Shown here piece by piece: positions 1-64,000 of a stretch of DNA of 64,000 nucleotides. Origin of the DNA: Bacteroidales bacterium (GTDB lineage: Bacteria > Bacteroidota > Bacteroidia > Bacteroidales > UBA932); NCBI GenBank assembly GCA_017423025.1, contig JAFPGC010000045.1, positions 1-64,000 on the forward strand, read 5' to 3'. A program made the translations under genes and the position numbers. The notes beneath the pieces were generated by a model. It ran no database searches, was not told the DNA's origin, and saw nothing but the letters and a program-made list of their open reading frames with translations. Within the stretch, counting starts at the first letter, position 1. Every line of letters begins with the position of its first letter.

Positions 1-978
1 ATCGTCGCCTATAGCTTGGCTAGTAGTCTCGACAGTAGAGTACTGATGGTCCATAAAGCTCCATATACCGGTACTCTTGGTATATTGCAGGTTGCCCTTC
101 GAGAAATATACCTTATCCGTGCTGCTCACGCTGAACTGGCCGATAAGGGCACCGGGAATAGCATTCCTCGTGATGTTGTAAATCTTGCCTGCCTCGACTC
201 GTTTCGTGCTGCTGACGAGGGTGATATCATTACCTCCCACTGTCAGGGAGAGACTATATAAATCAGTATAATCCGCTAAACCCATAGCAAATGTTGCGTT
301 GCCCGAGCCGTCCGTTGTTACTAATCCAGTAATCGCAAGTGTACTACCATTAGTTAATGTTGCAGTGACCTCAGTGCTGGGCGTCAACCCGGTGATGGTG
401 AAGTTGAGAATGGCATATTGGGGACTCAGGGCAAAGCCACTTGAATATGAACCTGCTGCCTCACAGCTAAACTGCTCAACTGCCAATGCCTTGGTGGAGG
501 CAAAAGTATTGTTATTATTAAAACCAATAGAAGCCGAATAACCATCTTCTGATATAGATAAATACCCGTATGTTGTATAGTCGTTAGGCAGGAGAATGGC
601 ATAGACATAGTAGCTCGATTGGGCTGCTGTGAAAAGTGCATCAACAGTGCCGGTGTACGCTTCCTTGGTAGTAATAGTGCCACTGAATGTTCCTTCAGAT
701 ACCCAATCCAGTATGCCGGCAAATAAGCCTGCAGTTTCGTGGTTACCTTTCACAAACAGCTTGTCGCCATCGCTGAAGGCGAGTGAACCGGTACCACCGC
801 CGTTGTCGGTATATGTGGCCTTGGTGGCATCGTCACCCTCACGGGTTACGTTTACAGTGACAGGAAGGGCAAAGCCTTTCTTATCGGCGTTCTCATCGTT
901 CGCAATCTCGTTTTTGTTGCAGGCGGTGGCGAGCAGCATGGCAAATGCCAGCGCTTTAATGAAAGTATTTGTTCTCAT
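1..978 (-). CDS. Surface lipoprotein, fimbrillin-like / FGE-like Bacteroidales family (3' end outside window)
   Basis: The reading frame starts at ATG 978 and stays open to base 1 (326 codons), so the C-terminus lies outside the window. Residues 1-20 form a signal peptide ending in a lipobox (LLATAC), so an outer-membrane or surface lipoprotein is likely. Residues about 45-290 are rich in Thr, Ser and Gly with short beta-type repeats, as in Bacteroidales surface proteins. From about residue 295 comes a stretch containing KVYFSKGNLQY and then a W-x-F motif, which I recognise as a domain common in Bacteroidales secreted proteins of unknown role. The start overlaps the stop of the small ORF at 978-1103 (TAATG), which suggests translational coupling. 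Base composition is more AT-rich than the rest of the window. Function unknown. Confidence 0.7.
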   Translation of the reverse strand, partial: MRTNTFIKALAFAMLLATACNKNEIANDENADKKGFALPVTVNVTREGDDATKATYTDNGGGTGSLAFSDGDKLFVKGNHETAGLFAGILDWVSEGTFSGTITTKEAYTGTVDALFTAAQSSYYVYAILLPNDYTTYGYLSISEDGYSASIGFNNNNTFASTKALAVEQFSCEAAGSYSSGFALSPQYAILNFTITGLTPSTEVTATLTNGSTLAITGLVTTDGSGNATFAMGLADYTDLYSLSLTVGGNDITLVSSTKRVEAGKIYNITRNAIPGALIGQFSVSSTDKVYFSKGNLQYTKSTGIWSFMDHQYSTVETTSQAIGDD

Positions 979-1103
979 TAGATAGTCTCCTCCATAAAAA
1001 TTCCATCCATAGTGGATGTAACTTCTCCGCTGGTGCAGATGACGCCTTCCTGTTTCATCTCCACAACACTAATTGTGGGGGCTTCGTAAAGTTCTTTTTG
1101 CAT
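978..1103 (-). CDS. Small protein of 41 aa upstream of surface lipoprotein
   Basis: ATG at 1103, stop TAA at 980-978, giving 41 codons. The peptide begins MQKELYEAPTISVVEMKQEG and continues with a VICTSGE motif. From memory, short Bacteroidales proteins with a Y-x-x-P-x(6)-E-x(3)-E-G-V-[IL]-C-x-S-G pattern often sit just upstream of surface lipoproteins; their role is unknown to me. There is no signal peptide or membrane segment. The TAATG overlap with the next gene argues that it is really translated. It could be a secreted or processed peptide, or simply a leader that couples translation. Confidence 0.55.
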   Translation of the reverse strand: MQKELYEAPTISVVEMKQEGVICTSGEVTSTMDGIFMEETI

Positions 1104-1533
1104 AGTATTATTTGTTGATTATTAGAGTCTTTTGGACACAATGGCGGTAAAAATAGAGAAAGTGACCCTGAAAAACAATGGGGGGGGGTAAAATTTGACG
1201 TAAAGTCAAGAAATCAATGCAAAAATTGACGCAAAGTTGATTTTACGCGTTTTGAAACATGGTTTGGAACGTGTGAAACAACAAAAAATACCCCAGGTCA
1301 CGGGGCGTAAGCTGTGGAACGGAACAAACAGTATTGAGCAACCAGAGAGACTGACTTATTTGTGCATCTATTCATTTCCTTCGAATAATTCCACTGCTGG
1401 ACGGAGTTTTCCGAAAATTCTCAAATTTTAATCTGTCGTTTTTCCAAAAAATCTCAAAATTTATATCACTCATGGACAATGCAATCCTCTGCAATCCAAT
1501 CCGTTCCATGTTTGTTAACTGTTGGAGTCACAG
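1104..1533. other. AT-rich intergenic region with G9 tract and paired repeats
   Basis: No convincing gene is seen here; an open frame at 1237-1431 has no family resemblance and unlike codon use. The region contains a run of nine G at 1180-1188 about 80 bp upstream of the small ORF start, and two imperfect 15-bp copies of TTGACGYAAAGTYRA at 1195-1209 and 1226-1240. Both lie where the - strand promoter of the lipoprotein operon should be. Confidence 0.5.
1195..1240. repeat. Two direct 15-bp repeats, possible operator
   Basis: TTGACGTAAAGTCAA at 1195-1209 and TTGACGCAAAGTTGA at 1226-1240 are spaced 31 bp start to start, about three helical turns. The first copy is also partly palindromic (TTGAC...GTCAA). 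This is the pattern of a pair of regulator sites upstream of the lipoprotein operon. No regulator gene is adjacent. Confidence 0.4.
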
Positions 1534-1567
1534 AAAACCCCGTCTGACAGTTTGAGATGGGGCTTTT
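1534..1567 (-). terminator. Rho-independent terminator after the alkylation-repair gene
   Basis: CCCCGTCT (1538-1545) pairs with AGATGGGG (1555-1562), with A4 on one side and CTTTT on the other. It follows the stop codon of the - strand gene by about 20 bp and has flanks that could work in either direction. Confidence 0.65.
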
Positions 1568-1583
1568 CGTTAGGGTGCTTAAA

Positions 1584-2300
1584 CTAAGGGCGTGCCAGGT
1601 AAAGGCGGCGCTCCGGCTCGGGGAACTTTTCTATGGCGTAGCGGAGCATGGTCCGGGGCATGGTGGGGTAACTGGGCTCTAGGAAAGCCACCAAGGCCCC
1701 CTTGTCGCGTTTTCCTGCCTCGCGGAGCAGCCAGCCCACGGCTTTGTGAATGAGGTCGTGCGGATGGTGGAGGAGGATATCGGCAATGGCAAAGGTGTCT
1801 TCCAGCTGGCCGTGGCGGATGAATTGCATGGTGCTCACCATGCCAATCCGTTGTTCCCAAATGTTCTTTCCACTACGCGCCAAATTATACAGAAGCTGAC
1901 GGTCTTTGTCCAGCAGCCATGCTCCCAGGAGGTTGTAGCAGGAGAGGTCTACCAGGTCCCAGTTGTTGATATAATCTGTGTGGGAGAGATATACGTCTAC
2001 ACATTGTTGCTGCAACGCTGGATTTTTCTTGGCGTGGTTGAAGATTTCCACCAGGGTGAGAAGGGCGGCCAGGCGAACCTCGTGGTATTCGCTCACGAGG
2101 CATTCCTCCAACTGGGGGAAACAGGTCTGCTGCCAGCAGGCCTTAACCACCATACGCGTATCGGGAACCTTGATTCCCAGAAACTTGTCGCCCTCACCAT
2201 ATTGTCCGGGCCCGGTCTTGAAAAAACGCATGAGCCCTTCTACCTGCGAAGGGTCCCTGTGCGAAAGCATCTCCTGGTATAGTCTGTTTTCCGTCTCCAT
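1584..2300 (-). CDS. DNA alkylation repair protein, AlkD-like HEAT-repeat family
   Basis: 238 residues from ATG 2300. The protein is almost wholly helical and matches the family of DNA alkylation repair enzymes: an N-terminal part with MRFFKTGPGQYGEGDKFLGI, then HEAT-like repeats, a central NNWDLVDLSC segment with the W-D pair typical of the family, and a C-terminal LHHPHDLIHKAVGWLLREAG. Family members bind DNA and excise alkylated purines without base flipping. The start is chosen because the family begins near here and a -7 box TATCTTTG lies just upstream; the frame is open further 5' but has no family match there. It is transcribed divergently from the GH2 gene. Confidence 0.85.
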   Translation of the reverse strand: METENRLYQEMLSHRDPSQVEGLMRFFKTGPGQYGEGDKFLGIKVPDTRMVVKACWQQTCFPQLEECLVSEYHEVRLAALLTLVEIFNHAKKNPALQQQCVDVYLSHTDYINNWDLVDLSCYNLLGAWLLDKDRQLLYNLARSGKNIWEQRIGMVSTMQFIRHGQLEDTFAIADILLHHPHDLIHKAVGWLLREAGKRDKGALVAFLEPSYPTMPRTMLRYAIEKFPEPERRLYLARP

Positions 2301-2322
2301 CTTACATAGACAAACGCTACAG

Positions 2323-2347
2323 CAAAGATAATAATTTTGTATCTTTA
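2323..2347. promoter_or_regulatory. Divergent promoter boxes for alkylation-repair gene and GH2 gene
   Basis: On the - strand, TATCTTTG (2330-2323) fits the Bacteroidetes -7 consensus TAnnTTTG. On the + strand, TATCTTTA (2340-2347) fits at all but the last base and lies 20 bp before the GH2 start. Confidence 0.5.
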
Positions 2348-2367
2348 GCCTGTCAAACACTCGGAAT

Positions 2368-4779
2368 ATGAAACGCTCACCCCTCACTTTACTTCTCGCC
2401 GGATTCCTCGTTTGCGCATCGCTTTCATCGGCCCGGGCCGATAATTTCCCTCTGGATGGTTCCTGGACGCTGGATTTCTGGGAGCAGGGCAGGACGCCCG
2501 TCACCTCGCCGGAAGGAATGGAAGGCATTGCTTTCCGCACCATCCCGGCCACCGTGCCCGGCAATGTGGAACTGGACCTGCTGGCCGCCGGCCTCATCGA
2601 AGAACCGGAGCTGGGGAGCAACGTGTATCTCCTCCGCCCCTACGAGGGATTCCAGTGGCGGTATAGCCGGCATTTCAAGAGCCCGCAGTTTTCAAAGGAG
2701 GACGACCTCTTCCTGCATTTCGGCGGGATTGACTGCTTTGCCGAGGTCTTTGTCAACGGAATCCACGTGGGGAGTGCCTCCAATATGCTCATAGAGCACG
2801 ATTTCGATGTGAGTGAAGCGCTGGCGGCACCGGGAGGGGACAATCTTGTGGAGGTATATATCCGTTCTTCTGTCCTGGACGGTCGGAAGAGGATTCCCCC
2901 CACCATCAGTCTCAACTTTGCCCAGCCCGAGTCCGTCTTTGCCAGGAGGGCACCGCATACCTACGGCTGGGACATTATGCCCAGGCTGGTGAGTGCGGGA
3001 CTCTGGAGAAGCGTTTCCCTGGAGGTGAAGCCGCCGGTGCATATAGTGGACGCCCATTGGTACACCAACGGAATAGATCTGGAAGCCCGGACCGCTTCGG
3101 TCTATCTGGATTACACCATCACCCTGCCTACCCGTTTCCAGGATGGGAGGATGAAGGCCGAAGTCATCATCAGCAAAGACGGCAAGGACAAGGTGCGCTA
3201 CTCCAAGAAGATTTATACGCATGCCATCAGGGAAAAGATTAATGTGGAAGACGTGGATTTCTGGTGGCCCAGGGGATATGGGGATCCCGCCCTTTACGAC
3301 GTGACCCTCCGGATCCTGGGAGAAGATGGAAGGGAAGTGGATTCCAGCCATAAGCGTCTGGGAATCAGAACGGTGAAGCTGGAAAACACGACCACCAATA
3401 CGGAAGAGAACCCCGGCAAGTTCTGCTTCCTGGTCAACGGTGAGAGAATCTATGTGCATGGCAGCAACTGGACGCCGATGGACGCCCTTCACAGCCGCGA
3501 CCCTCAGCATCTGGAGAAGGCCTTCTCCATTGTTACGGACCTTAACTGCAACATGCTGCGCTGCTGGGGAGGCAATGTCTACGAGGACCATGCTTTCTTT
3601 GACCTTTGCGATGAGGAAGGCGTCATGGTGTGGCAGGACTTCGCCCTGGGCTGCACACAATATCCCCAGGACCTGGATTTCCAGCAAACAATCATGGAGG
3701 AAGTCCGTTCGGTGGTGATTAAACTGCGCACCCATCCCTCCATTGTCCTTTGGGCCGGGAATAACGAGAATGACCAGGCCCTCACGTGGTCCCTCAAGAA
3801 CTTCAAGATTGACCCCAACCGGGATGTCATAAGCCGCGAGACCATTCCCCACGCCCTTTACGAATGCGACCCTACCAGGCCCTATCTGCCCAGCTCACCT
3901 TATTATAGTGAAGAGGTATATGCCCTGGGCAATCAGACCCAATTCATGCCCGAGGACCATCTGTGGGGCCCCAGAGGCTATTACAAGGCTTCTTTCTACA
4001 CTGGAGCGAAGTGTCTTTTCGCCAGCGAGATAGGTTATCACGGCATGCCCAACCGCGAAAGCCTGAAAAAGATGTTCCCCAAAGAATCGATGTACCCCTG
4101 GAGCGACGTGAAGGAGCGCCGATGGAATGATGACTGGCTTACCAAGGCCGTCAGGATCTTCGGAGAACAGGGCTACACGCCCGATAGGAACAACCTGATG
4201 ATCAACCAGGTGCGGCTGCTCTTTGGAGAGGTCCCTGCCGATCTGGACGATTTCATCTTCGCCTCCCAGAGCGTCCAGGCCGAGGCCATGAAGTATTTCA
4301 TAGAGATGTTCCGGGGTCGCAAATTCGCCCCCAACACGGGAATGCTGTGGTGGAACATAAGGGACGGGTGGCCCCTCATTTCAGATGCGATTGTGGACTG
4401 GTACAACAGCCCCAAGATGGCATACTATTTCATCCGCAACGCCCAGAAGGATGTTTGCGCCCTGATCAATGACCCCGTGGACGGAACCAGCCCCCTGGTG
4501 GTTACGAATGACACCCGGGAGCCCGTATCGGGTACAGTCACGGTGACGGATGTCAAGGGAGGCAAGGTGGTTTTCAAGGGAAAATACGAGGTGGAAGCCA
4601 ACGGCCGGGTGACGGTCGCCAGGTTTCCGCTGCCGGCAGGGAAGGGGATTCTGAAGATAGATTATACGGGAAAGAAAGGCGAGAAACTTCAGAACCACTA
4701 TCTGTACGGCGAGGCCCCTTTCAACCTCAAGGAGTACAAAACATTGTTGAAGAAATCCGGCATCTTCGAAGTTAAATAA
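2368..4779 (+). CDS. Secreted glycoside hydrolase family 2, beta-mannosidase-like
   Basis: 803 residues with a signal peptide (about residues 1-24). An N-terminal jelly-roll galactose-binding-like domain (to about 220) is followed by an immunoglobulin-like domain and a TIM barrel (from about 340). WAGNNEND at 462-469 supplies the Asn-Glu pair with the likely acid/base Glu467; SEIGYHG at 553-559 supplies the likely nucleophile Glu554. LGSNVYLLRPYEGFQWRYSR and RCWGGNVYED are typical of GH2 beta-mannosidases rather than galactosidases. It would cleave terminal beta-mannose in the periplasm or outside the cell. The genes at 54250-64000 act on related mannose- and fucose-containing glycans. It is monocistronic, with its own promoter. 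Substrate is inferred from family only. Confidence 0.85.
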   Translation: MKRSPLTLLLAGFLVCASLSSARADNFPLDGSWTLDFWEQGRTPVTSPEGMEGIAFRTIPATVPGNVELDLLAAGLIEEPELGSNVYLLRPYEGFQWRYSRHFKSPQFSKEDDLFLHFGGIDCFAEVFVNGIHVGSASNMLIEHDFDVSEALAAPGGDNLVEVYIRSSVLDGRKRIPPTISLNFAQPESVFARRAPHTYGWDIMPRLVSAGLWRSVSLEVKPPVHIVDAHWYTNGIDLEARTASVYLDYTITLPTRFQDGRMKAEVIISKDGKDKVRYSKKIYTHAIREKINVEDVDFWWPRGYGDPALYDVTLRILGEDGREVDSSHKRLGIRTVKLENTTTNTEENPGKFCFLVNGERIYVHGSNWTPMDALHSRDPQHLEKAFSIVTDLNCNMLRCWGGNVYEDHAFFDLCDEEGVMVWQDFALGCTQYPQDLDFQQTIMEEVRSVVIKLRTHPSIVLWAGNNENDQALTWSLKNFKIDPNRDVISRETIPHALYECDPTRPYLPSSPYYSEEVYALGNQTQFMPEDHLWGPRGYYKASFYTGAKCLFASEIGYHGMPNRESLKKMFPKESMYPWSDVKERRWNDDWLTKAVRIFGEQGYTPDRNNLMINQVRLLFGEVPADLDDFIFASQSVQAEAMKYFIEMFRGRKFAPNTGMLWWNIRDGWPLISDAIVDWYNSPKMAYYFIRNAQKDVCALINDPVDGTSPLVVTNDTREPVSGTVTVTDVKGGKVVFKGKYEVEANGRVTVARFPLPAGKGILKIDYTGKKGEKLQNHYLYGEAPFNLKEYKTLLKKSGIFEVK

Positions 4780-4802
4780 TTGGCAGTCCGGATGAAAAGT
4801 AA

Positions 4803-4810
4803 TATCTTTG
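4803..4810 (+). promoter_or_regulatory. -7 promoter box of the TlpA-like gene
   Basis: TATCTTTG matches TAnnTTTG and lies 33 bp upstream of the ATG at 4844, which supports that ATG as the start. Confidence 0.55.
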
Positions 4811-4843
4811 CAAACCTTTGAAAAACAGATAAAACTAAAGAAT

Positions 4844-5956
4844 ATGAAAGCTATTTCCCTTTTTATGCTCTCGGTGGCCGCAGCAGGGATGCTGTCGTGC
4901 TCCTCAAGTGAGGCAAAGTATTCCATTTCCGGTAAGAACGCTCCCCAGGATGGGGCCAAGGTCTATCTGGTAGACCGTCTGATAGCTGATGCTATAGATA
5001 GCACGGTAGTGGCCGATGGCACCTTCCAACTGAAGGGAAAGGCCGAAAAGGATGCCTTCCTGGGCATCCAGGTCGAGGACTTCGACTGGCTCTTCCCCCT
5101 CATCAATGACGGCGTTCCCATGGAGGTTGACTTCAAGGACAGCACCCTTACCGGATCGGCCCTCAATAACAAGATCACGGAATGCGACAAGCGCAACAGC
5201 AAGGCCTATGCCCGCATCAACCAGATGGTCCAGGAGTTTGTAGCGCTTCCCAAGGAAGAGCAGGCCGCCCAGGAAGAAGCCTTTGTGGTCGAGTATGAAA
5301 AGGCTTTCAATGAATACGTAGATACCAAACTCGCCATTATCGAGGAGAACAAGGACAACCTCGTCCCTGTGGTCTTCATTGAAAACGTGGCCCAGGCCGC
5401 AGGTTACGAGAAGTTAAACGAAATCCTGGAATCCGGCGCTCCGTTCACCAAGCATCCGTTTGTGGAAGACCTCAAGGCCCAGCTGAAAGATGTGATGGAT
5501 GCGGAGGTAAAGGCCGAAGATGCCAAAGGCGCCATTATCGGCAAGGAATTCCTGGATCTGGAAGAGGCCGATACCGATGGCAATCTGCATAAACTGAGTG
5601 AGTACGTAGGTCAGGGCAACTGGGTGCTGGTAGACTTCTGGGCCTCCTGGTGCGGTCCCTGCAAGGCCGAAATGCCTAATGTGGTAGCCGCCTACAAGCA
5701 GTACCACAGCAAGGGATTTGAGGTGGTAGGTCTTTCCTTCGACCGCGAAAAGGAACCTTGGGTCGAAGCCATCGTGGAATGGCAGATGCCTTGGATCCAC
5801 CTCTCGGACCTCAAGTACTGGAAGACGGTTGCCGCCGAGGTTTACTCGGTCAACTCCATTCCGGACAATCTGCTCATCGATCCCGAAGGCATTGTGGTCG
5901 CCCGTGGCCTCCGCGGCGAGGCGCTGGCCCGCAAACTGGCCGAGATTTACAACTGA
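4844..5956 (+). CDS. TlpA-family thioredoxin lipoprotein with N-terminal DUF4369-like domain
   Basis: 370 residues. The lipobox is GMLSC, with Cys19 the likely lipidated residue. Residues about 25-110 look like the beta-rich DUF4369 domain common in Bacteroidetes; a helical linker follows; the C-terminal part (from about 235) is a thioredoxin fold with WCGPC at 269-273 in VDFWASWCGPCKAEMP. Such proteins are periplasmic thiol-disulfide oxidoreductases anchored in a membrane. The cis-proline context is SIPDNLLID. ATG 4844 is preferred over an upstream in-frame start because it gives a clean signal peptide and sits downstream of the -7 box. The 3' end overlaps the convergent GDPD gene by 10 bp. 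Confidence 0.88.
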   Translation: MKAISLFMLSVAAAGMLSCSSSEAKYSISGKNAPQDGAKVYLVDRLIADAIDSTVVADGTFQLKGKAEKDAFLGIQVEDFDWLFPLINDGVPMEVDFKDSTLTGSALNNKITECDKRNSKAYARINQMVQEFVALPKEEQAAQEEAFVVEYEKAFNEYVDTKLAIIEENKDNLVPVVFIENVAQAAGYEKLNEILESGAPFTKHPFVEDLKAQLKDVMDAEVKAEDAKGAIIGKEFLDLEEADTDGNLHKLSEYVGQGNWVLVDFWASWCGPCKAEMPNVVAAYKQYHSKGFEVVGLSFDREKEPWVEAIVEWQMPWIHLSDLKYWKTVAAEVYSVNSIPDNLLIDPEGIVVARGLRGEALARKLAEIYN

Positions 5957-7044
5957 TTGCAGTCGTACAGGTCCATCTTCAAGGAATAGACGTGGGAGGG
6001 CGATAGGGCCTTCAACGTGATATGAGGATTCGATTTATAGAGGCGGGCACCGAAGATTTCCGGTTGGCCCGCTTCTTCGTGCTTAAGGATGTACGTGCGG
6101 CCATTGAGGGTTATCTCCAAGACGCCGGAGTAATCCAGCTCCAGGGTTACGGCTGCGTATTCGGGCGCCCTCAATTCCCAGTCAAAAGTGTTATCGGCAG
6201 GCAGGACGAATTCCTTCTTTTTCAAGGAAGAGACGGCTTTCCGGCCTTTGGTCTGGTACCAGTAGAAATCGGATAATTCTATGGTTACGCCGTCCTTCAG
6301 GGCCTGCTGCTCATGGGGGGCGGGGAAGATGGAGGCCTGGACGTCATATCCTGCTTTCTTGACGGCCCGGATGTAGTTCGCATCCAGCATCTTGTAATCC
6401 ATGGTGCTCATTCCGCACTTCCCGCCTATCTTCTTCAGCCGGCCGATGGTTGTGGGGGCGTCGTCCTTGCCGGGATCCAGAAGAATGAGGCAGGAAGAAT
6501 AGTCCCTGGCGCGGCTTACGGCGGCCTCGTTGGCATCGAAGGCGATGAACTGGTCTCCCAGGATTTCGTGGGCCAGCTCAAAGGATTCCACAATGGCGCT
6601 GTGGAGCATGGGGATGATTCCCGCCGCCCGGCAGGCCTCCAGTTCCTCCCTCAGGGTAGGGATGGGAGTCCTCAGGTCCGGGTCCGTGGAGGCCAGGACA
6701 TAACGCGTCCTCAGTTCCTCGAAAGTGCAGTCGGAAACCTTCACGGGCTCACTGATAGGGGAATAATCCGAAGCGTTGCGCATGGTGCGGTTGATGGTGC
6801 CATCGTGCATGAGGACCATCACGCTGTCGCGGGTGTACTTGACATCGCATTCGATGGCCGGGTAGCCATACTGGGCCGCCATCCAGACCCCTGCAGGGCA
6901 GTTCTCGTTGATGTAGAACTCATCTCCTACCTTGAGCCAGCAGCCTCTGTGGGCCACGTTGAAGCACTTTTCAGCTTTGGTTTTCTGCGCGAAGGCGAGG
7001 GCTCCGGAAAGGAGCAGGACCGCCAGGATTAGGATTCTTTTCAT
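5947..7044 (-). CDS. Glycerophosphodiester phosphodiesterase family protein (secreted)
   Basis: 365 residues with a signal peptide (1-19). The GDPD TIM-barrel motifs are present: AHRGCW at 31-36, IECDVKYTRD with the metal-binding Glu and Asp, and LMHDGTINRT with the second catalytic His. PTLREELEACRAAGI fits the usual helix near the active site. The last 90 residues (from about 275) form an extra beta-rich domain. The enzyme would release glycerol-3-phosphate from glycerophosphodiesters in the periplasm. Only 6 bp separate it from the upstream ABC exporter gene, so the two form an operon. Confidence 0.88.
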   Translation of the reverse strand: MKRILILAVLLLSGALAFAQKTKAEKCFNVAHRGCWLKVGDEFYINENCPAGVWMAAQYGYPAIECDVKYTRDSVMVLMHDGTINRTMRNASDYSPISEPVKVSDCTFEELRTRYVLASTDPDLRTPIPTLREELEACRAAGIIPMLHSAIVESFELAHEILGDQFIAFDANEAAVSRARDYSSCLILLDPGKDDAPTTIGRLKKIGGKCGMSTMDYKMLDANYIRAVKKAGYDVQASIFPAPHEQQALKDGVTIELSDFYWYQTKGRKAVSSLKKKEFVLPADNTFDWELRAPEYAAVTLELDYSGVLEITLNGRTYILKHEEAGQPEIFGARLYKSNPHITLKALSPSHVYSLKMDLYDCNQL

Positions 7045-7050
7045 ATGGGA

Positions 7051-8844
7051 TTAGCTCTGTGATTCTATGGTTTTGGCTATTTTTTCAATGTTGAGGCTGC
7101 GGGCCGATGCATCGATGATGTCCTTGTAGATGCCGCCCTTGCGGTAGACGTCGTCGGGATGGCCGGACTCTTCCACCCGCCCCTTCTGCAGGGCGTAGAC
7201 CATCTCGCTGTCGATGATCTGGGAGATGCTGTGGGAGATGATGATCACCGTACGGTCCTTCTTGATGGCGTCTATGCTGTTCTTGATCTGCTCGGTGGCG
7301 ATGGCGTCCAGCGAAGCCGTGGGTTCGTCCAGGAAGATGATGGGCGGGTTCTTGAGGAACATGCGGGCAATGGCGATGCGCTGCTGCTGGCCGCCGGAGA
7401 GGTCCGAGGCCTTGTTCTTGAACTGCTTGGGCAGGGCCATGATCTGGTCGTAGATATATGACTTCTTTGCTGCCTCCACTACCTCTTCAAAAGTGGCATC
7501 GGGTTTTCCGTAGCGGATGTTCTCCTCAATGGTGCCGTCAAAGATGTGATTTTTCTGGAGCACCAGGCCGATATTCTCGCGCAGGTAACGCGTGTCGTAG
7601 TCGTTCAAATCTACCCCGTCCAGGGTGATGACGCCCTTCTGCGGTACATAGAACTTGTCCAGAAGGTTCACGATGGTGCTCTTGCCGGCGCCGGATAGGC
7701 CCACCAGGGCGGTGATCTTGCCGGGCTCGATGACCATGTTCACCCCGAAGAGCGCCTGGTTGCCGTTGGGGTAGGTGAAATCCACGTCCTTCAGTTCGAA
7801 TCGGCCTTTAATCTCTCTGGGCCGATAGCCGCCGGAGGGCTCGATCTCTTCGTCGGAGTTGAGGATGTCGAAGAAGCCTTCGGCATAGATGAGGGCGTCG
7901 TTGACGTCGTCGAAGATGCGCTGCAGCTGGGTGATGGGGGCGATGACGTTGGAAAAGAGCATTACGTGGTACATGATCTTACCGATGGTCATGCCCGGAT
8001 ACTCAATGAGCACCAGATAAGCGGTGAGGATGATGACCAGCACGGTGCCCACCTGCTTGACGAAACTCTTGACACCGCCGTAGTAAAAGCTCACCCGGCG
8101 GGTTTTCATCTGATTAGCCGTAACCTGGTTCTGGATGTCCAGCTGCTTGTGGGCCTCGATCTCTTCCCGGTTGAAGGACTTGATGACGCCTATGGAATCG
8201 ATGATGTTCTTGATGCCCTGGCTTTTGGTTTCCAGGTGATGCCTCATTTCCCTTCTCCAGCCCTTCAGGCGTTTGGCCTGCCGATAGGTAATCCAGAAAT
8301 AGATGGGCACGATGCCCAGGGCCACCAGTCCCACGTACACGTTGGCGGCGAACATGAGGATGAGCGCCAGACCGGCACTGGTGAACAGGGGCAGCAGGTC
8401 TATGAAGAAGTTCTGCACCGTGCGGGACAGGCTGCTCACGCCCTGGTCAATACGGGCCTGGACCTTGCCGGTGGCGTTTTCGTCCGAACTGAAGTACGCC
8501 ATGCGGAAGGTGAGCACCTTCTCAATCACGGCCTGCGAGAGGTCGCGCGATACGAAGATGCGCATGCGCTCTCCAAAGTAATTCTGCGCAAAGTTCACCA
8601 CGGCCAGGAGGATTTCCTTGCCCAGCAGCACCACCGAGATGATGGTGAGGATGCGGGCGGCCTGGTTCCAGGTGAATTGGGTGCCGATGAGGGCGTTGAT
8701 GGCGTCCACCGTGCGGTCCAGCACGATGGCGTTCACCTGCTGCATGAGGGACCCCACCAGCGTGAGGATGAGGGTCACGGCCACCAGCAGCCGGTATGGC
8801 CACACGAACGGCTTGATATTCTTGAAGAGTTGGAAGAGGTTCAT
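7051..8844 (-). CDS. ABC exporter, fused permease and ATPase (MsbA/lipid-A exporter type)
   Basis: 597 residues. Six transmembrane helices lie in residues about 15-310, followed by an ABC ATPase: Walker A GLSGAGKST near 381-389, signature LSGGQQQR, Walker B IIFLDEP near 500, and the H-loop in IIISHS. This is a half-transporter working as a homodimer in the inner membrane; lipids, peptides or drugs are all possible cargo. It is first in a two-gene operon with the GDPD gene, which hints at lipid metabolism but does not show it. It is transcribed divergently from carAB. Confidence 0.85.
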   Translation of the reverse strand: MNLFQLFKNIKPFVWPYRLLVAVTLILTLVGSLMQQVNAIVLDRTVDAINALIGTQFTWNQAARILTIISVVLLGKEILLAVVNFAQNYFGERMRIFVSRDLSQAVIEKVLTFRMAYFSSDENATGKVQARIDQGVSSLSRTVQNFFIDLLPLFTSAGLALILMFAANVYVGLVALGIVPIYFWITYRQAKRLKGWRREMRHHLETKSQGIKNIIDSIGVIKSFNREEIEAHKQLDIQNQVTANQMKTRRVSFYYGGVKSFVKQVGTVLVIILTAYLVLIEYPGMTIGKIMYHVMLFSNVIAPITQLQRIFDDVNDALIYAEGFFDILNSDEEIEPSGGYRPREIKGRFELKDVDFTYPNGNQALFGVNMVIEPGKITALVGLSGAGKSTIVNLLDKFYVPQKGVITLDGVDLNDYDTRYLRENIGLVLQKNHIFDGTIEENIRYGKPDATFEEVVEAAKKSYIYDQIMALPKQFKNKASDLSGGQQQRIAIARMFLKNPPIIFLDEPTASLDAIATEQIKNSIDAIKKDRTVIIISHSISQIIDSEMVYALQKGRVEESGHPDDVYRKGGIYKDIIDASARSLNIEKIAKTIESQS

Positions 8845-8902
8845 GGCATAAAGTTAGTGAAAAAATTCTTTAAAAAATTATGTGGGGTGTCTTAATTTTT
8901 AC

Positions 8903-8910
8903 TAACTTTG
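8903..8910 (+). promoter_or_regulatory. -7 promoter box of the carAB operon
   Basis: TAACTTTG fits TAnnTTTG. Transcription from here would give a leader of about 125 nt before the carAB ATG at 9045. No TTTG box is seen at the usual distance upstream. Confidence 0.5.
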
Positions 8911-8953
8911 CATCCCGTGAGTAGTGTAACAAAGAGTCCTTTTTGTGTCCTTG

Positions 8954-8971
8954 TGTCCGCCCGGCCGGACA
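8954..8971 (+). promoter_or_regulatory. Leader hairpin upstream of the carAB terminator
   Basis: TGTCCG (8954-8959) pairs with CGGACA (8966-8971) around CCCGGC. Its CCGGCCGG core could pair instead with the CCGG arms of the terminator at 9007-9032, so the two hairpins could exclude each other. Alternative pairing is inferred, not shown. Confidence 0.35.
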
Positions 8972-9006
8972 TCGTTGCACCGACATCTATAATATCCTAT
9001 ATCATA

Positions 9007-9040
9007 CCGGTTCTCCCCGATGGAGGAACCGGCTTTTTTT
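9007..9040 (+). terminator. Terminator-like attenuator directly before carAB
   Basis: CCGGTTC plus TCC pair with GGA plus GAACCGG (one bulged G), followed by CTTTTTTT. The U tract ends only 4 nt before the ATG. A terminator between promoter and start codon with no other promoter after it is the arrangement of an attenuated leader. Confidence 0.55.
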
Positions 9041-9044
9041 GTGT

Positions 9045-12000
9045 ATGAAAGCAGTTTTGATATTGGAAGACGGATCCCGCTACGAAGGGACCGCATTCGG
9101 AAGCCTCCGGAATACTTCTGGGGAGGTGGTGTTCAACACGGCCATGACAGGTTATCCCGAAAGCCTGACCGACCCTTCCTATGCGGGCCAGATCCTGGTT
9201 TCCACCTTTCCCCTCATCGGCAATTATGGCGTACCGCCGCACCGTAAGGAAGAAGACGGCCTGGAAGAGCACTTTGAAGGCAGTCACATCTATGCCCGCG
9301 CCCTGGTAGTGGCCGATTACAGCAGCGCCTACAGCCACTGGAACGCGGAGGAAAACCTGGAAGCCTGGCTTCGGCGCGAAGACATCCCCGCCATTACCGG
9401 CATCGACACCCGCGCCCTCACCAAGGCCCTCCGCGAAAAGGGCGTGATGCGCGGCCGCATCGTGATGGAAGGCCAGGAGGACCACTCCGGGATAGATACT
9501 TACGAAGACCATAATTTCGTGGCCGATGTCTCCTGCCGCGAGGTGCTCCGCTACCTCCCGGCCCAGGCCCCCAAAAAGAAGGTGGTGCTGGTGGACTGCG
9601 GCTGCAAATACAATATCATCCGCTGCCTGCTCTCCCGTGGCCTGGAAGTCATCCGCGTCCCGTGGAACTACGACTACAGCGGAATGGAATACGACGGCCT
9701 GTTCCTGAGCAACGGACCGGGCAATCCGGAACAGTGCCAGGAGGCTGTAGCTATCCTTAGGAAAGTAATGGCCGATGGGCTCAAAGCCGCGGCCGAAGGG
9801 CGTCCCGTCAAGCCCATCATGGGCATCTGCCTGGGCAACCAGCTGCTGGGCATTGCCGCAGGCGCCCGCGTCTATAAATTGAAATACGGCCACCGCGGCC
9901 ACAACCAGCCGGTGCGCCTGAGCGGCACCACCGAGTGCTTCATCACCAGCCAGAACCACGGCTACGCCATTGCCAACGACTCCCTGCCGGAAGGCTGGAA
10001 GCCCCTCCTCGTGAATATGAACGACGGTTCCAACGAAGGTATGGAGCACGAGTCCCTGCCCTGGTTCTCCGTCCAGTTCCATCCCGAGGCCAACGGCGGC
10101 CCGCTGGATACGGAAGTGCTCTTCGATCGCTTCGCCTCCCTGTTGGAGCACCCGCTGACCGACGGACTTCCGCCCATCAGCGGCCATCTGGAGAAGAAGC
10201 TTCCGGCATTCCAGCCCAAGAAGGCCATCTCTACCGTCCTGGTCCTGGGCTCCGGCGCCCTCAAGATCGGTGAAGCCGGAGAATTCGACTATTCCGGTTC
10301 CCAGGCCCTCAAGGCCCTCCGCGAGGAAGGCATCCGCACCGTCCTCATCAACCCGAATATCGCCACCGTCCAGACCAGCGAAGGCATTGCCGACAAGATT
10401 TACTTCCTGCCGGTGACGCCCGACTTTGTGGAGAAAGTCATCCGCAAGGAGCGTCCGGACGGCATTTTCCTCTCTTTCGGTGGCCAGACGGCCCTCAACT
10501 GCGGCATCCAGCTCTACAAGAGCGGAGTGCTGGAGCGCTACGGCGTGCAGGTGCTGGGAACGCCCGTCCAGACCATCATCGACACGGAAGACCGCGAACT
10601 CTTCGTGGAAAAACTGGACGAGATTGACGTCAAGACCATCAGCAGCGTCGCCTGCTCGTCCATCGAGGAGGCCAAGAAGGCCGCGGCCGAACTGGGCTAT
10701 CCCGTGATCCTTAGATCGGCCTTTGCCCTGGGCGGCCTGGGATCCGGCTTCTGCGACGACGAGGCCCAGCTGGTCAAACTGGCCGAGAAATCCTTCTCCT
10801 TCTCCCCGCAGGTGCTGGTGGAAAAGAGCCTGAAGGGCTGGAAGGAAATCGAATACGAAGTGGTGCGGGATGCCTATGACAACTGCATCACCGTGTGTAA
10901 CATGGAGAACTTTGACCCGCTGGGTATCCACACGGGTGAGAGCATCGTGATTGCACCCTCCCAAACCCTCTCCAACGAGGAATATCACTACCTCCGCCGC
11001 CTGGCCATCAAGATTGTCCGGCACTTGGGCATCGTGGGCGAGTGCAACGTCCAGTATGCCTTCGACCCCAACTCGGAGGACTACCGCGTCATCGAGGTAA
11101 ACGCACGCCTCAGCCGTTCATCGGCCCTGGCCTCCAAGGCCACCGGCTACCCGCTGGCCTTCATTGCCGCCAAGCTGGGCCTGGGCAAGGGTCTGTTCGA
11201 CCTTCGCAACAGCGTGACCCAGACCACATCGGCCTATTTTGAGCCGGCCCTGGACTATGTGGTTTGCAAGATTCCCCGCTGGGACCTGGGCAAATTCCAC
11301 GGCGTGGACCGCGAGATCGGTTCCAGCATGAAGTCCGTGGGCGAGGTGATGTCCATCGGCCGTACCTTTGAAGAAGCCATCCAGAAGGGTCTGAGAATGA
11401 TAGGGCAGGGGATGCACGGTTTCGTGGAGAACCACCCGCTTCCGTTCCCGGATCTGGACAAGGCCCTTCGCGAACCCACGGACATGCGTATTTTCGCTAT
11501 CAGCACCGCCCTGCAGCAGGGCTACAGCGTGGAGCGCATCCATGAACTCACGCGCATTGACCGCTGGTTCCTGCTGAAGCTGCTCAATATCATTCACCTG
11601 AACGAAGAACTCAGGAACTATCGGGTAGAGACCATTCCGGCCGACCTCCTGCGCCGCGCCAAGGTTTATGGCTTCTCGGATTTCCAGATTTCCCGTGCTA
11701 CGGCCGTGGCCGGTGTGCAGCCGGACTCCCTGGCCGTCCGTGCCCGCCGCGAGGCCATGGGCATTGTTCCCTATGTGAAGCAGATAGATACCCTGGCCGG
11801 CGAATTCCCCGCCGAGACCAACTACCTCTATATGACTTACCAAGCCACGGAGCACGATGTGGCTCCTGGCAGCCAGGACAGCCGCGAAGGCGTGGTGGTG
11901 CTGGGCTCCGGTGCTTACCGCATTGGCTCCTCCGTGGAGTTTGACTGGTGCTGCGTGCAGGCTGTCAGGACCATCCGCAACCACGGTTACCGCAGCGTAG

Positions 12001-13433
12001 TGGTCAATTACAACCCGGAGACGGTCTCCACGGACTACGACGTTACCGACCGCCTGTACTTCGACGAACTCTCCTTCGAACGCGTCCTGGACGTGGTGGC
12101 CATGGAATCACCCAAGGGCGTGGTGGTGTCCACCGGCGGCCAGATTCCCAACAACCTGGCCGTGAAACTGGCCAATCGGGGCATCCGCCTGCTGGGCACA
12201 TCGGCCGAAGACATCGACCGTGCCGAGGATCGCAAGAAGTTCTCCGCCATGCTGGACGGTCTGGGCGTGGATCAGCCCGAATGGGGCGAGCTAACCTCGC
12301 AGGCCGATATTGACAGCTTTATCGGCCGGGTAGGCTTCCCGGTACTGGTCCGTCCTTCCTATGTGCTCTCCGGCGCGGCCATGAACATCTGTTCCAACCA
12401 GGAGGAGCTGGAGCGCTTCCTGCAGCTGGCCGCCACCGTTTCCCAGGAGCACCCGGTGGTGGTGAGCCGTTTCATCGAAAACGCCAAGGAAATTGAATTC
12501 GACGCCGTGGCCGACCACGGTCAGATCATCGCATACGCCATTGGGGAACATGTGGAGTTTGCCGGGGTGCATTCCGGTGACGCCACCATCCAGTTCCCGC
12601 CGCAGAAGCTGTACGTAGAGACGGTGCGCCGCATCAAGCGCATCAGCCGCCAGATAGCCGCCGGCCTGCACATCAGCGGTCCCTTCAACATCCAGTACCT
12701 GGCCAAGGAGAACGACGTGAAGGTGATCGAGTGCAACCTGCGCGCCAGCCGCAGCTTCCCCTTCGTGAGCAAGGTCCTGAAGATCAACTTCGTGGAACTG
12801 GCTACCAAGATCATGCTGGGAGAGAAGGTGACCCCGCCTTCCAAGGACCTCTTCGACCTGGACTGCGTGGGCATCAAGGCTTCCCAGTTCTCCTTCAACC
12901 GCCTCCAGAAGGCCGATCCCGTCCTGGGCGTGGACATGGCCTCCACCGGTGAGGTGGGCTGCATAGGTGACGACGTCCCCACCGCCATCCTGGAATCCAT
13001 GCTCTCGGTGGGCTACCGGATTCCCAAGCAGAACATCCTCCTTTCTACGGGTACACCCAAGCAGAAGGCCGATATGCTCCCGGCCGCCAGGATGCTGGTG
13101 AACCACGGCTACAAGCTCTTCGCTACCGGCGGTACCTCCCGTTACCTTACGCAGAATGGTGTTCCCAACACGCTGGTCCACTGGCCCAGCGAGCCCGAGA
13201 AAGAGCCGCAGGCCCTGGATCTGCTGCACCGCAAGGAGATTGACCTGGTGGTAAACATCCCTAAGGACCTGACCCCGCGCGAGCTTTCCAACGGATACAA
13301 GATCCGCCGCGCCGCCATCGACCTGAACATTCCGCTGGTGACCAACGCCCGCCTTGCTGTGGCCTTCATATCGGCCTTCTGCACGGTGGACGTGGACAGC
13401 ATTCCCATCAAGAGCTGGGACGAATTTGCATAA
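9045..13433 (+). CDS. carAB: Carbamoyl phosphate synthase, fused small and large chains
   Basis: One uninterrupted frame of 1462 residues holds both chains. Residues 1-360 are CarA: a small-chain N-terminal domain (MKAVLILEDGSRYEGTAFG) and a class I glutaminase with Cys262 in GICLGNQ, QNHGYAI, and His346-Pro-Glu348. A linker of about 35 residues leads into CarB at about 395 (VLVLGSGALKIGEAGEFDYS), with two ATP-grasp halves and a C-terminal MGS-like allosteric domain (FATGGTSRYL). It makes carbamoyl phosphate from glutamine, bicarbonate and two ATP for pyrimidines and arginine. Separate carA and carB are usual in bacteria; the one-chain form resembles the CPS II part of eukaryotic CAD. The start is ATG 9045; upstream sequence is the leader. 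It is first of a carAB-glnN-purF-purA operon. Confidence 0.93.
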   Translation: MKAVLILEDGSRYEGTAFGSLRNTSGEVVFNTAMTGYPESLTDPSYAGQILVSTFPLIGNYGVPPHRKEEDGLEEHFEGSHIYARALVVADYSSAYSHWNAEENLEAWLRREDIPAITGIDTRALTKALREKGVMRGRIVMEGQEDHSGIDTYEDHNFVADVSCREVLRYLPAQAPKKKVVLVDCGCKYNIIRCLLSRGLEVIRVPWNYDYSGMEYDGLFLSNGPGNPEQCQEAVAILRKVMADGLKAAAEGRPVKPIMGICLGNQLLGIAAGARVYKLKYGHRGHNQPVRLSGTTECFITSQNHGYAIANDSLPEGWKPLLVNMNDGSNEGMEHESLPWFSVQFHPEANGGPLDTEVLFDRFASLLEHPLTDGLPPISGHLEKKLPAFQPKKAISTVLVLGSGALKIGEAGEFDYSGSQALKALREEGIRTVLINPNIATVQTSEGIADKIYFLPVTPDFVEKVIRKERPDGIFLSFGGQTALNCGIQLYKSGVLERYGVQVLGTPVQTIIDTEDRELFVEKLDEIDVKTISSVACSSIEEAKKAAAELGYPVILRSAFALGGLGSGFCDDEAQLVKLAEKSFSFSPQVLVEKSLKGWKEIEYEVVRDAYDNCITVCNMENFDPLGIHTGESIVIAPSQTLSNEEYHYLRRLAIKIVRHLGIVGECNVQYAFDPNSEDYRVIEVNARLSRSSALASKATGYPLAFIAAKLGLGKGLFDLRNSVTQTTSAYFEPALDYVVCKIPRWDLGKFHGVDREIGSSMKSVGEVMSIGRTFEEAIQKGLRMIGQGMHGFVENHPLPFPDLDKALREPTDMRIFAISTALQQGYSVERIHELTRIDRWFLLKLLNIIHLNEELRNYRVETIPADLLRRAKVYGFSDFQISRATAVAGVQPDSLAVRARREAMGIVPYVKQIDTLAGEFPAETNYLYMTYQATEHDVAPGSQDSREGVVVLGSGAYRIGSSVEFDWCCVQAVRTIRNHGYRSVVVNYNPETVSTDYDVTDRLYFDELSFERVLDVVAMESPKGVVVSTGGQIPNNLAVKLANRGIRLLGTSAEDIDRAEDRKKFSAMLDGLGVDQPEWGELTSQADIDSFIGRVGFPVLVRPSYVLSGAAMNICSNQEELERFLQLAATVSQEHPVVVSRFIENAKEIEFDAVADHGQIIAYAIGEHVEFAGVHSGDATIQFPPQKLYVETVRRIKRISRQIAAGLHISGPFNIQYLAKENDVKVIECNLRASRSFPFVSKVLKINFVELATKIMLGEKVTPPSKDLFDLDCVGIKASQFSFNRLQKADPVLGVDMASTGEVGCIGDDVPTAILESMLSVGYRIPKQNILLSTGTPKQKADMLPAARMLVNHGYKLFATGGTSRYLTQNGVPNTLVHWPSEPEKEPQALDLLHRKEIDLVVNIPKDLTPRELSNGYKIRRAAIDLNIPLVTNARLAVAFISAFCTVDVDSIPIKSWDEFA

Positions 13434-13455
13434 TGGACACACAAACACAGAGTAT

Positions 13456-15642
13456 ATGAGCAAACTTAGATTCGATGTCGTTCAAGACGCATTCAAGAAG
13501 AGAGCCCTGGATGTAGTGGCTCCCGCCAACCTTCCGTCGAAGTATTTCGGCGAGCTGGTATTCAACCGCGACATGATGCGCAAGTATTTGGATATCAAGG
13601 CGTATGAGGCCTTGGTGGACTGCGTCGACAACGGCCGTCCCCTGGACCTGGCTACCGCCGACGAGGTAGCCGAAGGCATGAAGGAGTGGGCCCTGAGCCA
13701 CGGTGTGACGCACATCACCCACTGGTTCCAGCCCCTGACGGAAGTGACGGCCGAAAAGCACGACTCCCTCATGGAGTACGACCGCAAGGGCGGTATGATT
13801 GAATCCTTCAACGGAAAGGCCCTCATCCAGCAGGAGCCCGATGCCTCCTCCTTCCCCAGTGGCGGCATCCGCGCAACCTTCGAGGCCCGCGGCTATACCG
13901 CCTGGGACCCCACTTCCCCCGTCTTCATCCAGGATGACACCCTCTGCATCCCCACCATCTTCATTTCCTATACGGGTGAAGCCCTGGACTACAAAGCCCC
14001 TCTGAAGAAGGCCCTGAAAGCCGTCTCGGACGCTGCCATTCCTATCTGCAAACTCTTTGATTCCAAGGTCAAGAAGGTCAATTCCTATCTGGGTTGGGAA
14101 CAGGAGTACTTCCTGGTGGACGAGGACCTGTACGCCGCCCGCCCGGACCTGATGCTCACGGGCCGCACCCTTATGGGCCATGCCTCTTCCAAGAACCAGC
14201 AGCTGGACGACCACTACTTCGGAGCCATCCCCACCCGAGTAGCCGCCTTCATGCGCGACCTGGAATTCGAAGGCTACAAGCTGGGCATTCCGCTCAAGAC
14301 CCGCCACAACGAGGTGGCCCCCAACCAGTTTGAGTTCGCCCCCATCTTCGGGGAATGCAACCTCTCCAATGACCAGAACCAGATGATCATGAATACCATG
14401 AACCGGGTGGCCCGCAAGCATGGTTTCGTGGTCCTGCTGCACGAAAAGCCTTTCGCCGGCATCAACGGTTCCGGTAAGCACAATAACTGGTCCTTGGGTA
14501 CGGATACCGGCACCCTGCTCATGGCTCCCGGCAAGGACGCCAAGGGAAATCTGCAGTTCATCATCTTCTTCGTGAACGTACTGGCCGCCGTGCAGCGTCA
14601 CAACGCTCTCCTCAAAGCCAGCATCGCCAGCGCCACCAACGCCCACCGTCTGGGCGCCAACGAGGCTCCGCCGGCCATCGTGTCGGCCTTCCTGGGCCAG
14701 ACCATGACCCAGGTGCTGCGCAAGTTGCTGGAAGTCCCTTCCGGCACTCCCATCGAGATCGCAGGCAAGAAAGGCGCTTCCGTGGGCATTGTGGAGATTC
14801 CCCAGATTTTCCTGGACAATACGGACCGCAACCGTACTTCTCCTTTCGCCTTTACCGGTAACCGCTTTGAGTTCCGCGCCGTGGGTTCCAGCGCCAACTG
14901 CGCCGGTGCCATGACTGTGCTCAACGCCGCCGTGGCCCAGCAGCTCATCGAGTTCAAGGCCGCTCTGGATAAGGAAATGGCTTCCGGCAAGCCGCTGGAA
15001 GTGGCCGCCATGGATGTGCTCAAACCCATCATCCGTTCCGTAATCGATGTCGTTTGCTTCGACGGCAACGGCTACTCCGATGAGTGGAAGAAGGAAGCCG
15101 CCCGCCGCGGTCTGGATACCGAAACCCGCGTTCCGGAGATGTTTAAGGCCTTCACAAAGCCCGAGTCTGTGGAACTCTTTACCTCCCTGGGCATCTATTC
15201 CCTCAAGGAACTGCAGGCCCGCAACGAGGTGAAGTGGGAGATGTACTCCAAGAAGATCCAGATTGAGGCCCGCGTCATGGGGCGCATGGCCACCAACCAT
15301 ATCATTCCCGCCGCCCTGGCCTACCAGACCAAACTCCTGAGCAATATCAAGCTCATGAAGGACATCTGCCCCGACGGTTATGAATCGCAGGCCGATGTGG
15401 CCCTCAATCTGGTGCGCAGCATCTCTTCGCTGGTGTCGGAGATTACGGGCAAGGTAGACCAGATGGTAGAGGCCCGCAAGGCTGCCAACGCATTGGAGAA
15501 CGAATATGAGAAGGCATCGGCCTATCACGCCATAGCCGAAAGGCTGGAAGCCATCCGCAAACCCATCGACAAGCTGGAAGAGATTGTGGACAACGACGTA
15601 TGGCCGCTTCCTAAGTACCGCGAACTGCTGTTCATCAACTAA
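13456..15642 (+). CDS. glnN: Glutamine synthetase type III
   Basis: 728 residues, the length of GSIII enzymes and much longer than GSI. It contains the GSIII N-terminal domain, PSGGIRATFEARGYTAWDP, the KTRHNEVAPNQFEFAP catalytic segment with metal-binding Glu and substrate residues, and GKHNNWSLGTD, the nucleotide-binding motif. It makes glutamine from glutamate, ammonia and ATP. The gene is 22 bp after carAB and overlaps the purF start by one base (TAATG). The context supplies glutamine for CarAB, PurF and PurL encoded around it. No typical nitrogen regulator is next to it. Confidence 0.93.
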   Translation: MSKLRFDVVQDAFKKRALDVVAPANLPSKYFGELVFNRDMMRKYLDIKAYEALVDCVDNGRPLDLATADEVAEGMKEWALSHGVTHITHWFQPLTEVTAEKHDSLMEYDRKGGMIESFNGKALIQQEPDASSFPSGGIRATFEARGYTAWDPTSPVFIQDDTLCIPTIFISYTGEALDYKAPLKKALKAVSDAAIPICKLFDSKVKKVNSYLGWEQEYFLVDEDLYAARPDLMLTGRTLMGHASSKNQQLDDHYFGAIPTRVAAFMRDLEFEGYKLGIPLKTRHNEVAPNQFEFAPIFGECNLSNDQNQMIMNTMNRVARKHGFVVLLHEKPFAGINGSGKHNNWSLGTDTGTLLMAPGKDAKGNLQFIIFFVNVLAAVQRHNALLKASIASATNAHRLGANEAPPAIVSAFLGQTMTQVLRKLLEVPSGTPIEIAGKKGASVGIVEIPQIFLDNTDRNRTSPFAFTGNRFEFRAVGSSANCAGAMTVLNAAVAQQLIEFKAALDKEMASGKPLEVAAMDVLKPIIRSVIDVVCFDGNGYSDEWKKEAARRGLDTETRVPEMFKAFTKPESVELFTSLGIYSLKELQARNEVKWEMYSKKIQIEARVMGRMATNHIIPAALAYQTKLLSNIKLMKDICPDGYESQADVALNLVRSISSLVSEITGKVDQMVEARKAANALENEYEKASAYHAIAERLEAIRKPIDKLEEIVDNDVWPLPKYRELLFIN

Positions 15643-17024
15643 TGGCTTTCCCGGATAACAGGCAATGGCACGAAGAGTGCGGTGTGGTGGGCTTCTATGA
15701 AGTGGACCACGCCGCCACCCATGCCTTCATGGCCCTTCAGAGCCTCCAGCACCGGGGGCAGCAGGGCTGTGGCATTGCTGCCGTACATCCGGATGGTTCC
15801 CTGGGCCTGCACAAGGGTGCCGGCCTGGTGAAGGAAGTTTTCAAAAAAGAGACTATTGACTCCCTTCCAGGCACCTCCTGCATCGGCCATGTACGCTATC
15901 CGACCACCAATGTGGGCGGGCAGGAGAACCTTCAGCCTTTCCTGTATACCAGTCGGGAACATCCCTTCGCCCTGGCCCACAACGGCAACATTGTGAATGC
16001 CGAACGGGTCAAGAGCTATCTGGAGAAGCGGGGCCATCTGTTCCACAGCACCTCCGACAGCGAGCTTTTTGCCGATCTGGTGGGCTCCAACCTGCACGGG
16101 GGAGACTGGCACAAGGCCATCGCCCAGGCGGTCCGTCTGCTGGACGGCGCCTATGCGACGGTTATCCTTACTCCGCACGCCCTTTTTGCCTGTCGCGACC
16201 GCTACGGCTTCCGCCCGCTGTCCCTGGGACGCATGGGGAACGGCTACGTGGTAGCCAGCGAGACCTGCGCCCTGGATACGGTAGGGGCCACTTTTGTCCG
16301 GGACGTGGAACCCGGAGAATTGTTGGCCATTGATGCCCGGGGCGTCCATTCCACCTTCCTGGCCCGTACGGGCTCCCACTGTATGTGCGCCATGGAGTAT
16401 ATCTATTTCGCCAGGCCTGACAGCGTCATCGAGGGGTGCAGCGTGCATGCCTTCCGCCGGCGCTCCGGAGTTCTGCTGCAGGCGGAACATCCCGCCCCGG
16501 CCGACCTCGTGACCTGCGTTCCCGAATCCAGCATGAGCGCCGCCATCGGCTTTGCCGAAGCCTCCGGCCTGCCCCTGGAGATGGGACTCATCAAGAATAT
16601 GTATGTGGCCCGCACCTTCATCCAGCCCACCCAGTCCATGCGCGACGTGGGGGTCAGGATGAAACTGGCGGCCGTTCCCAGCATTGTGAGGGGAAAGAGC
16701 GTGGCGGTCATTGACGATTCCATAGTTCGCGGCACCACCTCGCGCATCCTTGTGCAGATGCTGCGGGATGCCGGCGCCACCGCCGTGCACATGCGCATCG
16801 CCAGCCCTCCCTATGCCTGGCCCTGCTTTTACGGCATTGACACGGGGACCCGGGACCAGCTGCTGGCTGCCGACCGCACCGTGGAACAGATCCGCGATTT
16901 CATAGGGGCCGATTCGGTGGAATACCTCTCCACCCATGCCCTCCTCGAAGCTTCGGGCCGCACCCAGCTGTGCACGGCCTGCTTCGACGGCAATTACCCC
17001 ACGGATCTTTACCAAGACAATTAA
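15642..17024 (+). CDS. purF: Amidophosphoribosyltransferase (intact copy)
   Basis: 460 residues. The glutaminase nucleophile is Cys13 in EECGVVG, after a 12-residue propeptide like the one removed in Bacillus PurF. GHVRYPT and AHNGNIVN, the glutamine and oxyanion-hole motifs, are intact. The phosphoribosyltransferase domain has VIDDSIVRGTTS for PRPP. Four cysteines in the places used by the Bacillus-type 4Fe-4S cluster are visible (CAMEYIYF, PCFYG, LCTACF). It catalyses the first committed step, PRPP plus glutamine to phosphoribosylamine. It is in the carAB-glnN operon. Compare the altered second copy at 28247-29605. Confidence 0.93.
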   Translation: MAFPDNRQWHEECGVVGFYEVDHAATHAFMALQSLQHRGQQGCGIAAVHPDGSLGLHKGAGLVKEVFKKETIDSLPGTSCIGHVRYPTTNVGGQENLQPFLYTSREHPFALAHNGNIVNAERVKSYLEKRGHLFHSTSDSELFADLVGSNLHGGDWHKAIAQAVRLLDGAYATVILTPHALFACRDRYGFRPLSLGRMGNGYVVASETCALDTVGATFVRDVEPGELLAIDARGVHSTFLARTGSHCMCAMEYIYFARPDSVIEGCSVHAFRRRSGVLLQAEHPAPADLVTCVPESSMSAAIGFAEASGLPLEMGLIKNMYVARTFIQPTQSMRDVGVRMKLAAVPSIVRGKSVAVIDDSIVRGTTSRILVQMLRDAGATAVHMRIASPPYAWPCFYGIDTGTRDQLLAADRTVEQIRDFIGADSVEYLSTHALLEASGRTQLCTACFDGNYPTDLYQDN

Positions 17025-17040
17025 ATACTTAAACATTAAT

Positions 17041-18321
17041 ATGGAACAGAAAAAGTTAGACGTAGTGCTCGGTCTCCAGTGGGGAGACGAAGGAAAAGGT
17101 AAGGTGGTGGATGTGCTCACCCCGGCCTACAACGTGGTAGCCCGTTTCCAGGGTGGTCCCAACGCGGGCCATTCGCTGGTGTTTGACGGGGACCATTTTG
17201 TGCTCCATACGGTCCCTTCCGGCATCTTCCGCAAGGGAACGGTGAACGTGATCGGCAATGGCGTGGTCATCGATCCGGTCATCCTGATGGAGGAGATTTC
17301 CGAGATTGAGAAGAGGGGAGTGGACGTTAGCGACAAACTCCTCATCTCCAAACGTGCCCACCTGATCCTTCCCACGCACCGTGCTCTGGATGCCGCCAGC
17401 GAAAGCGCCATGGGCAAAGCCAAGATCGGCTCTACCCTCAAGGGCATCGGCCCCGCCTATGCCGACAAGACCGGTCGCAACGGCCTCCGCGTGGGGGATA
17501 TCCTCCAGGCCAATTTCCAGGCCCTGTACGAGTCCCGCAAGCAGCGTCATCTTCTGCTTCTGCAGCAGTATCCGGCCTATGAGAGCCCCTTCGATTTCGC
17601 TACCTACGAGCAGGAGTGGTTCCAGGCTGTGGAACAGATGAAGCGTTTCCCCTTCATCGACAGCGAAGTTTATGTGAACGAGGCTTTGGAGAAGGGCGTT
17701 TCCATTCTGGCCGAGGGTGCCCAGGGTTCCCTGCTGGACATTGACTTCGGCACCTATCCCTACGTCACATCTTCCAACACCCTGTCGGCCGGCGTCTGCA
17801 CGGGCCTGGGCATCGCCCCTTCCCGCGTAGGCCGGGTCTACGGCATCTTCAAGGCCTACTGCACCCGCGTGGGCAGCGGTCCCTTCCCCACGGAGCTCTT
17901 CGACGAGGACGGCGAGCGCCTGCGCCAGATCGGCCACGAATTCGGTGCTACCACCGGACGTCCCCGCCGCACCGGCTGGCTGGACATGGTTGCCCTCAAG
18001 TACACGGTGATGATGAACGGCGTGACGGACCTCATCATGATGAAATCCGACGTGCTGGATGAATTTGACACCATCAAGGTGGCCGTGGCTTACAAGGAAG
18101 GCAACCAGACTACCGACCGCTTCCCGTACGACGGAGGCAAGAACGTTACTCCTATATATAAGGAATTCCCCGGCTGGAAAACCCCGCTCAGCGACCTGCG
18201 CAAATATGAGGATTTCCCCGAGGCCTTCAAGAACTATATAGCCTACATCGAGGCCGAAACCAAGTGCCGCATCTCCATAGTCTCCGTAGGACCGGACCGC
18301 GACGCGACGGTCGTCCGCTAA
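17041..18321 (+). CDS. purA: Adenylosuccinate synthetase
   Basis: 426 residues from ATG 17041, 16 bp after purF. GLQWGDEGKGK at 11-21 is the GTP and IMP-binding N-terminal motif; GGPNAGHS, EGAQGSLLDIDFGTYPYVTSS and TTGRPRRTGWLD are all present. It condenses IMP and aspartate with GTP, the first step from IMP to AMP; PurB at 20907-22202 completes it. The frame is open upstream into purF, but the family N-terminus fixes this start. Confidence 0.95.
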   Translation: MEQKKLDVVLGLQWGDEGKGKVVDVLTPAYNVVARFQGGPNAGHSLVFDGDHFVLHTVPSGIFRKGTVNVIGNGVVIDPVILMEEISEIEKRGVDVSDKLLISKRAHLILPTHRALDAASESAMGKAKIGSTLKGIGPAYADKTGRNGLRVGDILQANFQALYESRKQRHLLLLQQYPAYESPFDFATYEQEWFQAVEQMKRFPFIDSEVYVNEALEKGVSILAEGAQGSLLDIDFGTYPYVTSSNTLSAGVCTGLGIAPSRVGRVYGIFKAYCTRVGSGPFPTELFDEDGERLRQIGHEFGATTGRPRRTGWLDMVALKYTVMMNGVTDLIMMKSDVLDEFDTIKVAVAYKEGNQTTDRFPYDGGKNVTPIYKEFPGWKTPLSDLRKYEDFPEAFKNYIAYIEAETKCRISIVSVGPDRDATVVR

Positions 18322-18341
18322 AAAAAGGGTAAATAAAATTT

Positions 18342-18421
18342 CTGGTTGGATTTCTCTCTGAAGAGATAGATATCTTACTTCGGTGAAAGGGAGGATGTGG
18401 TTGGAAAAGCCGCACCCTCCC
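18342..18421 (+). repeat. Post-purA element: strong hairpin and repeat blocks
   Basis: CTGGTTGGATTT (18342-18353) and GTGAAAGGGAG (18383-18393) recur, in the opposite orientation, at 20822-20852 downstream of purB. A strong hairpin follows, GGGAGG (18389-18394) with CCTCCC (18416-18421), extended inward by TGTGG and CCGCA. There is no T run, so it is not a clear terminator. Its role is unknown. Confidence 0.4.
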
Positions 18422-18474
18422 TGCGCCAAGGTTTGTACGACAAAAATAGGTTTGCGATGATAAATTCCGTAAAG

Positions 18475-19110
18475 ATGAAAAAATTAGCTTGTTTTGTATC
18501 ACTCCTGCTCACGGCAGCTGCCGTCCTGGCCCAGACACCCCATCAAATCCTGACCCGCATGGAAGAGGAAATGGGAAAGCATCAAGGTGAGGGGATGGCC
18601 ATTACCGTAGACCTGAAAATGCCCGTTTTGGGGACCATCAGCACCCGCACCATTACGTGCGGTGAAAAGATGCGCATGGAAACGAGCGTGAGAAAAAACA
18701 AGGTGGTGGTGTGGTCGGACGGCAAGACAAACTGGACCTACAACGCCAAAACCAACGAGGTGGAAATCAAGAATTCCTCCCGCGAAAGCAAAAGTAAGAA
18801 AAAAAGAGGCAGCGACGATGCCAAGATGTTCACCGGCATAACCGACGGATACGACGTCTCTATCCAGAAAGAAACGGCCGACGCCTGGTACATCCTCTGC
18901 ACCAAGTCCAAGGACAACAAAGACGAGGACGACCCCAAGACCATGGACGTAGTGGTAGCCAAAGGTACTTTCTACCCGAAGAGCCTGAGTACCAAAATGT
19001 CCGGGATGACCATGACTCTCCGGGATATCTCCTACGGAATCACGGAGGAGCAAGTGAGCTTTCGGCCGGAAGAATTTCCGGGCGTCAGAATTGTAGATAA
19101 ACGCGAATAA
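18475..19110 (+). CDS. Periplasmic LolA-like outer-membrane lipoprotein carrier family protein
   Basis: 211 residues with a signal peptide ending near LAQ (residue 20). The mature part is a half-barrel-type beta protein with RMETSVRKNKVVVWSDGKTNWTYN, the segment by which LolA/LolB-like proteins are usually recognised (WSDGKTxWxY). A Lys/Ser/Asp-rich loop, SRESKSKKKRGSDDAK, lies in the middle. Such proteins carry lipoproteins or other lipids across the periplasm; Bacteroidetes have several LolA-like paralogues, so the exact cargo is open. An alternative start at 18457 would add six residues. It stands alone between purA and the convergent small lipoprotein. Confidence 0.7.
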   Translation: MKKLACFVSLLLTAAAVLAQTPHQILTRMEEEMGKHQGEGMAITVDLKMPVLGTISTRTITCGEKMRMETSVRKNKVVVWSDGKTNWTYNAKTNEVEIKNSSRESKSKKKRGSDDAKMFTGITDGYDVSIQKETADAWYILCTKSKDNKDEDDPKTMDVVVAKGTFYPKSLSTKMSGMTMTLRDISYGITEEQVSFRPEEFPGVRIVDKRE

Positions 19111-19226
19111 ACGCCTGAAATATAATTATCCTGGCAATATTCTTGTTGAAGTATGGTCTGGATTTGAAGATAGGTCTTTCTTTTTTTCAAATTGCTAAAA
19201 TAGTGAAAATAGAATTAACGCGTAAG

Positions 19227-19340
19227 TTAATTGAAAGCATGCCCACGGAATTTTGCGTGTGACCCAAAATCCGCCTCGTGTTTCATGCACGACATCGCCA
19301 GGCAGGCTGCAAGGATAAACAGGGATGCGACTCTTTTCAT
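19227..19340 (-). CDS. Small lipoprotein, 37 aa
   Basis: ATG at 19340, TAA at 19229-19227. Residues 1-17 are a compact signal peptide (Lys-Arg start, hydrophobic core) with the lipobox LAMSC and Cys18 as lipid site. The predicted mature part is 20 residues, rich in His and Phe, with charged residues mixed in. It begins 33 bp after the stop of the glycosyltransferase on the same strand, so the two are probably cotranscribed. No family is recognised. It may be a true tiny lipoprotein or the surviving 5' end of a decayed lipoprotein gene. Confidence 0.5.
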   Translation of the reverse strand: MKRVASLFILAACLAMSCMKHEADFGSHAKFRGHAFN

Positions 19341-19373
19341 CGGTTTGTGATAATTTACAATAGATATTTATTC

Positions 19374-20663
19374 CTATGCCCGGGAAGAGGTCGGGGGGAC
19401 GTCGTACTTATAATGTCGGGTGGGTTTCCATTTCACGCGGAGGAACAGCGCTGCGACGAGCACCGGCGCATAGAGATAGATTCCCAGGGGAAAAAGGAAC
19501 ATGTACCACCACTTCTTCCAGGCAGCGGCGTGGATCCGGCGGTAGCACTGGAGCATCAGGATCAATCCATCCAGGAATACCGCAGCGTAAGGATAAAAGA
19601 AACTGCCTACGCCGATGTTGAGGCACTCTGAGAAATAGACTTCTGCCGGAACCGAGCAGACGGCGGCATAGACGGCGCCGATGAGGGGCGAAATAATAAA
19701 CCAAAGGTAGGCAATGGCCGGCAGCGGCAAGATATGGACCAGAATTCCCCATTTGGTGAGGCTTGGGCGGCGGAGGAAAGAGAGGATCATCTCCATTCCC
19801 CTGCGCGCAAAAATCTGATGGATTCCCCTGCACCAGCGAAGTCGCTGGCGGATGGTGTCCCACAGGGAGCAGGGCTGTTCGTCATAGAATACGGCGTCCG
19901 TACAGTAGGCTATCTTGCCGCCCCGGGCGGTATAATCGGCGGAGAGTTCAATGTCCTCTGTCAGGGTCCGGTAGGGCCAGCCGCCGGCCTGCCGTATCAG
20001 ACCTTCGGCAATCAGAAAACCCGTTCCTGAGACAAAACTGCCTATGCCCAAGGCCGCGCGGCTGTAGTGGATCTGCCGGGATTCCCTGAGAAACATGTAA
20101 CTATTTACTCCGGATACCCAGTTCGCCGAAAAATTCTTGGAGTCGCGGAAGCCGGACACGATTTCTTCTCCGCTGTCGAAAACCTTGTTCATCTGGGAGA
20201 TATAGTCCGGTGCAAGGACATTGTCTGCATCAAAGATAAAATAGCCCTCCGCACCGGGTGCGGGATCCATCGAAAGAATCCTCTTGAAAGCATAATCCAG
20301 GGCGTAGCTCTTGCCTATTTCCAGCGGATTGTCACGTACAAGGACATGAACGCCCTTCCCTCTTGCAATCTCAGCCGTACGGTCGGAACAATTGTCCGCC
20401 ACCACGAAAACCTGCAGCAGTTCCTGCGGATAGTCCTGCCGCTGGATACTGTCAATGAGGTCTCCGATAACGACCTCCTCATTGTTGGCGGGGATAATAC
20501 AGGCGTAAGCATGCCGCCTACGGGCGTCCGGCCACGTTTTTTTCCTGAGGAAAATACTTGTGACCATATGGAACAACTGATTACAGTAAATCACGGTCAA
20601 GGCAACTACCAGGACCATGCTTATCAAGTACATGAATCTAAAAAATCCTACACTGAATTCCAT
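19374..20663 (-). CDS. Membrane glycosyltransferase family 2
   Basis: 429 residues. An N-terminal transmembrane helix (about 10-35) precedes a GT-A fold: CIIPANNEE, the nucleotide-binding start; IFDADN, a D-x-D type metal motif; TEDIELSAD with the likely catalytic Asp; and QRLRW, the Q-x-x-R-W motif of processive enzymes. Three or four transmembrane helices lie in 300-415. The arrangement resembles BcsA/PgaC-type synthases and other membrane GT2 enzymes that transfer sugars from UDP donors and may extrude the product. The donor is not readable from sequence. A -7 box TATATTTG lies at 20709-20702. Confidence 0.82.
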   Translation of the reverse strand: MEFSVGFFRFMYLISMVLVVALTVIYCNQLFHMVTSIFLRKKTWPDARRRHAYACIIPANNEEVVIGDLIDSIQRQDYPQELLQVFVVADNCSDRTAEIARGKGVHVLVRDNPLEIGKSYALDYAFKRILSMDPAPGAEGYFIFDADNVLAPDYISQMNKVFDSGEEIVSGFRDSKNFSANWVSGVNSYMFLRESRQIHYSRAALGIGSFVSGTGFLIAEGLIRQAGGWPYRTLTEDIELSADYTARGGKIAYCTDAVFYDEQPCSLWDTIRQRLRWCRGIHQIFARRGMEMILSFLRRPSLTKWGILVHILPLPAIAYLWFIISPLIGAVYAAVCSVPAEVYFSECLNIGVGSFFYPYAAVFLDGLILMLQCYRRIHAAAWKKWWYMFLFPLGIYLYAPVLVAALFLRVKWKPTRHYKYDVPPTSSRA

Positions 20664-20701
20664 TAATGACAGTTATTTCATGGGAGCTTCGCCCGTAAAA
20701 C

Positions 20702-20709
20702 CAAATATA
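20702..20709 (-). promoter_or_regulatory. -7 promoter box of the glycosyltransferase gene
   Basis: CAAATATA on the + strand reads TATATTTG on the - strand, fitting TAnnTTTG, 39 bp before the ATG at 20663. Confidence 0.45.
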
Positions 20710-20779
20710 GCGCTGCGTAGAGCCATTTTTGTAAAAATAACATTTCGCAGGCACACTTGCAAATTTCCGGGTATAAATA

Positions 20780-20898
20780 TTTGTAGGGACGGTAAATCAA
20801 GGGTATCTTTGCATAGATACTCTCCCTTCACTGAAATGGAAAATCCAACCAGATTTTGCGGTTAGCCAAAAAAAGGCGACTCAAAAAAGAGTCGCCTT
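20780..20898 (+). ncRNA. Candidate small RNA locus with its own promoter
   Basis: A full Bacteroidetes promoter is readable: TTTG (20780-20783), 20 bp, TATCTTTG (20804-20811). Transcription would start near 20818, and the first strong hairpin on the way is GGCGACTC/GAGTCGCC (20875-20896). The product of about 80 nt includes the reverse complement of the repeat blocks seen after purA. The only open frame is nine codons. The T run on this strand is poor, so termination is uncertain. Confidence 0.35.
20873..20898 (-). terminator. purB terminator
   Basis: A perfect 8-bp stem GGCGACTC/GAGTCGCC has a six-base loop and is followed on the - strand by a run of seven T. It lies 10-30 bp after the purB stop. 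Confidence 0.8.
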
Positions 20899-20906
20899 CT
20901 TCATCT

Positions 20907-22202
20907 TTATTGGATTCCCACTCTGGAGAAGATCTCGTCGACGTTCTTGAAGTAGTAGTCCAGGGTGAAGCAGTTGTCCAGCTCCTCCTGGGTTAGCTTA
21001 CCCATGACATCGGCCGATGCTTCCAAAAGGGTCTTGTAGTCCTTGTTGTTGGTCCAGGCGTCCATGGCGATGGGCTGCACGGTATCATAAGCCTGTTCGC
21101 GGGAGAGACCCTTGGCGATGAGGGCGTTCATCACGCGCTGGGCGAAGATGACTCCGCGGGTGCGGTAGATGTTGGCCAGCATGGTCTCGGGATACACCAC
21201 CAGGTTTTCCAGAACGTCCTTGAAGCGGGTAAGCATGTAGTCCAGCAGCTCCGTGGCGTCCGGGAGGACGATGCGCTCCGTGCTGGAGTGGGATATGTCA
21301 CGCTCGTGCCAGAGGGCTACGTTCTCGTAGGCCGTAGCCATATAACCGCGCATCACGCGCGCGCACCCGACGATGTTCTCGCTGCTGATGGGATTGCGCT
21401 TGTGCGGCATGGCGCTGGAGCCTTTCTGTCCTTTGCGGAAGGCTTCCTCCACCTCGCGGACTTCCGTACGCTGGAGGTTGCGGACCTCGAAGGCCATCTG
21501 CTCCAGGGTGGCGGCGATGAGGGCCAGGGCGCCTACGTAGTTGGCGTGGCGGTCCCTCTGCAGCACCTGGGTGGAGATATTGGCCGATGCGATGCCCAGT
21601 TTTTCGCAGACGTAGTCCTGGATGAAGGGCGGGATATTGGCGAAGTTGCCCACGGCGCCGCTCATCTTGCCGGCTTCCACGCCGGCGGCGGCATATTCAA
21701 AGCGCTCCATGTTGCGCTTCATCTCTTCGTACCAGAGGGCCCACTTGAGGCCGAAGCAGGTAATATCGGCATGGATGCCGTGCGTGCGGCCGATGCAGGG
21801 CGTTGCCTTGAACTCCATGGCGCGGCGGCGCAGCATTTCCATAAATTCTTCCAGGTCCTTGCGGAGGATGGCGTTGGCCTGTTTGAGCAGGTAACCGTTG
21901 GCCGTGTCCACCACGTCGGTGGAGGTGAGGCCGTAGTGGACCCACTTGCGCTCCTCGCCCAGGCTCTCGCTCACGGCACGGGTAAAGGCCACTACGTCAT
22001 GACGGGTCTGTTCTTCGATTTCCTGGATGCGTTTCACATCAAAGCGGGCATTGGCCCGGATCTTCTCCACATCTTCGGCGGGAATCACGCCCAGTTTGCT
22101 CCAGGCTTCGCAGGAGAGGGTTTCCACCTCCAGGTAGGCGCCGAATTTGTTCTCTTCGGTCCAGACGTCCCGCATGACTTTGCGGGAATAGCGCTCAATC
22201 AT
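20907..22202 (-). CDS. purB: Adenylosuccinate lyase
   Basis: 431 residues, the Bacillus-type length. The fumarase/aspartase superfamily signature [11 protein letters not shown] is at about residue 265; [17 protein letters not shown] holds the catalytic His, and [12 protein letters not shown] is also conserved. It splits SAICAR to AICAR and adenylosuccinate to AMP, so it serves both IMP synthesis and the AMP branch begun by PurA. It follows purC by 3 bp on the same strand and ends in a strong terminator. Confidence 0.95.
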
Positions 22203-22205
22203 GAC

Positions 22206-23150
22206 TTAGCAGGTTTTGAGGAAATCCAGGATATTCTTCTCAATGCGGGCCGATACGTTCTCGCACTCGGTACGCTCGAAGGGCTTGTCGCTGAGCTGAT
22301 TGTACAACTCGATATAGCGGTCGGTGATGCCGCTGACCACCTCAGGCGTCATTTCGGGGACTTTCTGTCCTTCCTTGCCCTGGAAGCCGCCGGCCATGAG
22401 CCACTCGCGGACGAACTCCTTGGAGAGCTGCTTCTGGTGCTCGCCCTTGGCCAGGCGCTCGGCGTAGCCTTCGGCATAGAAATAACGGGAAGAATCGGGG
22501 GTGTGGATCTCGTCCATCAGGTAAATCTGTCCGTCTTTCTTGCCGAACTCGTACTTGGTATCTACCAGGATGAGGCCTTTCCCTGCGGCAATTTCCGTTC
22601 CGCGCTGGAACAGGGCCAGGGTGTATTTCTCCAGCTGTTCGTATTCATCGGCCGGGACAATGCCGCGGGCGATGATCTCTTCCTTGCTGATGTCCTCATC
22701 GTGACCCTCGGCCGCCTTGGTGGTGGGGGTGATGATGGGGTGGGGGAGTTTTTCATTTTCCTTCAGGCCTTCGGGAAGCGTGACGCCGCAGAGGATGCGG
22801 TTGCCGGCTTTGTACTCGCGCCAGGCGTGCCCGGCGAGGTAACCGCGAACCACCATCTCTACCTTGTAGGGCTCGCAGCGGTGGCCGATGGTGACCATCG
22901 GATCCGGAACGGCGACCTTCCAGTTGGGAAGGATGTCCTTCGTGAGATCCAGGAACTGGGCGGCCAGCTGGTTGAGGACCTGACCTTTGTAGGGAATGCC
23001 TTCGGGAAGAACTACGTCGAAGGCCGAAATGCGGTCGGTAGCCACCATGACCAGGTAGCCACTGTTGAGGAAGTAAACGTCGCGGACTTTTCCCGTGTAC
23101 TTGGATTCTTGACCGGGAAGGCTGAAATCGGTTTTTACAACGGCTTTCAT
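22206..23150 (-). CDS. purC: SAICAR synthetase, long form (intact copy)
   Basis: 314 residues from ATG 23150, the length of the long, eukaryote-like PurC found in Bacteroidetes. GKVRDVYF is the ATP-binding loop; [16 protein letters not shown] holds the conserved Glu, Arg and Gly; LVDTKYEFG has the D-x-K; and [12 protein letters not shown] closes the site. It joins CAIR and aspartate. The gene is first in a purC-purB operon, divergent from purE with about 175 bp between. The frame extends upstream of 23150 without family match. A second, short PurC lies at 27531-28247. Confidence 0.93.
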
Positions 23151-23167
23151 GATATAGAGATTACGTG

Positions 23168-23288
23168 CAAAGTTACGGCCCAATTCTCGCTTGTGCAAGA
23201 ATTTTATAAAAAAGTTTATTAACAGGAAAATGTTGACAAAAAAACAGCAGTGGTTTCTTGTAAGTATCAGCGCTTCGTTGTACCTTTG
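23168..23288. promoter_or_regulatory. Divergent promoters of purC-purB and purE
   Basis: On the - strand, TAACTTTG (23175-23168) lies 18 bp before the purC ATG. On the + strand, TACCTTTG (23281-23288) lies 38 bp before the purE ATG. Both fit TAnnTTTG. The AT-rich stretch between (23200-23240) shows no clear operator. Confidence 0.5.
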
Positions 23289-23326
23289 TGCTTTGTTTTT
23301 TAGTAGTATCTAATCGGACCCTTGCG

Positions 23327-23794
23327 ATGAAAGTTTCAGTAATTATGGGGAGCGCCAGTGACTGGGATGTAATGTCCCCCTGCTGCGCCACCCTGGAGCA
23401 GTTCGGCATCCCGTACGAGAAGCGCGTCCTCAGCGCCCACCGCAATCCCGGCCCCCTGGCCGAATATGTGGCCTCCCTGCCGGACAAAGGATGTGAGATC
23501 GTCATCGCCGGCGCCGGTGGGGCCGCCCACCTTCCCGGAGTCATCGCCGCCTACACCACCCTCCCGGTCATCGGGATTCCGGTGAAATCCAAGGCTCTCT
23601 CCGGTTTGGACTCCCTCCTGTCCATCGTCCAGATGCCCTCCGGAATTCCCGTAGCCACCATGGCTATCGACGGTGCCAAGAATGCAGCCCTCTACGCTGT
23701 AGCCATCCTGGCCCTCAAGGATAAGACCCTCGCAGAGAAACTCCAGCAGTTCCGCAAGGACCAGAGCGATAAAGTACTCAATACAGTCATATAA
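23327..23794 (+). CDS. purE: N5-carboxyaminoimidazole ribonucleotide mutase / AIR carboxylase catalytic subunit
   Basis: 155 residues. MGSASDWD (PRPP/CAIR phosphate loop), SAHRNP with the catalytic His, and GAGGAAHLPG are all seen. Class I PurE converts N5-CAIR made by PurK to CAIR; class II uses AIR and CO2 directly. No purK is present in this window, so either purK is elsewhere or this is a PurK-independent enzyme; sequence alone does not settle it here. It is followed by a terminator-like hairpin and then purL. Confidence 0.93.
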   Translation: MKVSVIMGSASDWDVMSPCCATLEQFGIPYEKRVLSAHRNPGPLAEYVASLPDKGCEIVIAGAGGAAHLPGVIAAYTTLPVIGIPVKSKALSGLDSLLSIVQMPSGIPVATMAIDGAKNAALYAVAILALKDKTLAEKLQQFRKDQSDKVLNTVI

Positions 23795-23798
23795 CATC

Positions 23799-23838
23799 AT
23801 GCCCACCCCGCACGCACGCCCGGTGGGCATCCTTTTTT
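23799..23838 (+). terminator. Terminator-like hairpin between purE and purL
   Basis: ATGCCCACC (23799-23807) pairs with GGTGGGCAT (23822-23830), followed by CCTTTTTT. It ends 6 nt before the purL ATG. No promoter box lies between it and purL, so purL expression must come from read-through or regulated antitermination, unless a non-consensus promoter exists. Confidence 0.65.
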
Positions 23839-23844
23839 ATTAGA

Positions 23845-26800
23845 ATGGTACAACCCAGGAGATTATTTGTAGAGAAGCGGGAAGGCTTTCGCGTGGAGGC
23901 CTCCAGCATGCTCAAGGATTTTAACGAGAACCTGTCCCTTTCGCTCGGCAGCCTGAGGCTGGTCAACGTGTACGACCTCTTCGGCTTTTCCGACGGGCTG
24001 GTAGAAAAGTGCCGGTACACCGTTTTCGGGGAAACCGTCACCGACGAAGTTACGGACAGCTTCCCGCTGAAGGGCCGATACCTGGCCGTGGAATACCTGC
24101 CCGGCCAATTTGACCAGCGTGCCTCATCGGCCGTGGATTGCGTCCACCTCATAGACCCGGAGGCCGATGTCCAGATCAAGAGCGCCCGCCTGCTGGTCTT
24201 TGACGACGCCATCACCCCCGAGGAACTGGAGCGAGTGGCCCATTACTTCATCAATCCGGTGGAGAGCCGCCGCAAGGACATGAGCGTCCTCTCCCTGGCC
24301 GACAAGGCCGATGTGAAGCCCCTGGAGAACCTGGCCGGCTTTACCGATATGCAGGAAGCCGGTTTCGGCCCCTTCTGCAAGAGCCACGGCCTGGCCATGA
24401 ATACCGACGACCTCCGCGAGGTGGTGAACTACTTCCGCCGGGAAGGCCGCAATCCCTCCGAGACCGAACTCCGCATCCTGGATACCTACTGGAGCGACCA
24501 CTGCCGCCATACCACCTTTACCTCCCAGCTGGAGGAAATCACGGTGGATGAGTCCTTCCTGAAGGCCGAGATGGAAGAATCCCTGGAGCTCTTCCACAAA
24601 ATGCGTCGGGAACTGGGCCGCACCGAGAAGCCCCTCTGCCTCATGGAACTGGCCACCATCGGCGCCCGCTGGCTGCGCAAGCAGGGCAAGCTGGAAGACC
24701 TGGAGCAGAGTGAAGAGAACAATGCCTGCAGCATCTTCGTGAACGTGGATGTGGACGGCCGTATGGAAAAATGGCTGCTGCAGTTCAAGAACGAAACCCA
24801 TAACCATCCTACGGAAATCGAGCCTTTCGGCGGTGCTGCCACCTGTCTGGGCGGCGCCATCCGCGATCCCCTTTCCGGCCGTGCCTATGTATACCAGGCC
24901 ATGCGCGTGACGGGCGCCGGAGACATCTGCGCTCCCGTAAGCGCCACCATCCCCGGCAAGCTGCCCCAGCGCATGATTTCCCGCAAGGCTGCCGCCGGCT
25001 ATTCCAGCTACGGCAACCAGATCGGCCTGGCCACCACGCATGTCCGCGAAATCTATTCCCCGGGCTATACCGCCAAACGTATGGAGATCGGTGCCGTGGC
25101 CGGAGCCGTGAAGGCCGATAATGTACGCCGCGAGAGCCCCGCTGCCGGCGATGTGATTCTGCTTCTGGGCGGACGCACCGGCCGTGACGGTATCGGAGGC
25201 GCCACGGGCTCTTCCAAGCAGCATACCGAGGCCTCCCTGGAAACCTGCGGCAGCGAGGTGCAGAAGGGTAATGCCCCCGAGGAGCGTCAGCTCCAGCGCC
25301 TGTTCCGCCGTCCGGAAGTGACCCGCCTCATCAAGAAGTCCAACGACTTCGGCGCCGGCGGCGTGAGCGTGGCCATCGGCGAACTGGCCGACGGTCTGGA
25401 CATCTACCTGGACCGCGTGCCCGCCAAATACGCCGGTCTCAATGCTACTGAACTGGCCATCTCCGAATCCCAGGAGCGCATGGCCGTGGTGGTGGAGGCC
25501 CCCCGCAAAGAAGAATTCATGGCCCTTTGTGCGGCCGATAATATAGAGGTAACCTATGTGGCCGATGTCACCGCCACGGGACGCATGCGCATGTTCTTCC
25601 ACGGAGAGCAGGTGTGCAACCTCTCCCGCGAATTCATCGACAGCGCCGGTGCCAGGCATTATGCCAAGGCGACCGTCGGTGCCGTCGAGAAGGTGAATCC
25701 TTTCCTCCGGAAGCCGGAAGGCAGCACCCTGGAAGAGAAGATGGTGTCCGTGATGGCCTCTCCCAACGTGGCCTCCCAGAAGGGCCTGGTGGAAATGTTC
25801 GACTCCACCATCGGCCGTTCCACAGTCCTCATGCCTTACGGCGGCGCACGCCAGGCCACGGAGACCCAGGTTTCCGTGCAAAAGCTGCCCGTGGATGGCT
25901 ATACCGACACGGCCAGCGTCATGGCCTTCGGCTACAATCCGGACCTGGCCCTCTGGAGCCCTTACCACAGCGCGGCCTATTCCGTGGTGGAAGCCTGCAC
26001 CAAGCTTTCCTGCTGCGGGGCCGATTATTCCCGTATGCGCTTCTCGTACCAGGAGTACTTCGAGCGCATGACCTCCGATCCTCACAGCTGGGGCAAGCCG
26101 CTGTCGGCCCTGTTGGGCACCCTCAAGATGCAGGCGGCCCTGGGCCTGCCTTCCATCGGCGGCAAGGATTCCATGAGCGGCACCTTCGAGCATCTGAACG
26201 TTCCGCCCACCCTGGTGGCCTTCGGCATCACCACTGTGAATGCCAAGACGGTGATTTCCCCGGAATTCAAGAAGGCCGGTAACAAGATTTATCTGTTGAA
26301 ACATACGCCCCTGTCCAATTACATGCCCGATACGGACCAGCTCCAGGCCAACTGGACCTGGCTCAGAAAGCAGATTGAGGCCGGGAAGGTGGTTTCGGCG
26401 TGGTCGCTCAGCTATGGCGGCGTGGCCGAGGCCCTGGTGAAAATGGCCCTGGGCAATGGCCTGGGTGTCAAGGTGTCCATCCCGGAAGAAGAGCTCTTCT
26501 CCCTGGGCTACGGTTCTGCCGTACTGGAAGCTGCCGGTGAACTGGAAGGCGCAGAACTGCTGGGCGAGGTAACGGCCGAAGGCATCTGCATCAATGGCAC
26601 GTGCATGGCCCTGGAAACCCTCGAAAAGGCATACGAGGGCCGATATTTCGCGCTTTATCCTCCGAGGGTAAAGCCTGCTTTTGATGAGCCGGTTCCCACG
26701 GTGGCTGCCGAGGCCTTTGCTTCCTCCAACCTGGTATATCCCGGTGCTCCGGTGGAGCATCCGGTCGTGTGCATGCCGGTGTTCCCCGGCACCAACTGCG

Positions 26801-27531
26801 ACTACGATACCGCCAAGGCCTTCCGCAAAGCGGGGGCCGAGGTGCGTCCCTTCGTGTTCCGCAACCTCACCGGTGAAGACGTACTCCGCTCCATCGACCA
26901 GTTGGCGGCCCTTATCGGCCAATGCCATATCCTGGCCTTCTGCGGCGGTTTCTCCTCGGGTGACGAGCCCGACGGCAGCGGCAAGTTCATTGCCAGCGTC
27001 ATCGGCAATGCCAAGGTGAGCGAGGCCATCGGCCAGCTTCAAAAGCGCGGAGGCCTTATCCTGGGCATCTGCAATGGTTTCCAGGCCCTGGTCAAGAGCG
27101 GCCTGCTGCCCTATGGCAAGACCGGTTGCGTGACGCCGGATTCGCCCACGCTCTTCCGCAACGACATCAACCGCCACATCTCCCTGGTGGCTACCACAGA
27201 GGTGGCTTCCGTGAACTCCCCCTGGCTCTGCGGCATGCAGAAGGGAGAGCGTCACAGCATCGCCTTCAGCCACGGCGAGGGCAAGTTCGTGGTGAATCCG
27301 GAACTGGCCAAGGAACTCTTCGCCCGCGGCCAGGTGGCCTTCCGCTATGTGGACAACCCCAACGGTTCCCACTATGATATTGAGGGCATTCTGAGCCCCG
27401 ACGGTCATATTTTGGGCAAGATGGGTCATTCCGAGCGCTATGAGGACAACCTCTTCAAGAATATCAGCGGCAACTGCTGCCAGCCCCTTTTCCAGAACGC
27501 AGTGAATTATTTCCGTAAAACCAACGCATAA
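23845..27531 (+). CDS. purL: Phosphoribosylformylglycinamidine synthase, large single-chain form
   Basis: 1228 residues, the single-chain PurL of Proteobacteria and Bacteroidetes in contrast to PurLQS. An N-terminal PurS-like domain is followed by a linker (LDTYWSDHCRHTTF), two ATP-binding AIRS-type halves (KNETHNHPTEIEPFGGAATCLGG, first half) and a C-terminal glutaminase with PVFPGTNCD and Cys1076 in GICNGFQ. It makes FGAM from FGAR, glutamine and ATP. The stop overlaps the start of the next gene by one base (TAATG). Confidence 0.95.
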   Translation: MVQPRRLFVEKREGFRVEASSMLKDFNENLSLSLGSLRLVNVYDLFGFSDGLVEKCRYTVFGETVTDEVTDSFPLKGRYLAVEYLPGQFDQRASSAVDCVHLIDPEADVQIKSARLLVFDDAITPEELERVAHYFINPVESRRKDMSVLSLADKADVKPLENLAGFTDMQEAGFGPFCKSHGLAMNTDDLREVVNYFRREGRNPSETELRILDTYWSDHCRHTTFTSQLEEITVDESFLKAEMEESLELFHKMRRELGRTEKPLCLMELATIGARWLRKQGKLEDLEQSEENNACSIFVNVDVDGRMEKWLLQFKNETHNHPTEIEPFGGAATCLGGAIRDPLSGRAYVYQAMRVTGAGDICAPVSATIPGKLPQRMISRKAAAGYSSYGNQIGLATTHVREIYSPGYTAKRMEIGAVAGAVKADNVRRESPAAGDVILLLGGRTGRDGIGGATGSSKQHTEASLETCGSEVQKGNAPEERQLQRLFRRPEVTRLIKKSNDFGAGGVSVAIGELADGLDIYLDRVPAKYAGLNATELAISESQERMAVVVEAPRKEEFMALCAADNIEVTYVADVTATGRMRMFFHGEQVCNLSREFIDSAGARHYAKATVGAVEKVNPFLRKPEGSTLEEKMVSVMASPNVASQKGLVEMFDSTIGRSTVLMPYGGARQATETQVSVQKLPVDGYTDTASVMAFGYNPDLALWSPYHSAAYSVVEACTKLSCCGADYSRMRFSYQEYFERMTSDPHSWGKPLSALLGTLKMQAALGLPSIGGKDSMSGTFEHLNVPPTLVAFGITTVNAKTVISPEFKKAGNKIYLLKHTPLSNYMPDTDQLQANWTWLRKQIEAGKVVSAWSLSYGGVAEALVKMALGNGLGVKVSIPEEELFSLGYGSAVLEAAGELEGAELLGEVTAEGICINGTCMALETLEKAYEGRYFALYPPRVKPAFDEPVPTVAAEAFASSNLVYPGAPVEHPVVCMPVFPGTNCDYDTAKAFRKAGAEVRPFVFRNLTGEDVLRSIDQLAALIGQCHILAFCGGFSSGDEPDGSGKFIASVIGNAKVSEAIGQLQKRGGLILGICNGFQALVKSGLLPYGKTGCVTPDSPTLFRNDINRHISLVATTEVASVNSPWLCGMQKGERHSIAFSHGEGKFVVNPELAKELFARGQVAFRYVDNPNGSHYDIEGILSPDGHILGKMGHSERYEDNLFKNISGNCCQPLFQNAVNYFRKTNA

Positions 27532-28247
27532 TGCAAAAGAGAGAACTCATCTTCAAAGGCAACGAAAAACAGGTTTTCGCAACGGACAACCCGCATCAGG
27601 TGATCTTCCGTTACACGGATGTCACGGTGGCCTATAACAATATCAAGCGGGCCCGCTTCGTAGGAAAGGGCGTGCTGGATAACCAGATATCGGCCATCCT
27701 GCTGGGCTATTTGAACCAGAACGGAATCGAGACCCATTTCATCGAGGTGGTGGGGCCGGACGAGCAGCTGTGCCGCAAAATTGAGATTATCCCTCTTCAG
27801 GTAGTTATCCGTAACCGGCTCACGGCCTCGGAAGCTACGCGCCTGGGCGTGGAAGACGGTTTCAAACCCGGAAATACCGTTGTCGAGATGCGTTACAACA
27901 ACTCCGAACTGGGAGACCCGCTTATCAACAAGTCCCATGCGGTGGCCCTGGGCCTGATGACTTATGAAGAGCTGGAGCATGTGACGGAGGTGGCCCTGCA
28001 GGCCAACAAGCTGCTGGGAGAATACCTTCATCGCGCGGGCATTGAGTTGGTGGACATGCGGCTGGAGTTCGGCCGCGCCTCCGACAACGGCCACATCATC
28101 ATCTCCGACGAGATTTCTCCCGATACCTGCCGCTTCTGGGACGAGGCCACGGGCGAGAAACTGGACAAGGACCGTTTCCGTCTGGACCTGAGTGATGTGG
28201 TGGCCAGCTATAAGATTGTACTTGACAGACTTAACCAGTTACAATAA
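27531..28247 (+). CDS. Second, short-form PurC paralogue with altered signature residues
   Basis: 238 residues aligning end to end with short bacterial PurC enzymes (E. coli and Bacillus type). Kept: EIIPL, RNR, SPDTCR (196-201), and GEKLDKDRFR. Changed: the first Lys of the G-K-x-K ATP loop is Asn11; the invariant Glu of the P-x-E-x-V-x-R motif is Gln90; the Gly of the following G-S is Ala99; the Lys of D-x-K is Arg177. The intact long PurC is encoded at 22206-23150, so this copy is not needed for the standard step if that one works. It overlaps purL and the second purF by one base each, in a tight operon. It may be a weak SAICAR synthetase, a partner protein or a repurposed ligase. Confidence 0.8.
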   Translation: MQKRELIFKGNEKQVFATDNPHQVIFRYTDVTVAYNNIKRARFVGKGVLDNQISAILLGYLNQNGIETHFIEVVGPDEQLCRKIEIIPLQVVIRNRLTASEATRLGVEDGFKPGNTVVEMRYNNSELGDPLINKSHAVALGLMTYEELEHVTEVALQANKLLGEYLHRAGIELVDMRLEFGRASDNGHIIISDEISPDTCRFWDEATGEKLDKDRFRLDLSDVVASYKIVLDRLNQLQ

Positions 28248-29605
28248 TGGGCGTACTTGCAGTATACGGCGTCCGGGACGCTTCCACCCTCATCTATTAC
28301 GGGCTGCACAACCTCCAGCACCGCGGTCAGGAAGGGGCCGGCATCATTACTTTTGACGAGGAAGGCACTCCGCATTCCTATCGCGGCCAGGGCCTTCTGA
28401 GCGAAGTGTTCACCAACGGAGAACTCAAAAAACTCCCCGGCAGTCTGGGCCTGGGCAGCGTCAAGTATGCCAATGCCTCCAAGGGCGGCCTTAACAATGT
28501 AGAGCCCTTGTTCTTCCGGCATCATACCGGAGACTTCGCCATGGCCGGCGAGGGCAATCTGGTCAATGCGCACCAGATTACCGCTTATCTGGAGAAGCAG
28601 GGCAGCCTGTTCCAGACCAATACGGACAGTGAAATCCTGGCCCATCTGATCAAGAAAACCGGCAAGGAAGACCGTATTACCCGCATCATCAAGGCGCTCA
28701 ATATGCTGGAAGGCGGTTTTACCTTTGTCATTGTGACCAAAAACCGCATCTACGCCTGCCGCGACAAATACGGCATCAAACCCCTTTGCCTGGGTAAGCT
28801 GGGAGACGGTTACGTCATCTCCAGCGAATCCTGCGCCTTCGGGATCATGGGGGCCGAATTCCTCCGCGACGTCCAGCCCGGCGAGGTAATCTGCCTGGAC
28901 GAGCATGGCCTTCGAAGCAACCTGTATTCCAAGTTCTCGCGCCACCACATGTGCGCCATGGAGTACATCTATTTCGCCCGTCCCGACAGCGACATCGACG
29001 GCTGCAACGTGCACGCCTACCGCAAGGAGGCCGGCCGTCGCCTGGCCCGCGAATGCCCCGTTGAGGCCGATATAGTAGTAGGTGTGCCGGAATCCAGCCT
29101 CAGCGCCGCCATGGGTTACGCCGAGGAAAGCGGCATCCCTTACGAGATGGGCCTGGTCAAGCACAAATACGTGGGGCGTACCTTTATCCAGCCCGTTCAG
29201 TCCATGCGCGAACTGGGTGTGAAGATGAAGCTTTCCCCCGTACACAGCATCGTAAACGGCAAGCGCATCATCCTGGTGGATGACTCCATCGTGCGCGGCA
29301 CCACCTCCCTCAAGATTGTGAGGATGCTGCGCGAAGCCGGCGCCAAGGAAGTGCACGTGCGCATCGCCAGCCCCATGATGCGCTTCACCTGCCACTACGG
29401 CGTAGACACCTCCACTCCGGAAGAGCTGCTGTGCTCCCATCGCACCTTGGAAGAGGCTTGCGAAGCCATCGGGGCCGATACCCTGGGCTACCTGAGCCCC
29501 GAGTCTACGCGGGACGCCTGTTTCGGCTGCGCAGATCCCTGCCAGGCCTGTTTCACGGGAGTATATCCCACCCTTTTGTATGACGATTTATCCAACGAAG
29601 AATAA
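28247..29605 (+). CDS. PurF paralogue lacking glutaminase catalytic residues
   Basis: 452 residues, homologous to Bacillus-type PurF over its full length. The N-terminus is MGVLAVYG where the family has C-G-[VI]-x-G: the nucleophile Cys is missing and there is no propeptide. GHVRY is GSVKY (70-74) and HNGN is GEGN (101-104), so glutamine-binding Arg and oxyanion Asn are also gone. The phosphoribosyltransferase half is intact: KYVGRTFIQP and VDDSIVRGTTS (344-354). Four Fe-S-type cysteines remain (236, 382, 432, 435). It could use free ammonia, regulate the intact PurF, or do another reaction. Coupled to the altered PurC by TAATG and 3 bp before purM. Confidence 0.88.
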   Translation: MGVLAVYGVRDASTLIYYGLHNLQHRGQEGAGIITFDEEGTPHSYRGQGLLSEVFTNGELKKLPGSLGLGSVKYANASKGGLNNVEPLFFRHHTGDFAMAGEGNLVNAHQITAYLEKQGSLFQTNTDSEILAHLIKKTGKEDRITRIIKALNMLEGGFTFVIVTKNRIYACRDKYGIKPLCLGKLGDGYVISSESCAFGIMGAEFLRDVQPGEVICLDEHGLRSNLYSKFSRHHMCAMEYIYFARPDSDIDGCNVHAYRKEAGRRLARECPVEADIVVGVPESSLSAAMGYAEESGIPYEMGLVKHKYVGRTFIQPVQSMRELGVKMKLSPVHSIVNGKRIILVDDSIVRGTTSLKIVRMLREAGAKEVHVRIASPMMRFTCHYGVDTSTPEELLCSHRTLEEACEAIGADTLGYLSPESTRDACFGCADPCQACFTGVYPTLLYDDLSNEE

Positions 29606-29608
29606 ACT

Positions 29609-30640
29609 ATGGCAAAATCTTACGAACAGTCCGGTGTCAACCTGGAAGCCGGATACGAAGTAGTCCGACGCATCAAGCAGCACGTAGCCTCCACGTCCCG
29701 TACGGGATCGATGGGCAACATCGGCTCTTTTGGCGGTATGTTTGACCTGTCGGCCTTGAATGTGAAAGAACCGGTGCTGGTGAGCGGCACCGACGGCGTG
29801 GGCACCAAGCTCAAGATTGCCTTTGCCATGGATAAGCACGACACCATCGGCATCGATGCCGTGGCCATGTGCGTGAACGACGTGCTGGCCCAGGGGGCCG
29901 AGCCGCTCATTTTCCTGGACTACGTGGCCCTGGGACACAACATCCCCGCCAAGGTGGAAGCCATTGTGGCGGGTGTGGCCGAAGGCTGCCGCCAGGCCGG
30001 CTGCGCCCTGGTCGGCGGTGAAACGGCCGAGATGCCCGGCATGTACGAAGACGGCGAGTACGACATCGCCGGTTACACCACGGGTGTGGTGGAGAAGTCC
30101 AAGCTCATCGACGGTTCCAAAGTGAAGGTGGGCGACGTGCTGGTGGCCATCGCCTCCAGCGGCGTTCATTCCAACGGTTTCTCGCTGGTGAGAAAGATTG
30201 TGGCCGATGCCGGTCTTTCCTATCAGGACGCCATTCCCGAGTTCGGCGGCCGCAAGCTGGGAGAGGTTCTCCTGACTCCCACCAGGATTTATGTCAAGCA
30301 GATGTTGGATGTGATTCGTCAGTGCGACGTGCACGGCGTGGCCCATATCACCGGCGGCGGTTTTGACGAGAACATTCCGCGCGTCCTTCGGCCCGGCCAG
30401 GGTCTGGAGATCCACGAAGGCACCTGGGAGATCCTGCCGGTCTTCAAGATGCTGGAGAAATGGGGCGGCGTTCCGCACCGGGAGATGTTCAACATCTTCA
30501 ACATGGGCGTGGGCATGATTGCCGTCATGGATGCTACCGAGGCTCCCAAGGCCATTTCCATCCTGGAAGCCCATGGAGAAAAGGCCTCCGTCATTGGCAA
30601 GGTGACCGATAAGGAAGGCGTAAACATCATTCTGAAATGA
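29609..30640 (+). CDS. purM: Phosphoribosylformylglycinamidine cyclo-ligase (AIR synthetase)
   Basis: 343 residues. SGTDGVGTKLKIAF (ATP-binding), GIDAVAMCVNDVLAQGAEPL, and GGETAEMPGMY are the PurM hallmarks, and HITGGGFDENIPR lies in the C-terminal half. It closes the imidazole ring (FGAM to AIR). It starts 3 bp after the PurF paralogue and overlaps purN by 4 bp (ATGA). Confidence 0.95.
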   Translation: MAKSYEQSGVNLEAGYEVVRRIKQHVASTSRTGSMGNIGSFGGMFDLSALNVKEPVLVSGTDGVGTKLKIAFAMDKHDTIGIDAVAMCVNDVLAQGAEPLIFLDYVALGHNIPAKVEAIVAGVAEGCRQAGCALVGGETAEMPGMYEDGEYDIAGYTTGVVEKSKLIDGSKVKVGDVLVAIASSGVHSNGFSLVRKIVADAGLSYQDAIPEFGGRKLGEVLLTPTRIYVKQMLDVIRQCDVHGVAHITGGGFDENIPRVLRPGQGLEIHEGTWEILPVFKMLEKWGGVPHREMFNIFNMGVGMIAVMDATEAPKAISILEAHGEKASVIGKVTDKEGVNIILK

Positions 30641-31200
30641 AGAAGTTAGCCGTATTTGCCAGCGGGACCGGCACCAACTTCGTGGCCATCGCCAAGGCCT
30701 GTGCCAGCGGCGTCATCAAGGCCGAGGTGGCCGTGATGGTGTGCGACAAGCCGGGTGCCGCCGTCATCGACCGAGCCCGGGAGATGGGCATCGAGACCTT
30801 CGTCTTCTCGCCCAAGGACTATACCGGCAAATCGGCCTATGAAGCCGAGATTGTGAAGCTTCTGGACGCCAAGGAAATTGACCTGGTGTGCCTGGCGGGC
30901 TATATGAGAATAGTAGGGGAGACCCTGCTGAATGCCTACGAGGGCAAGATCATCAACATCCACCCCTCGCTGCTGCCGTCCTTCAAAGGCGCGCACGCGG
31001 TGGAGGACGCCGTGGCTTACGGGGTCAAGGTGTACGGCATCACCATTCACTGGGTCAATGCCGATCTGGACGGTGGCAAGATCATCGCCCAGCGTGCCTT
31101 CCCCTACGAGGGTTCTGACCCCGCCGAGGTTCACCGCCTAGGTCAAGTAATTGAACATCAGTTATATATTGAAACAATTAATAAAATATTAAATCAGTAG
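30637..31200 (+). CDS. purN: Phosphoribosylglycinamide formyltransferase (folate dependent)
   Basis: 187 residues. FASGTGTNF is the phosphate loop; NIHPSLLPSFKG gives the catalytic Asn107 and His109; the third catalytic residue, Asp, is in NADLDGGKII. It uses 10-formyl-THF, which FolD encoded downstream helps to supply. No formate-dependent PurT is seen in the window. It overlaps purM by 4 bp. Confidence 0.95.
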   Translation: MKKLAVFASGTGTNFVAIAKACASGVIKAEVAVMVCDKPGAAVIDRAREMGIETFVFSPKDYTGKSAYEAEIVKLLDAKEIDLVCLAGYMRIVGETLLNAYEGKIINIHPSLLPSFKGAHAVEDAVAYGVKVYGITIHWVNADLDGGKIIAQRAFPYEGSDPAEVHRLGQVIEHQLYIETINKILNQ

Positions 31201-31206
31201 ATTGGA

Positions 31207-31248
31207 GCCCCGAAGGGGCGATAGTAAGTCCCTCCCCCAAGGGGAGGG
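31207..31248. repeat. Two GC-rich hairpins between purN and purH
   Basis: GCCCC-gaa-GGGGC (31207-31219) and CCCTCCCC...GGGGAGGG (31230-31248) stand in tandem with no T run after them. Short GC palindromes of this look occur between genes of many Bacteroidetes and may be dispersed repeats or mRNA-stabilising structures. The AT-rich stretch from 31262 leads to the purH start. Confidence 0.5.
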
Positions 31249-31293
31249 ATTTAGGGAGAGGGTAATGTTTAATTTTAAATAATGTGTGTAAGC

Positions 31294-32823
31294 ATGAGAG
31301 CGTTAGTTAGTGTTAGTGACAAAAAAGGTCTTGTGCCCTTTGTGAAGGGCCTGGTAGACCTGGGTTGGGAAATTATCGCCACGGGCGGTACCCAGAAATT
31401 GCTGGAATCCGAGGGTGTCAAGACCATCGGCATCAGCGAAGTGACCGGCTTCCCGGAGATTTGCGATGGTCGTGTCAAGACCCTGCATCCCAAGGTGCAC
31501 GGCGGCATCCTGGCCCGCCGCGATGTTCCGGCCCACATGGAAACCTTGAAGGAGAACGGCATTGAGACCATCGAGCTGGTGTGCGTGAACCTGTATCCCT
31601 TCCGCCAGACCATCGCCAAGGAAGGCGTGACCCTGGAGGATGCCATCGAGAACATCGACATCGGCGGCCCTTCCATGGTTCGCAGCGCTGCCAAGAACTG
31701 GAAGGACGTCACCATCGTGTGCGATCCCAACGACTACGACACCGTTTTGGCCGAACTTCGTGAGAAGGGTACCACCTCTCCCGAGACCCGCCTCAAACTG
31801 AGCGCCAAGGCCTATACCCATACGGCCGAATACGATGCCTGCATTGCTACCTATATGCGCAAGGCTGCCGGCCTCAATGAGAAACTCTTCCTGGAGTACG
31901 ACCTCAAGCAGGGCCTCCGCTATGGCGAGAACCCTCACCAGAGCGCCAACTTCTACGCCACCCTGGAACCCGCCCCGTTCTCCCTGGCCTTCGCCACCCA
32001 GATTCAGGGCAAGGAACTCTCCTACAACAATATCCAGGACGCCAATGCCGCCCTTAACGTGCTGCGGGATTTCGAGGAACCCTTCTGCGTGGCCCTCAAG
32101 CACATGAATCCCTGCGGCGCTGCTGTGGGAAAGACCATCGAGGAGGCCTGGCAGGCCGCCTATGAGGCCGATAAGGTGAGCATCTACGGAGGTATCGTGG
32201 GCGTGAACCGCACCCTCACCGCCGAGGTGGCCGCCGGCATGAAGCCCATCTTCCTGGAAATCGTGATCGCTCCCGACTTCACCCCCGAAGCCCTGGAGAT
32301 CCTCTCCACCAAGAAGAACCTCCGCGTCATGAAGGTGGATATGACCCGCGACGGTGCCTCCGTGCCTCAGTTCATCAGCGTGAACGGCGGTATGCTGGCC
32401 CAGCAGCTGGACACCCAGGTCGAAAAGGTTACCCCCGAAATGTGCGTCACCAAAGTGAAGCCCACCGAGGCTCAGCTGGCCGATGCCAACTTCGGCTGGA
32501 AGATTGTCAAGCACGTCAAGTCCAACGCCATCGCCGTGGTGAAGGACAACCATACCATCGGCATCGGCGCCGGTCAGACCAACCGCGTGGGATCGGCCGA
32601 GATTGCCCTCAACGAGGCCAAGAATGCCGGTTTCACCCAGAACCTGGTACTCGCCTCCGACGGCTTCCTGCCCTTCGACGACACCGTGGCCCTGGCTGCC
32701 AAGTACGGCGTGACCGTGATTGTCCAGCCCGGCGGCAGCATCCGCGACGAAGACGCCATCAAGAAGGCCGACGAACTGGGAATCACCATGCTCTTCACCG
32801 GAGTAAGACACTTCAAACATTAA
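31294..32823 (+). CDS. purH: Bifunctional AICAR formyltransferase / IMP cyclohydrolase
   Basis: 509 residues from ATG 31294; ATG 31282, four codons upstream, is a possible alternative. The N-terminal MGS-like cyclohydrolase domain has SVSDKKGLVPF, GGTQKLLESEG and GGPSMVRSAAKN; the C-terminal formyltransferase begins near KQGLRYGENPHQSA and has the FVALKHMNPCG-type segment (CVALKHMNPCGAAV). It performs the last two steps to IMP. It follows the hairpin-containing gap after purN and precedes purD by 7 bp. Confidence 0.94.
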   Translation: MRALVSVSDKKGLVPFVKGLVDLGWEIIATGGTQKLLESEGVKTIGISEVTGFPEICDGRVKTLHPKVHGGILARRDVPAHMETLKENGIETIELVCVNLYPFRQTIAKEGVTLEDAIENIDIGGPSMVRSAAKNWKDVTIVCDPNDYDTVLAELREKGTTSPETRLKLSAKAYTHTAEYDACIATYMRKAAGLNEKLFLEYDLKQGLRYGENPHQSANFYATLEPAPFSLAFATQIQGKELSYNNIQDANAALNVLRDFEEPFCVALKHMNPCGAAVGKTIEEAWQAAYEADKVSIYGGIVGVNRTLTAEVAAGMKPIFLEIVIAPDFTPEALEILSTKKNLRVMKVDMTRDGASVPQFISVNGGMLAQQLDTQVEKVTPEMCVTKVKPTEAQLADANFGWKIVKHVKSNAIAVVKDNHTIGIGAGQTNRVGSAEIALNEAKNAGFTQNLVLASDGFLPFDDTVALAAKYGVTVIVQPGGSIRDEDAIKKADELGITMLFTGVRHFKH

Positions 32824-32830
32824 TAGATTT

Positions 32831-34156
32831 ATGGGCCTCGTATATCCTCTTCCTTCCATTAAAACGGCCAAAAGTGCCAAGGAAATCCAACTGGAAGACC
32901 TTCTGGGAAAGACCGTGCTGGTCATTGGCGGCGGCGGTCGTGAACACGCCATCGTGGACGCGCTGAGCCGTTCCCCGCAGGTTTCCAAGATTTACTGCGC
33001 CCCGGGCAATGCCGGCATCGAGGAGCAGGCCATCAACGTGCCGCTGAAGGATACGGATGTGGAGGGATTAAAGGCCTTTGCCCTTGAGAACCAGGTGGAC
33101 CTCACCGTGGTGGGTCCCGAGGCCGCCCTTGCCGTAGGCATCGTGGATGCCTTCCGGGAAGCCGGACTCAATATCTTCGGCCACACCAAGGCAGCCACTG
33201 CCATCGAGAGCTCCAAGGAGTTTGCCAAGAAGCTGATGGCCAAGTATGACATCCCTACGGCGGCCTATCAGGGTTTCTCGGATTACGACGAGGCCCTGGC
33301 CTATGTATCGGCCCGTCCTTTCCCGGCGGTGCTCAAGTACGACGGGCTGGCTGCCGGCAAGGGCGTCGTGATTGCGCAGGATTTGGAAGAGGCCAAGGCC
33401 GCCCTGGCCGATATGCTCCTGGACCATTCCTTCGGGCAGGGCAGGGTAGTGGTGGAGGATTTCCTCACCGGTCCCGAGTTCTCTTTCCTGTGCTTTGTGG
33501 ATGGCGAGCGCGTGTATCCCATGCCGCTCTCGCAGGACCACAAGCGCGCCTTTGACGGAGACAAAGGTCCCAATACCGGTGGCATGGGTGCCTATACGGG
33601 CCTGCCTTTCATTACCCCCGAGGACCGCGAGTTCGCCTACAGGGAGATTATATGCAAGGCGGCATCGGCCATGGTAGCCGAAGGCCTCCCGCTCTCCGGC
33701 GTGCTGTACGGCGGCCTTATGAAGACGCCCCAGGGCATCAAGGTCATCGAGTTCAACGCCCGCTTCGGAGACCCCGAGACGGAAGTGGTGCTGCCGCTGC
33801 TGCAAAGCGACATCTACGACATCTTCGAAGGTGTGGCCACTGGCCGCGAGGTGGAAGAGCCCGTCTGGGCCGATGGCGTAACCCTGGGCGTGGTCCTGGC
33901 CTCCAAGGGCTATCCGGGCCACTATGAGAAGGGCGTCGCCATCAACGGCATGCACCGCGTGGGTACCAAGGTGTACCACATGGGTACCACCTATAAGGAT
34001 GGCCAGCTGGTCACCAACGGCGGCCGCGTGCTCATGGTCATCGCCGCAGGAGAGAACCTCACCGAAGCCCGCCGCAAGGTCTACGCCGAGGTAGAGAAAA
34101 TCCAATGCGAGAACCTGTTTTACAGAACCGATATAGCGCATCAAGCATTTGATTAA
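32831..34156 (+). CDS. purD: Phosphoribosylamine-glycine ligase (GAR synthetase)
   Basis: 441 residues. The family N-terminus [12 protein letters not shown] begins only at residue 29, so there is a 28-residue N-terminal extension ([19 protein letters not shown]...). No other ATG lies between, so either the extension is real or a TTG/GTG start is used. ATP-grasp motifs follow: [23 protein letters not shown], and [12 protein letters not shown]. It joins phosphoribosylamine made by PurF to glycine. It sits 2 bp before folD. Confidence 0.94.
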
Positions 34157-34158
34157 TT

Positions 34159-35016
34159 ATGGGAAATATCATTGACGGAAAAGCATTAAGTCTGGTAGTA
34201 AAGGACGAGGTCAAGGCCGAAGTCCCCGTGCTGGAGGCCAAGTATGGCCGCAAGCCCTGCCTGGTGGTCATCATTGTGGGTGAGAACCCGGCCAGCCAGG
34301 TGTATGTTAGAAACAAAGTGAAGGCAGCCGCTTACACGGGCATGGAGTCCCGTCTGGTGGAACTGCCGGCCGATATCACCGAGGCCGCCCTGCTGGAGCA
34401 GATCGTGGCCCTGAACAACGACCCCCTGGTGGACGGTATCCTGGTGCAGCTGCCCCTGCCCAAACATATTGACGAGGAGAAGGTGATTGACACCATCGCC
34501 CGCGAGAAAGACGTGGACGGCTTCCATCCCGGCAACGTGGCGGGCCTGTGGCTGGGCAAGAAATGCATCGTTCCCTGCACCCCCGCCGGCATCATGCGCC
34601 TGATTGACAGCATCGGCCTGGAACTCAAGGGCAAGAACGCCGTAGTGGTGGGCCGCAGCAACATCGTGGGCAAACCCGTGGCCAAGCTCCTGCTGGACCG
34701 CCACGCCACCGTGACCATCGCCCATTCCCGCACCGCCGACCTGGGTGCCGTCTGCCGCAATGCCGACGTACTGGTCCTGGCCGTGGGTAAGGCCAAACTC
34801 ATCACCGGCGACATGGTCAAACCCGGCGCCGTGGTCATTGACGTGGGAATGAACCGTGACGAGGAAGGCAAGCTCTGCGGTGACGTGGACTTCGCATCGG
34901 CCCAGCCCGTGGCTTCCTACATCACTCCCGTTCCGGGCGGTGTAGGCCCCATGACCATCGCCATGCTCATGAAGAACACCATCGAGTGCTTCCTCTATCG
35001 CGAAGAACATAAATAG
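34159..35016 (+). CDS. folD: Bifunctional methylene-THF dehydrogenase / methenyl-THF cyclohydrolase
   Basis: 285 residues. Tyr49-x3-Lys53 in YVRNK is the catalytic pair; [21 protein letters not shown] and [11 protein letters not shown] (NADP-binding loop) are present, and [15 protein letters not shown] ends the protein. It makes 10-formyl-THF, the one-carbon donor for PurN and PurH in the same operon, which explains its place here. Confidence 0.95.
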
Positions 35017-35022
35017 AAGCTT

Positions 35023-35478
35023 ATGAAAAGAGTACTGCTCGTATTCCTGGCCCTGGCCCTTCTGGCGGGGTGCAAGAAGGCCGAAGAGCCTTATGTTGAG
35101 GGTTTTACGTATTCAGGCTGCACCAAAAGCGAATCGGAAATCATCGACCTCTCCCTGCTCTCCCTCGATTACGAAGGGGGAGACCTGAAGGTTACCCGCA
35201 CGGATGCCTGGATGAACTGCTCCTTCCAGAACAGGGGACTGGTGTGTACCGTCTCCGTTCAGGGAAGCGACATCTATTACCGGGTAGACTATGAGAAGGA
35301 AGGTGCGGAAGTCAAGTGCGTGTGCCTGGTGGAAAGCATGTCCTCTTGGGTGAAGGGCCTGCAGGAGGGAAAGAAATACGCCTTCCACTACTATTGCTGC
35401 CAAAATTACCTTCCGTTCTCCTTTACTTTCAAGGATGACCTCATCCTGGTTCAGGATGTGAGCACGCTGTTGCCGTAA
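35023..35478 (+). CDS. Small hypothetical lipoprotein, last gene of the purine operon
   Basis: 151 residues with lipobox LLAGC (Cys17). The mature part is acidic at the start, beta-rich and has eight further Cys, including CC in HYYCCQ, which suggests disulfides in the periplasm. No family is recognised. It starts 6 bp after folD and is followed by the terminator, so it is cotranscribed with the purine genes; there is no visible functional link. Confidence 0.7.
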   Translation: MKRVLLVFLALALLAGCKKAEEPYVEGFTYSGCTKSESEIIDLSLLSLDYEGGDLKVTRTDAWMNCSFQNRGLVCTVSVQGSDIYYRVDYEKEGAEVKCVCLVESMSSWVKGLQEGKKYAFHYYCCQNYLPFSFTFKDDLILVQDVSTLLP

Positions 35479-35496
35479 CGGCCAATGCATAAAAGT

Positions 35497-35530
35497 AAAA
35501 GCGCCAAGCTGTAGAGCCTGGCGCTTTTTT
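35497..35530. terminator. Bidirectional terminator between purine operon and tRNA-Glu
   Basis: AAAAGCGCCA (35497-35506) pairs with TGGCGCTTTT (35519-35528), with T6 on the + strand and TTTTACTTTT on the - strand. It ends both the purine operon and the convergent tRNA-Glu. Confidence 0.8.
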
Positions 35531-35604
35531 GGTACTGGGTAGGAGAATCGAACTCCTATTGCGAGATTGAGAATCTCGAGTACTAACCGTTATACGAACC
35601 CAGC
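35530..35604 (-). tRNA. tRNA-Glu (anticodon CTC)
   Basis: 75 nt with encoded CCA. The acceptor stem is GCTGGGT/ACCCAGT (with a G-U first pair), the anticodon arm CGAGA-TTCTCAA-TCTCG gives anticodon CTC, and the T arm is AGGAG-TTCGATT-CTCCT. The last base of CCA lies within the terminator T run. A -7 box TACCTTTG is at 35623-35616, 12 bp upstream of the 5' end. Confidence 0.88.
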
Positions 35605-35649
35605 GGATGGGAATGCAAAGGTACGATAAAAATCTGAATCTCCAAATTT

Positions 35650-36018
35650 TTATTTCAAAAACACAAAGAAAACCGCCAGGATGAGGCAGAAGAAGGCGGC
35701 GATGTGGTTCCACTGAACGGCCTGTCCCTTGAAGAGGAAAGTGACGATGATGGTGAAGATGGTAAGGGAGATCACTTCCTGGATCACTTTCAGCTGCATG
35801 AGGTTGAAAGGACCGCCGTTGCCCTGGAAGCCGATGCGGTTGGCAGGGACGGTGAGGCAATACTCGAAGAAAGCGATGCCCCAGGAGAAGAGGATGATGA
35901 GAATCAGCGGCCAGCCGGTGGAGATTTTCATTTCCTGCAGTTTGAGATGACCGTACCAGGCGAACGTCATGAACACGTTCGAGAACACGAGCATCAAGAT
36001 AGTCCAAAAGCCGTTCAT
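35650..36018 (-). CDS. DMT-type small membrane protein, DUF486 family
   Basis: 122 residues with four predicted transmembrane helices (about 3-22, 35-55, 78-98, 104-121). NVFMTFAWYGHLK, WGIAFFEYCLTVPANRIG and FNLMQLKVIQEVI are the conserved DUF486 segments. The family belongs to the drug/metabolite transporter fold; substrate unknown. ATG 36018 is chosen for the family N-terminus MNGFWTILMLV; upstream codons have no match. Divergent from glmM. Confidence 0.85.
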   Translation of the reverse strand: MNGFWTILMLVFSNVFMTFAWYGHLKLQEMKISTGWPLILIILFSWGIAFFEYCLTVPANRIGFQGNGGPFNLMQLKVIQEVISLTIFTIIVTFLFKGQAVQWNHIAAFFCLILAVFFVFLK

Positions 36019-36042
36019 AGTTGATGATTTGTAATTGGGGCG

Positions 36043-36059
36043 CAAATTTAATAACTTTG
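36043..36059. promoter_or_regulatory. Back-to-back -7 boxes of DUF486 gene and glmM
   Basis: CAAATTTA (36043-36050; TAAATTTG on the - strand) is separated by one base from TAACTTTG (36052-36059, + strand). The two genes would be transcribed from nearly the same spot, so polymerases may exclude each other. Confidence 0.5.
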
Positions 36060-36089
36060 TACGATTTAGGAAGATAAAATTATTAAAAT

Positions 36090-37505
36090 ATGACACTCAT
36101 CAAATCCATCTCCGGCATTCGTGGCACCATCGGCGGCCAGCCCGGCAATTCCCTTACCCCCATCGACGTGGTCAAGTTTACGGCGGCTTATGCAGCCACC
36201 CTTCCCCAGCGCAAGGCAAAACCCAACAACGGGGAGCGTTACAAGGTAGTCGTGGGCAAGGACGCCCGCATGTCCGGCGACATGGTGGAGCAACTGGTTG
36301 TGGGCACCCTCATAGGCTGCGGAATGGACGTGGTGAAGTGCGGTTTCGCCTCCACGCCCACCACCGAGATGGCCGTCCTTTTCGCCCAGGCCGATGGCGG
36401 CATCATCCTCACCGCCAGCCACAATCCCCGCCAGTGGAACGCCCTCAAGCTCCTGAACGACAAGGGCGAATTCCTCACCGCCGCGGAAGGCCAGGCCGTG
36501 CTGGATCTGGCCGAAAAGGAGGATTTCAATTTTGCCGAGGTGGACAATCTGGGCACCATTGAGGAGGAAGACTTCACAGACAAGCACCTGGATGCCGTCC
36601 TGGCCCTGCCGGCCGTGGATGCAGAGGCCATCAAGGCCGCCCATTTCACGGTAGTGGTGGATGCCGTCAATTCCGTAGGCGGCATCATCATGCCCCGCCT
36701 CCTGAAGCGCCTGGGTGTCAAGTGCATAGAACTCAACTGCAACCCTACCGGAGACTTCGCCCACAACCCCGAACCGCTTCCCGCCAACCTGGTGGACCTG
36801 TGCGAAACGGTGGTCAAGGAGAAGGCCGATCTGGGCGTTTCCGTAGACCCGGACGTAGACCGTCTGGCCTTCATCCAGGAAGACGGCAAGCCCTTCGTGG
36901 AAGAGTATACCCTGGTGAGCGTGGCCGATTATCTCTGCGAGATTGCCCAGAAGGAAGGCAAGCCCATCGCCACTGTCTCCAACCTTTCCTCCACCCGCGC
37001 GTTGCGTGACGTCACTGAAAAGCACGGCGGCAAGTACTACGCCGCTGCCGTGGGAGAGGTGAACGTGACCACCAAGATGCATGAGGTGGGTGCCCTCATC
37101 GGCGGAGAAGGCAACGGAGGCGTCATCTATCCCGCCATCCACGCCGGCCGCGACGCCATGGTGGGCGTGGCCCTGTTCCTGAGCAACCTGGCCCATAAGA
37201 AGATGAAGGTGAGCGAGCTCAAGAAGACGTACCCGCAGTACTTCATCGCCAAGAACAAGATCCAGCTCAGCGACGCCGCCCTCATCGAAAAGATCCTCAC
37301 CGAACTCAAGAAGATATACGCCAAAGAAAACATTAACGACATCGACGGCGTAAAGATCAATTTCGAGGCCGATAAGACCTGGGTGCACCTGCGCAAGTCC
37401 AACACCGAGCCCATCATCCGCATCTATTCCGAAGCCTCAACCATGGAAGCCGCCGAGGCCCTGGGCAACGAGGTTATCGCCGTTGCAAAGAAGATCATCG
37501 GATAA
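36090..37505 (+). CDS. glmM: Phosphoglucosamine mutase / phosphohexomutase
   Basis: 471 residues. The phosphoserine loop is TASHNP with Ser110; the metal loop is DPDVDR; sugar-binding is GGEGNGG; phosphate-binding is RKSNTEPIIRIYSEA. It most likely turns glucosamine-6-P into glucosamine-1-P for UDP-GlcNAc. Bacteroidetes also have phosphomannomutases of this family, so hexose specificity is inferred. The stop overlaps the NamZ-like gene by one base (TAATG), tying it to cell-wall sugar metabolism. Confidence 0.85.
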   Translation: MTLIKSISGIRGTIGGQPGNSLTPIDVVKFTAAYAATLPQRKAKPNNGERYKVVVGKDARMSGDMVEQLVVGTLIGCGMDVVKCGFASTPTTEMAVLFAQADGGIILTASHNPRQWNALKLLNDKGEFLTAAEGQAVLDLAEKEDFNFAEVDNLGTIEEEDFTDKHLDAVLALPAVDAEAIKAAHFTVVVDAVNSVGGIIMPRLLKRLGVKCIELNCNPTGDFAHNPEPLPANLVDLCETVVKEKADLGVSVDPDVDRLAFIQEDGKPFVEEYTLVSVADYLCEIAQKEGKPIATVSNLSSTRALRDVTEKHGGKYYAAAVGEVNVTTKMHEVGALIGGEGNGGVIYPAIHAGRDAMVGVALFLSNLAHKKMKVSELKKTYPQYFIAKNKIQLSDAALIEKILTELKKIYAKENINDIDGVKINFEADKTWVHLRKSNTEPIIRIYSEASTMEAAEALGNEVIAVAKKIIG

Positions 37506-38572
37506 TGTTTTCATTCCGAACTACACCCTTGGAGGACCAGCTGGACAAGGCCTTGCTGTATGGCAAGGTGGGGTGCTTCTGCACCCAAAATTGCTGGGAC
37601 ACGGGCAAGGGCCGATGGATGTGGGACATTTTCCGGGAGCGTGGGAACCTGGCTACAGTGTTCAATCCCCGCGAGGCGGAGCTTACCCCCGGCACCAACC
37701 ATATAGTCTTTGAGGCCGATGACCTCCGGGCCCTGGATGCCGTGGTGGTGGAAATCCAGGATGTGGGTGTCCGCTATTTCAACTATACCAAGGACGTGAT
37801 GCAGCTCATGGAGATGCTGCGCCTGTTGGGCGACGAGGCCCCGTCCCTGTATATCGTGGACCACATCAATCCCTCCGGCCGCGTGGTGGAAGGCTCCATT
37901 CCCGCCGTCAGCGGAGAGATGTTTGTCCCGCAAGTTGCGCATCGGCACGGCCTCACGCTGGGAGAGCTGGTGAACCTGTATGCCTCGGAGATTGGCGCCA
38001 AGTTCCCCATCCATGTCATATCGGCCATGGCTACCGATGCCAACCGGCAGCTGATGCCCTGGACCATTGCCCCGGCGTCCGATATTCCCGGTCTCTTCAG
38101 TTCCTATCTGTACAGCGGCGGTGGCCTGTGGAACAACACCACCATCACGCCTGGCATCGGCACGGCGCGGCCGTATGAGTATATAGGTGCGCCCTTCATC
38201 AAGCCCCTTCGGCCCGAAGAACTGCCTCAGGCGCACGGCGCGCTGCTCCGTCCCTGTTCCTTTACCCCTTCTGCTGGCCGATATGCTGGCGAGCGCTGCT
38301 TCGGCTTCCAGCTTATGCTGGTGCCCGGAGAGCCGTACCACAGCCTCCTGCACACGCTGCACCTGATGCGGTGGTTTCGAGAACACTATTCGGCCTTCGA
38401 GTTCGAGCCCGCCTTCTGGACCAAACTCGCAGACCCCGTGCTGGAAGCCTACTTGAAGGAGGATATCTCCTTCGACGTGGTCCAGGAACATGTAAAACTG
38501 GAAGAACAGAAGTGGATCCGCAAGGCCAAGCGGTACATTCTCTACGATGATCAGCCGTATAGGATGAAATAG
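37505..38572 (+). CDS. DUF1343 / GH171 family protein, NamZ-like
   Basis: 355 residues. VVVEIQDVGVRYFNYTKDVMQLMEML and YIVDHINPSGRVVEGSIPA are the DUF1343 core; GGGLWNNTTITPGIGTARPYEYIGAP follows. Known members (NamZ) are exo-beta-N-acetylmuramidases in peptidoglycan recycling. Unlike many members it has no signal peptide, so it should act in the cytoplasm. Translational coupling to glmM fits amino-sugar recycling. Several positions differ from typical members (DHINP in place of DRPNP), so activity is not certain. Confidence 0.8.
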   Translation: MFSFRTTPLEDQLDKALLYGKVGCFCTQNCWDTGKGRWMWDIFRERGNLATVFNPREAELTPGTNHIVFEADDLRALDAVVVEIQDVGVRYFNYTKDVMQLMEMLRLLGDEAPSLYIVDHINPSGRVVEGSIPAVSGEMFVPQVAHRHGLTLGELVNLYASEIGAKFPIHVISAMATDANRQLMPWTIAPASDIPGLFSSYLYSGGGLWNNTTITPGIGTARPYEYIGAPFIKPLRPEELPQAHGALLRPCSFTPSAGRYAGERCFGFQLMLVPGEPYHSLLHTLHLMRWFREHYSAFEFEPAFWTKLADPVLEAYLKEDISFDVVQEHVKLEEQKWIRKAKRYILYDDQPYRMK

Positions 38573-38604
38573 TTTGGATTTCCCAAAAAAGATTCCTATC
38601 TTTG
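38573..38604 (+). promoter_or_regulatory. Promoter of rpmE2
   Basis: TTTG (38573-38576), a 20-bp spacer and TATCTTTG (38597-38604) form a full Bacteroidetes promoter 38 bp before the L31 start. The TTTG overlaps the base after the preceding stop codon. Confidence 0.65.
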
Positions 38605-38642
38605 CGGTCCCAAATTGTTAACAATTATATTTTTTACGTAAA

Positions 38643-38894
38643 ATGAAGAAAGGAATTCATCCCGAAACCTACCGTCTTGTAGCTTTCAAGGATATGTCCA
38701 ATGACACCATCTTCGTAACCCGCAGCTGCGCTCCCTCCAAGGAGACCATCACTGTGGAAGGCGTGGAATACCCGCTGGTGAAGCTGGAAATTTCCAACAC
38801 TTCCCACCCGTTCTACACGGGCAAGGTGAAGCTGGTGGACACCGCCGGTCGTGTGGATATGTTCTATCAGAGATACAAGAGCCGCAAGAAATAA
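38643..38894 (+). CDS. rpmE2: 50S ribosomal protein L31 type B
   Basis: 83 residues. MKKGIHPETYRLVAFKDMS, SHPFYTGK and RVDMFYQRYKSRKK are typical of bL31 type B, the form without the zinc-binding cysteines. It is monocistronic with a clear promoter and terminator. Confidence 0.95.
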   Translation: MKKGIHPETYRLVAFKDMSNDTIFVTRSCAPSKETITVEGVEYPLVKLEISNTSHPFYTGKVKLVDTAGRVDMFYQRYKSRKK

Positions 38895-38920
38895 TTTCTG
38901 CGACCAAAAAGGTTCAAAAA

Positions 38921-38949
38921 AGGCAACCCGAAGCGGGCTGCCTTTTTTT
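38921..38949 (+). terminator. rpmE2 terminator
   Basis: AGGCAACCCG and CGGGCTGCCT form the stem with one mismatch, followed by seven T. It lies about 27 bp after the stop. Confidence 0.75.
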
Positions 38950-39007
38950 GTGCCCGGAACCGGAGTTTTTTGAGTATCTTTGTCCAAGACTATAACCAAT
39001 TACTATT

Positions 39008-40384
39008 ATGAGAAAGGCATCTTTACTTGTTGCGGTGCTGCTGCTGGCCGCCCTGGGGGCTAAGGCACAGTATATCCCTCCGGTGGAGGAAGATGTGAAA
39101 GCGAGGCTGGCGGAATGGCAGGATATGAAGTTCGGAATGTTCATCCACTGGGGCGCTTACAGCCAATGGGGCATCATTGAGTCCTGGTCCCTGGCTCCGG
39201 ACGATGTCTCCTGGCAGTACAAAGCCAGGAAAGACATGGATTACTTCGACTATGTCCGCGCCTACGAGCACCTGAAAGATACTTTCAACCCCGTTAACTT
39301 CGATCCCGGAAAATGGGCCGATGCCGCCAAGTATGCCGGTATGAAATACGTGGTGTTTACCACCAAGCATCATGACGGCTTCTGCATGTTCGACACCCAT
39401 CAGACCGACTACAAGGTGACGGACGAAGGATGTGCTTTCCACTCGGATCCCCGGTCCAACATTGCCAAGGAAGTCTTTGACGCCTACCGTGACCGGGGGA
39501 TCAAGGCCGGGGCCTATTTCTCCATCCCGGACTGGCACAGCAACGATTACTGGTGGAAGCGTTTCCCTCCCAAGAGCAACCGGGCCAACTACAAGGCTTC
39601 CGAACATCCCGAGAAATGGGCTGCCTACCAGGACTTCGTGGCCGCCCAGCTGGACGAGCTCACCTCCGGAGAATACGGAGACCTTTACCTGATGTGGTAC
39701 GACATGCCGGTCACCGACGACAGTGAGGAGGCCGAGTACGACTGGGACCGGTTTGCCAAGGTGGTTCGCGGCAACCAGCCGGGGATGATCATGGTAGCCC
39801 GCGGGCAGCACACTATCTACGAGAATTACCAGACCCCGGAGCAGACCATTCCCGAGAAGGCCCTGGACTATCCTTGGGAATCCTGCGTTACCATGACTTA
39901 CAGCTGGTCCTATCGGCCTGATCTTGAGTATAAATCCACCCGGGAGCTTCTTACCATGCTGGTTCAGATAGTCTCCCGCGGCGGAAATTTCCTCCTGAAT
40001 GTAGGCCCCGGACCGGATGGAACCCTGGAGGAAACGGCCTATGACCGCTTGAGAGAAATCGGAGACTGGATGCAAGTCAATTCCGAGGGAATCTATTCTA
40101 CCAAGGCCGTCGCCCCCTATCAGGACGGGAAGGTTTACTATACGGCCAAAGGGGATTATGTCTATGCCTTCTACATTGCCGAGGAAGGGGAGTCCCTGCC
40201 CTCAGAGATAACGGTTCCTGCCTTTGTTCCCGTTTCTTCCAAGGGCGTAACCCTGCTGGGCTCCAAGAAAACCCTCAAATGGCAAAATAGGGCCGATGGC
40301 GGCGTGGTCGTAACCATCCCCGAGTCCTTGAGGAAAAACGCTCCCTGCAGCCACATCTGGTGCCTGAAGATGAAAGTGAAATAG
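39008..40384 (+). CDS. Secreted alpha-L-fucosidase, GH29
   Basis: 458 residues with a signal peptide (1-21). FGMFIHWGAYSQWG and KYVVFTTKHHDGFCMFDT are the GH29 substrate-site motifs; the nucleophile Asp232 is in LMWYDMP. LLNVGPGPDGTLEE closes the barrel, and about 90 C-terminal residues form a beta-sandwich. It removes alpha-linked fucose from host or plant glycans. A -7 box TATCTTTG at 38975-38982 gives it its own promoter. A second GH29 (60210-61544) has a different nucleophile context (WFDGDW). Confidence 0.9.
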   Translation: MRKASLLVAVLLLAALGAKAQYIPPVEEDVKARLAEWQDMKFGMFIHWGAYSQWGIIESWSLAPDDVSWQYKARKDMDYFDYVRAYEHLKDTFNPVNFDPGKWADAAKYAGMKYVVFTTKHHDGFCMFDTHQTDYKVTDEGCAFHSDPRSNIAKEVFDAYRDRGIKAGAYFSIPDWHSNDYWWKRFPPKSNRANYKASEHPEKWAAYQDFVAAQLDELTSGEYGDLYLMWYDMPVTDDSEEAEYDWDRFAKVVRGNQPGMIMVARGQHTIYENYQTPEQTIPEKALDYPWESCVTMTYSWSYRPDLEYKSTRELLTMLVQIVSRGGNFLLNVGPGPDGTLEETAYDRLREIGDWMQVNSEGIYSTKAVAPYQDGKVYYTAKGDYVYAFYIAEEGESLPSEITVPAFVPVSSKGVTLLGSKKTLKWQNRADGGVVVTIPESLRKNAPCSHIWCLKMKVK

Positions 40385-40386
40385 AG

Positions 40387-41580
40387 TTAGACCTTGCGTG
40401 AGGGGAAGAAGGCCATGAGGAAGCCCACGGCGGAGACGCCGGCCACTGTCCAGAGGATGTCGGAGGCCTTGAGCACCACGGGGTAGGAGGAGACGATGAA
40501 ATTCCCCGGCATGGGAACCAGGCCCCAGCGCTGTTGGGCCCAGACCAGGAAGAGGCCGATGACCAGGCCGATGACCATGCCCAGCAGCGAGACCAGCCAG
40601 CCTTCCCAGAGGAAAACCTGTCGCAGAAGGGACTCGGGAGCCCCCATGGCGCGGAGGGTCCCGCTGTCTTCCCGCTTTTCGATGACCAGCATCCGCAGGG
40701 AACTGTAGATGTTGAAGGCCACCAGCAGCACAATGAAAATAAGGATGAGATAGATGGCCAGTTTCTCGTAGCGCATCATGCGGAACAGGGATTCATCCTG
40801 CTGTACGCGGTTGAGGACGCGGTAGTCACTGCCCAGCCGGCGGGTCAGGTCCTGCTGCACGGCATCCGTAGTGCCCGGCGCCGTCCAGATGTCTAGCGAG
40901 GAAACCTCGGTCTCATATTCCAGCAGTTCCCGCATAAGGCCGATGGGAACCAGCATCAGGCGCGCATCCAGGTCGGTATTCACGGAAAAGATGCCTCCCA
41001 GCCGGAGTTTGGCGCTGCGCAGCGATGCGGCCGGATTGGCCATGTTCACCTGCCTGGTGCGGGAAGGGTAGTAGATTTCAAGGGGTGTGATGAAGCGGGG
41101 GTTGAGGCCCAGGGAATAGGAGAGGCCTGCGCCGGCCACGCCGTAATTGAGTTCTCCCAGGTGGAAGATCCACTTGCCGTCCACAATCTGTTGCTGAAGG
41201 GGCGATTCCTCCTGGGCGGCCTCGTCCAGACCCCTTACGCGGGCGAGGCTCTGCCGCCCTTCGTAGGAGACAAACACCTGCTCTTCCAAAACGCTGGACA
41301 GGCGCACCACGCGTTCATCGGCCTTTACCTCTCCCCAGAGGGTGCTGTCGGGGGTGAAGACCTTGCCGGCGGCGGGACGCACCACCAGGTCTGCCTTGGC
41401 GTTGGAAAGGGAATTGGCCACCAGGCGGTTGAAGCCGTTGAAGACGGAGAGGATGACTATCAGGGCCGCGGTCCCGACCGCCATACCGGCCACCCCGATG
41501 CCCGAAATCATGTTGATGACATTGTACGATTTGCGGGCAAAGAGATAACGGAAAGCGATCTTCAGCGGCAGTTGGGTCAC
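40387..41580 (-). CDS. ABC permease of the LolC/LolE, FtsX-like family
   Basis: 397 residues. One transmembrane helix near 25-45 (ISGIGVAGMAVGTAALIVILSV), a large periplasmic domain (about 50-270), and three helices in 275-390 with the FtsX motif EKREDSGTLRAMGA. NMISGIGVAGMAVGTAAL is typical of LolC/E. Such permeases release lipoproteins from the inner membrane to LolA; the ATPase LolD is not in this window. It overlaps rbfA by 4 bp, a tyrS-rbfA-lolC/E operon. Confidence 0.83.
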   Translation of the reverse strand: MTQLPLKIAFRYLFARKSYNVINMISGIGVAGMAVGTAALIVILSVFNGFNRLVANSLSNAKADLVVRPAAGKVFTPDSTLWGEVKADERVVRLSSVLEEQVFVSYEGRQSLARVRGLDEAAQEESPLQQQIVDGKWIFHLGELNYGVAGAGLSYSLGLNPRFITPLEIYYPSRTRQVNMANPAASLRSAKLRLGGIFSVNTDLDARLMLVPIGLMRELLEYETEVSSLDIWTAPGTTDAVQQDLTRRLGSDYRVLNRVQQDESLFRMMRYEKLAIYLILIFIVLLVAFNIYSSLRMLVIEKREDSGTLRAMGAPESLLRQVFLWEGWLVSLLGMVIGLVIGLFLVWAQQRWGLVPMPGNFIVSSYPVVLKASDILWTVAGVSAVGFLMAFFPSRKV

Positions 41581-41924
41581 TTTTTCAAGAGTTCTTCGAT
41601 GTGCTGGGCGTAGTCCAGGGTGGTGTCCAGCAGGAAAATGAGTTCCGGCACAATGCGGAACTGCTTGGCCACCCGGTGACCCAGCTCTCCGCGGAGGGCC
41701 TTGTTGTTTTCCTCCAGGATGTGCATTACCTCACCCTGCTTCTCGGAGGGGAAGATGCTCACGAACACCTTGGCCACCGACAGGTCGGGGCTTACGCGGA
41801 CTTCGCTTACCGTCACCAGGGCGCCGTCAAAGGCGGCCATTCCCTTGGAACGGATAATCTCGGCCAGTTCTTTCTGGATTTCGCGGGCAACCTTGAGTTG
41901 CCGGGTGCTTGCGGGCTTTTCCAT
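41577..41924 (-). CDS. rbfA: Ribosome-binding factor A
   Basis: 115 residues with the KH-type fold of RbfA: RQLKVAREIQKELAEIIR at the start, VTVSEVRVSPDLSVAKVFVSI in the centre and a C-terminal LDTTLDYAQHIEELL. It is needed for late maturation of the 30S subunit. It overlaps tyrS by one base and the permease by four. Confidence 0.92.
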   Translation of the reverse strand: MEKPASTRQLKVAREIQKELAEIIRSKGMAAFDGALVTVSEVRVSPDLSVAKVFVSIFPSEKQGEVMHILEENNKALRGELGHRVAKQFRIVPELIFLLDTTLDYAQHIEELLKK

Positions 41925-43210
41925 TACTTGACGTGGATGATGAAGTAGTTCTTCTTGCCCTTCTGGGCCAGGATGTAGTGACCGTTGACGATATCGGCCT
42001 CGGTAACCTCGGCGTTGATGTCCGTCACTTTGTCCTTATTGATGGCGATGCCGTTGCCCTGCACCATCTTGCGGGCCTCTCCCTTGGAGGGGAGGATGGC
42101 GGTCTTCACGGCCAGCAGGTCCAGGATGTTGCAAGGGAGATCGGCCTTGGTGATGTCGAAGGAAGGAACGTCTCCGAAAACGGCCAGGAACGTGCGCTCG
42201 TCCAGCTTTTTCAGGTCTTCGGAATTGCCGCCGAAGAGCATGCGGGAGGCAGCGACGGCCTTCTCGTAGGCTTCCTGTCCGTGGCACATGACGGTGACCT
42301 CGCGGGCCAGCACCTGCTGGAGTTCGCGGGCGCCGGGGTTCTCACGGTGGCGGGCAATCAGGTCTTCGATGGTCTGGCGGTCCAGCAGGGTGAAGATCTT
42401 GATGTAGCTTTCGGCGTCGTTATCGGCCACATTGAGCCAGAACTGGTAAAACTCGTAGGGGGAGGTGCGCTCTGCGTCCAGCCATACGTTGCCTTTTTCG
42501 GTCTTGCCGAATTTGGTGCCGTCGGCCTTGCGGATGAGGGGGCAGGTGAGGGCGTACGATTCTCCGCCTTCGATTCTGCGGATGAGCTCGTTGCCGGTGG
42601 TGATGTTGCCCCACTGGTCGCTTCCGCCGAACTGCAGGATGCAGCCGCGGTTCTTCCACAACCAGTAGAAATCGTAGCCCTGCATGAGCTGGTAGCTGAA
42701 CTCGGTGAAGGACATTCCCTCGCTGGATTCGCGGGAGAGGCGCTTCTTCACGGAGTCCTTGGCCATCATGTAGTTGACGGTGATGTGCTTGCCGATGTCA
42801 CGGATGAAGTTGATGAAGGTGTAGTCCTTCATCCAGTCGTAGTTGTTGACGAGTTCGGCCTTGTTGGGGGCGTCGGATTCAAAATCGAGGAAGCGGGAGA
42901 GCTGGGCCTTGAGGCAGGCCACATTGTGGTTCAGGGTTTCCTCGTCCAGGAGGTTTCTCTCGGCACTTTTCATGGAGGGGTCTCCAATCATGCCGGTGGC
43001 GCCGCCCACCAGGGCGAAGGGCTTGTGGCCGCAGCTTTGGAAATGCTTCAATATCATAACGCTCACCAGGTGGCCGATGTGCAGGGAATCGGCCGTGGGG
43101 TCAATTCCTACATAGGCGGCCTGGGGGCCTTCCATCAGTTTTTCTTCCGTACCGGGCATGATATCCTGGATCATGCCTCTCCATTTGAGTTCTTCAACGA
43201 AATTCTTCAT
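41924..43210 (-). CDS. tyrS: Tyrosine-tRNA ligase
   Basis: 428 residues from ATG 43210. The class I HIGH motif is HIGH at 44-47; the KMSKS equivalent is KFGKT near 236; [14 protein letters not shown] and GGSDQWGNI match TyrRS. An S4 RNA-binding domain is at the C-terminus (from about 360). The upstream in-frame stretch belongs to the divergent gene and has no match. -7 box TATCTTTG at 43237-43230. Confidence 0.95.
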
Positions 43211-43229
43211 ATCTTTCCTTAAAATCGCA

Positions 43230-43257
43230 CAAAGATACGAAATTTTGTGTATTTTTG
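43230..43257. promoter_or_regulatory. Divergent -7 boxes of tyrS and the M16 peptidase
   Basis: CAAAGATA (43230-43237) reads TATCTTTG for tyrS; TATTTTTG (43250-43257) fits TAnnTTTG for the M16 gene, 27 bp before its ATG. Confidence 0.5.
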
Positions 43258-43283
43258 TCCTTATACTGTTAGTAGTAAGGTTT

Positions 43284-46169
43284 ATGAAACGTTTCTTCAC
43301 TCTCTTCGCTCTGGTCGCCCTGGCGGCCCTTTCCGGCTGTTCCCGATACGAAACCGTACAGGGAGACCCCATGGACGTCAAAATCTACACCCTGAAAAAT
43401 GGTTTGAAGGTGTATATGTCCGTGAACAAGGACGAACCCCGCATCCAAACCTACATGCCCGTCCGGGTGGGCGGCAAGGACGACCCCGCAGACAACACCG
43501 GTCTGGCCCATTATCTGGAGCATATGCTGTTCAAGGGCACGGAAATTCTGGGTACCCAGGATTACCAGGCCGAGCGTCCCCTCCTGGAGCAGATCGACAG
43601 TCTCTTCGAGGTATACCGCACCCTCACGGATCCGGCAGAGCGGGAAGCCCTCTATGCCAAGATCGACCAGGTGAGCTATGAGGCATCCAAACTCGCCATC
43701 CCCAACGAGTACGACAAGCTCATGTCCATCATCGGTTCCGAGGGTTCCAATGCCTTCACTTCCGAAGACGTTACCTGCTACGTGGAGGAAATACCCTCCA
43801 ATCAGGTGGAGAACTGGGCCCGCATCCAGGCCGACCGGTTCAAGAACTGCGTATTCCGCGGTTTCCACACGGAACTGGAGGCGGTATATGAGGAGAAGAA
43901 CATGACCATGATGGACGATTCCGAGAAGGCTTTCGACGCCCTCAATGCCATGCTGTTCCCGCACCATCCCTATGGCACCCAGACGGTTATCGGCACCCAG
44001 GAGCACCTGAAGAATCCTTCCCTCAAGGCCATCCGCAAGCAGAAAGACACTTACTACGTTCCCAACAATATGGCCATCTGCCTCTCGGGAGACTTCGACC
44101 CGGATCAGGTCATCGCCATCATTGAGAAGTATTTCGGAGACTGGAAACCCAATCCGGATGTTCCCCAGCGTACCATAGTCCCCGAAGAACCGGCCGGGCA
44201 GCCCCTTGTCCGTGATGTCTACGGTTTCGAGAGCGAATTTACGCTTATGGGTTGGCGCACGCCGGGCACTTCCACTGAGAAGGCCGATTATGCCGCCATC
44301 GCCAGCAGCATCCTTTCCAATGGCCTCGCCGGCCTCATCGACCTCGACGTCATCCAGGACCAGAAAGTGCTGGATGTGAACATCTATCCTTACAACCGCT
44401 CCGATTGGGGCCTTATGCTGGCCGAGGTCCAGCCCAAACAGGGCCAGTCCCTCCAGGAAGCTGCCGACCTGGTGAAAGAGCAGGTATACCGCCTGGCTGC
44501 CGGAGACTTTCCGGAGGAGCTTTTGAAAGCCGCCCAGGCCAACTACCGCCTGTCCATGATGACCAAGATGGAGAACAACGTTTCTCGCGCCAGGCTCATG
44601 ACGAACACTTTCATAGATGGCCGCTCCTGGCAGTCCGAGGTGGAGAAGGTCAACCTTACCCAGGCCCTCACCAAGGAAGACATCGTGGCCTGGGCTCAGC
44701 AGAACCTGGTTCCCGAGACCTTCGCCGTGGTGTACAAGCACACGGGACCGGATCCGTCCGTCAAGCGCATCAGCGCCCCCAAGATTACCCCTATCGTCAC
44801 CAACCGCGATAAGCAGAGCGCCTTCCTTCAGGAGATTGCCAATACGGAAGTAACTCCCATCGAGCCCGTTTTCGTGGACTTTGAAAAAGACATGGTGGTG
44901 GACAACTATGAAGGGATGGAACTCCTCTACAAGCACAACGACAAGAACGACATAGCTACTTTCACCTTATGGTTCGATTACGGAAGCAATGACGACCCTG
45001 TGCTCCCCATGGCCTCCGACTACCTCCGCTTCCTGGGATTCCCGGGCATGAGGCCGGAAGAGATTTCCGCTGAACTCTATGCCCTGGCCTCCAAGTGGAA
45101 TATGAACGTGAGCTCCAACCTTACTACGCTCACCGTCCGCGGTTTGGGAGAGAATACCGCCAAGGTGCTGGATATGGGAACCTCCCTGGGCCGCCACGCC
45201 ATTCCGGACCTGAGTGCCCTGGATGGTTTGAAGGCCGATGTGATCCGCTCCAGGGCCGATGCAAAGAAGCGTCAGGGCGCCTGCAATTCCGCGCTGCAGC
45301 GTTATATGATGTTCGGCCCCGAGGTAATCAAAGCCTCCACCCTTACCAACGATCAGGTGATGCAGCTTACCTCCGCAGACCTGGTGAAGAGTTTCCAGCA
45401 GCTGTTTACCTACAGACACCGCATCCTTTACTACGGCCCCGCCTCTCTGGAAGAGGTGAAGCAGTTCCTGGTGAATCACAATCTGGGAGAACTCAAGGCT
45501 GTCCGCACCGAGCATCCCAGCAAGGTTCTGACCCGTGAACCCAAGGTGTATGTGGGTAATTACAACTCCCGCCAGTTCAGTTACATGCAGTACTCGAACC
45601 GCGGAGAATCCCTCATCGTGGAGCAGGCTCCTTACATTGAACTTTTCAACGAGTACTACGGCTCGGGCATGAACTCCATCGTGTTCCAGGAAATGCGCGA
45701 ATCCCGCGCCCTGGCCTATCGCGCCGGAGCCAATCTGGTGCGCCCCACCTTCACCAACGACGATTATTATTTCCGCGCCACCATCGCTTCCCAGAATGAC
45801 AAGCTTCGCAAGGCGGTGGAAGGCTTCGAAGAGATTATCGAAACCATGCCCGAGGCCCCGGAGAACCTGGAAATCGCCAAGAGTGCCATCCTCAACAAGA
45901 TCCGCTCCCAGCGCATCCACGGCATCTCGGTCCTTTATACCTATATCCGCAACAAGGAACTGGGTCTTACCGTTCCGCGTGAAAAACTCATCTACGAGAA
46001 AGTGGGCGACCTAACCATGTTCGACCTCCTGTCCACCCACGAGGACTGGGTCCGCGGCCGTACCTATCACTATGCCATCCTGGGAGATGTAAAGGATCTG
46101 GACATGGATTTCCTCCGCACCCTGGGTCCGGTGAAGATCGTCACCCCTGAAGAAATGTTCGGTTATTGA
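43284..46169 (+). CDS. M16 zinc metallopeptidase, two-domain lipoprotein
   Basis: 961 residues with lipobox AALSGC (Cys19). The inverted zinc motif HYLEH is at 76-80, with the third ligand Glu in the downstream [10 protein letters not shown] stretch. The protein holds two M16 repeats (about 30-480 and 510-950), the pitrilysin-type length; the second repeat lacks HxxEH and ends with [12 protein letters not shown] and the R/Y pair typical of the inactive half. It degrades peptides in the periplasm. It is 4 bp before the serine hydrolase. Confidence 0.9.
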
Positions 46170-46173
46170 TACT

Positions 46174-47307
46174 ATGCGTACTAAGTATCTGTTTTTAGCC
46201 CTTCTGGCGGGCATTCTGGGCGCTTGCGCCCCCAGCCCCGAAGCGGCTTTTGAGAAGGACCTCGAAGCCTTCCGTCAGAAAATCGGGAATGTGGGCATGG
46301 CCGTGGCCGTGGTCAAGGACAACCAGATTGTCTACAGCCACGAATTTGGCGTAGCCAATCTGGAGACCGGGGCTCCGGTGAAGGAGAATTCCCTTTTCCG
46401 CATCGCCTCCATCTCCAAGAGTTTCAGCGCCACTTCCATGATGCAGCTCATTGAGAAGGGTCTGGTCACTCTGGATACGGATGTGAGTACCCTGGCGGGT
46501 TTCCCCATCCGCAACCCCAAGTATCCGGACACCGTCATCACCCTGGAAATGCTGCTCTCGCACACTTCCAGCCTGAACGACAGCGAAGGCTACTTTGTGC
46601 TGGACGTCATCAACCCGGACACCAATCCCAATTGGGCCAACTGCTACAACGACTATGCTCCCGGCACCGGGTACGAGTACTGCAACCTCAACTTCAACCT
46701 GGTGGGTACCTTCATTGAGAAACTCTCCGGAGAAAGGTTCGACCAGTATGTGGTCCATCACGTGCTGGAACCGCTGAATCTTTATGGCGGTTATTGCGTA
46801 GATTCCCTGGACGCTTCCCGTTTCGTAAGCCTCTATTCCTATGAGAATGGGGAATTCGTAGAGCAGACGGATGCCTACGAGCCCCGCAGCGAGCGCATTG
46901 CCAACTACAAGTTCGGCTACGACACGCCCGTCTTTTCTCCCACCGGCGGTATGAAGATATCGGCCTGTGACCTTGCCCGCTATATGATGATGCATATGGG
47001 GTGGGGGACTGCTCCGGATGGCACTGTCATCATTTCCGAGGCCTCTTCCCGCAGCATGCAGACCCCTCGCTCGGAGCCCGAGCACTACGGCCTGGCCCTG
47101 TGGCACGATTACGACAAGATTCCGGGCGTGGAACTGGTGGGGCACACTGGCGGCGCCTATGGTCTCCGCAGTGCCATGTTCTGGGCCCCGGACCGTTCCT
47201 TCGGCCTGGTCTGCATCTCCTCCGGCACTTACGGCGATTACGAGGACGAGCAGAGCGGAGTCCTGGAAGGCACCCTGCAGCTTATGTACAAGCATTTCTG
47301 CAAATAG
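46174..47307 (+). CDS. Serine hydrolase, class C beta-lactamase / PBP4* family, lipoprotein
   Basis: 377 residues with lipobox GILGAC (Cys18). Catalytic motifs are SISK at 79-82, Y-x-N in EYCNLNF, and HTGG near residue 325. The fold covers D-Ala carboxypeptidases, esterases and class C beta-lactamases; nothing here singles out antibiotic hydrolysis. It is in an operon with the M16 peptidase, which suggests a periplasmic peptide or wall-processing role. The tRNA-derived repeat begins 10 bp after its stop. Confidence 0.87.
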   Translation: MRTKYLFLALLAGILGACAPSPEAAFEKDLEAFRQKIGNVGMAVAVVKDNQIVYSHEFGVANLETGAPVKENSLFRIASISKSFSATSMMQLIEKGLVTLDTDVSTLAGFPIRNPKYPDTVITLEMLLSHTSSLNDSEGYFVLDVINPDTNPNWANCYNDYAPGTGYEYCNLNFNLVGTFIEKLSGERFDQYVVHHVLEPLNLYGGYCVDSLDASRFVSLYSYENGEFVEQTDAYEPRSERIANYKFGYDTPVFSPTGGMKISACDLARYMMMHMGWGTAPDGTVIISEASSRSMQTPRSEPEHYGLALWHDYDKIPGVELVGHTGGAYGLRSAMFWAPDRSFGLVCISSGTYGDYEDEQSGVLEGTLQLMYKHFCK

Positions 47308-47316
47308 AAATCTAAA

Positions 47317-47335
47317 GCACTCTTAGGGACTCGAA
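47317..47335. repeat. Distal attachment-site repeat (tRNA-Lys 3' end copy)
   Basis: GCACTCTTAGGGACTCGAA is identical to 49233-49251, the acceptor and T-arm part of the tRNA-Lys(CTT) gene. Here it stands alone, with no tRNA around it. Confidence 0.75.
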
Positions 47336-47605
47336 TTCTGATTTGACTTGAACCCATTTGATTCAGGTTGGAAAGGCCTATTATTATGTATACTGTTGAT
47401 TATTAATATATTGCTTGATAGATAATCTTTCGTTAAAAAATCAAGACAAATCAAACAAATTCAGAATAATTCGCAAAAGTCGACAAAAAGTCGACAAAAA
47501 TTTTCGTTTTGTAGTTATCTTTGCCATAGAAATACTATGGTGCCTATGGCACCTAAATCAAAGAACTACTTGTTTTTCTGAAAACAATCCGTACCTTTGC
47601 ATTAA
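47336..47605. other. AT-rich left part of the island without genes
   Basis: No gene is seen. It contains GTCGACAAAAA twice in tandem (47479-47489, 47490-47500), a -7-like TATCTTTG at 47516-47523, and the promoter box of the candidate small RNA at 47592-47599. Confidence 0.5.
47479..47500 (+). repeat. Tandem GTCGACAAAAA repeat
   Basis: Two perfect 11-bp copies in tandem; a third copy in the same orientation is at 49167-49177 near the other end of the island. Placement near both ends suits recombinase arm sites or termini of the element, but no recombinase is present. Confidence 0.5.
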
Positions 47606-47669
47606 CAGAATTTAGGGGCAAGGAACAGAGACCGTCTAGAACCGGAGAGTTCCTTGCTCCGCTTTTTTG
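47606..47669 (+). ncRNA. Candidate small RNA with terminator-like fold
   Basis: -7 box TACCTTTG at 47592-47599 precedes a sequence in which GGGGCAAGGAAC (47615-47626) pairs with GTTCCTTGCTCC (47649-47660), with an inner CCG/CGG helix, followed by GCTTTTTT. A transcript of about 64 nt would be promoter to terminator with no open frame. It ends just where the convergent phosphatase gene stops. Confidence 0.45.
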
Positions 47670-47670
47670 T

Positions 47671-48120
47671 CTAAAGCGGCCGTAGGGCGGCTTCAATCTG
47701 GGTCAGTGAAGGAAGATGGCCGGTGGCGATGTTGTACTCGACATGGTTCCGGAATCCCTTGTACTCATCATCCGGCCAGAACCCGCACTTCCTGTAGTGG
47801 AAGCACTCGCACACGACGCGGCTGCGGTTGTCGCCGCCGATACAATGAACTATCGACGACATTCCGGCCTTGTCGACGTTTTCCAGGAGCTTCACAGTCT
47901 CGACGATATTAGACATACCCATGTCGACGTCATTCTCCGAAAGAGGCAAAAACTTCGTCGAGACGCCTTTCTCGTCGAAAGCACGCTGCATCTCGACGTC
48001 ATACTGCAGTTCCGATACGTTGACGACATTCTGGACGCGTCCGTAGATGAAGGGATTGGCAATCTCTTCCATCGTAGGGTACCAGCGGGCCTGGAGCTTG
48101 GCAAATGAGTAGGTCTTCAT
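47671..48120 (-). CDS. Tyrosine / dual-specificity phosphatase-like protein
   Basis: 149 residues from ATG 48120. HCIGGDNRS at 92-100 is the H-C-x5-R-S phosphatase loop (Cys93, Arg99), and the Asp residues in the SENDVDMG stretch (61-68) could serve as general acid. The length suits small cysteine phosphatases; the rest shows no close family to me. The N-terminus MKTYSFAKLQARWYPT is not a signal peptide, so it is cytoplasmic. It lies in the tRNA-Lys island, after a leader of about 120 nt from a -7 box at 48256-48249. It could act on phosphoproteins or on nucleic-acid ends, as some small CX5R enzymes do. Confidence 0.65.
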   Translation of the reverse strand: MKTYSFAKLQARWYPTMEEIANPFIYGRVQNVVNVSELQYDVEMQRAFDEKGVSTKFLPLSENDVDMGMSNIVETVKLLENVDKAGMSSIVHCIGGDNRSRVVCECFHYRKCGFWPDDEYKGFRNHVEYNIATGHLPSLTQIEAALRPL

Positions 48121-48256
48121 CTTCCGAATGAAAAATCCTCCCCCGTAGGGGAGGAATGGTATCACGAAGGCCCCGTGAAACTGCGGTACTGTCCCGCAGA
48201 GGTCCATGGACCATCCGGTCTTCTCCGGCTATTGCCTGGAGTCCGATGCAAAGATA
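48121..48256 (-). promoter_or_regulatory. Promoter and structured leader of the phosphatase-like gene
   Basis: -7 box TATCTTTG at 48256-48249. The leader includes a perfect hairpin TCCTCCCC-CGTA-GGGGAGGA about 20-40 nt before the ATG, which could hinder translation or stabilise the mRNA. Confidence 0.4.
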
Positions 48257-48500
48257 GGAAAAATCTGGTTAATTCGCAGGCTTCTCAGGCTTTTCCTTCA
48301 CTATAAGTAAACTACAAAAAGGGTATATTCTTCTGAATAATCAGGTTGCCGAATATACACCTTCGCCCTATAAATAAATTCTTCTTCCCTCCCCTCGAAG
48401 GAGTGTCCGTCGCACACCCCCCATCCTTGCAACGAAGAGAGGAAGAGGGAGGGGCAAAGCCCCGACCCGGCGAGCGCCGCCATTTTGCGAAAAAAATCCT
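48257..48500. other. Island interior without genes
   Basis: No supported gene. The stretch 48390-48460 is rich in CCCTCCCC/GGGAGGGG blocks that could fold on each other (CTTCCCTCCCC near 48388 and GGGAGGGGC near 48448), enclosing ACACCCCCCAT. Confidence 0.4.
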
Positions 48501-48531
48501 TTTGTCTTTTATATATAAATCGTTACCTTTG
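48501..48531 (+). promoter_or_regulatory. Promoter of the HigBA remnant
   Basis: TTTG (48501-48504), a 19-bp spacer and TACCTTTG (48524-48531) form a complete promoter just before the toxin fragment. Confidence 0.6.
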
Positions 48532-48532
48532 G

Positions 48533-48619
48533 GGCAATAAGTTCAGCCCTAAGCTTGTGTACATCCGTTTTGTGGGAACTCACGGCGAATACGACAAGAT
48601 TGACGCATCAACCATATAG
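48533..48619 (+). pseudogene. higB: HigB toxin fragment (C-terminal end only)
   Basis: The frame ending in TAG 48617-48619 encodes VYIRFVGTHGEYDKIDASTI, which I recognise as the C-terminus of HigB-type mRNA interferases (x-x-I-R-F-x-G-T-H-x-E-Y-D-K-I-D). The first 70 or so residues, including most of the catalytic fold, are missing; the promoter abuts the fragment, so a deletion removed the 5' part. It cannot be an active toxin. Confidence 0.7.
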
Positions 48620-48669
48620 TACAAAAGATTATGGCACAGATCAAGGACTAAAAACAGTACAAGGCCTTG

Positions 48670-48996
48670 ATGGCCCGTATTGACCAGCTTTTCTTTGAGA
48701 CGGACGAGAAAACACCCGCCGATGATCCTCGTCTTCAGGAACTGGACGTACTTTCCGCCCTGGTGGAAGAGTATGAGAAGGAACACTACGCAATTGAGGC
48801 ACCTACGCTTTCTGAGACCATGAACGCCCGTTTGACAGAGAACAAATGGAGCCAGAAGCAACTGGCTGCCATTCTGGGAATTACGGCGCCTCGCCTTAAC
48901 GCCATCCTGAGCGGGAAAGCCAATCCCACCTATGAACAGGCTCGAATCATCTCAACGCGCCTGAATATTGACCCCGCGATTGTTCTGGCAGTTTGA
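48670..48996 (+). CDS. higA: HigA-type antitoxin, XRE family, with disrupted N-terminus
   Basis: 108 residues from ATG 48670. The helix-turn-helix is in NKWSQKQLAAILGITAPRLNAILSGKANPT, as in HigA partners of HigB. The family's usual start, ATG 48631, is followed after six codons by TAA (48649-48651) in the same frame, so the normal first 13 residues cannot be joined to the rest; restart at TTG 48667 or ATG 48670 would keep the DNA-binding domain. With the toxin broken, it would be an orphan regulator of its own promoter or a decaying gene. Confidence 0.7.
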   Translation: MARIDQLFFETDEKTPADDPRLQELDVLSALVEEYEKEHYAIEAPTLSETMNARLTENKWSQKQLAAILGITAPRLNAILSGKANPTYEQARIISTRLNIDPAIVLAV

Positions 48997-49075
48997 CCAG
49001 TTCCAGAAGTTGCCAATCTTCCAAGATTGTTTTGTATATCACTGGCAAAAGATTCTTAATTACCCTATATCGTAC

Positions 49076-49113
49076 AAAGGGCGCAAGACCATCTCTACGG
49101 TCCTGCGCCCTTT
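49076..49113 (+). terminator. Terminator after the HigA remnant
   Basis: AAAGGGCGCA(A)GACC pairs with GGTC(C)TGCGCCCTTT around an eight-base loop. The stem is long and symmetric, so it could serve in both directions. Confidence 0.6.
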
Positions 49114-49166
49114 ATCTTGCGTGTACATTTTTGTTACCTAACACTTGAAATGTGACCGACTCCTAA

Positions 49167-49177
49167 GTCGACAAAAA
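49167..49177 (+). repeat. Third GTCGACAAAAA copy
   Basis: Identical to the two tandem copies at 47479-47500 and in the same orientation, 55 bp inside the tRNA-proximal end of the island. Confidence 0.5.
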
Positions 49178-49189
49178 TCCCAAAGAAAA

Positions 49190-49222
49190 AAGCTAAGTTG
49201 CTGTTAATTCGCAACTTAGCTT
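49190..49222 (-). terminator. Terminator of the tRNA-Lys transcript
   Basis: AGCTAAGTTGC (49191-49201) pairs with GCAACTTAGCT (49211-49221); on the - strand it is followed by TTTTTTC. It lies 10 bp after the 3' end of tRNA-Lys(CTT), inside the island boundary, so the island restores termination. Confidence 0.7.
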
Positions 49223-49231
49223 CTTTAGAAG

Positions 49232-49304
<73 letters not shown>

Positions 49305-49322
49305 AAACAGTCTGGTTTTTTG

Positions 49323-49395
49323 TGACCCGTTCGGGGCTCGAACCCGAGACCCCAACATTAAAAGTGTTGTGCTCTACCAACTGAGCTAACGAGTC
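49323..49395 (-). tRNA. tRNA-Lys (anticodon TTT)
   Basis: 73 nt without encoded CCA. The acceptor stem is GACTCGT/ACGGGTC with one T-G pair; the anticodon arm CAACA-CTTTTAA-TGTTG gives TTT. It is 18 bp upstream of tRNA-Lys(CTT), so the two are cotranscribed. -7 box TACCTTTG at 49424-49417. Confidence 0.93.
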
Positions 49396-49416
49396 CTCCG
49401 TCCCAAATCGGGATTG

Positions 49417-49424
49417 CAAAGGTA
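49417..49424 (-). promoter_or_regulatory. -7 promoter box of the tRNA-Lys pair
   Basis: CAAAGGTA reads TACCTTTG on the - strand, 22 bp before the 5' end of tRNA-Lys(TTT). Confidence 0.5.
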
Positions 49425-49472
49425 GTTACTTTTTTTGAAAAAGCAATACCAAAATTAACTTTTTTCAAAAAG

Positions 49473-49494
49473 ATTCCCGGTCGTGGCCGGGAAT
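49473..49494 (-). terminator. manC terminator
   Basis: ATTCCCGG/CCGGGAAT stem with a six-base loop, followed on the - strand by CTTTTTG. It lies directly after the manC stop. Confidence 0.7.
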
Positions 49495-49498
49495 GACG

Positions 49499-50539
49499 CT
49501 AAGCACTGAATTCCTTGATGTGCTGCTCTTGCGAGAGACGGCAAACCAGGAGACGGTCTTTGGATTCGGCAACTATGTATCCGTCAAGGCCTTCCACTAC
49601 AACCGTCTTCTCGGAGGCGGTGTGGACAATGCAGTTCTGGCAGTCGAAAAGGCGCACATCGGTGCCCACGGCGGAGTTGCCGTCCTCATCGGCCTTCAAG
49701 TGCGTCTGGATAGAGCCCCAGCTGCCCAGATCGCTCCAGGCGAGGTCTTCGGCAATGACGTAGATGCGCGGGGACTTCTCCATGACGGCGTAGTCGATGG
49801 AGATTTTTTCACAGGTGGGGAAGAGCCGATGCAGTTCTGCGCTCTCCTGGTTAGTGAAGAAGGAGGGGGCCAGCTGGTCCATCACGCCGGCAATCTGCGG
49901 GGCGTAGGCGCTCAGTTCCCTTATAATAGTATTGATGTTCCACACGAAGATGCCGGCGTTCCAGAAATAGTGGCCGTCTTCCAGGTATTGGAGGGCGGTG
50001 TCCAGGTCCGGTTTCTCCTTGAACTCGCTCACTTTCACCAGCTGGCCGTGCAGGGCTTCGGCGGCGTGGATATAGCCGTAACCGGTTTCCGGACGGGAGG
50101 GTGCAATTCCCACGGTAACGATGGCGTCCCGCTCCTGGGTGAATGCCAGGGCCTTGGCTATGGTTTCTGCAAACTCGGCGGTTTTGAGCACCAGGGCATC
50201 GGCCGGGGTGACCACGATGTTGGCCTCCGGGTCCTTCTTCTGGATTTTCCAGGAGGCGTATGCGATGCAGGGGGCCGTGTTGCGGCCTTCGGGTTCGGCC
50301 AGGATCTGGTCCTCCGGGATGGCGGGCAGCTGCTGCTTCACCAGGTTTACATACTTCTCTCCGGTAACCACCCAGAAATGGTCCGGGGCACAGACCGGGG
50401 CGAAGCGGTCCACGGTGAGCTGGATGAGGCTGCGGCCCACACCCAGCACGTCTATGAATTGTTTGGGTACGTCCGGTGTGGAAAGCGGCCAGAGCCTGCT
50501 CCCAATCCCGCCGGCCATAATGACTACGTGTGTATTCAT
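49499..50539 (-). CDS. manC: Mannose-1-phosphate guanylyltransferase
   Basis: 346 residues from ATG 50539. VVIMAGGIGSRLWPLS is the nucleotidyltransferase start; FKEKPDLDTA and GYGYIHAA are typical of GDP-mannose pyrophosphorylases; WSDLGSWGSI completes the active site. There is no C-terminal isomerase domain, unlike the long ManC/AlgA type. It makes GDP-mannose for glycans or GDP-fucose. It follows the EF-hand-like gene by 25 bp. Confidence 0.9.
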   Translation of the reverse strand: MNTHVVIMAGGIGSRLWPLSTPDVPKQFIDVLGVGRSLIQLTVDRFAPVCAPDHFWVVTGEKYVNLVKQQLPAIPEDQILAEPEGRNTAPCIAYASWKIQKKDPEANIVVTPADALVLKTAEFAETIAKALAFTQERDAIVTVGIAPSRPETGYGYIHAAEALHGQLVKVSEFKEKPDLDTALQYLEDGHYFWNAGIFVWNINTIIRELSAYAPQIAGVMDQLAPSFFTNQESAELHRLFPTCEKISIDYAVMEKSPRIYVIAEDLAWSDLGSWGSIQTHLKADEDGNSAVGTDVRLFDCQNCIVHTASEKTVVVEGLDGYIVAESKDRLLVCRLSQEQHIKEFSA

Positions 50540-50564
50540 GTATATTATAGTAAAGCGCTTGTTG

Positions 50565-51017
50565 CTACTTTCCGCCCAACAGGCCGCCCAGGAGGCCCTT
50601 TGCGGCGCCCAGGAGACCGGAACCGGAACCCAGTCCCAGGGCAATCATGATGTCGTTGACATCTACGTCACCGTCTCCGTCCTGGTCTTTGAAGAAGCCG
50701 CCCAGCTTACCCAGGATACCGGGAATGAGGGCGATGAGGACGGGCCCCAGCTTGCCAAGGTTCAGTTTGTTGAGGATCTTTTTGGTGAAGAGGGTGCCGG
50801 CCAGTGCGGTGATGGCGCTTTTGGCGATGTCCGTTTTGCCGGTAAGGAGTTCCTTGATTTGTTCCAGGCCGCCTTTCTTGACGGCGGTTTGGGTAAGAGA
50901 GCCCAGAATGGATTCTCCCAGGCCACCCAGGACCTGATCCTTAACGTTGGCGGGAATTTCGACGTTACCGGCCGCAGCGCCCACCAGTTGCATAATGTAA
51001 TCTTGGAAATTAGCCAT
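50565..51017 (-). CDS. Small protein with calcium-loop (dockerin/EF-hand-like) motif
   Basis: 150 residues from ATG 51017; no signal peptide. The first 100 residues are helical and rich in Gly, Leu and Lys. DQDGDGDVDVNDIM near the C-terminus is a single EF-hand/dockerin-type calcium loop, and the end is a Gly/Leu-rich tail (GSGSGLLGAAKGLLGG). I recognise the pattern as a small Bacteroidetes protein of unknown role. It starts the operon with manC; its promoter box TACCTTTG is at 51046-51039. Confidence 0.65.
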   Translation of the reverse strand: MANFQDYIMQLVGAAAGNVEIPANVKDQVLGGLGESILGSLTQTAVKKGGLEQIKELLTGKTDIAKSAITALAGTLFTKKILNKLNLGKLGPVLIALIPGILGKLGGFFKDQDGDGDVDVNDIMIALGLGSGSGLLGAAKGLLGGLLGGK

Positions 51018-51038
51018 AGTTTGTGATTTTTGTATTCT

Positions 51039-51112
51039 CAAAGGTACGAAAAATATTCAAATAAGAAAAATCTAAAATTTTTATTGCAATTCAATAATTT
51101 TTATTATATTTG
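51039..51112. promoter_or_regulatory. Divergent promoters of EF-hand-like gene and nfeD-flotillin operon
   Basis: TACCTTTG on the - strand (51046-51039) and TATATTTG on the + strand (51105-51112) both fit TAnnTTTG, in a very AT-rich spacer. Confidence 0.5.
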
Positions 51113-51135
51113 CAGAAAATAAACACTGAAACACT

Positions 51136-51744
51136 ATGATTGCTACCTGGTGGGCTGAACTCAGCCTTGTCATGAAAATCCTGTGGGGCGTCACCCTTAC
51201 GGCTTCGCTCGTGTTCATTATCCAAAGCATCCTCACCTTCGTAGGGGCCGATGTGGACTCGGACTTCGACGTGGACGTGGATACTTCCATGGACGGGGCC
51301 GACCTCTCCAACATTGACGGCGGTGCCAACCTGTACACCTTCCGCAACTTCGTCAATTTCATCCTGGGCTTCGGGTGGAGCGCCATCCTCCTGCAGGACA
51401 GCGTACCCAGCGTTCCGCTGCGCGTCGTTCTGTCCGTGCTCATCGGCCTGGCTCTGGTAGCCGCCGTGATGTACCTGTTCAAGTGGCTCGCCGGTATGCA
51501 GCAGAGCGGCAATATCAATCTGCAGAAATCGGCCGCAGGCTGCGAAGGCAAGGTCTATCTCACAATCCCCGAAGGCCGCAGCGGCACCGGAAAGGTGCAG
51601 ATTACCATCAGCGGTGCCGTACGTGAGTACGATGCCGTGACCGAGAGCGAGACCCCGCTCAGGACCGGTACTTCCATCCGGGTGGTGGACGCCCTGGACG
51701 CCAATACCTTATTAGTAGAAGAAAGTAACACTTATACCGTATAA
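51136..51744 (+). CDS. NfeD-like membrane protein
   Basis: 202 residues. Transmembrane helices at about 10-35, 70-90 and 95-117; an acidic segment between the first two (DVDSDFDVDVDTSMDG) could bind metal ions. The C-terminal part (about 125-200) is a small beta-barrel of the NfeD OB-fold type (GKVYLTIPEGRSGTGKVQI, TSIRVVDALDANTLLVEE). NfeD proteins are encoded beside flotillins, as here with 5 bp between, and are thought to act with them in membrane microdomains. Confidence 0.83.
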   Translation: MIATWWAELSLVMKILWGVTLTASLVFIIQSILTFVGADVDSDFDVDVDTSMDGADLSNIDGGANLYTFRNFVNFILGFGWSAILLQDSVPSVPLRVVLSVLIGLALVAAVMYLFKWLAGMQQSGNINLQKSAAGCEGKVYLTIPEGRSGTGKVQITISGAVREYDAVTESETPLRTGTSIRVVDALDANTLLVEESNTYTV

Positions 51745-51749
51745 CTATT

Positions 51750-53129
51750 ATGCCTCAACTGTATCTGATCCTCATCATTGTGGCCGTGGTGTTCGTTACC
51801 CTGTCGGCCATCCTCAAGCGCTATCGCCGCTGCCCTTCCGACAAGATCCTTGTCATTTACGGTAAGACGGGTAAGAACGGAGCCGGTTCCATTTCATCGG
51901 CCCGGTGCATCCACGGCGGTGCCGCCTTCATCTGGCCTGTTTTCCAGGACTATGCTTTCCTGGACCTCAAGCCCATCTCCATTGAGTGCAACCTGACCAA
52001 CGCCCTGTCCAAGCAGAACATCCGCGTGGACGTTCCCTGCCGCTTCACCGTGGGTATCTCCACCGAGCCGGAGAACATGACCAACGCCGCCGAGCGTCTG
52101 CTGGGCCTCAGCGTGGACAGCATCCAGAACATTGCCACCGATATCCTCTTCGGCCAGCTGCGTCTGGTCATCGCCACCATGGATATCGAGGAAATCAACG
52201 CCGACCGCGACAAATTCCTGGCCAACGTATCCACCAACGTGGAAGCCGAACTGCGCAAGATCGGCCTCAAGCTCATCAACGTGAACGTCACCGATATCCG
52301 TGACGAGTCCGGCTATATCGAGGCCCTGGGTAAAGAAGCTGCCGCCAAGGCCATCAACGACGCCAAGAAGAGCGTGGCCGAGCAGAACCGTTACGGTGAA
52401 ACCGGTAAGGCCATGGCCGATAAGGACACCCGTATCAATGTGGCTGCGGCCGATGCCGATGCCGTGAAGGGTGAGAACAGCGCCAAGATCGAGATTGCCA
52501 ACTCCGACGCCCTCCGCCGTCAGAAGACTGCTGAGGCCGACCGCATTGCCGTAGCAGCCGAAAAGGTTCAGGCCGCCAAGGCCCTGGAGGAAGCCTACCA
52601 GAGTGAGCGTGACGCCGAACTGGCCCGTGCCGAACGTGAAGAAGCCACCCAGAAGGCCAACATCGTGGTGGCTGCCGAGATTGACAAGCAGAAGAAGATC
52701 ATCGAGGCCGAAGCCGAAGCCGAGCAGATCCGCCGCAAGGCCAAGGGTGAAGCCGACGCTATCTTCGCCAAGATGGACGCCCAGGCAAAGGGTATGCTGG
52801 AAATCCTCACCAAGCAGGCCGACGGTTTCAAGAACCTGGTAAGCGCTGCCGAGGGAGACGCCCAGAAGGCTGTCCTCATGATGATTGCCGACAAACTGCC
52901 CGAACTGGTCAAGACCCAGGTAGAGGCCGTCAAGGGCATCAACATCGACAAGGTCACCGTCTGGGACACCGGCAACGGCACCGACGGCAAGACCGCCACT
53001 TCCAACTTCATTTCCGGTATGATGAAGAGCGTACCTCCGCTCGATGACCTCTTCAAGATGGCCGGTATGGAGCTCCCTTCCTACCTCAAAGGCCAGAAGG
53101 CCGATGAGCAGCCTCAGCCCGAAAAGTAA
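51750..53129 (+). CDS. Flotillin-like SPFH-domain protein
   Basis: 459 residues. One N-terminal membrane segment (4-22) is followed by the SPFH domain (about 30-190) and a long Ala/Glu/Lys-rich coiled coil (about 200-350: KTAEADRIAVAAEKVQAAKALEE and EAEAEQIRRKAKGEADAI). The C-terminal tail includes DLFKMAGMELPSYLKG. It matches the flotillin/YuaG (FloT) family, which forms large oligomers in the cytoplasmic membrane. Coupled to the NfeD-like gene. Confidence 0.9.
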   Translation: MPQLYLILIIVAVVFVTLSAILKRYRRCPSDKILVIYGKTGKNGAGSISSARCIHGGAAFIWPVFQDYAFLDLKPISIECNLTNALSKQNIRVDVPCRFTVGISTEPENMTNAAERLLGLSVDSIQNIATDILFGQLRLVIATMDIEEINADRDKFLANVSTNVEAELRKIGLKLINVNVTDIRDESGYIEALGKEAAAKAINDAKKSVAEQNRYGETGKAMADKDTRINVAAADADAVKGENSAKIEIANSDALRRQKTAEADRIAVAAEKVQAAKALEEAYQSERDAELARAEREEATQKANIVVAAEIDKQKKIIEAEAEAEQIRRKAKGEADAIFAKMDAQAKGMLEILTKQADGFKNLVSAAEGDAQKAVLMMIADKLPELVKTQVEAVKGINIDKVTVWDTGNGTDGKTATSNFISGMMKSVPPLDDLFKMAGMELPSYLKGQKADEQPQPEK

Positions 53130-53135
53130 ACGCGT

Positions 53136-53345
53136 ATGCCGATCATCACCAATATTGATGTAATGCTGGCCCGCCGGAAAATGTCTTCCGGCGAGCTGGC
53201 CGAGAAAGTCGGCATCACCCCCGCCAATCTTTCCATCCTCAAGTGCGGCAAGGCCAAGGCCATCCGCCTCAGTACCATGGAGGCTATCTGCAAGGCCCTG
53301 GACTGCCAGCCCGGCGATATTTTGGAATATAGACCTGAAGAATGA
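53136..53345 (+). CDS. Small XRE-type transcriptional regulator
   Basis: 69 residues, almost only a helix-turn-helix: MSSGELAEKVGITPANLSILKCGKAKAIRLSTMEAICKALDCQPGDILEY. This is the YozG-like Cro/C1 group. It follows the flotillin gene by 6 bp and overlaps the next gene by 4 bp. It may control this operon; no operator is visible at the nfeD promoter. Confidence 0.85.
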   Translation: MPIITNIDVMLARRKMSSGELAEKVGITPANLSILKCGKAKAIRLSTMEAICKALDCQPGDILEYRPEE

Positions 53346-54244
53346 TGAAAAGGATAATCCGCATCAGCATCTACTTGTTGCTCCTGTTCCTTTTTCCCAT
53401 AGGGTTACTGGCCCAGGAGTCCTATCCCAATCACCCGCTGCCGCAGCAGCCCGACACGCTCCGCATCCTGGCCATCGGCAATTCTTTCTCCGATGACGCC
53501 ACGGAGTACCTGCCCGGCCTGCTGGAGGCTGCCGGAATCCACAATGTCATCCTGGGACGCCTCTACATCGGAGGCTGCACCCTGGAAAGGCACTGCACGG
53601 AATTCGAGACCGACGGGCACGAGTATGTGTACAGAAAGTCCGTTGCCAATGAATGGGTGACGGTCAAGCGCTACAAGGAGGGAAGTTTCATGGATGGCGT
53701 GGGCGACGAGCCGTGGGATATCATTACCCTGCAGCAAGGCTCTCCCAAGAGTGGCCGATGGGACAGTTACGACCCCTGGCTGCCCAAGCTCATCGGGATT
53801 GTGCGGCAGAACTGCTCCAACCCCAATGCGACTATCGTATGGCACCAGACCTGGGCCTATGCCCACAATTACGAGAGCCGTAACTTTGCCAACTACACCT
53901 ACAGCCAGGAGCTGATGTATGCGTGCATCGAATCCTGCGTGGAGAAGCTCCGCCGGGACTACGACATCCCCGTCGTCATCGCTTCCGGCGTGGCGGTGCA
54001 GAACCTTCGCAAGGGAAAGCTGCAGACCGAGAGGGAATACACCCGCGACGGCTTCCACATGGATTATAAGTATGGCCGATACGCTACGGCCTGCGTCTGG
54101 TTCGAGACCCTCATCCGCCCCGTCTTCGGGGTAAGCGTCAAGGGGAATACCTTCCGCAACCAGGGCACCGAGAACGAGATAACGGAAAAAGAGGCCCGGA
54201 CCCTGCAGAATGCAGCCATCCAGGCCTCCAAATACTGGAAGTAG
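53342..54244 (+). CDS. Secreted DUF4886 family protein, SGNH-hydrolase-like
   Basis: 300 residues with a signal peptide (about 1-25). ILAIGNSFSDDA is a GDSL-like block with the nucleophile Ser; YIGGCTLERH and a late D-G-F-H-x-D (TRDGFHMDYKYGRYATA) give the expected Gly/Asn and Asp-x-x-His elements of SGNH esterases. DUF4886 proteins are common beside Bacteroidetes glycoside hydrolases and may remove acyl groups from glycans. Its stop is 5 bp from the end of the convergent GH92 gene. Confidence 0.78.
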   Translation: MMKRIIRISIYLLLLFLFPIGLLAQESYPNHPLPQQPDTLRILAIGNSFSDDATEYLPGLLEAAGIHNVILGRLYIGGCTLERHCTEFETDGHEYVYRKSVANEWVTVKRYKEGSFMDGVGDEPWDIITLQQGSPKSGRWDSYDPWLPKLIGIVRQNCSNPNATIVWHQTWAYAHNYESRNFANYTYSQELMYACIESCVEKLRRDYDIPVVIASGVAVQNLRKGKLQTEREYTRDGFHMDYKYGRYATACVWFETLIRPVFGVSVKGNTFRNQGTENEITEKEARTLQNAAIQASKYWK

Positions 54245-54249
54245 CCGTC

Positions 54250-56472
54250 CTATTTCATTACGAAGTACAGTTCGCCACCATCCTTTATGTCATCATAATG
54301 GATGGTGGTTCCCTTTATCTTCTGTCCGTTGAGGTAAACGGCCTTCACATATACGTTTTTCTTGCTCCAGTTCTTGGTGCGCACGGTGAGGGTGCCACCG
54401 CCGGAGAGGCGGACCTTGAGGCCGGGAACGCAGGGAGAGCCCAACTCATACTCGTCGCTGCCGGGGCAAACCGGGTAGAAGCCCATGCAGTTGAAGATGT
54501 ACCATGCGCTCATCTGTCCGCAGTCGTCGTTGCCGCTGAGGGCGTCGGGCGTATTTCCGTAGAAATGATCGGCCACATAACGCACCCACTTCTGGCAGGC
54601 CTTGGGATTGCCCAGCTTGTTGTACAGATACAGCACGTGATGGCAGGGCTCGTTGCCGTGCCAGTAACCTCCGATGCGGCCCCAGATGTCGTGGGCGCCC
54701 GGGATGTCGTCGCTCATCTCCAGTTCGAAGATGCTGTCCAGGCGCTTGCGCAGGAAGTCCTTTCCGGCAATGGCCATGTAGTCTTCGAAGGCGTGGGGGA
54801 CGGTCCAGGTGTACTGCATGGTGAAGCCTTCCGTAATGTCTCCCCAGCCGTTCACCGAGCCGGGACCCTGGTAGGCGATGGGGGCGAAAGGCGTGCGCCA
54901 GTTGCCCTCGGAATCGCGGCCGCGCATGTACTTGGTCTCGGGATCGATCAGGTTGCGGTAATTCTGGCTTCGGCCGATGAAGAACTCGTAATCCTCCTCG
55001 TGCCCCAGCAGCTTGGCCACCTGGGCGATGCACCAGTCGTCGTAAGCATATTCGAGGGTCTTGGACACGGATTCCTTCTCCTTGTCGAAGGGGACGTATC
55101 CCAGCGTGGTGTATTCGGGAATGCAGTCGTAGTGGGGATTGGTGGCGGTGGTCTTCATAGCCTGGTAGGCCCTTTCATAGTCGAAGCCCTGGACGCCCTT
55201 CACTATCATATCGGCCAAAACCGAGCAGGCGTGGTAGCCTATCATACACCAGGTTTCACCTCCGTAGAAGGACCAGATGGGCAGCATCTTCTCCGTGCTC
55301 TTATCGTAATGCGCCAGCATGGAATTGGCGATATCGGCCTGTAACGGCTGATTCACCAGGTTCAGGAGAGGATGGAAGGCACGGTAGGTGTCCCAGAGCG
55401 AGAAGGTGGTGTAATTGGTCCAGTCTTTTGCCTGGCCGATGGTCTTGTCGTGCTCGCGGAAGCGGCCGTCGGCATCCTGGAAAAGGAAGGGATGCTGCGC
55501 CGTGCGGTAGACGCTGGTGTAGAAGGTCTCCTTGGTGGCCAGGTCGCAGCCGGGATCCAGCTGGTACTTGCCCAGTTCGGCCTCCCAGAGTGCCTCGGCC
55601 TCCTGGCGGACTTCCTCGAAGCTCTTTCCTGCCACTTCCTGAAGGTTGAGGAGGGCACCGTCGGTGCCCACGGCGGAGACGGCCGTACGGACGGTGATCT
55701 GCTGCCCCTCGGTGGTGCTGAATAGGACGCAGGCCTGCAGGCCCTTGCCCCAGGCTTCGAGGCTGCTGCGGAAGCGCTTGGTGTTGTAGATGACCGGCTG
55801 GCCTTCCTGCAGGATGACGAAATCCCGGATGGGCTCCGAGAAGCGGGCGGCAAAGTAGACATAGCGGTCCGGGTTCCAGCCCGCCACAATCTTGCTGCCT
55901 ATGATGGTATAGTCGTCCAGCAGGCGCACGGAAGACCATTCGCAGGGCCAGCGGAGGGTGTGGTTCAGGTCCACCATCACAAAGGCCGAATCGGCCGCCG
56001 GATAGGTAAAGCGGAGGATGCCGCTGCGGGCCGATGCCGTCATCTCGGCCTTCACCCCGTAGTCCAGCAGATCCACCATATAGTAGCCGGGGGACGCCGC
56101 CTCCCGCTCATGGCTGAAGCGGGAACGGTAGCCGCTGTCCGGGTCCGTATCCGTACCGGTAGCGCTTTTCAGGGTGCCGGTTCCGGGAACGAAGAGGAAG
56201 TCTCCCAGGTCCGGAATACCGGTGCCGCTAAGATGCGTGAGACTGAAGCCCATGATGGTGGGCTTGTTGTATTTGTAGCCGGCTGCCACGTCGTAGTCGA
56301 AGTCGTCCGTATCGGGGCTTATCTGGATGCCGCCGAAAGGAATCTGAGCACCGGGATAGACATTGCCGAAGCCGTCGGTGCCGATGAAAGGATTGACGTA
56401 ACCGATGAGGCGCTCCTGCGCAAAAGCGGCGGTGCAGGCCAGCAGGGCCAGGGCTAAAATGGCTTTTCTCAT
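54250..56472 (-). CDS. Secreted alpha-mannosidase, GH92 (first of pair)
   Basis: 740 residues with signal peptide (1-18). YVNPFIGTDGFGNVYPGAQIPFGGIQISPDT and SLTHLSGTGIPDLGD form the N-terminal beta-sandwich and calcium-binding site; the alpha/alpha-toroid has HNEP-type (WHGNEPCHH) and GNDDCGQMSAWYIF, the GH92 hallmark. These enzymes are calcium-dependent exo-alpha-mannosidases acting on N-glycans or fungal mannan. It overlaps the second GH92 gene by 4 bp. The linkage specificity is not readable. Confidence 0.92.
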   Translation of the reverse strand: MRKAILALALLACTAAFAQERLIGYVNPFIGTDGFGNVYPGAQIPFGGIQISPDTDDFDYDVAAGYKYNKPTIMGFSLTHLSGTGIPDLGDFLFVPGTGTLKSATGTDTDPDSGYRSRFSHEREAASPGYYMVDLLDYGVKAEMTASARSGILRFTYPAADSAFVMVDLNHTLRWPCEWSSVRLLDDYTIIGSKIVAGWNPDRYVYFAARFSEPIRDFVILQEGQPVIYNTKRFRSSLEAWGKGLQACVLFSTTEGQQITVRTAVSAVGTDGALLNLQEVAGKSFEEVRQEAEALWEAELGKYQLDPGCDLATKETFYTSVYRTAQHPFLFQDADGRFREHDKTIGQAKDWTNYTTFSLWDTYRAFHPLLNLVNQPLQADIANSMLAHYDKSTEKMLPIWSFYGGETWCMIGYHACSVLADMIVKGVQGFDYERAYQAMKTTATNPHYDCIPEYTTLGYVPFDKEKESVSKTLEYAYDDWCIAQVAKLLGHEEDYEFFIGRSQNYRNLIDPETKYMRGRDSEGNWRTPFAPIAYQGPGSVNGWGDITEGFTMQYTWTVPHAFEDYMAIAGKDFLRKRLDSIFELEMSDDIPGAHDIWGRIGGYWHGNEPCHHVLYLYNKLGNPKACQKWVRYVADHFYGNTPDALSGNDDCGQMSAWYIFNCMGFYPVCPGSDEYELGSPCVPGLKVRLSGGGTLTVRTKNWSKKNVYVKAVYLNGQKIKGTTIHYDDIKDGGELYFVMK

Positions 56473-58787
56473 AGCGAGTAGGGTTTGGTGTCAGCGGAAA
56501 CGCCGCGACGCTTGTTGGGGGTCTTGCTCATGGTGAATTCCAGCGTGCCGCCCTGCAAAAGCTCTTCGTGGGTCAGATAGAGCCGGTTCAGGGGTTGGCC
56601 GTTCAGTTTGACGGCCTTGACGTAACGCTTGGCATCGCTTACGCCGGGGGCCTTGATTTCCAGGGTGTTCCCGTTCTCGAACCGGACCTTTACATAAGGA
56701 AGATAGGGGGCGCCTATCACATACTGGTCCGTACCCGGGCACACGGGATAGAAGCCCATCACGGAGAAGATGTACCAGGCACTCATCTGGCCGCAGTCGT
56801 CGTTGCCGCCCAGGCCGCGGATTTCGGGCTTGTAAAAACGGTCGATGATTTCCCGCAGCCAGTACTGGGTTTTCCAGGGCTGGGAAGTCCAGGCGTACAG
56901 ATAGGGGATATGGTGACTGGGCTCGTTGCCGTGGACATAGCCGCCCAGCAGGCAGTCTTCGGTGACGTCCTCGTTGTCCTCGTAGCAGTAGGCGGGCAGT
57001 TCGCTGCCGAAGAGGTCGTCCAGGGTGGCGATGAAGCGTTTGTCCCCGCCCATAAGTTTCATTATACCGTTCACATCCTGGGGAACGTGGAAGGAGAAGT
57101 TCTGGGAGTTGCCTTCGATGAAGCCCTGGCCTACGGTCTGCTTGCTGTCGAAATCGGCCTTGAAGGAACCGTCGATATAGCGGGGGCGGGCCATGCCCAT
57201 TTCTTTGTCGAAGACATTCTTGTAATAGGCGGCGCGCTTGAAGTATTCATCGGCCGTTTTCTGGTCCCCAAGCTTTTGGGCGGCTGCGGCTATGGCCCAG
57301 TCGTCATAGGCATATTCCAGGGTGTTGCTGGCCGCCGTGGAAGTGGCCTCCAGCGGCACATAGCCCAGTTTCATGTATTCTCCCAGCCCTCCGTACCACG
57401 GAACGGTGGAGGTGGAAACCATGGCCTTCAGGGCTTCTTTGCCATCTACCTTGAGGCCCTTCACGATGGCGTCGGAGAGGACGCTCACGCTGTGGTAACC
57501 GGTCATGCACCAGTTCTCATTGGCCATGTGGCTCCAGATGGGGAGCATGCCGTGGACGCTCTGCTCATAATGGGCCAGCATGGAGGCAATCATGTCCTCG
57601 TCGCGGTGCTGTTTGACCAGCGCCAGGAAGGGATGCTGGGCCCTGTAGGTGTCCCAGAGGGAGAAGACGGTGTAGTTGGTAAAGCCCTCTGCCTGGTGCA
57701 GTTCATGGTCCAGACCGCGGTACAGGCCGTCTACGTCCATGTAGACGGAAGGATTGATCATGGTATGGTAAAGCGAGGTGTAGAACATGGTTTTCTCCTT
57801 CTCGCTGCCTTCTATTTCCATGCAGGAGAGTTCCTTCTCCCAGGCCAGTTCGGCCTCCTGCCGAATCTGGTCGAAGCCCTTGCTGCCGGCCTCGGCCTCC
57901 AGGTTCTTGAGAGCGCCCGTTGTTCCGGTGGCGGAGATGCCCACCTTTACGGTAACCTCCGGCTGGGCCGCCGTGTCAAAGCGGAACCAGGCGGCGAGCT
58001 TGCGGCCCGCCATCTCCGGGAAGTTCTGGTACTGGGGGAACTTGGCATAGCCGCCCTTGTAATAGACGGGGGCCTTGTCCTCGTAGCCGTATTCCACGAT
58101 GGGGCTGGAGAAGCTCATGGCAAAATAGGTATAATTGGTGCGGGCCCAGCCGTTGGTGATGCGGTAGCCCACGACGAGGGTGGGACTCAGCACCTTCACC
58201 TCGGCCCAGAGCGTCTTGCCGTCGTAATTGTAGATGCCGTGGTCCAGGTCCAGGACAACGTGGCCCTTATCGGCCCCTTGTGGGAAGGTGTAGCGGTGCA
58301 CGCCCACGCGCGGGGTGGCCGTCAGTTCCACCTGGATGCCGCTGTCTTCCAGCCGTACCTCATAGTGCCCGGCCCCGGCCGATTCATGTTCATGGCTGAA
58401 GCGCTGGCGATAACCCTCTTCCGGCCTTTCCGCCGTTCCGGGCGTAAGCAGGATCTCTCCCGTTCCGGGCATCAACAGAATGTCTCCCAGGTCCGAATGG
58501 CCGGTTCCGCTGAAGTGTGTGTGGGAAAAGCCCACGATGGTGGGGTCGTCATATTGGTAGCCGGCGCAGTACTCGTAGGTGCGGGGCTGATAGACTCCCT
58601 TGATGTTGTGGGGAATCATTTCCGTGTCGGGAGACAGCTGCACTCCGCCGAAGGGAACGCAGGCTCCGGGGAAGGTATGACCCATTCCGGTGGTGCCGAT
58701 GAAGGGATTCACATACTGTGTGTGCTGGGCCTGGAGGCTTATGCATAAGCCCAGAGCCAAGGCCGATAAGAAAAAATGCGTTTTCAT
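56469..58787 (-). CDS. Secreted alpha-mannosidase, GH92 (second of pair)
   Basis: 772 residues with signal peptide (1-20). YVNPFIGTTGMGHTFPGACVPFGGVQLSPDT, SHTHFSGTGHSDLGD, HGNEPSHHIPYLY and GGNDDCGQMSAWYIFSVMGFYP mark GH92. It is upstream in the two-gene operon (58787 start). It differs clearly from its neighbour (for example SHTHFSG against SLTHLSG), so it probably has another linkage preference. -7 box TATCTTTG at 58799-58792 is only 5 bp from the ATG, so the leader must be very short or another promoter is used. Confidence 0.92.
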   Translation of the reverse strand: MKTHFFLSALALGLCISLQAQHTQYVNPFIGTTGMGHTFPGACVPFGGVQLSPDTEMIPHNIKGVYQPRTYEYCAGYQYDDPTIVGFSHTHFSGTGHSDLGDILLMPGTGEILLTPGTAERPEEGYRQRFSHEHESAGAGHYEVRLEDSGIQVELTATPRVGVHRYTFPQGADKGHVVLDLDHGIYNYDGKTLWAEVKVLSPTLVVGYRITNGWARTNYTYFAMSFSSPIVEYGYEDKAPVYYKGGYAKFPQYQNFPEMAGRKLAAWFRFDTAAQPEVTVKVGISATGTTGALKNLEAEAGSKGFDQIRQEAELAWEKELSCMEIEGSEKEKTMFYTSLYHTMINPSVYMDVDGLYRGLDHELHQAEGFTNYTVFSLWDTYRAQHPFLALVKQHRDEDMIASMLAHYEQSVHGMLPIWSHMANENWCMTGYHSVSVLSDAIVKGLKVDGKEALKAMVSTSTVPWYGGLGEYMKLGYVPLEATSTAASNTLEYAYDDWAIAAAAQKLGDQKTADEYFKRAAYYKNVFDKEMGMARPRYIDGSFKADFDSKQTVGQGFIEGNSQNFSFHVPQDVNGIMKLMGGDKRFIATLDDLFGSELPAYCYEDNEDVTEDCLLGGYVHGNEPSHHIPYLYAWTSQPWKTQYWLREIIDRFYKPEIRGLGGNDDCGQMSAWYIFSVMGFYPVCPGTDQYVIGAPYLPYVKVRFENGNTLEIKAPGVSDAKRYVKAVKLNGQPLNRLYLTHEELLQGGTLEFTMSKTPNKRRGVSADTKPYSL

Positions 58788-58834
58788 ACCTCAAAGATAA
58801 ACAATAATGGCGATTTTTCACTATATTTATCCCT

Positions 58835-60193
58835 ATGAAATGGACCCGTCTTACCATGGGGCTTCTGGCCCTTCCTTTTCTTTTCGCCTGCAGGCAACAG
58901 GCCGGGAGTTTTGACGAGAACTCTATCGTCCTCTCCCTGGGCATTATAAGCGATACGCATATAGGAAACGGATACGGTTCGGAGGCAAAGTTCAAGGAGG
59001 TCCTCACCCAGTTGGAGGAGGCTTCCCAGGGGAATCTGGCCGGCGTCCTGGTGGTGGGAGACCTCATCAATGTGGCTTCGGAGAAGCAGATGGCCGATTT
59101 CAAGAGAATCTACGAAGAAGTCCTGGATCCCGCCGCGGTCCCCATGGTTTATACCATCGGCAATCACGACATGAATCCCCAGTACCGCTGGACCGGGGAG
59201 AGCGTTGCCCAGCACAAGGTTTTCCATACCATTCTGGGAGAAGAGTATTTCAAGACGGACCTGGACCCGGTCATGAGGGATTCCCTGGAATGCCGGCACT
59301 GCGTAATAGGGAACTGTCACATCCTGTGCCTCACTCCGGAGCACTCCAGTCCCATTACTTATGCCCCCGCCGTCCTGGACTGGCTGGAAGCCCGCCTGAA
59401 AGAGATAACGGAAAAAGATCCGGACCGCTATGTCCTCCTCCTTACCCATCCCATGATTTACGGCACCTGCTACGGTTCCGTCCTGCAGGATACGTACACC
59501 CGTATGGGAGATTACTGGTCCACCAAAGAACTGAGCGAGATTCTTTCCCGCTATCCGCAGGTCATCACTTTCGGCGGCCACCTGCATTTCCCCCTGAACG
59601 ACCCCCGCAGCATCTGGCAGGGATCCTTCACCGCCGTGGGAACCGCCTCTACCAGCTATATGGCCATCGACAACGGAAACTATGAGGATATGGCCACCGT
59701 TACCGTGATGAAGGGCGCCGGAAACTTCTCGCAGGGCCTTCTGCTGCAGTTTGACAAAAAGGGAAATGCACGCCTGACCCGCATGGATTTCTTCAACAAG
59801 GCCACCATAGGGGAAGCTTGGGAACTGGGAGCACCCAGGGCCGATGGCTCCCATCTGCGCAGATACAATCACGAGACCCTCAGGGCCCGGAATACGCCGC
59901 CGACGCTTTCATCGGCCCAATTCCAGGACGGGAAACTCTGCTTCGCCGCCGGAAAGGACGACGAATTCGTCCACCACTACCGCATCACCCTTATCAAGGA
60001 CGGCGAGCCGGTAGTCACAAAAAAGATCCTGGCCGATTTTTACAAAGTCCCGCTTCCGTCCCAGATGAAGGAATCCTACGAGCTTCCTCTGGACGGCCTG
60101 GAGGAAGGGGAGTACACCGCCAGCATCGTGGCCTTGGATTCCTGGGATGCGCAGAGTGAGCCCCTTATCTGCTCCTTCCACGTAGACAAATAA
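58835..60193 (+). CDS. Calcineurin-like metallophosphoesterase lipoprotein
   Basis: 452 residues with lipobox LPFLFAC (Cys19). Metal-binding motifs in order: SDTHIG (39-44), GDLIN, GNHD, a late LLTHP and GGHLHFP. A C-terminal fibronectin-like domain lies at about 350-450. It would act on phosphate esters in the periplasm or outside; the substrate is unknown. It begins the + strand glycan block and is 16 bp before the GH29 gene. Confidence 0.87.
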   Translation: MKWTRLTMGLLALPFLFACRQQAGSFDENSIVLSLGIISDTHIGNGYGSEAKFKEVLTQLEEASQGNLAGVLVVGDLINVASEKQMADFKRIYEEVLDPAAVPMVYTIGNHDMNPQYRWTGESVAQHKVFHTILGEEYFKTDLDPVMRDSLECRHCVIGNCHILCLTPEHSSPITYAPAVLDWLEARLKEITEKDPDRYVLLLTHPMIYGTCYGSVLQDTYTRMGDYWSTKELSEILSRYPQVITFGGHLHFPLNDPRSIWQGSFTAVGTASTSYMAIDNGNYEDMATVTVMKGAGNFSQGLLLQFDKKGNARLTRMDFFNKATIGEAWELGAPRADGSHLRRYNHETLRARNTPPTLSSAQFQDGKLCFAAGKDDEFVHHYRITLIKDGEPVVTKKILADFYKVPLPSQMKESYELPLDGLEEGEYTASIVALDSWDAQSEPLICSFHVDK

Positions 60194-60209
60194 TTCAAAA
60201 CCAACCCAT

Positions 60210-61544
60210 ATGTTAACCACACTATTAATCTCCGCCTTCCTGGGCCTGGCCAGCCAGCCCATCCTTCCCGATGTGGAAGAAGGCGTCAAGGGCTATGTGC
60301 CTTCCGCCCAGGTCGTAGCCGCCAAAGAACAGTTTCGCGACGACAAGTTCGGCGTATTCATTCACTGGGGCGTGTATTCCATGCTGGCCCAGGGAGAATG
60401 GGTGATGTATAACGAGAAGGTTCCCTACGAGGTGTATTCCACCTACCCGGGGGGCTTCTATCCCTCCCGCTTCGATGCCCGTCAGTGGGTCCGCCAGATC
60501 AAGGCTTCCGGCGCCAAGTACATCACCATCACTTCGCGCCATCACGACGGCTTCTCGATGTTCAAGACCAAGGCTTCTCCCTACAATGTAGTGGAGGCAA
60601 CGCCCTGGCACCGCGATCCCATCAAGGAACTGGCCGAAGCCTGCCACGCCGAGGGAATCGGCCTGAACTTCTATTATTCCCTGCTGGACTGGGGTCGTGA
60701 TGACTATCCCCGCGGAGACGGCAATCCCAAGGCCGATTACGCCCACTACCTGGACTTCATGTGCGAGCAGATTACGGAACTCCTCACCAACTACGGTCCC
60801 ATCGGCTGCATCTGGTTCGACGGCGACTGGGCCAAGATCAAAAAGCCCGAACCCGGACAGGAACTGAAGGTGGACTTCGACTGGGGCTATGAGAGAATCT
60901 ACAACCTCATCCACAGCCTCCAGCCTTCCTGCCTGGTGGCCAACAACCACCACCGCGTTCCCATTCCGGGAGAAGACATCCAGATTTTTGAACGCGACAT
61001 TCCCGGAGAAAATGAATCCGGTTACAGCCGCACCAGCCACGTGAGCCAGGATCTGGCCCTGGAAACCTGCAAGACGCTCAATGACAACTGGGGCTACAAC
61101 CTCAGGGATCCCAAGTGGAAAACCGTTCCCGAACTGCTCCGCACCCTGGTGAACATTGCCGGCCGCAATGCCAATCTCCTGCTCAACGTGGGGCCCGCCC
61201 CGGACGGAACCATTCCCGCCGGCAGTGTGGAGCGCCTGGCCGCCATGGGAGAATGGATGGCCGCCAACGGGGAAAGCATCTACGGCACGCGTGCCACCAT
61301 GCTCAAACCCCAGCCCTGGGGCGTTCTCACCCACAAGGAAGGCAAGATTTTCCTGCACGTGCTGGAAATGCCCGAGGACGGCGTCATCACCCTTCCCTTC
61401 ACCCTCAAGGTAAAGAAGGGCAAGGTAAAGGCTTTTGCCGATGGCACTCCGCTCCAGTTCAAGAAGACCAAGACCGATTTCTCTGTCTGGGTTCCCGCCG
61501 ATGCAGATTGCAGCACGGACTATATCATCGAGATTGACCTGTAA
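60210..61544 (+). CDS. Alpha-L-fucosidase, GH29 (second copy)
   Basis: 444 residues with a short signal peptide (MLTTLLISAFLGLAS). FGVFIHWGVYSML and KYITITSRHHDGFSMFKT are GH29 motifs; the nucleophile Asp204 is in CIWFDGDW. LLLNVGPAPDGTIP follows, and the C-terminal 80 residues are a beta-sandwich. It is more like the W-F-D-G type (general alpha-fucosidases) than the copy at 39008-40384. It stands in an operon with the phosphoesterase and EEP genes. Confidence 0.9.
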   Translation: MLTTLLISAFLGLASQPILPDVEEGVKGYVPSAQVVAAKEQFRDDKFGVFIHWGVYSMLAQGEWVMYNEKVPYEVYSTYPGGFYPSRFDARQWVRQIKASGAKYITITSRHHDGFSMFKTKASPYNVVEATPWHRDPIKELAEACHAEGIGLNFYYSLLDWGRDDYPRGDGNPKADYAHYLDFMCEQITELLTNYGPIGCIWFDGDWAKIKKPEPGQELKVDFDWGYERIYNLIHSLQPSCLVANNHHRVPIPGEDIQIFERDIPGENESGYSRTSHVSQDLALETCKTLNDNWGYNLRDPKWKTVPELLRTLVNIAGRNANLLLNVGPAPDGTIPAGSVERLAAMGEWMAANGESIYGTRATMLKPQPWGVLTHKEGKIFLHVLEMPEDGVITLPFTLKVKKGKVKAFADGTPLQFKKTKTDFSVWVPADADCSTDYIIEIDL

Positions 61545-61556
61545 ACTATTCCGGAA

Positions 61557-62384
61557 ATGAAAAAGCTTCTGATTCTCTTTGCGGCAGCCCTTTCCCTGTT
61601 TGCCTGCAGTCAGGCACCCACCCCCATCAAGGTCATGACCTTCAATGTGCGGGCTGGTGTAGCCAATGACCATGAGAATTCCTGGCAGTACAGGCGCAAG
61701 GCCGCTGCCGATATGATCCTGGACCAGCGTCCCGCCGTCTTCGGCGTGCAGGAGGCGGTGGATTTCCAGCTGGAGTACTTCCTGGAGCAATGCCCCATGT
61801 ACAAATGCGTGGGCGTGGGCCGCGAGGACGGTGTCAAGCAGGGTGAACACATGTCGGTTTTCTACGACACCACCCGTATCGCCCTCAAGGACTGGGGTAC
61901 CTACTGGCTTTCCGAGACCCCTGACGAGCCTTCGCTGGGTTGGGATGCCGCCTGCCGCCGCACCGCCACCTGGACCTTGCTGAAAGACCTGGCCTGCAAC
62001 AAGGAGTTCTTCTTTGTGAACACGCACCTGGACCATGTGGGTCAGGTGGCCCGCCGCAACGGCCTGGCCCTCATTGTGGAAAGGATCGGCCAAATGAATC
62101 CGAAAGGCTTCCCCATGATTCTGACCGGAGACTTCAACGTTTACCCTGACGACCCTTGCCTGACGGATCTTCGCGGTATTATGTCCGATGTCTGGGAAAC
62201 CGCTCCCGAAATTGACGAAGGCCCCACCTGGCACGACTGGGGCAAGGTGACCGGTACCCGTCACATCGACTATATCTTTTATTCCGGCTATACGAAGTGC
62301 ACCAGCCTTACCCGTCTGACCAAGTCCTATGACAACATGCCCTTCGTATCGGACCATTATCCCGTAATCGCGGTGTTGGAATAA
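61557..62384 (+). CDS. Endonuclease/exonuclease/phosphatase family lipoprotein
   Basis: 275 residues with lipobox SLFAC (Cys17). IKVMTFNVRAG (catalytic Asn), FGVQEA (metal Glu), NTHLDH, TGDFNV and SDHYPV are the EEP-fold motifs. In Bacteroidetes such secreted proteins sit beside glycan-degrading enzymes; the true substrate (sugar or lipid phosphate, or nucleic acid) is not known. It is 12 bp after the GH29 gene and 14 bp before the next. Confidence 0.87.
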   Translation: MKKLLILFAAALSLFACSQAPTPIKVMTFNVRAGVANDHENSWQYRRKAAADMILDQRPAVFGVQEAVDFQLEYFLEQCPMYKCVGVGREDGVKQGEHMSVFYDTTRIALKDWGTYWLSETPDEPSLGWDAACRRTATWTLLKDLACNKEFFFVNTHLDHVGQVARRNGLALIVERIGQMNPKGFPMILTGDFNVYPDDPCLTDLRGIMSDVWETAPEIDEGPTWHDWGKVTGTRHIDYIFYSGYTKCTSLTRLTKSYDNMPFVSDHYPVIAVLE

Positions 62385-62398
62385 GATAGCCCGGGGAT

Positions 62399-64000
62399 AT
62401 GAAACTCCTTCTCGTCATAACCATCGGCGGCCTTCTGGGCCACGCTGTCGACACTGGCTACGACGGCCGCCTGTCGCAGTATATAACGGGGCCGGAGAGT
62501 TATGCCATCCACCTGTTCAGCCCGGAGATGGTGGCCCAGGGAAAAGGCGGCTGGCAGGGAGAACATGCCGGCAAGTGGATGTATACCGCCGCAAAGGCCT
62601 ATGAGCGCACCGGAGATCCCGTACTTAGGGAAAAACTGGTTTCCGTGGCCGATTATCTGCTGTCCCTTCAGGAGGAAAACGGCTACCTGGGCTGTTACGG
62701 GGAGGACAAACGCTACTATCACCGCCCCGGCCCCGAGGAAATGAAGGTGGACTGGGACACCTGGATCATGGCGTATCTTATCAAAGGTTTCACCGAGGCC
62801 AGTGTAGCGTTGGACCAGCCCCGTTATGCCGATTGCGCCCTGCGTATTGCCGGATTCCTGCATTGGACCGTCTTTGACCAGGGAATCAAGATAGCCCAGA
62901 CCGGGCAGCACAGCGGCATGGCCGGCTGCGGCATCCTGGATCCGCTCTGCGACCTCTATCTCCTGAGGCCGGAGCCGGTGGTGAAAGAACTCATAGACCG
63001 CTGTATCTTTGAACTGGACAACACCCCCTGCCTCCAGCTCATTTCGCTGGCCCGGAAAGGGTACGATGTTTCCCTCATCGGCAACGGGAAGATCTATGAG
63101 ATGAACCGCTGCCTCACGGGAATGGCCAAGGCCTTTCAGCTGTTCGGGGACACGCGTCTTCTGGAAGCCTGCACCCTGGCCTGGGAAAACATCCGCAGCG
63201 CCCATCTCACCACCCTGGGAGGCCCCTGGGGCGGCATCAATTTCTGCTGGGAACTGTTCAACCGCCCGGCCGAGTGGGCCCCCTATGAGTGTACCGAAAC
63301 CTGCTCGGTGATGGAATGGATGCATTTCACCTGGGAGATGCTGCGCATCACCGGCGATGGGAGATATGCCGGGGAGCTGGAGAAAACCTGCTATAATGCC
63401 CTGCTGGCCGCCCGGGCCGATGACGGCCTGCGCTGGGAGTATTACGTGCGCACCAACGGGGAGCTCACCCCCAGGGGAGACTGGGCCTGCTGCTGGAGCA
63501 GCGGAATGACGGCCCTGGAAGACATCCCCGTCTATCTGTACGATACCCGCAAGGACGGCGTCTATGTGAATATCATCTCCGAATCCTCCTATGAGACGTC
63601 CGTAAAAGGGAATCCGGTGAAAATCTGCCAGAGCTCGGATTATGCCCGCAGCGGCAAGGCAGTTTTCGAGGTAGGCGGCCGGGGAAATTTCACCCTCGCG
63701 GTGCATCGGCCCGGATGGGCGCAGTCCTTCACGGTGAAAGTGAACGGAAAGGCGATGACGCCGAAGGAAAAGGACGGATACATCCGTGTCAAACGCTCCT
63801 GGAAGGATGGAGACCGCCTGGAAATCGAGTTCCCTTACGAGGTACGCACCCTGGAAAAGAGCTGGGAATACCGCAATGCCGGAAAGGACGAGTACAACTT
63901 CCCCAACTGGTACAACGGTTTCACCCGGCACTATGTCACTTTCTGTGCGGGCCCTCTGGTCTATGCCACCAACCACCAGGACGGTTTCGAGCATCCCAAC
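62399..64000 (+). CDS. GH127-like (DUF1680) glycoside hydrolase, 3' end outside window
   Basis: The frame runs from ATG 62399 to the last base (534 codons). The first 17 residues resemble a short signal peptide. An alpha/alpha-barrel follows, with GGWQGEHAGKWMY, the ECTETCSVMEWM segment, CYNALLAARADDGLRWEYYV and CCWSSG, the cysteine-rich motifs of GH127-type beta-L-arabinofuranosidases, in which Cys and Glu form the zinc site. A beta-sandwich begins near VYVNIISESSY. The real substrate may differ from arabinose, since DUF1680 is broad. Same operon as the GH29 gene. Confidence 0.82.
   Translation, partial: MKLLLVITIGGLLGHAVDTGYDGRLSQYITGPESYAIHLFSPEMVAQGKGGWQGEHAGKWMYTAAKAYERTGDPVLREKLVSVADYLLSLQEENGYLGCYGEDKRYYHRPGPEEMKVDWDTWIMAYLIKGFTEASVALDQPRYADCALRIAGFLHWTVFDQGIKIAQTGQHSGMAGCGILDPLCDLYLLRPEPVVKELIDRCIFELDNTPCLQLISLARKGYDVSLIGNGKIYEMNRCLTGMAKAFQLFGDTRLLEACTLAWENIRSAHLTTLGGPWGGINFCWELFNRPAEWAPYECTETCSVMEWMHFTWEMLRITGDGRYAGELEKTCYNALLAARADDGLRWEYYVRTNGELTPRGDWACCWSSGMTALEDIPVYLYDTRKDGVYVNIISESSYETSVKGNPVKICQSSDYARSGKAVFEVGGRGNFTLAVHRPGWAQSFTVKVNGKAMTPKEKDGYIRVKRSWKDGDRLEIEFPYEVRTLEKSWEYRNAGKDEYNFPNWYNGFTRHYVTFCAGPLVYATNHQDGFEHPN

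Follow-up and report, generated by a model that had tools for sequence, protein, structure and literature searches.

Few words of the Chi type are known. A Chi site, read in one orientation, switches a RecBCD or AddAB enzyme from degrading DNA to recombination, and such words are expected to be commoner on core than on newly acquired DNA. Leading-strand polarity, a property of E. coli Chi, is a usual criterion by which they are detected, although it is not universal. DNA-uptake words, another kind of iterated word, are usually surrounded by a cloud of near-misses. The Chi words used for comparison here are those of E. coli (GCTGGTGG), of Caulobacter AddAB (GCGGTGGT) and of B. subtilis, L. lactis, S. 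aureus and H. influenzae. The available part of one source names five species with known Chi words, none of them from the Bacteroidota (PMC8022716), and the available part of another describes AddAB as reading its site directionally and heeding one site (PMC5443536). For the HIP1 word, a model combining a methyltransferase mark with mismatch repair has been put forward (Elhai 2015; PMC4390886, available in part). Among the titles and beginnings of abstracts that were searched, there was no description of GGCCGAT or of any Bacteroidota Chi word.

Here we analysed a stretch of 64,000 bases (the window) from a Bacteroidales genome of 2,388,874 bases in 88 contigs, which is 87% complete; a gut habitat of the organism is likely. 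The heptamer GGCCGAT occurs 123 times in the window, about once per 520 bases. A preliminary description had given about 69 copies of GGCCGAT and 50 of ATCGGCC, close to the 70 and 53 that we counted, and its figure of roughly 20 for the sister word GGCCGAC/GTCGGCC compares with 17. The following features of the window are used below:

1..64000, both strands: GGCCGAT heptamer copies (70 on +, 53 as ATCGGCC), by count and codon-preserving shuffle
17929..21009, no strand: word-free gap of 3,080 bases with 50% GC, the only gap longer than 3 kb in the window
21009..21018, no strand: overlapping opposite-strand copies, ATCGGCCGAT, one example of 12 in 395 kb
23845..27531, + strand: purL-like gene (FGAM synthase; Pfam GATase_5, AIRS_C, FGAR-AT linker)
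46966..49687, no strand: word-free stretch with two tRNA-Lys genes, 0 copies

To account for the word by codon use, as the preliminary description already doubted, a codon-aware null would have to give about 100 copies. In the coding regions of the window we observed 119 copies, and 200 within-gene synonymous shuffles gave 23.6 (sd 3.6, highest shuffled count 33), far short of that figure. The whole source genome holds 2,086 copies of GGCCGAT and 1,980 of its reverse complement, that is 4,066 or one per 588 bases, compared with 318 for the control, the heptamer read backwards. In a sample of 647,825 bases of this genome the word ranks first among all heptamers, with 1,046 coding copies against 201-206 expected, an excess of about 5-fold over the demands of protein sequence and codon use. 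Two other word-rich genomes gave 453 observed to 116 expected (G614) and 509 to 100 (G606), and GGCCGAT was the top-ranked heptamer in all three of the best-sampled word-rich genomes. The enrichment is present in five of the six reading phases (observed/expected in the same sample: 36/2.9, 5/4.7 and 541/103 for the forward word; 171/76, 27/6.5 and 266/12.4 for the reverse word), and 72 kb of noncoding DNA contain 54 copies against 7 of the reversed word. Where the peptide permits the word, it is present at 1,046 of 2,218 positions in the sample (47%; 76% in one phase), at 453 of 1,268 in G614 and at 509 of 1,268 in G606, compared with 33 of 387 (8.5%) in three word-poor relatives pooled. GGCCGAT is thus an iterated word that acts at the level of DNA throughout the genome, a signal that overrides codon choice at nearly half of the permitted places.

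The 21 single-mismatch words together reach 2,599 copies against 2,522 expected, so there is no excess across the set; the highest of them, GGCCGAA, has 384 against 204. When words are compared with homologous sites, the separating substitutions hit all seven positions and involve all letters. The extension to GGCCGATR proposed in the preliminary description did not hold up, as the enrichment over the codon null in the window is 6.4 before A, 6.1 before G, 4.9 before T and 2.3 before C; the low value before C agrees with the depletion of GATC, which stands at 0.52 of expectation. A longer core was rejected, the octamers having only a mild 5' preference (G 9.5 and C 6.1 against 4.2 and 4.1). 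GGCCGAT has no self-complementarity and failed the palindrome test; the palindrome ATCGGCCGAT, formed by overlapping opposite-strand copies, is found only 12 times in 395 kb of the genome. Regular spacing was also rejected (CV 1.06, near random), and so was a drive at the level of amino acids: Ala-Asp occurs at 1.15 of expectation in the source genome, 1.12 in G614 and 1.16 in G606, a small effect next to 1.05 and 1.03 in poorer relatives.

Some stretches are poor in the word. As the preliminary description noted, the left end is sparse, bases 1-2400 containing a single copy (at 138); the GC content of bases 1-1600 is 45%. It also remarked on the lack of copies in the tRNA-Lys stretch; the absence is real, but it is uninformative because the two called genes wholly within this stretch offer just 2 peptide-permitted positions. 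A foreign-looking stretch of 17 kb (L013:2871-19999), which is also AT-richer, has 7 of 50 permitted sites filled. Occupancy is low as well in stretches with EF-G and ribosomal L2/L4 genes, so word poverty is not confined to foreign DNA. The purL-like gene carries 8 forward and 5 reverse copies.

The comparison with related genomes that the preliminary description proposed places a comparable density in only part of one genus (617 genomes counted). Within this genus, word-rich, intermediate and word-poor species stand side by side, and their AddAB types largely match. In other clades (54 of 80 named loci, 16 groups) we were not able to find a word as conspicuous as GGCCGAT. Alistipes-type loci supplied the best word there, TGCCGAG (205 against 58), which we regard as a candidate.

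All 21 genomes examined encode AddAB, the helicase-nuclease that acts on broken DNA in recombination. In the source genome, AddA is encoded at C55:84731-87733 and AddB at C19:15765-18677 of the assembly. The genes addA and addB are non-adjacent in 12 genomes, all of them word-rich, and adjacent in other species. The name AddB is based on sub-threshold NCBIfam hits, a PD-(D/E)XK domain, four cysteines and the adjacency to addA in other species. The cysteines C698, C960, C963 and C969 are invariant, and we take their arrangement to be the AddB pattern. A comparison of AddB with solved structures by sequence gave no relative up to E 1, and a further comparison yielded just four matches, all designed helical proteins with E values of 0.006 or worse, which we judged to be due to chance.

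The 11 word-rich genomes among the 21, defined by a cut chosen after the values were known, form a single clade for AddB and likewise for AddA, with support 100 in both trees. Among 45 AddB sequences, those from the 12 non-adjacent-gene genomes again form one clade (support 99). Eight of these 12 were counted over the whole genome and have 0.68-1.70 words per kb with a word/control ratio of 6.5-12.8; the remaining four have a sampled observed/expected ratio of 3.2-5.5. Outside the clade, 32 of 33 AddB sequences come from genomes with word/control at most 4.3 or sampled observed/expected at most 2.2. The word/control ratio rises with AddB identity to the source genome across 79 genomes (Spearman 0.63): the 17 genomes with at least 57% identity have ratios of 2.3-12.2, and the 62 below have a median of 1.8. 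AddB identity, it must be said, doubles as a measure of general relatedness, and the partial Mantel test was weak (0.19, p 0.026).

Four word-poor species are informative here. In trees of PurL, which served as species marker, and of six genes, G580, G628, G692 and G693 are nested among word-rich species, yet both AddB and AddA of these genomes are placed well away from the rich clade (grouping rejected, AU p 1e-41 and 1e-45). These close relatives carry foreign AddAB. The AddA and AddB trees each require a single change for the rich genomes (support 99-100). Nine other genes were submitted to the same-clade test for seven rich species: one also unites them (support 83.5), three fail to reject, one stands at p 0.05 and four reject (p<0.01). 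A single clade of rich species is incompatible with PurL and three neighbouring genes. The single-gene trees of this comparison were built from best BLAST hits and may therefore contain hidden paralogues. G690 is grouped with word-poor species by PurL and with rich species by the six-gene tree; because of this conflict it was not counted as an independent switch.

There are exceptions. G566 is a clear counter-example to the AddAB link: with 0.71 words per kb it counts as word-rich (in 21 kb, 19 copies where 4.6 are expected, rank 1), but its AddAB is divergent, with adjacent genes. G375, G523 and G691 are partial ones. The first two have raised word counts with an AddB identity of 51% and about 49%, and the top word of G375 and its sister is CCGATG, which overlaps GGCCGAT but is shifted. 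G691 lies outside the AddAB clade and has 33 copies against 14.6 (rank 2). The AddAB link may come down to only one to three evolutionary events.

We were not able to find the strand skew around which the preliminary description had planned a check: strand heterogeneity between stretches gave no replication-strand bias (chi2 16.4, df 19, p 0.63), and the runs test for strand polarity gave positive z values (+2.8, +1.3, +2.7). On the other hand, neighbouring copies lie on opposite strands with a frequency of 0.547, 0.540 and 0.563 in three genomes, against 0.494, 0.490 and 0.500 in the permitted-site null (z 4.0, 2.2 and 3.0). Such excess alternation is what a one-directional signal predicts, and this local strand dependence fits a directional site, albeit indirectly.

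Among the classes of iterated word considered, Chi, which was absent from the candidates of the preliminary description, fits best. We think it somewhat more probable than the opposite that GGCCGAT works like a Chi site for the AddAB of its lineage; our confidence is limited by G566, the three partial exceptions, the small number of independent switches and the lack of replication-strand bias. AddAB would enter at a break and degrade DNA up to a GGCCGAT that it encounters in readable orientation. There it would turn to producing a 3' single strand for RecA, and word-bearing DNA would thereby be spared and recombined. Each copy would gain a local advantage from repair and from the recombination of donor DNA that bears the word, and copies would accumulate wherever a synonymous change allows. 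If a foreign AddAB replaced the own type, nothing would read the word any longer, and it would decay.

That GGCCGAT is a mere by-product of codon or codon-pair preference is hardly credible. The commonest phase does combine the preferred alanine codon GCC with aspartate, and the next combines serine and alanine codons, but the within-gene synonymous shuffle refutes this reading, and the enrichment extends to both orientations, five phases and noncoding DNA. Furthermore, aspartate after alanine GCC is encoded by GAT 541 times out of 666 when the preceding base is G, but 24 times out of 85 when it is C and 8 out of 27 when it is A, and serine before alanine is TCG in 80% of cases after A, against 12% overall. 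The preliminary description was right to place the word in the broad class of HIP1 and uptake words, to which Chi also belongs; of its candidates, HIP1-like methylation is disfavoured. In a HIP1-like system, which we consider very unlikely, an orphan DNA methyltransferase would mark the word, and methyl-steered mismatch repair would create and keep copies. Exact-word recognition, a density of the same order as published for HIP1 and the format of the word, whose A one before the end resembles MmeI/BREX targets, speak for it; the lack of a palindrome and the substitutions spread over all positions and letters speak against it. Moreover, the methyltransferase search suggested in the preliminary description, which covered PF20473 and PF07669 over 40 genomes and PF01555 and PF00145 over 21, gave 0 matches in the source genome (87% complete), so that the MmeI-type, Eco57I-type, N6/N4 and C5 families were rejected as readers of the word.

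Alternatively, a surface receptor for transformation could prefer DNA with GGCCGAT, and copies would spread by biased uptake and recombination. The density, strand balance and near-random spacing resemble those of uptake sequences, and a ComEC gene is present in the genome. The missing near-miss excess is at odds with this reading, strand alternation is unexpected for an orientation-free signal, and an uptake signal does not predict a word that follows the AddAB gene trees, exceptions included; we hold it to be unlikely, even though Neisseriaceae have uptake dialects that differ between lineages (PMC3630211) and natural transformation exists in the Bacteroidota, in Riemerella (PMC8459023). It is also conceivable, if rather doubtful, that the word is read by another protein, such as a factor of the nucleoid, of repair or of segregation, which was kept or lost alongside the AddAB type. 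This would accommodate G566, which is word-rich under another AddAB, as well as the one in nine control genes that also groups the rich species, the three that fail to reject, and the mere handful of independent switches. What it explains poorly is that AddA and AddB, non-adjacent in the rich genomes, both require a single change, that PurL and the three neighbouring genes reject a single clade, and that the filling of 47% of permitted sites exceeds the expected need of a structural site.

Returning to the Chi reading, GGCCGAT could be the first Chi-type word of the Bacteroidota, unusually dense, and written and erased at thousands of sites as species swap AddAB; we put this stronger claim forward tentatively, as falling a little short of an even chance. 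If it is true, the replacement of a recombination enzyme rewrites the codon choices of a genome within one genus. A change of enzyme would leave thousands of sites stranded, and a genus with rich, intermediate and poor species is one in which the co-evolution of enzyme and word could be followed. The word could also offer a way to study recombination in gut Bacteroidales that are uncultured.

Compared with the known systems, GGCCGAT shares with HIP1 and the alternate HIPs of cyanobacteria a similar density, the occurrence in genes of both directions and lineage-limited variants (PMC4390886, available part), but HIPs are palindromes tied to methyltransferases, and GGCCGAT is asymmetric with four methyltransferase families unmatched. 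It is like DUS/USS in density, strand balance and dialect-like restriction, and unlike them in its lack of a near-miss excess as a set, its strand alternation and its tracking of AddAB. Unlike E. coli Chi, it has no replication-strand polarity and is about 8 times denser (a copy every 588 bases, compared with every 5 kb; PMC8022716, available part). It also differs from the Chi words in being dense in part of one genus only, where it seems to come and go with AddAB. Less clear-cut is the parallel with Chi in the fit to the AddAB type, which has exceptions, and in the low occupancy of at least one foreign-looking stretch (L013:2871-19999), which the EF-G and ribosomal L2/L4 stretches share. Like Chi, it is short, exact and far over-represented beyond codon use, and its local strand alternation fits directional reading.

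GGCCGAT is a genuine, lineage-limited and strongly driven DNA signal. The preliminary description had counted about 69 copies of this heptamer and about 50 of its reverse complement ATCGGCC, and a recount over all 64,000 nucleotides of the window agrees closely, with 70 and 53 starting at the following positions.

GGCCGAT, + strand (n = 70): 138, 2436, 5011, 5566, 6441, 7102, 7566, 7820, 9311, 9521, 9770, 12302, 12911, 13067, 15390, 16907, 21012, 21582, 21788, 22248, 22883, 24073, 24162, 24306, 25113, 25533, 25560, 26019, 26638, 29065, 29473, 30202, 32166, 32478, 33406, 33868, 34368, 36389, 36824, 36923, 37367, 37610, 37714, 38276, 39316, 40291, 40554, 40566, 40938, 43072, 44282, 45233, 45254, 51246, 52415, 52448, 53099, 53753, 54074, 54972, 55434, 56029, 58377, 58761, 59092, 59839, 60031, 60731, 62647, 63415
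ATCGGCC (n = 53): 2427, 5155, 7800, 10715, 11120, 11228, 11355, 12200, 12321, 13370, 15516, 15882, 17446, 17929, 21009, 22647, 24126, 25021, 25810, 26914, 27028, 27689, 30831, 32592, 33307, 33664, 34612, 34896, 38020, 39912, 41317, 41993, 42140, 42422, 43088, 46959, 49688, 50198, 51442, 51528, 51896, 52260, 54568, 55210, 55333, 55990, 57153, 57249, 58269, 59911, 60657, 62085, 63705

The excess also withstands a codon-aware null model of the kind suggested earlier. In 200 shuffles each protein and the codon use of each gene were held constant; the called coding regions of the window contain 119 copies, compared with 23.6 expected (sd 3.6, maximum 33), where the gene calls come from a simple codon-usage script and a few are likely on the wrong strand. 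In the same regions and against the same kind of shuffle, GGCCGAC was observed 17 times (29.7 expected), GGCCGAG 23 times (23.0) and GGCCGAA 38 times (18.5).

The source genome of the window, G000 (88 contigs totalling 2,388,874 bases; completeness 87%), has 4,066 copies of GGCCGAT vs 318 of our control, the word read backwards. In 647,825 sampled bases it is enriched in every phase except one (observed/expected 36/2.9, 5/4.7 and 541/103 for the forward word; 171/76, 27/6.5 and 266/12.4 for the reverse), and 72,144 bases of noncoding DNA hold 54 copies vs 7 of the control. All 21 one-mismatch words pooled show no excess (2,599 observed, 2,522 expected), the highest being GGCCGAA (384 vs 204). 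Codon choice yields to the word at Ala-Asp sites: after Ala GCC, GAT encodes Asp in 541 of 666 instances if the base preceding GCC is G, in 24 of 85 for C, 8 of 27 for A and 84 of 154 for T. Of the positions at which the protein sequence permits the word, 1,046/2,218 are filled in G000, 453/1,268 and 509/1,268 in its relatives G614 and G606, and 33/387 in the word-poor G683, G628 and G580 pooled.

Several other features of this DNA can be recorded here.

8943-13433, + strand: a single 1,496-codon ORF, fused CarA-CarB (carbamoyl-phosphate synthase small chain, glutamine amidotransferase, large chain and MGS domains)
24124-27429, - strand: a 1,101-codon open frame opposite purL

There are other very long antisense frames, which occur because codons with a stop complement are rare (TTA 0.02, CTA 0.01 and TCA 0.02 of the codons of their amino acid). 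GATC and TCGA reach 0.52 and 0.51 of the codon-shuffle expectation in G000 coding regions, and CGATC, GATCA and GTCGA rank among the five 5-letter words most depleted in those of G000, G614 and G606; possibly this reflects old restriction pressure.

We counted the word in samples drawn from larger groups, namely 295 genomes of the order, 299 of the family and 30 of the genus (617 different genomes by handle). The runner-up to G000 is G606, and the maximum outside the genus is 1,367 copies (G197, 4.3 Mb). Leaving G000 aside, 88 genomes of the genus were counted: copy numbers are 250-700 in 62 of them, lower in 4 and above 1,200 in 16.

Other genomes of the genus with more than 1,200 copies of GGCCGAT
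With counts: G606 3,333; G614 2,598; G563 2,163; G560 2,049; G623 1,912; G682 1,864; G584 1,702
Rest of the 16: G583, G557, G554, G592, G642, G633, G645, G375, G566

Judging by 80 named loci around purL, the relatives are uncultured Bacteroidales, many of ruminant or horse origin, some titled Candidatus Cryptobacteroides. GGCCGAT is the first-ranking heptamer in G614, G606 and 21 kb of G566, the second in G682, in G560 with G623, in G375 with its sister and in the distant G691 (33 observed, 14.6 expected), number 32 in 25 kb of G563 and number 249 in G580 with G628 (30 observed, 18.5 expected); the ranking gave no enrichment in G683 and G539. At loci L069, L140 and L157 (G375 and sister) the top word is CCGATG/CATCGG (98 vs 38), which overlaps GGCCGAT with a shift and is possibly a dialect of it. 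The top heptamer of Alistipes-type loci (L206, L207, L210, L211, L214, L217, L220, L224-L226), TGCCGAG/CTCGGCA (205 vs 58), has the GCCGA core in common with GGCCGAT, a mere lead since further words are also enriched there. In L013:2871-19999 the word is sparse (7/50 permitted sites filled), GC3 is low and 6 of the 8 proteins scanned match no Pfam family.

At about 80% DNA identity, words of G000 are kept at 52 of 128 aligned sites in G614 (0.41) and 63 of 136 in G606 (0.46), vs 0.30 and 0.29 for control heptamers that likewise contain a CpG and have five G or C bases. Since 99 of 394 (G614) and 42 of 432 (G606) individual controls are kept equally or better, conservation is just moderately raised. 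Differing words tend to have changed at two to four positions: across six comparisons, a single mismatch accounts for 0.09-0.40 of the non-identical sites (controls 0.44-0.49). The changes involve every position and every letter. Copies therefore tend to appear and vanish whole, while density is maintained.

Which protein might read the word? G000 has no match to four methyltransferase families, PF20473, PF07669, PF01555 and PF00145, found in 15/40, 31/40, 8/21 and 7/21 of the genomes searched. A Chi-like role was tested via PF12705 (AddB-type nuclease), which matched in 21/21 genomes, and AddA and AddB were extracted from all 21. The G000 genes are:

C19:15765-18677, minus strand: addB, 971 codons
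C55:84731-87733: addA, same contig as the window, 20.7 kb beyond its right end

In the trees of both AddB and AddA from these 21 genomes, the 11 word-rich genomes form one clade (support 100 in each). Adding 31 loci, 7 of them from genomes already included, gave 45 AddB sequences, a non-random set (21 picked for their word density and PurL-tree position, 30 loci as best AddB matches). Here one clade (support 99) unites the 12 genomes whose addB is not followed by addA, and the eight of these with whole-genome counts carry 0.68-1.70 copies per kb. A sister clade of eight, with adjacent genes, has word/control ratios of 2.3-4.3. The remaining 25 all have adjacent genes, and 24 lie at a ratio of at most 2.7 or a sampled observed/expected of at most 2.2, the exception being G566 (ratio 10.3). 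AddB identity to G000 correlates with word/control (Spearman 0.63; 79 of 80 searched genomes, own excluded), which by itself does not pinpoint AddAB because this identity also mirrors kinship. Below 57% identity, 5 of 62 genomes exceed a ratio of 2.9 (G375, G566, G523, G622 and G568), G622 and G568 despite densities of just 0.29 and 0.27 per kb.

A purL sequence was available for 22 genomes, 7 of them word-rich (observed/expected 3.2-5.5; others 0.6-2.2), a distribution that needs one change on the AddB tree and three on the PurL tree. A tree of six neighbouring genes needs two, and rejects a single word-rich group (AU p 0.0026). In both the PurL and the six-gene tree, word-poor G580, G628, G692 and G693 nest among the rich genomes; their AddB, in contrast, fall in three regions elsewhere in the AddB tree, and a topology uniting them with the rich genomes is rejected (AddB p 1e-41, AddA p 1e-45). 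When a single rich clade was tried on nine non-AddAB genes, four rejected it at p < 0.01, one more gave p 0.05, and three failed to reject; one of the nine, at 32831-34153, recovers the clade (support 83.5). Partial Mantel correlations are 0.19 for AddB (p 0.026) and 0.02 for PurL (p 0.39). These comparisons support a scenario in which an AddAB swap would have been accompanied by word loss, although few events underlie it.

GGCCGAT has no large-scale strand bias (chi2 16.4, df 19; z of +2.8, +1.3 and +2.7 in runs tests). Opposite-strand neighbours nevertheless exceed random filling of permitted sites in G000 (0.547 vs 0.494, z 4.0), G614 (0.540 vs 0.490, z 2.2) and G606 (0.563 vs 0.500, z 3.0). 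Within 200 bases, same-strand pairs tend to a deficit (z -2.1, -1.0, -2.6) and opposite-strand pairs to an excess (z 1.8, 2.6, 2.5). One-sided reading, with one copy per stretch sufficing, would produce an excess of opposite-strand neighbours. AddAB is reported in PMC5443536 to recognise its site from one direction, the probability being near 0.25, and was modelled there as obeying a single site only.

Our best reading, somewhat more probable than not, is that GGCCGAT would act in a Chi-like way for an AddAB with non-adjacent genes. On the other hand, the exceptions to the AddAB fit weigh against a Chi-like role, above all G566. Compared with Chi, GGCCGAT differs in its arrangement: the customary strand polarity of Chi is absent.
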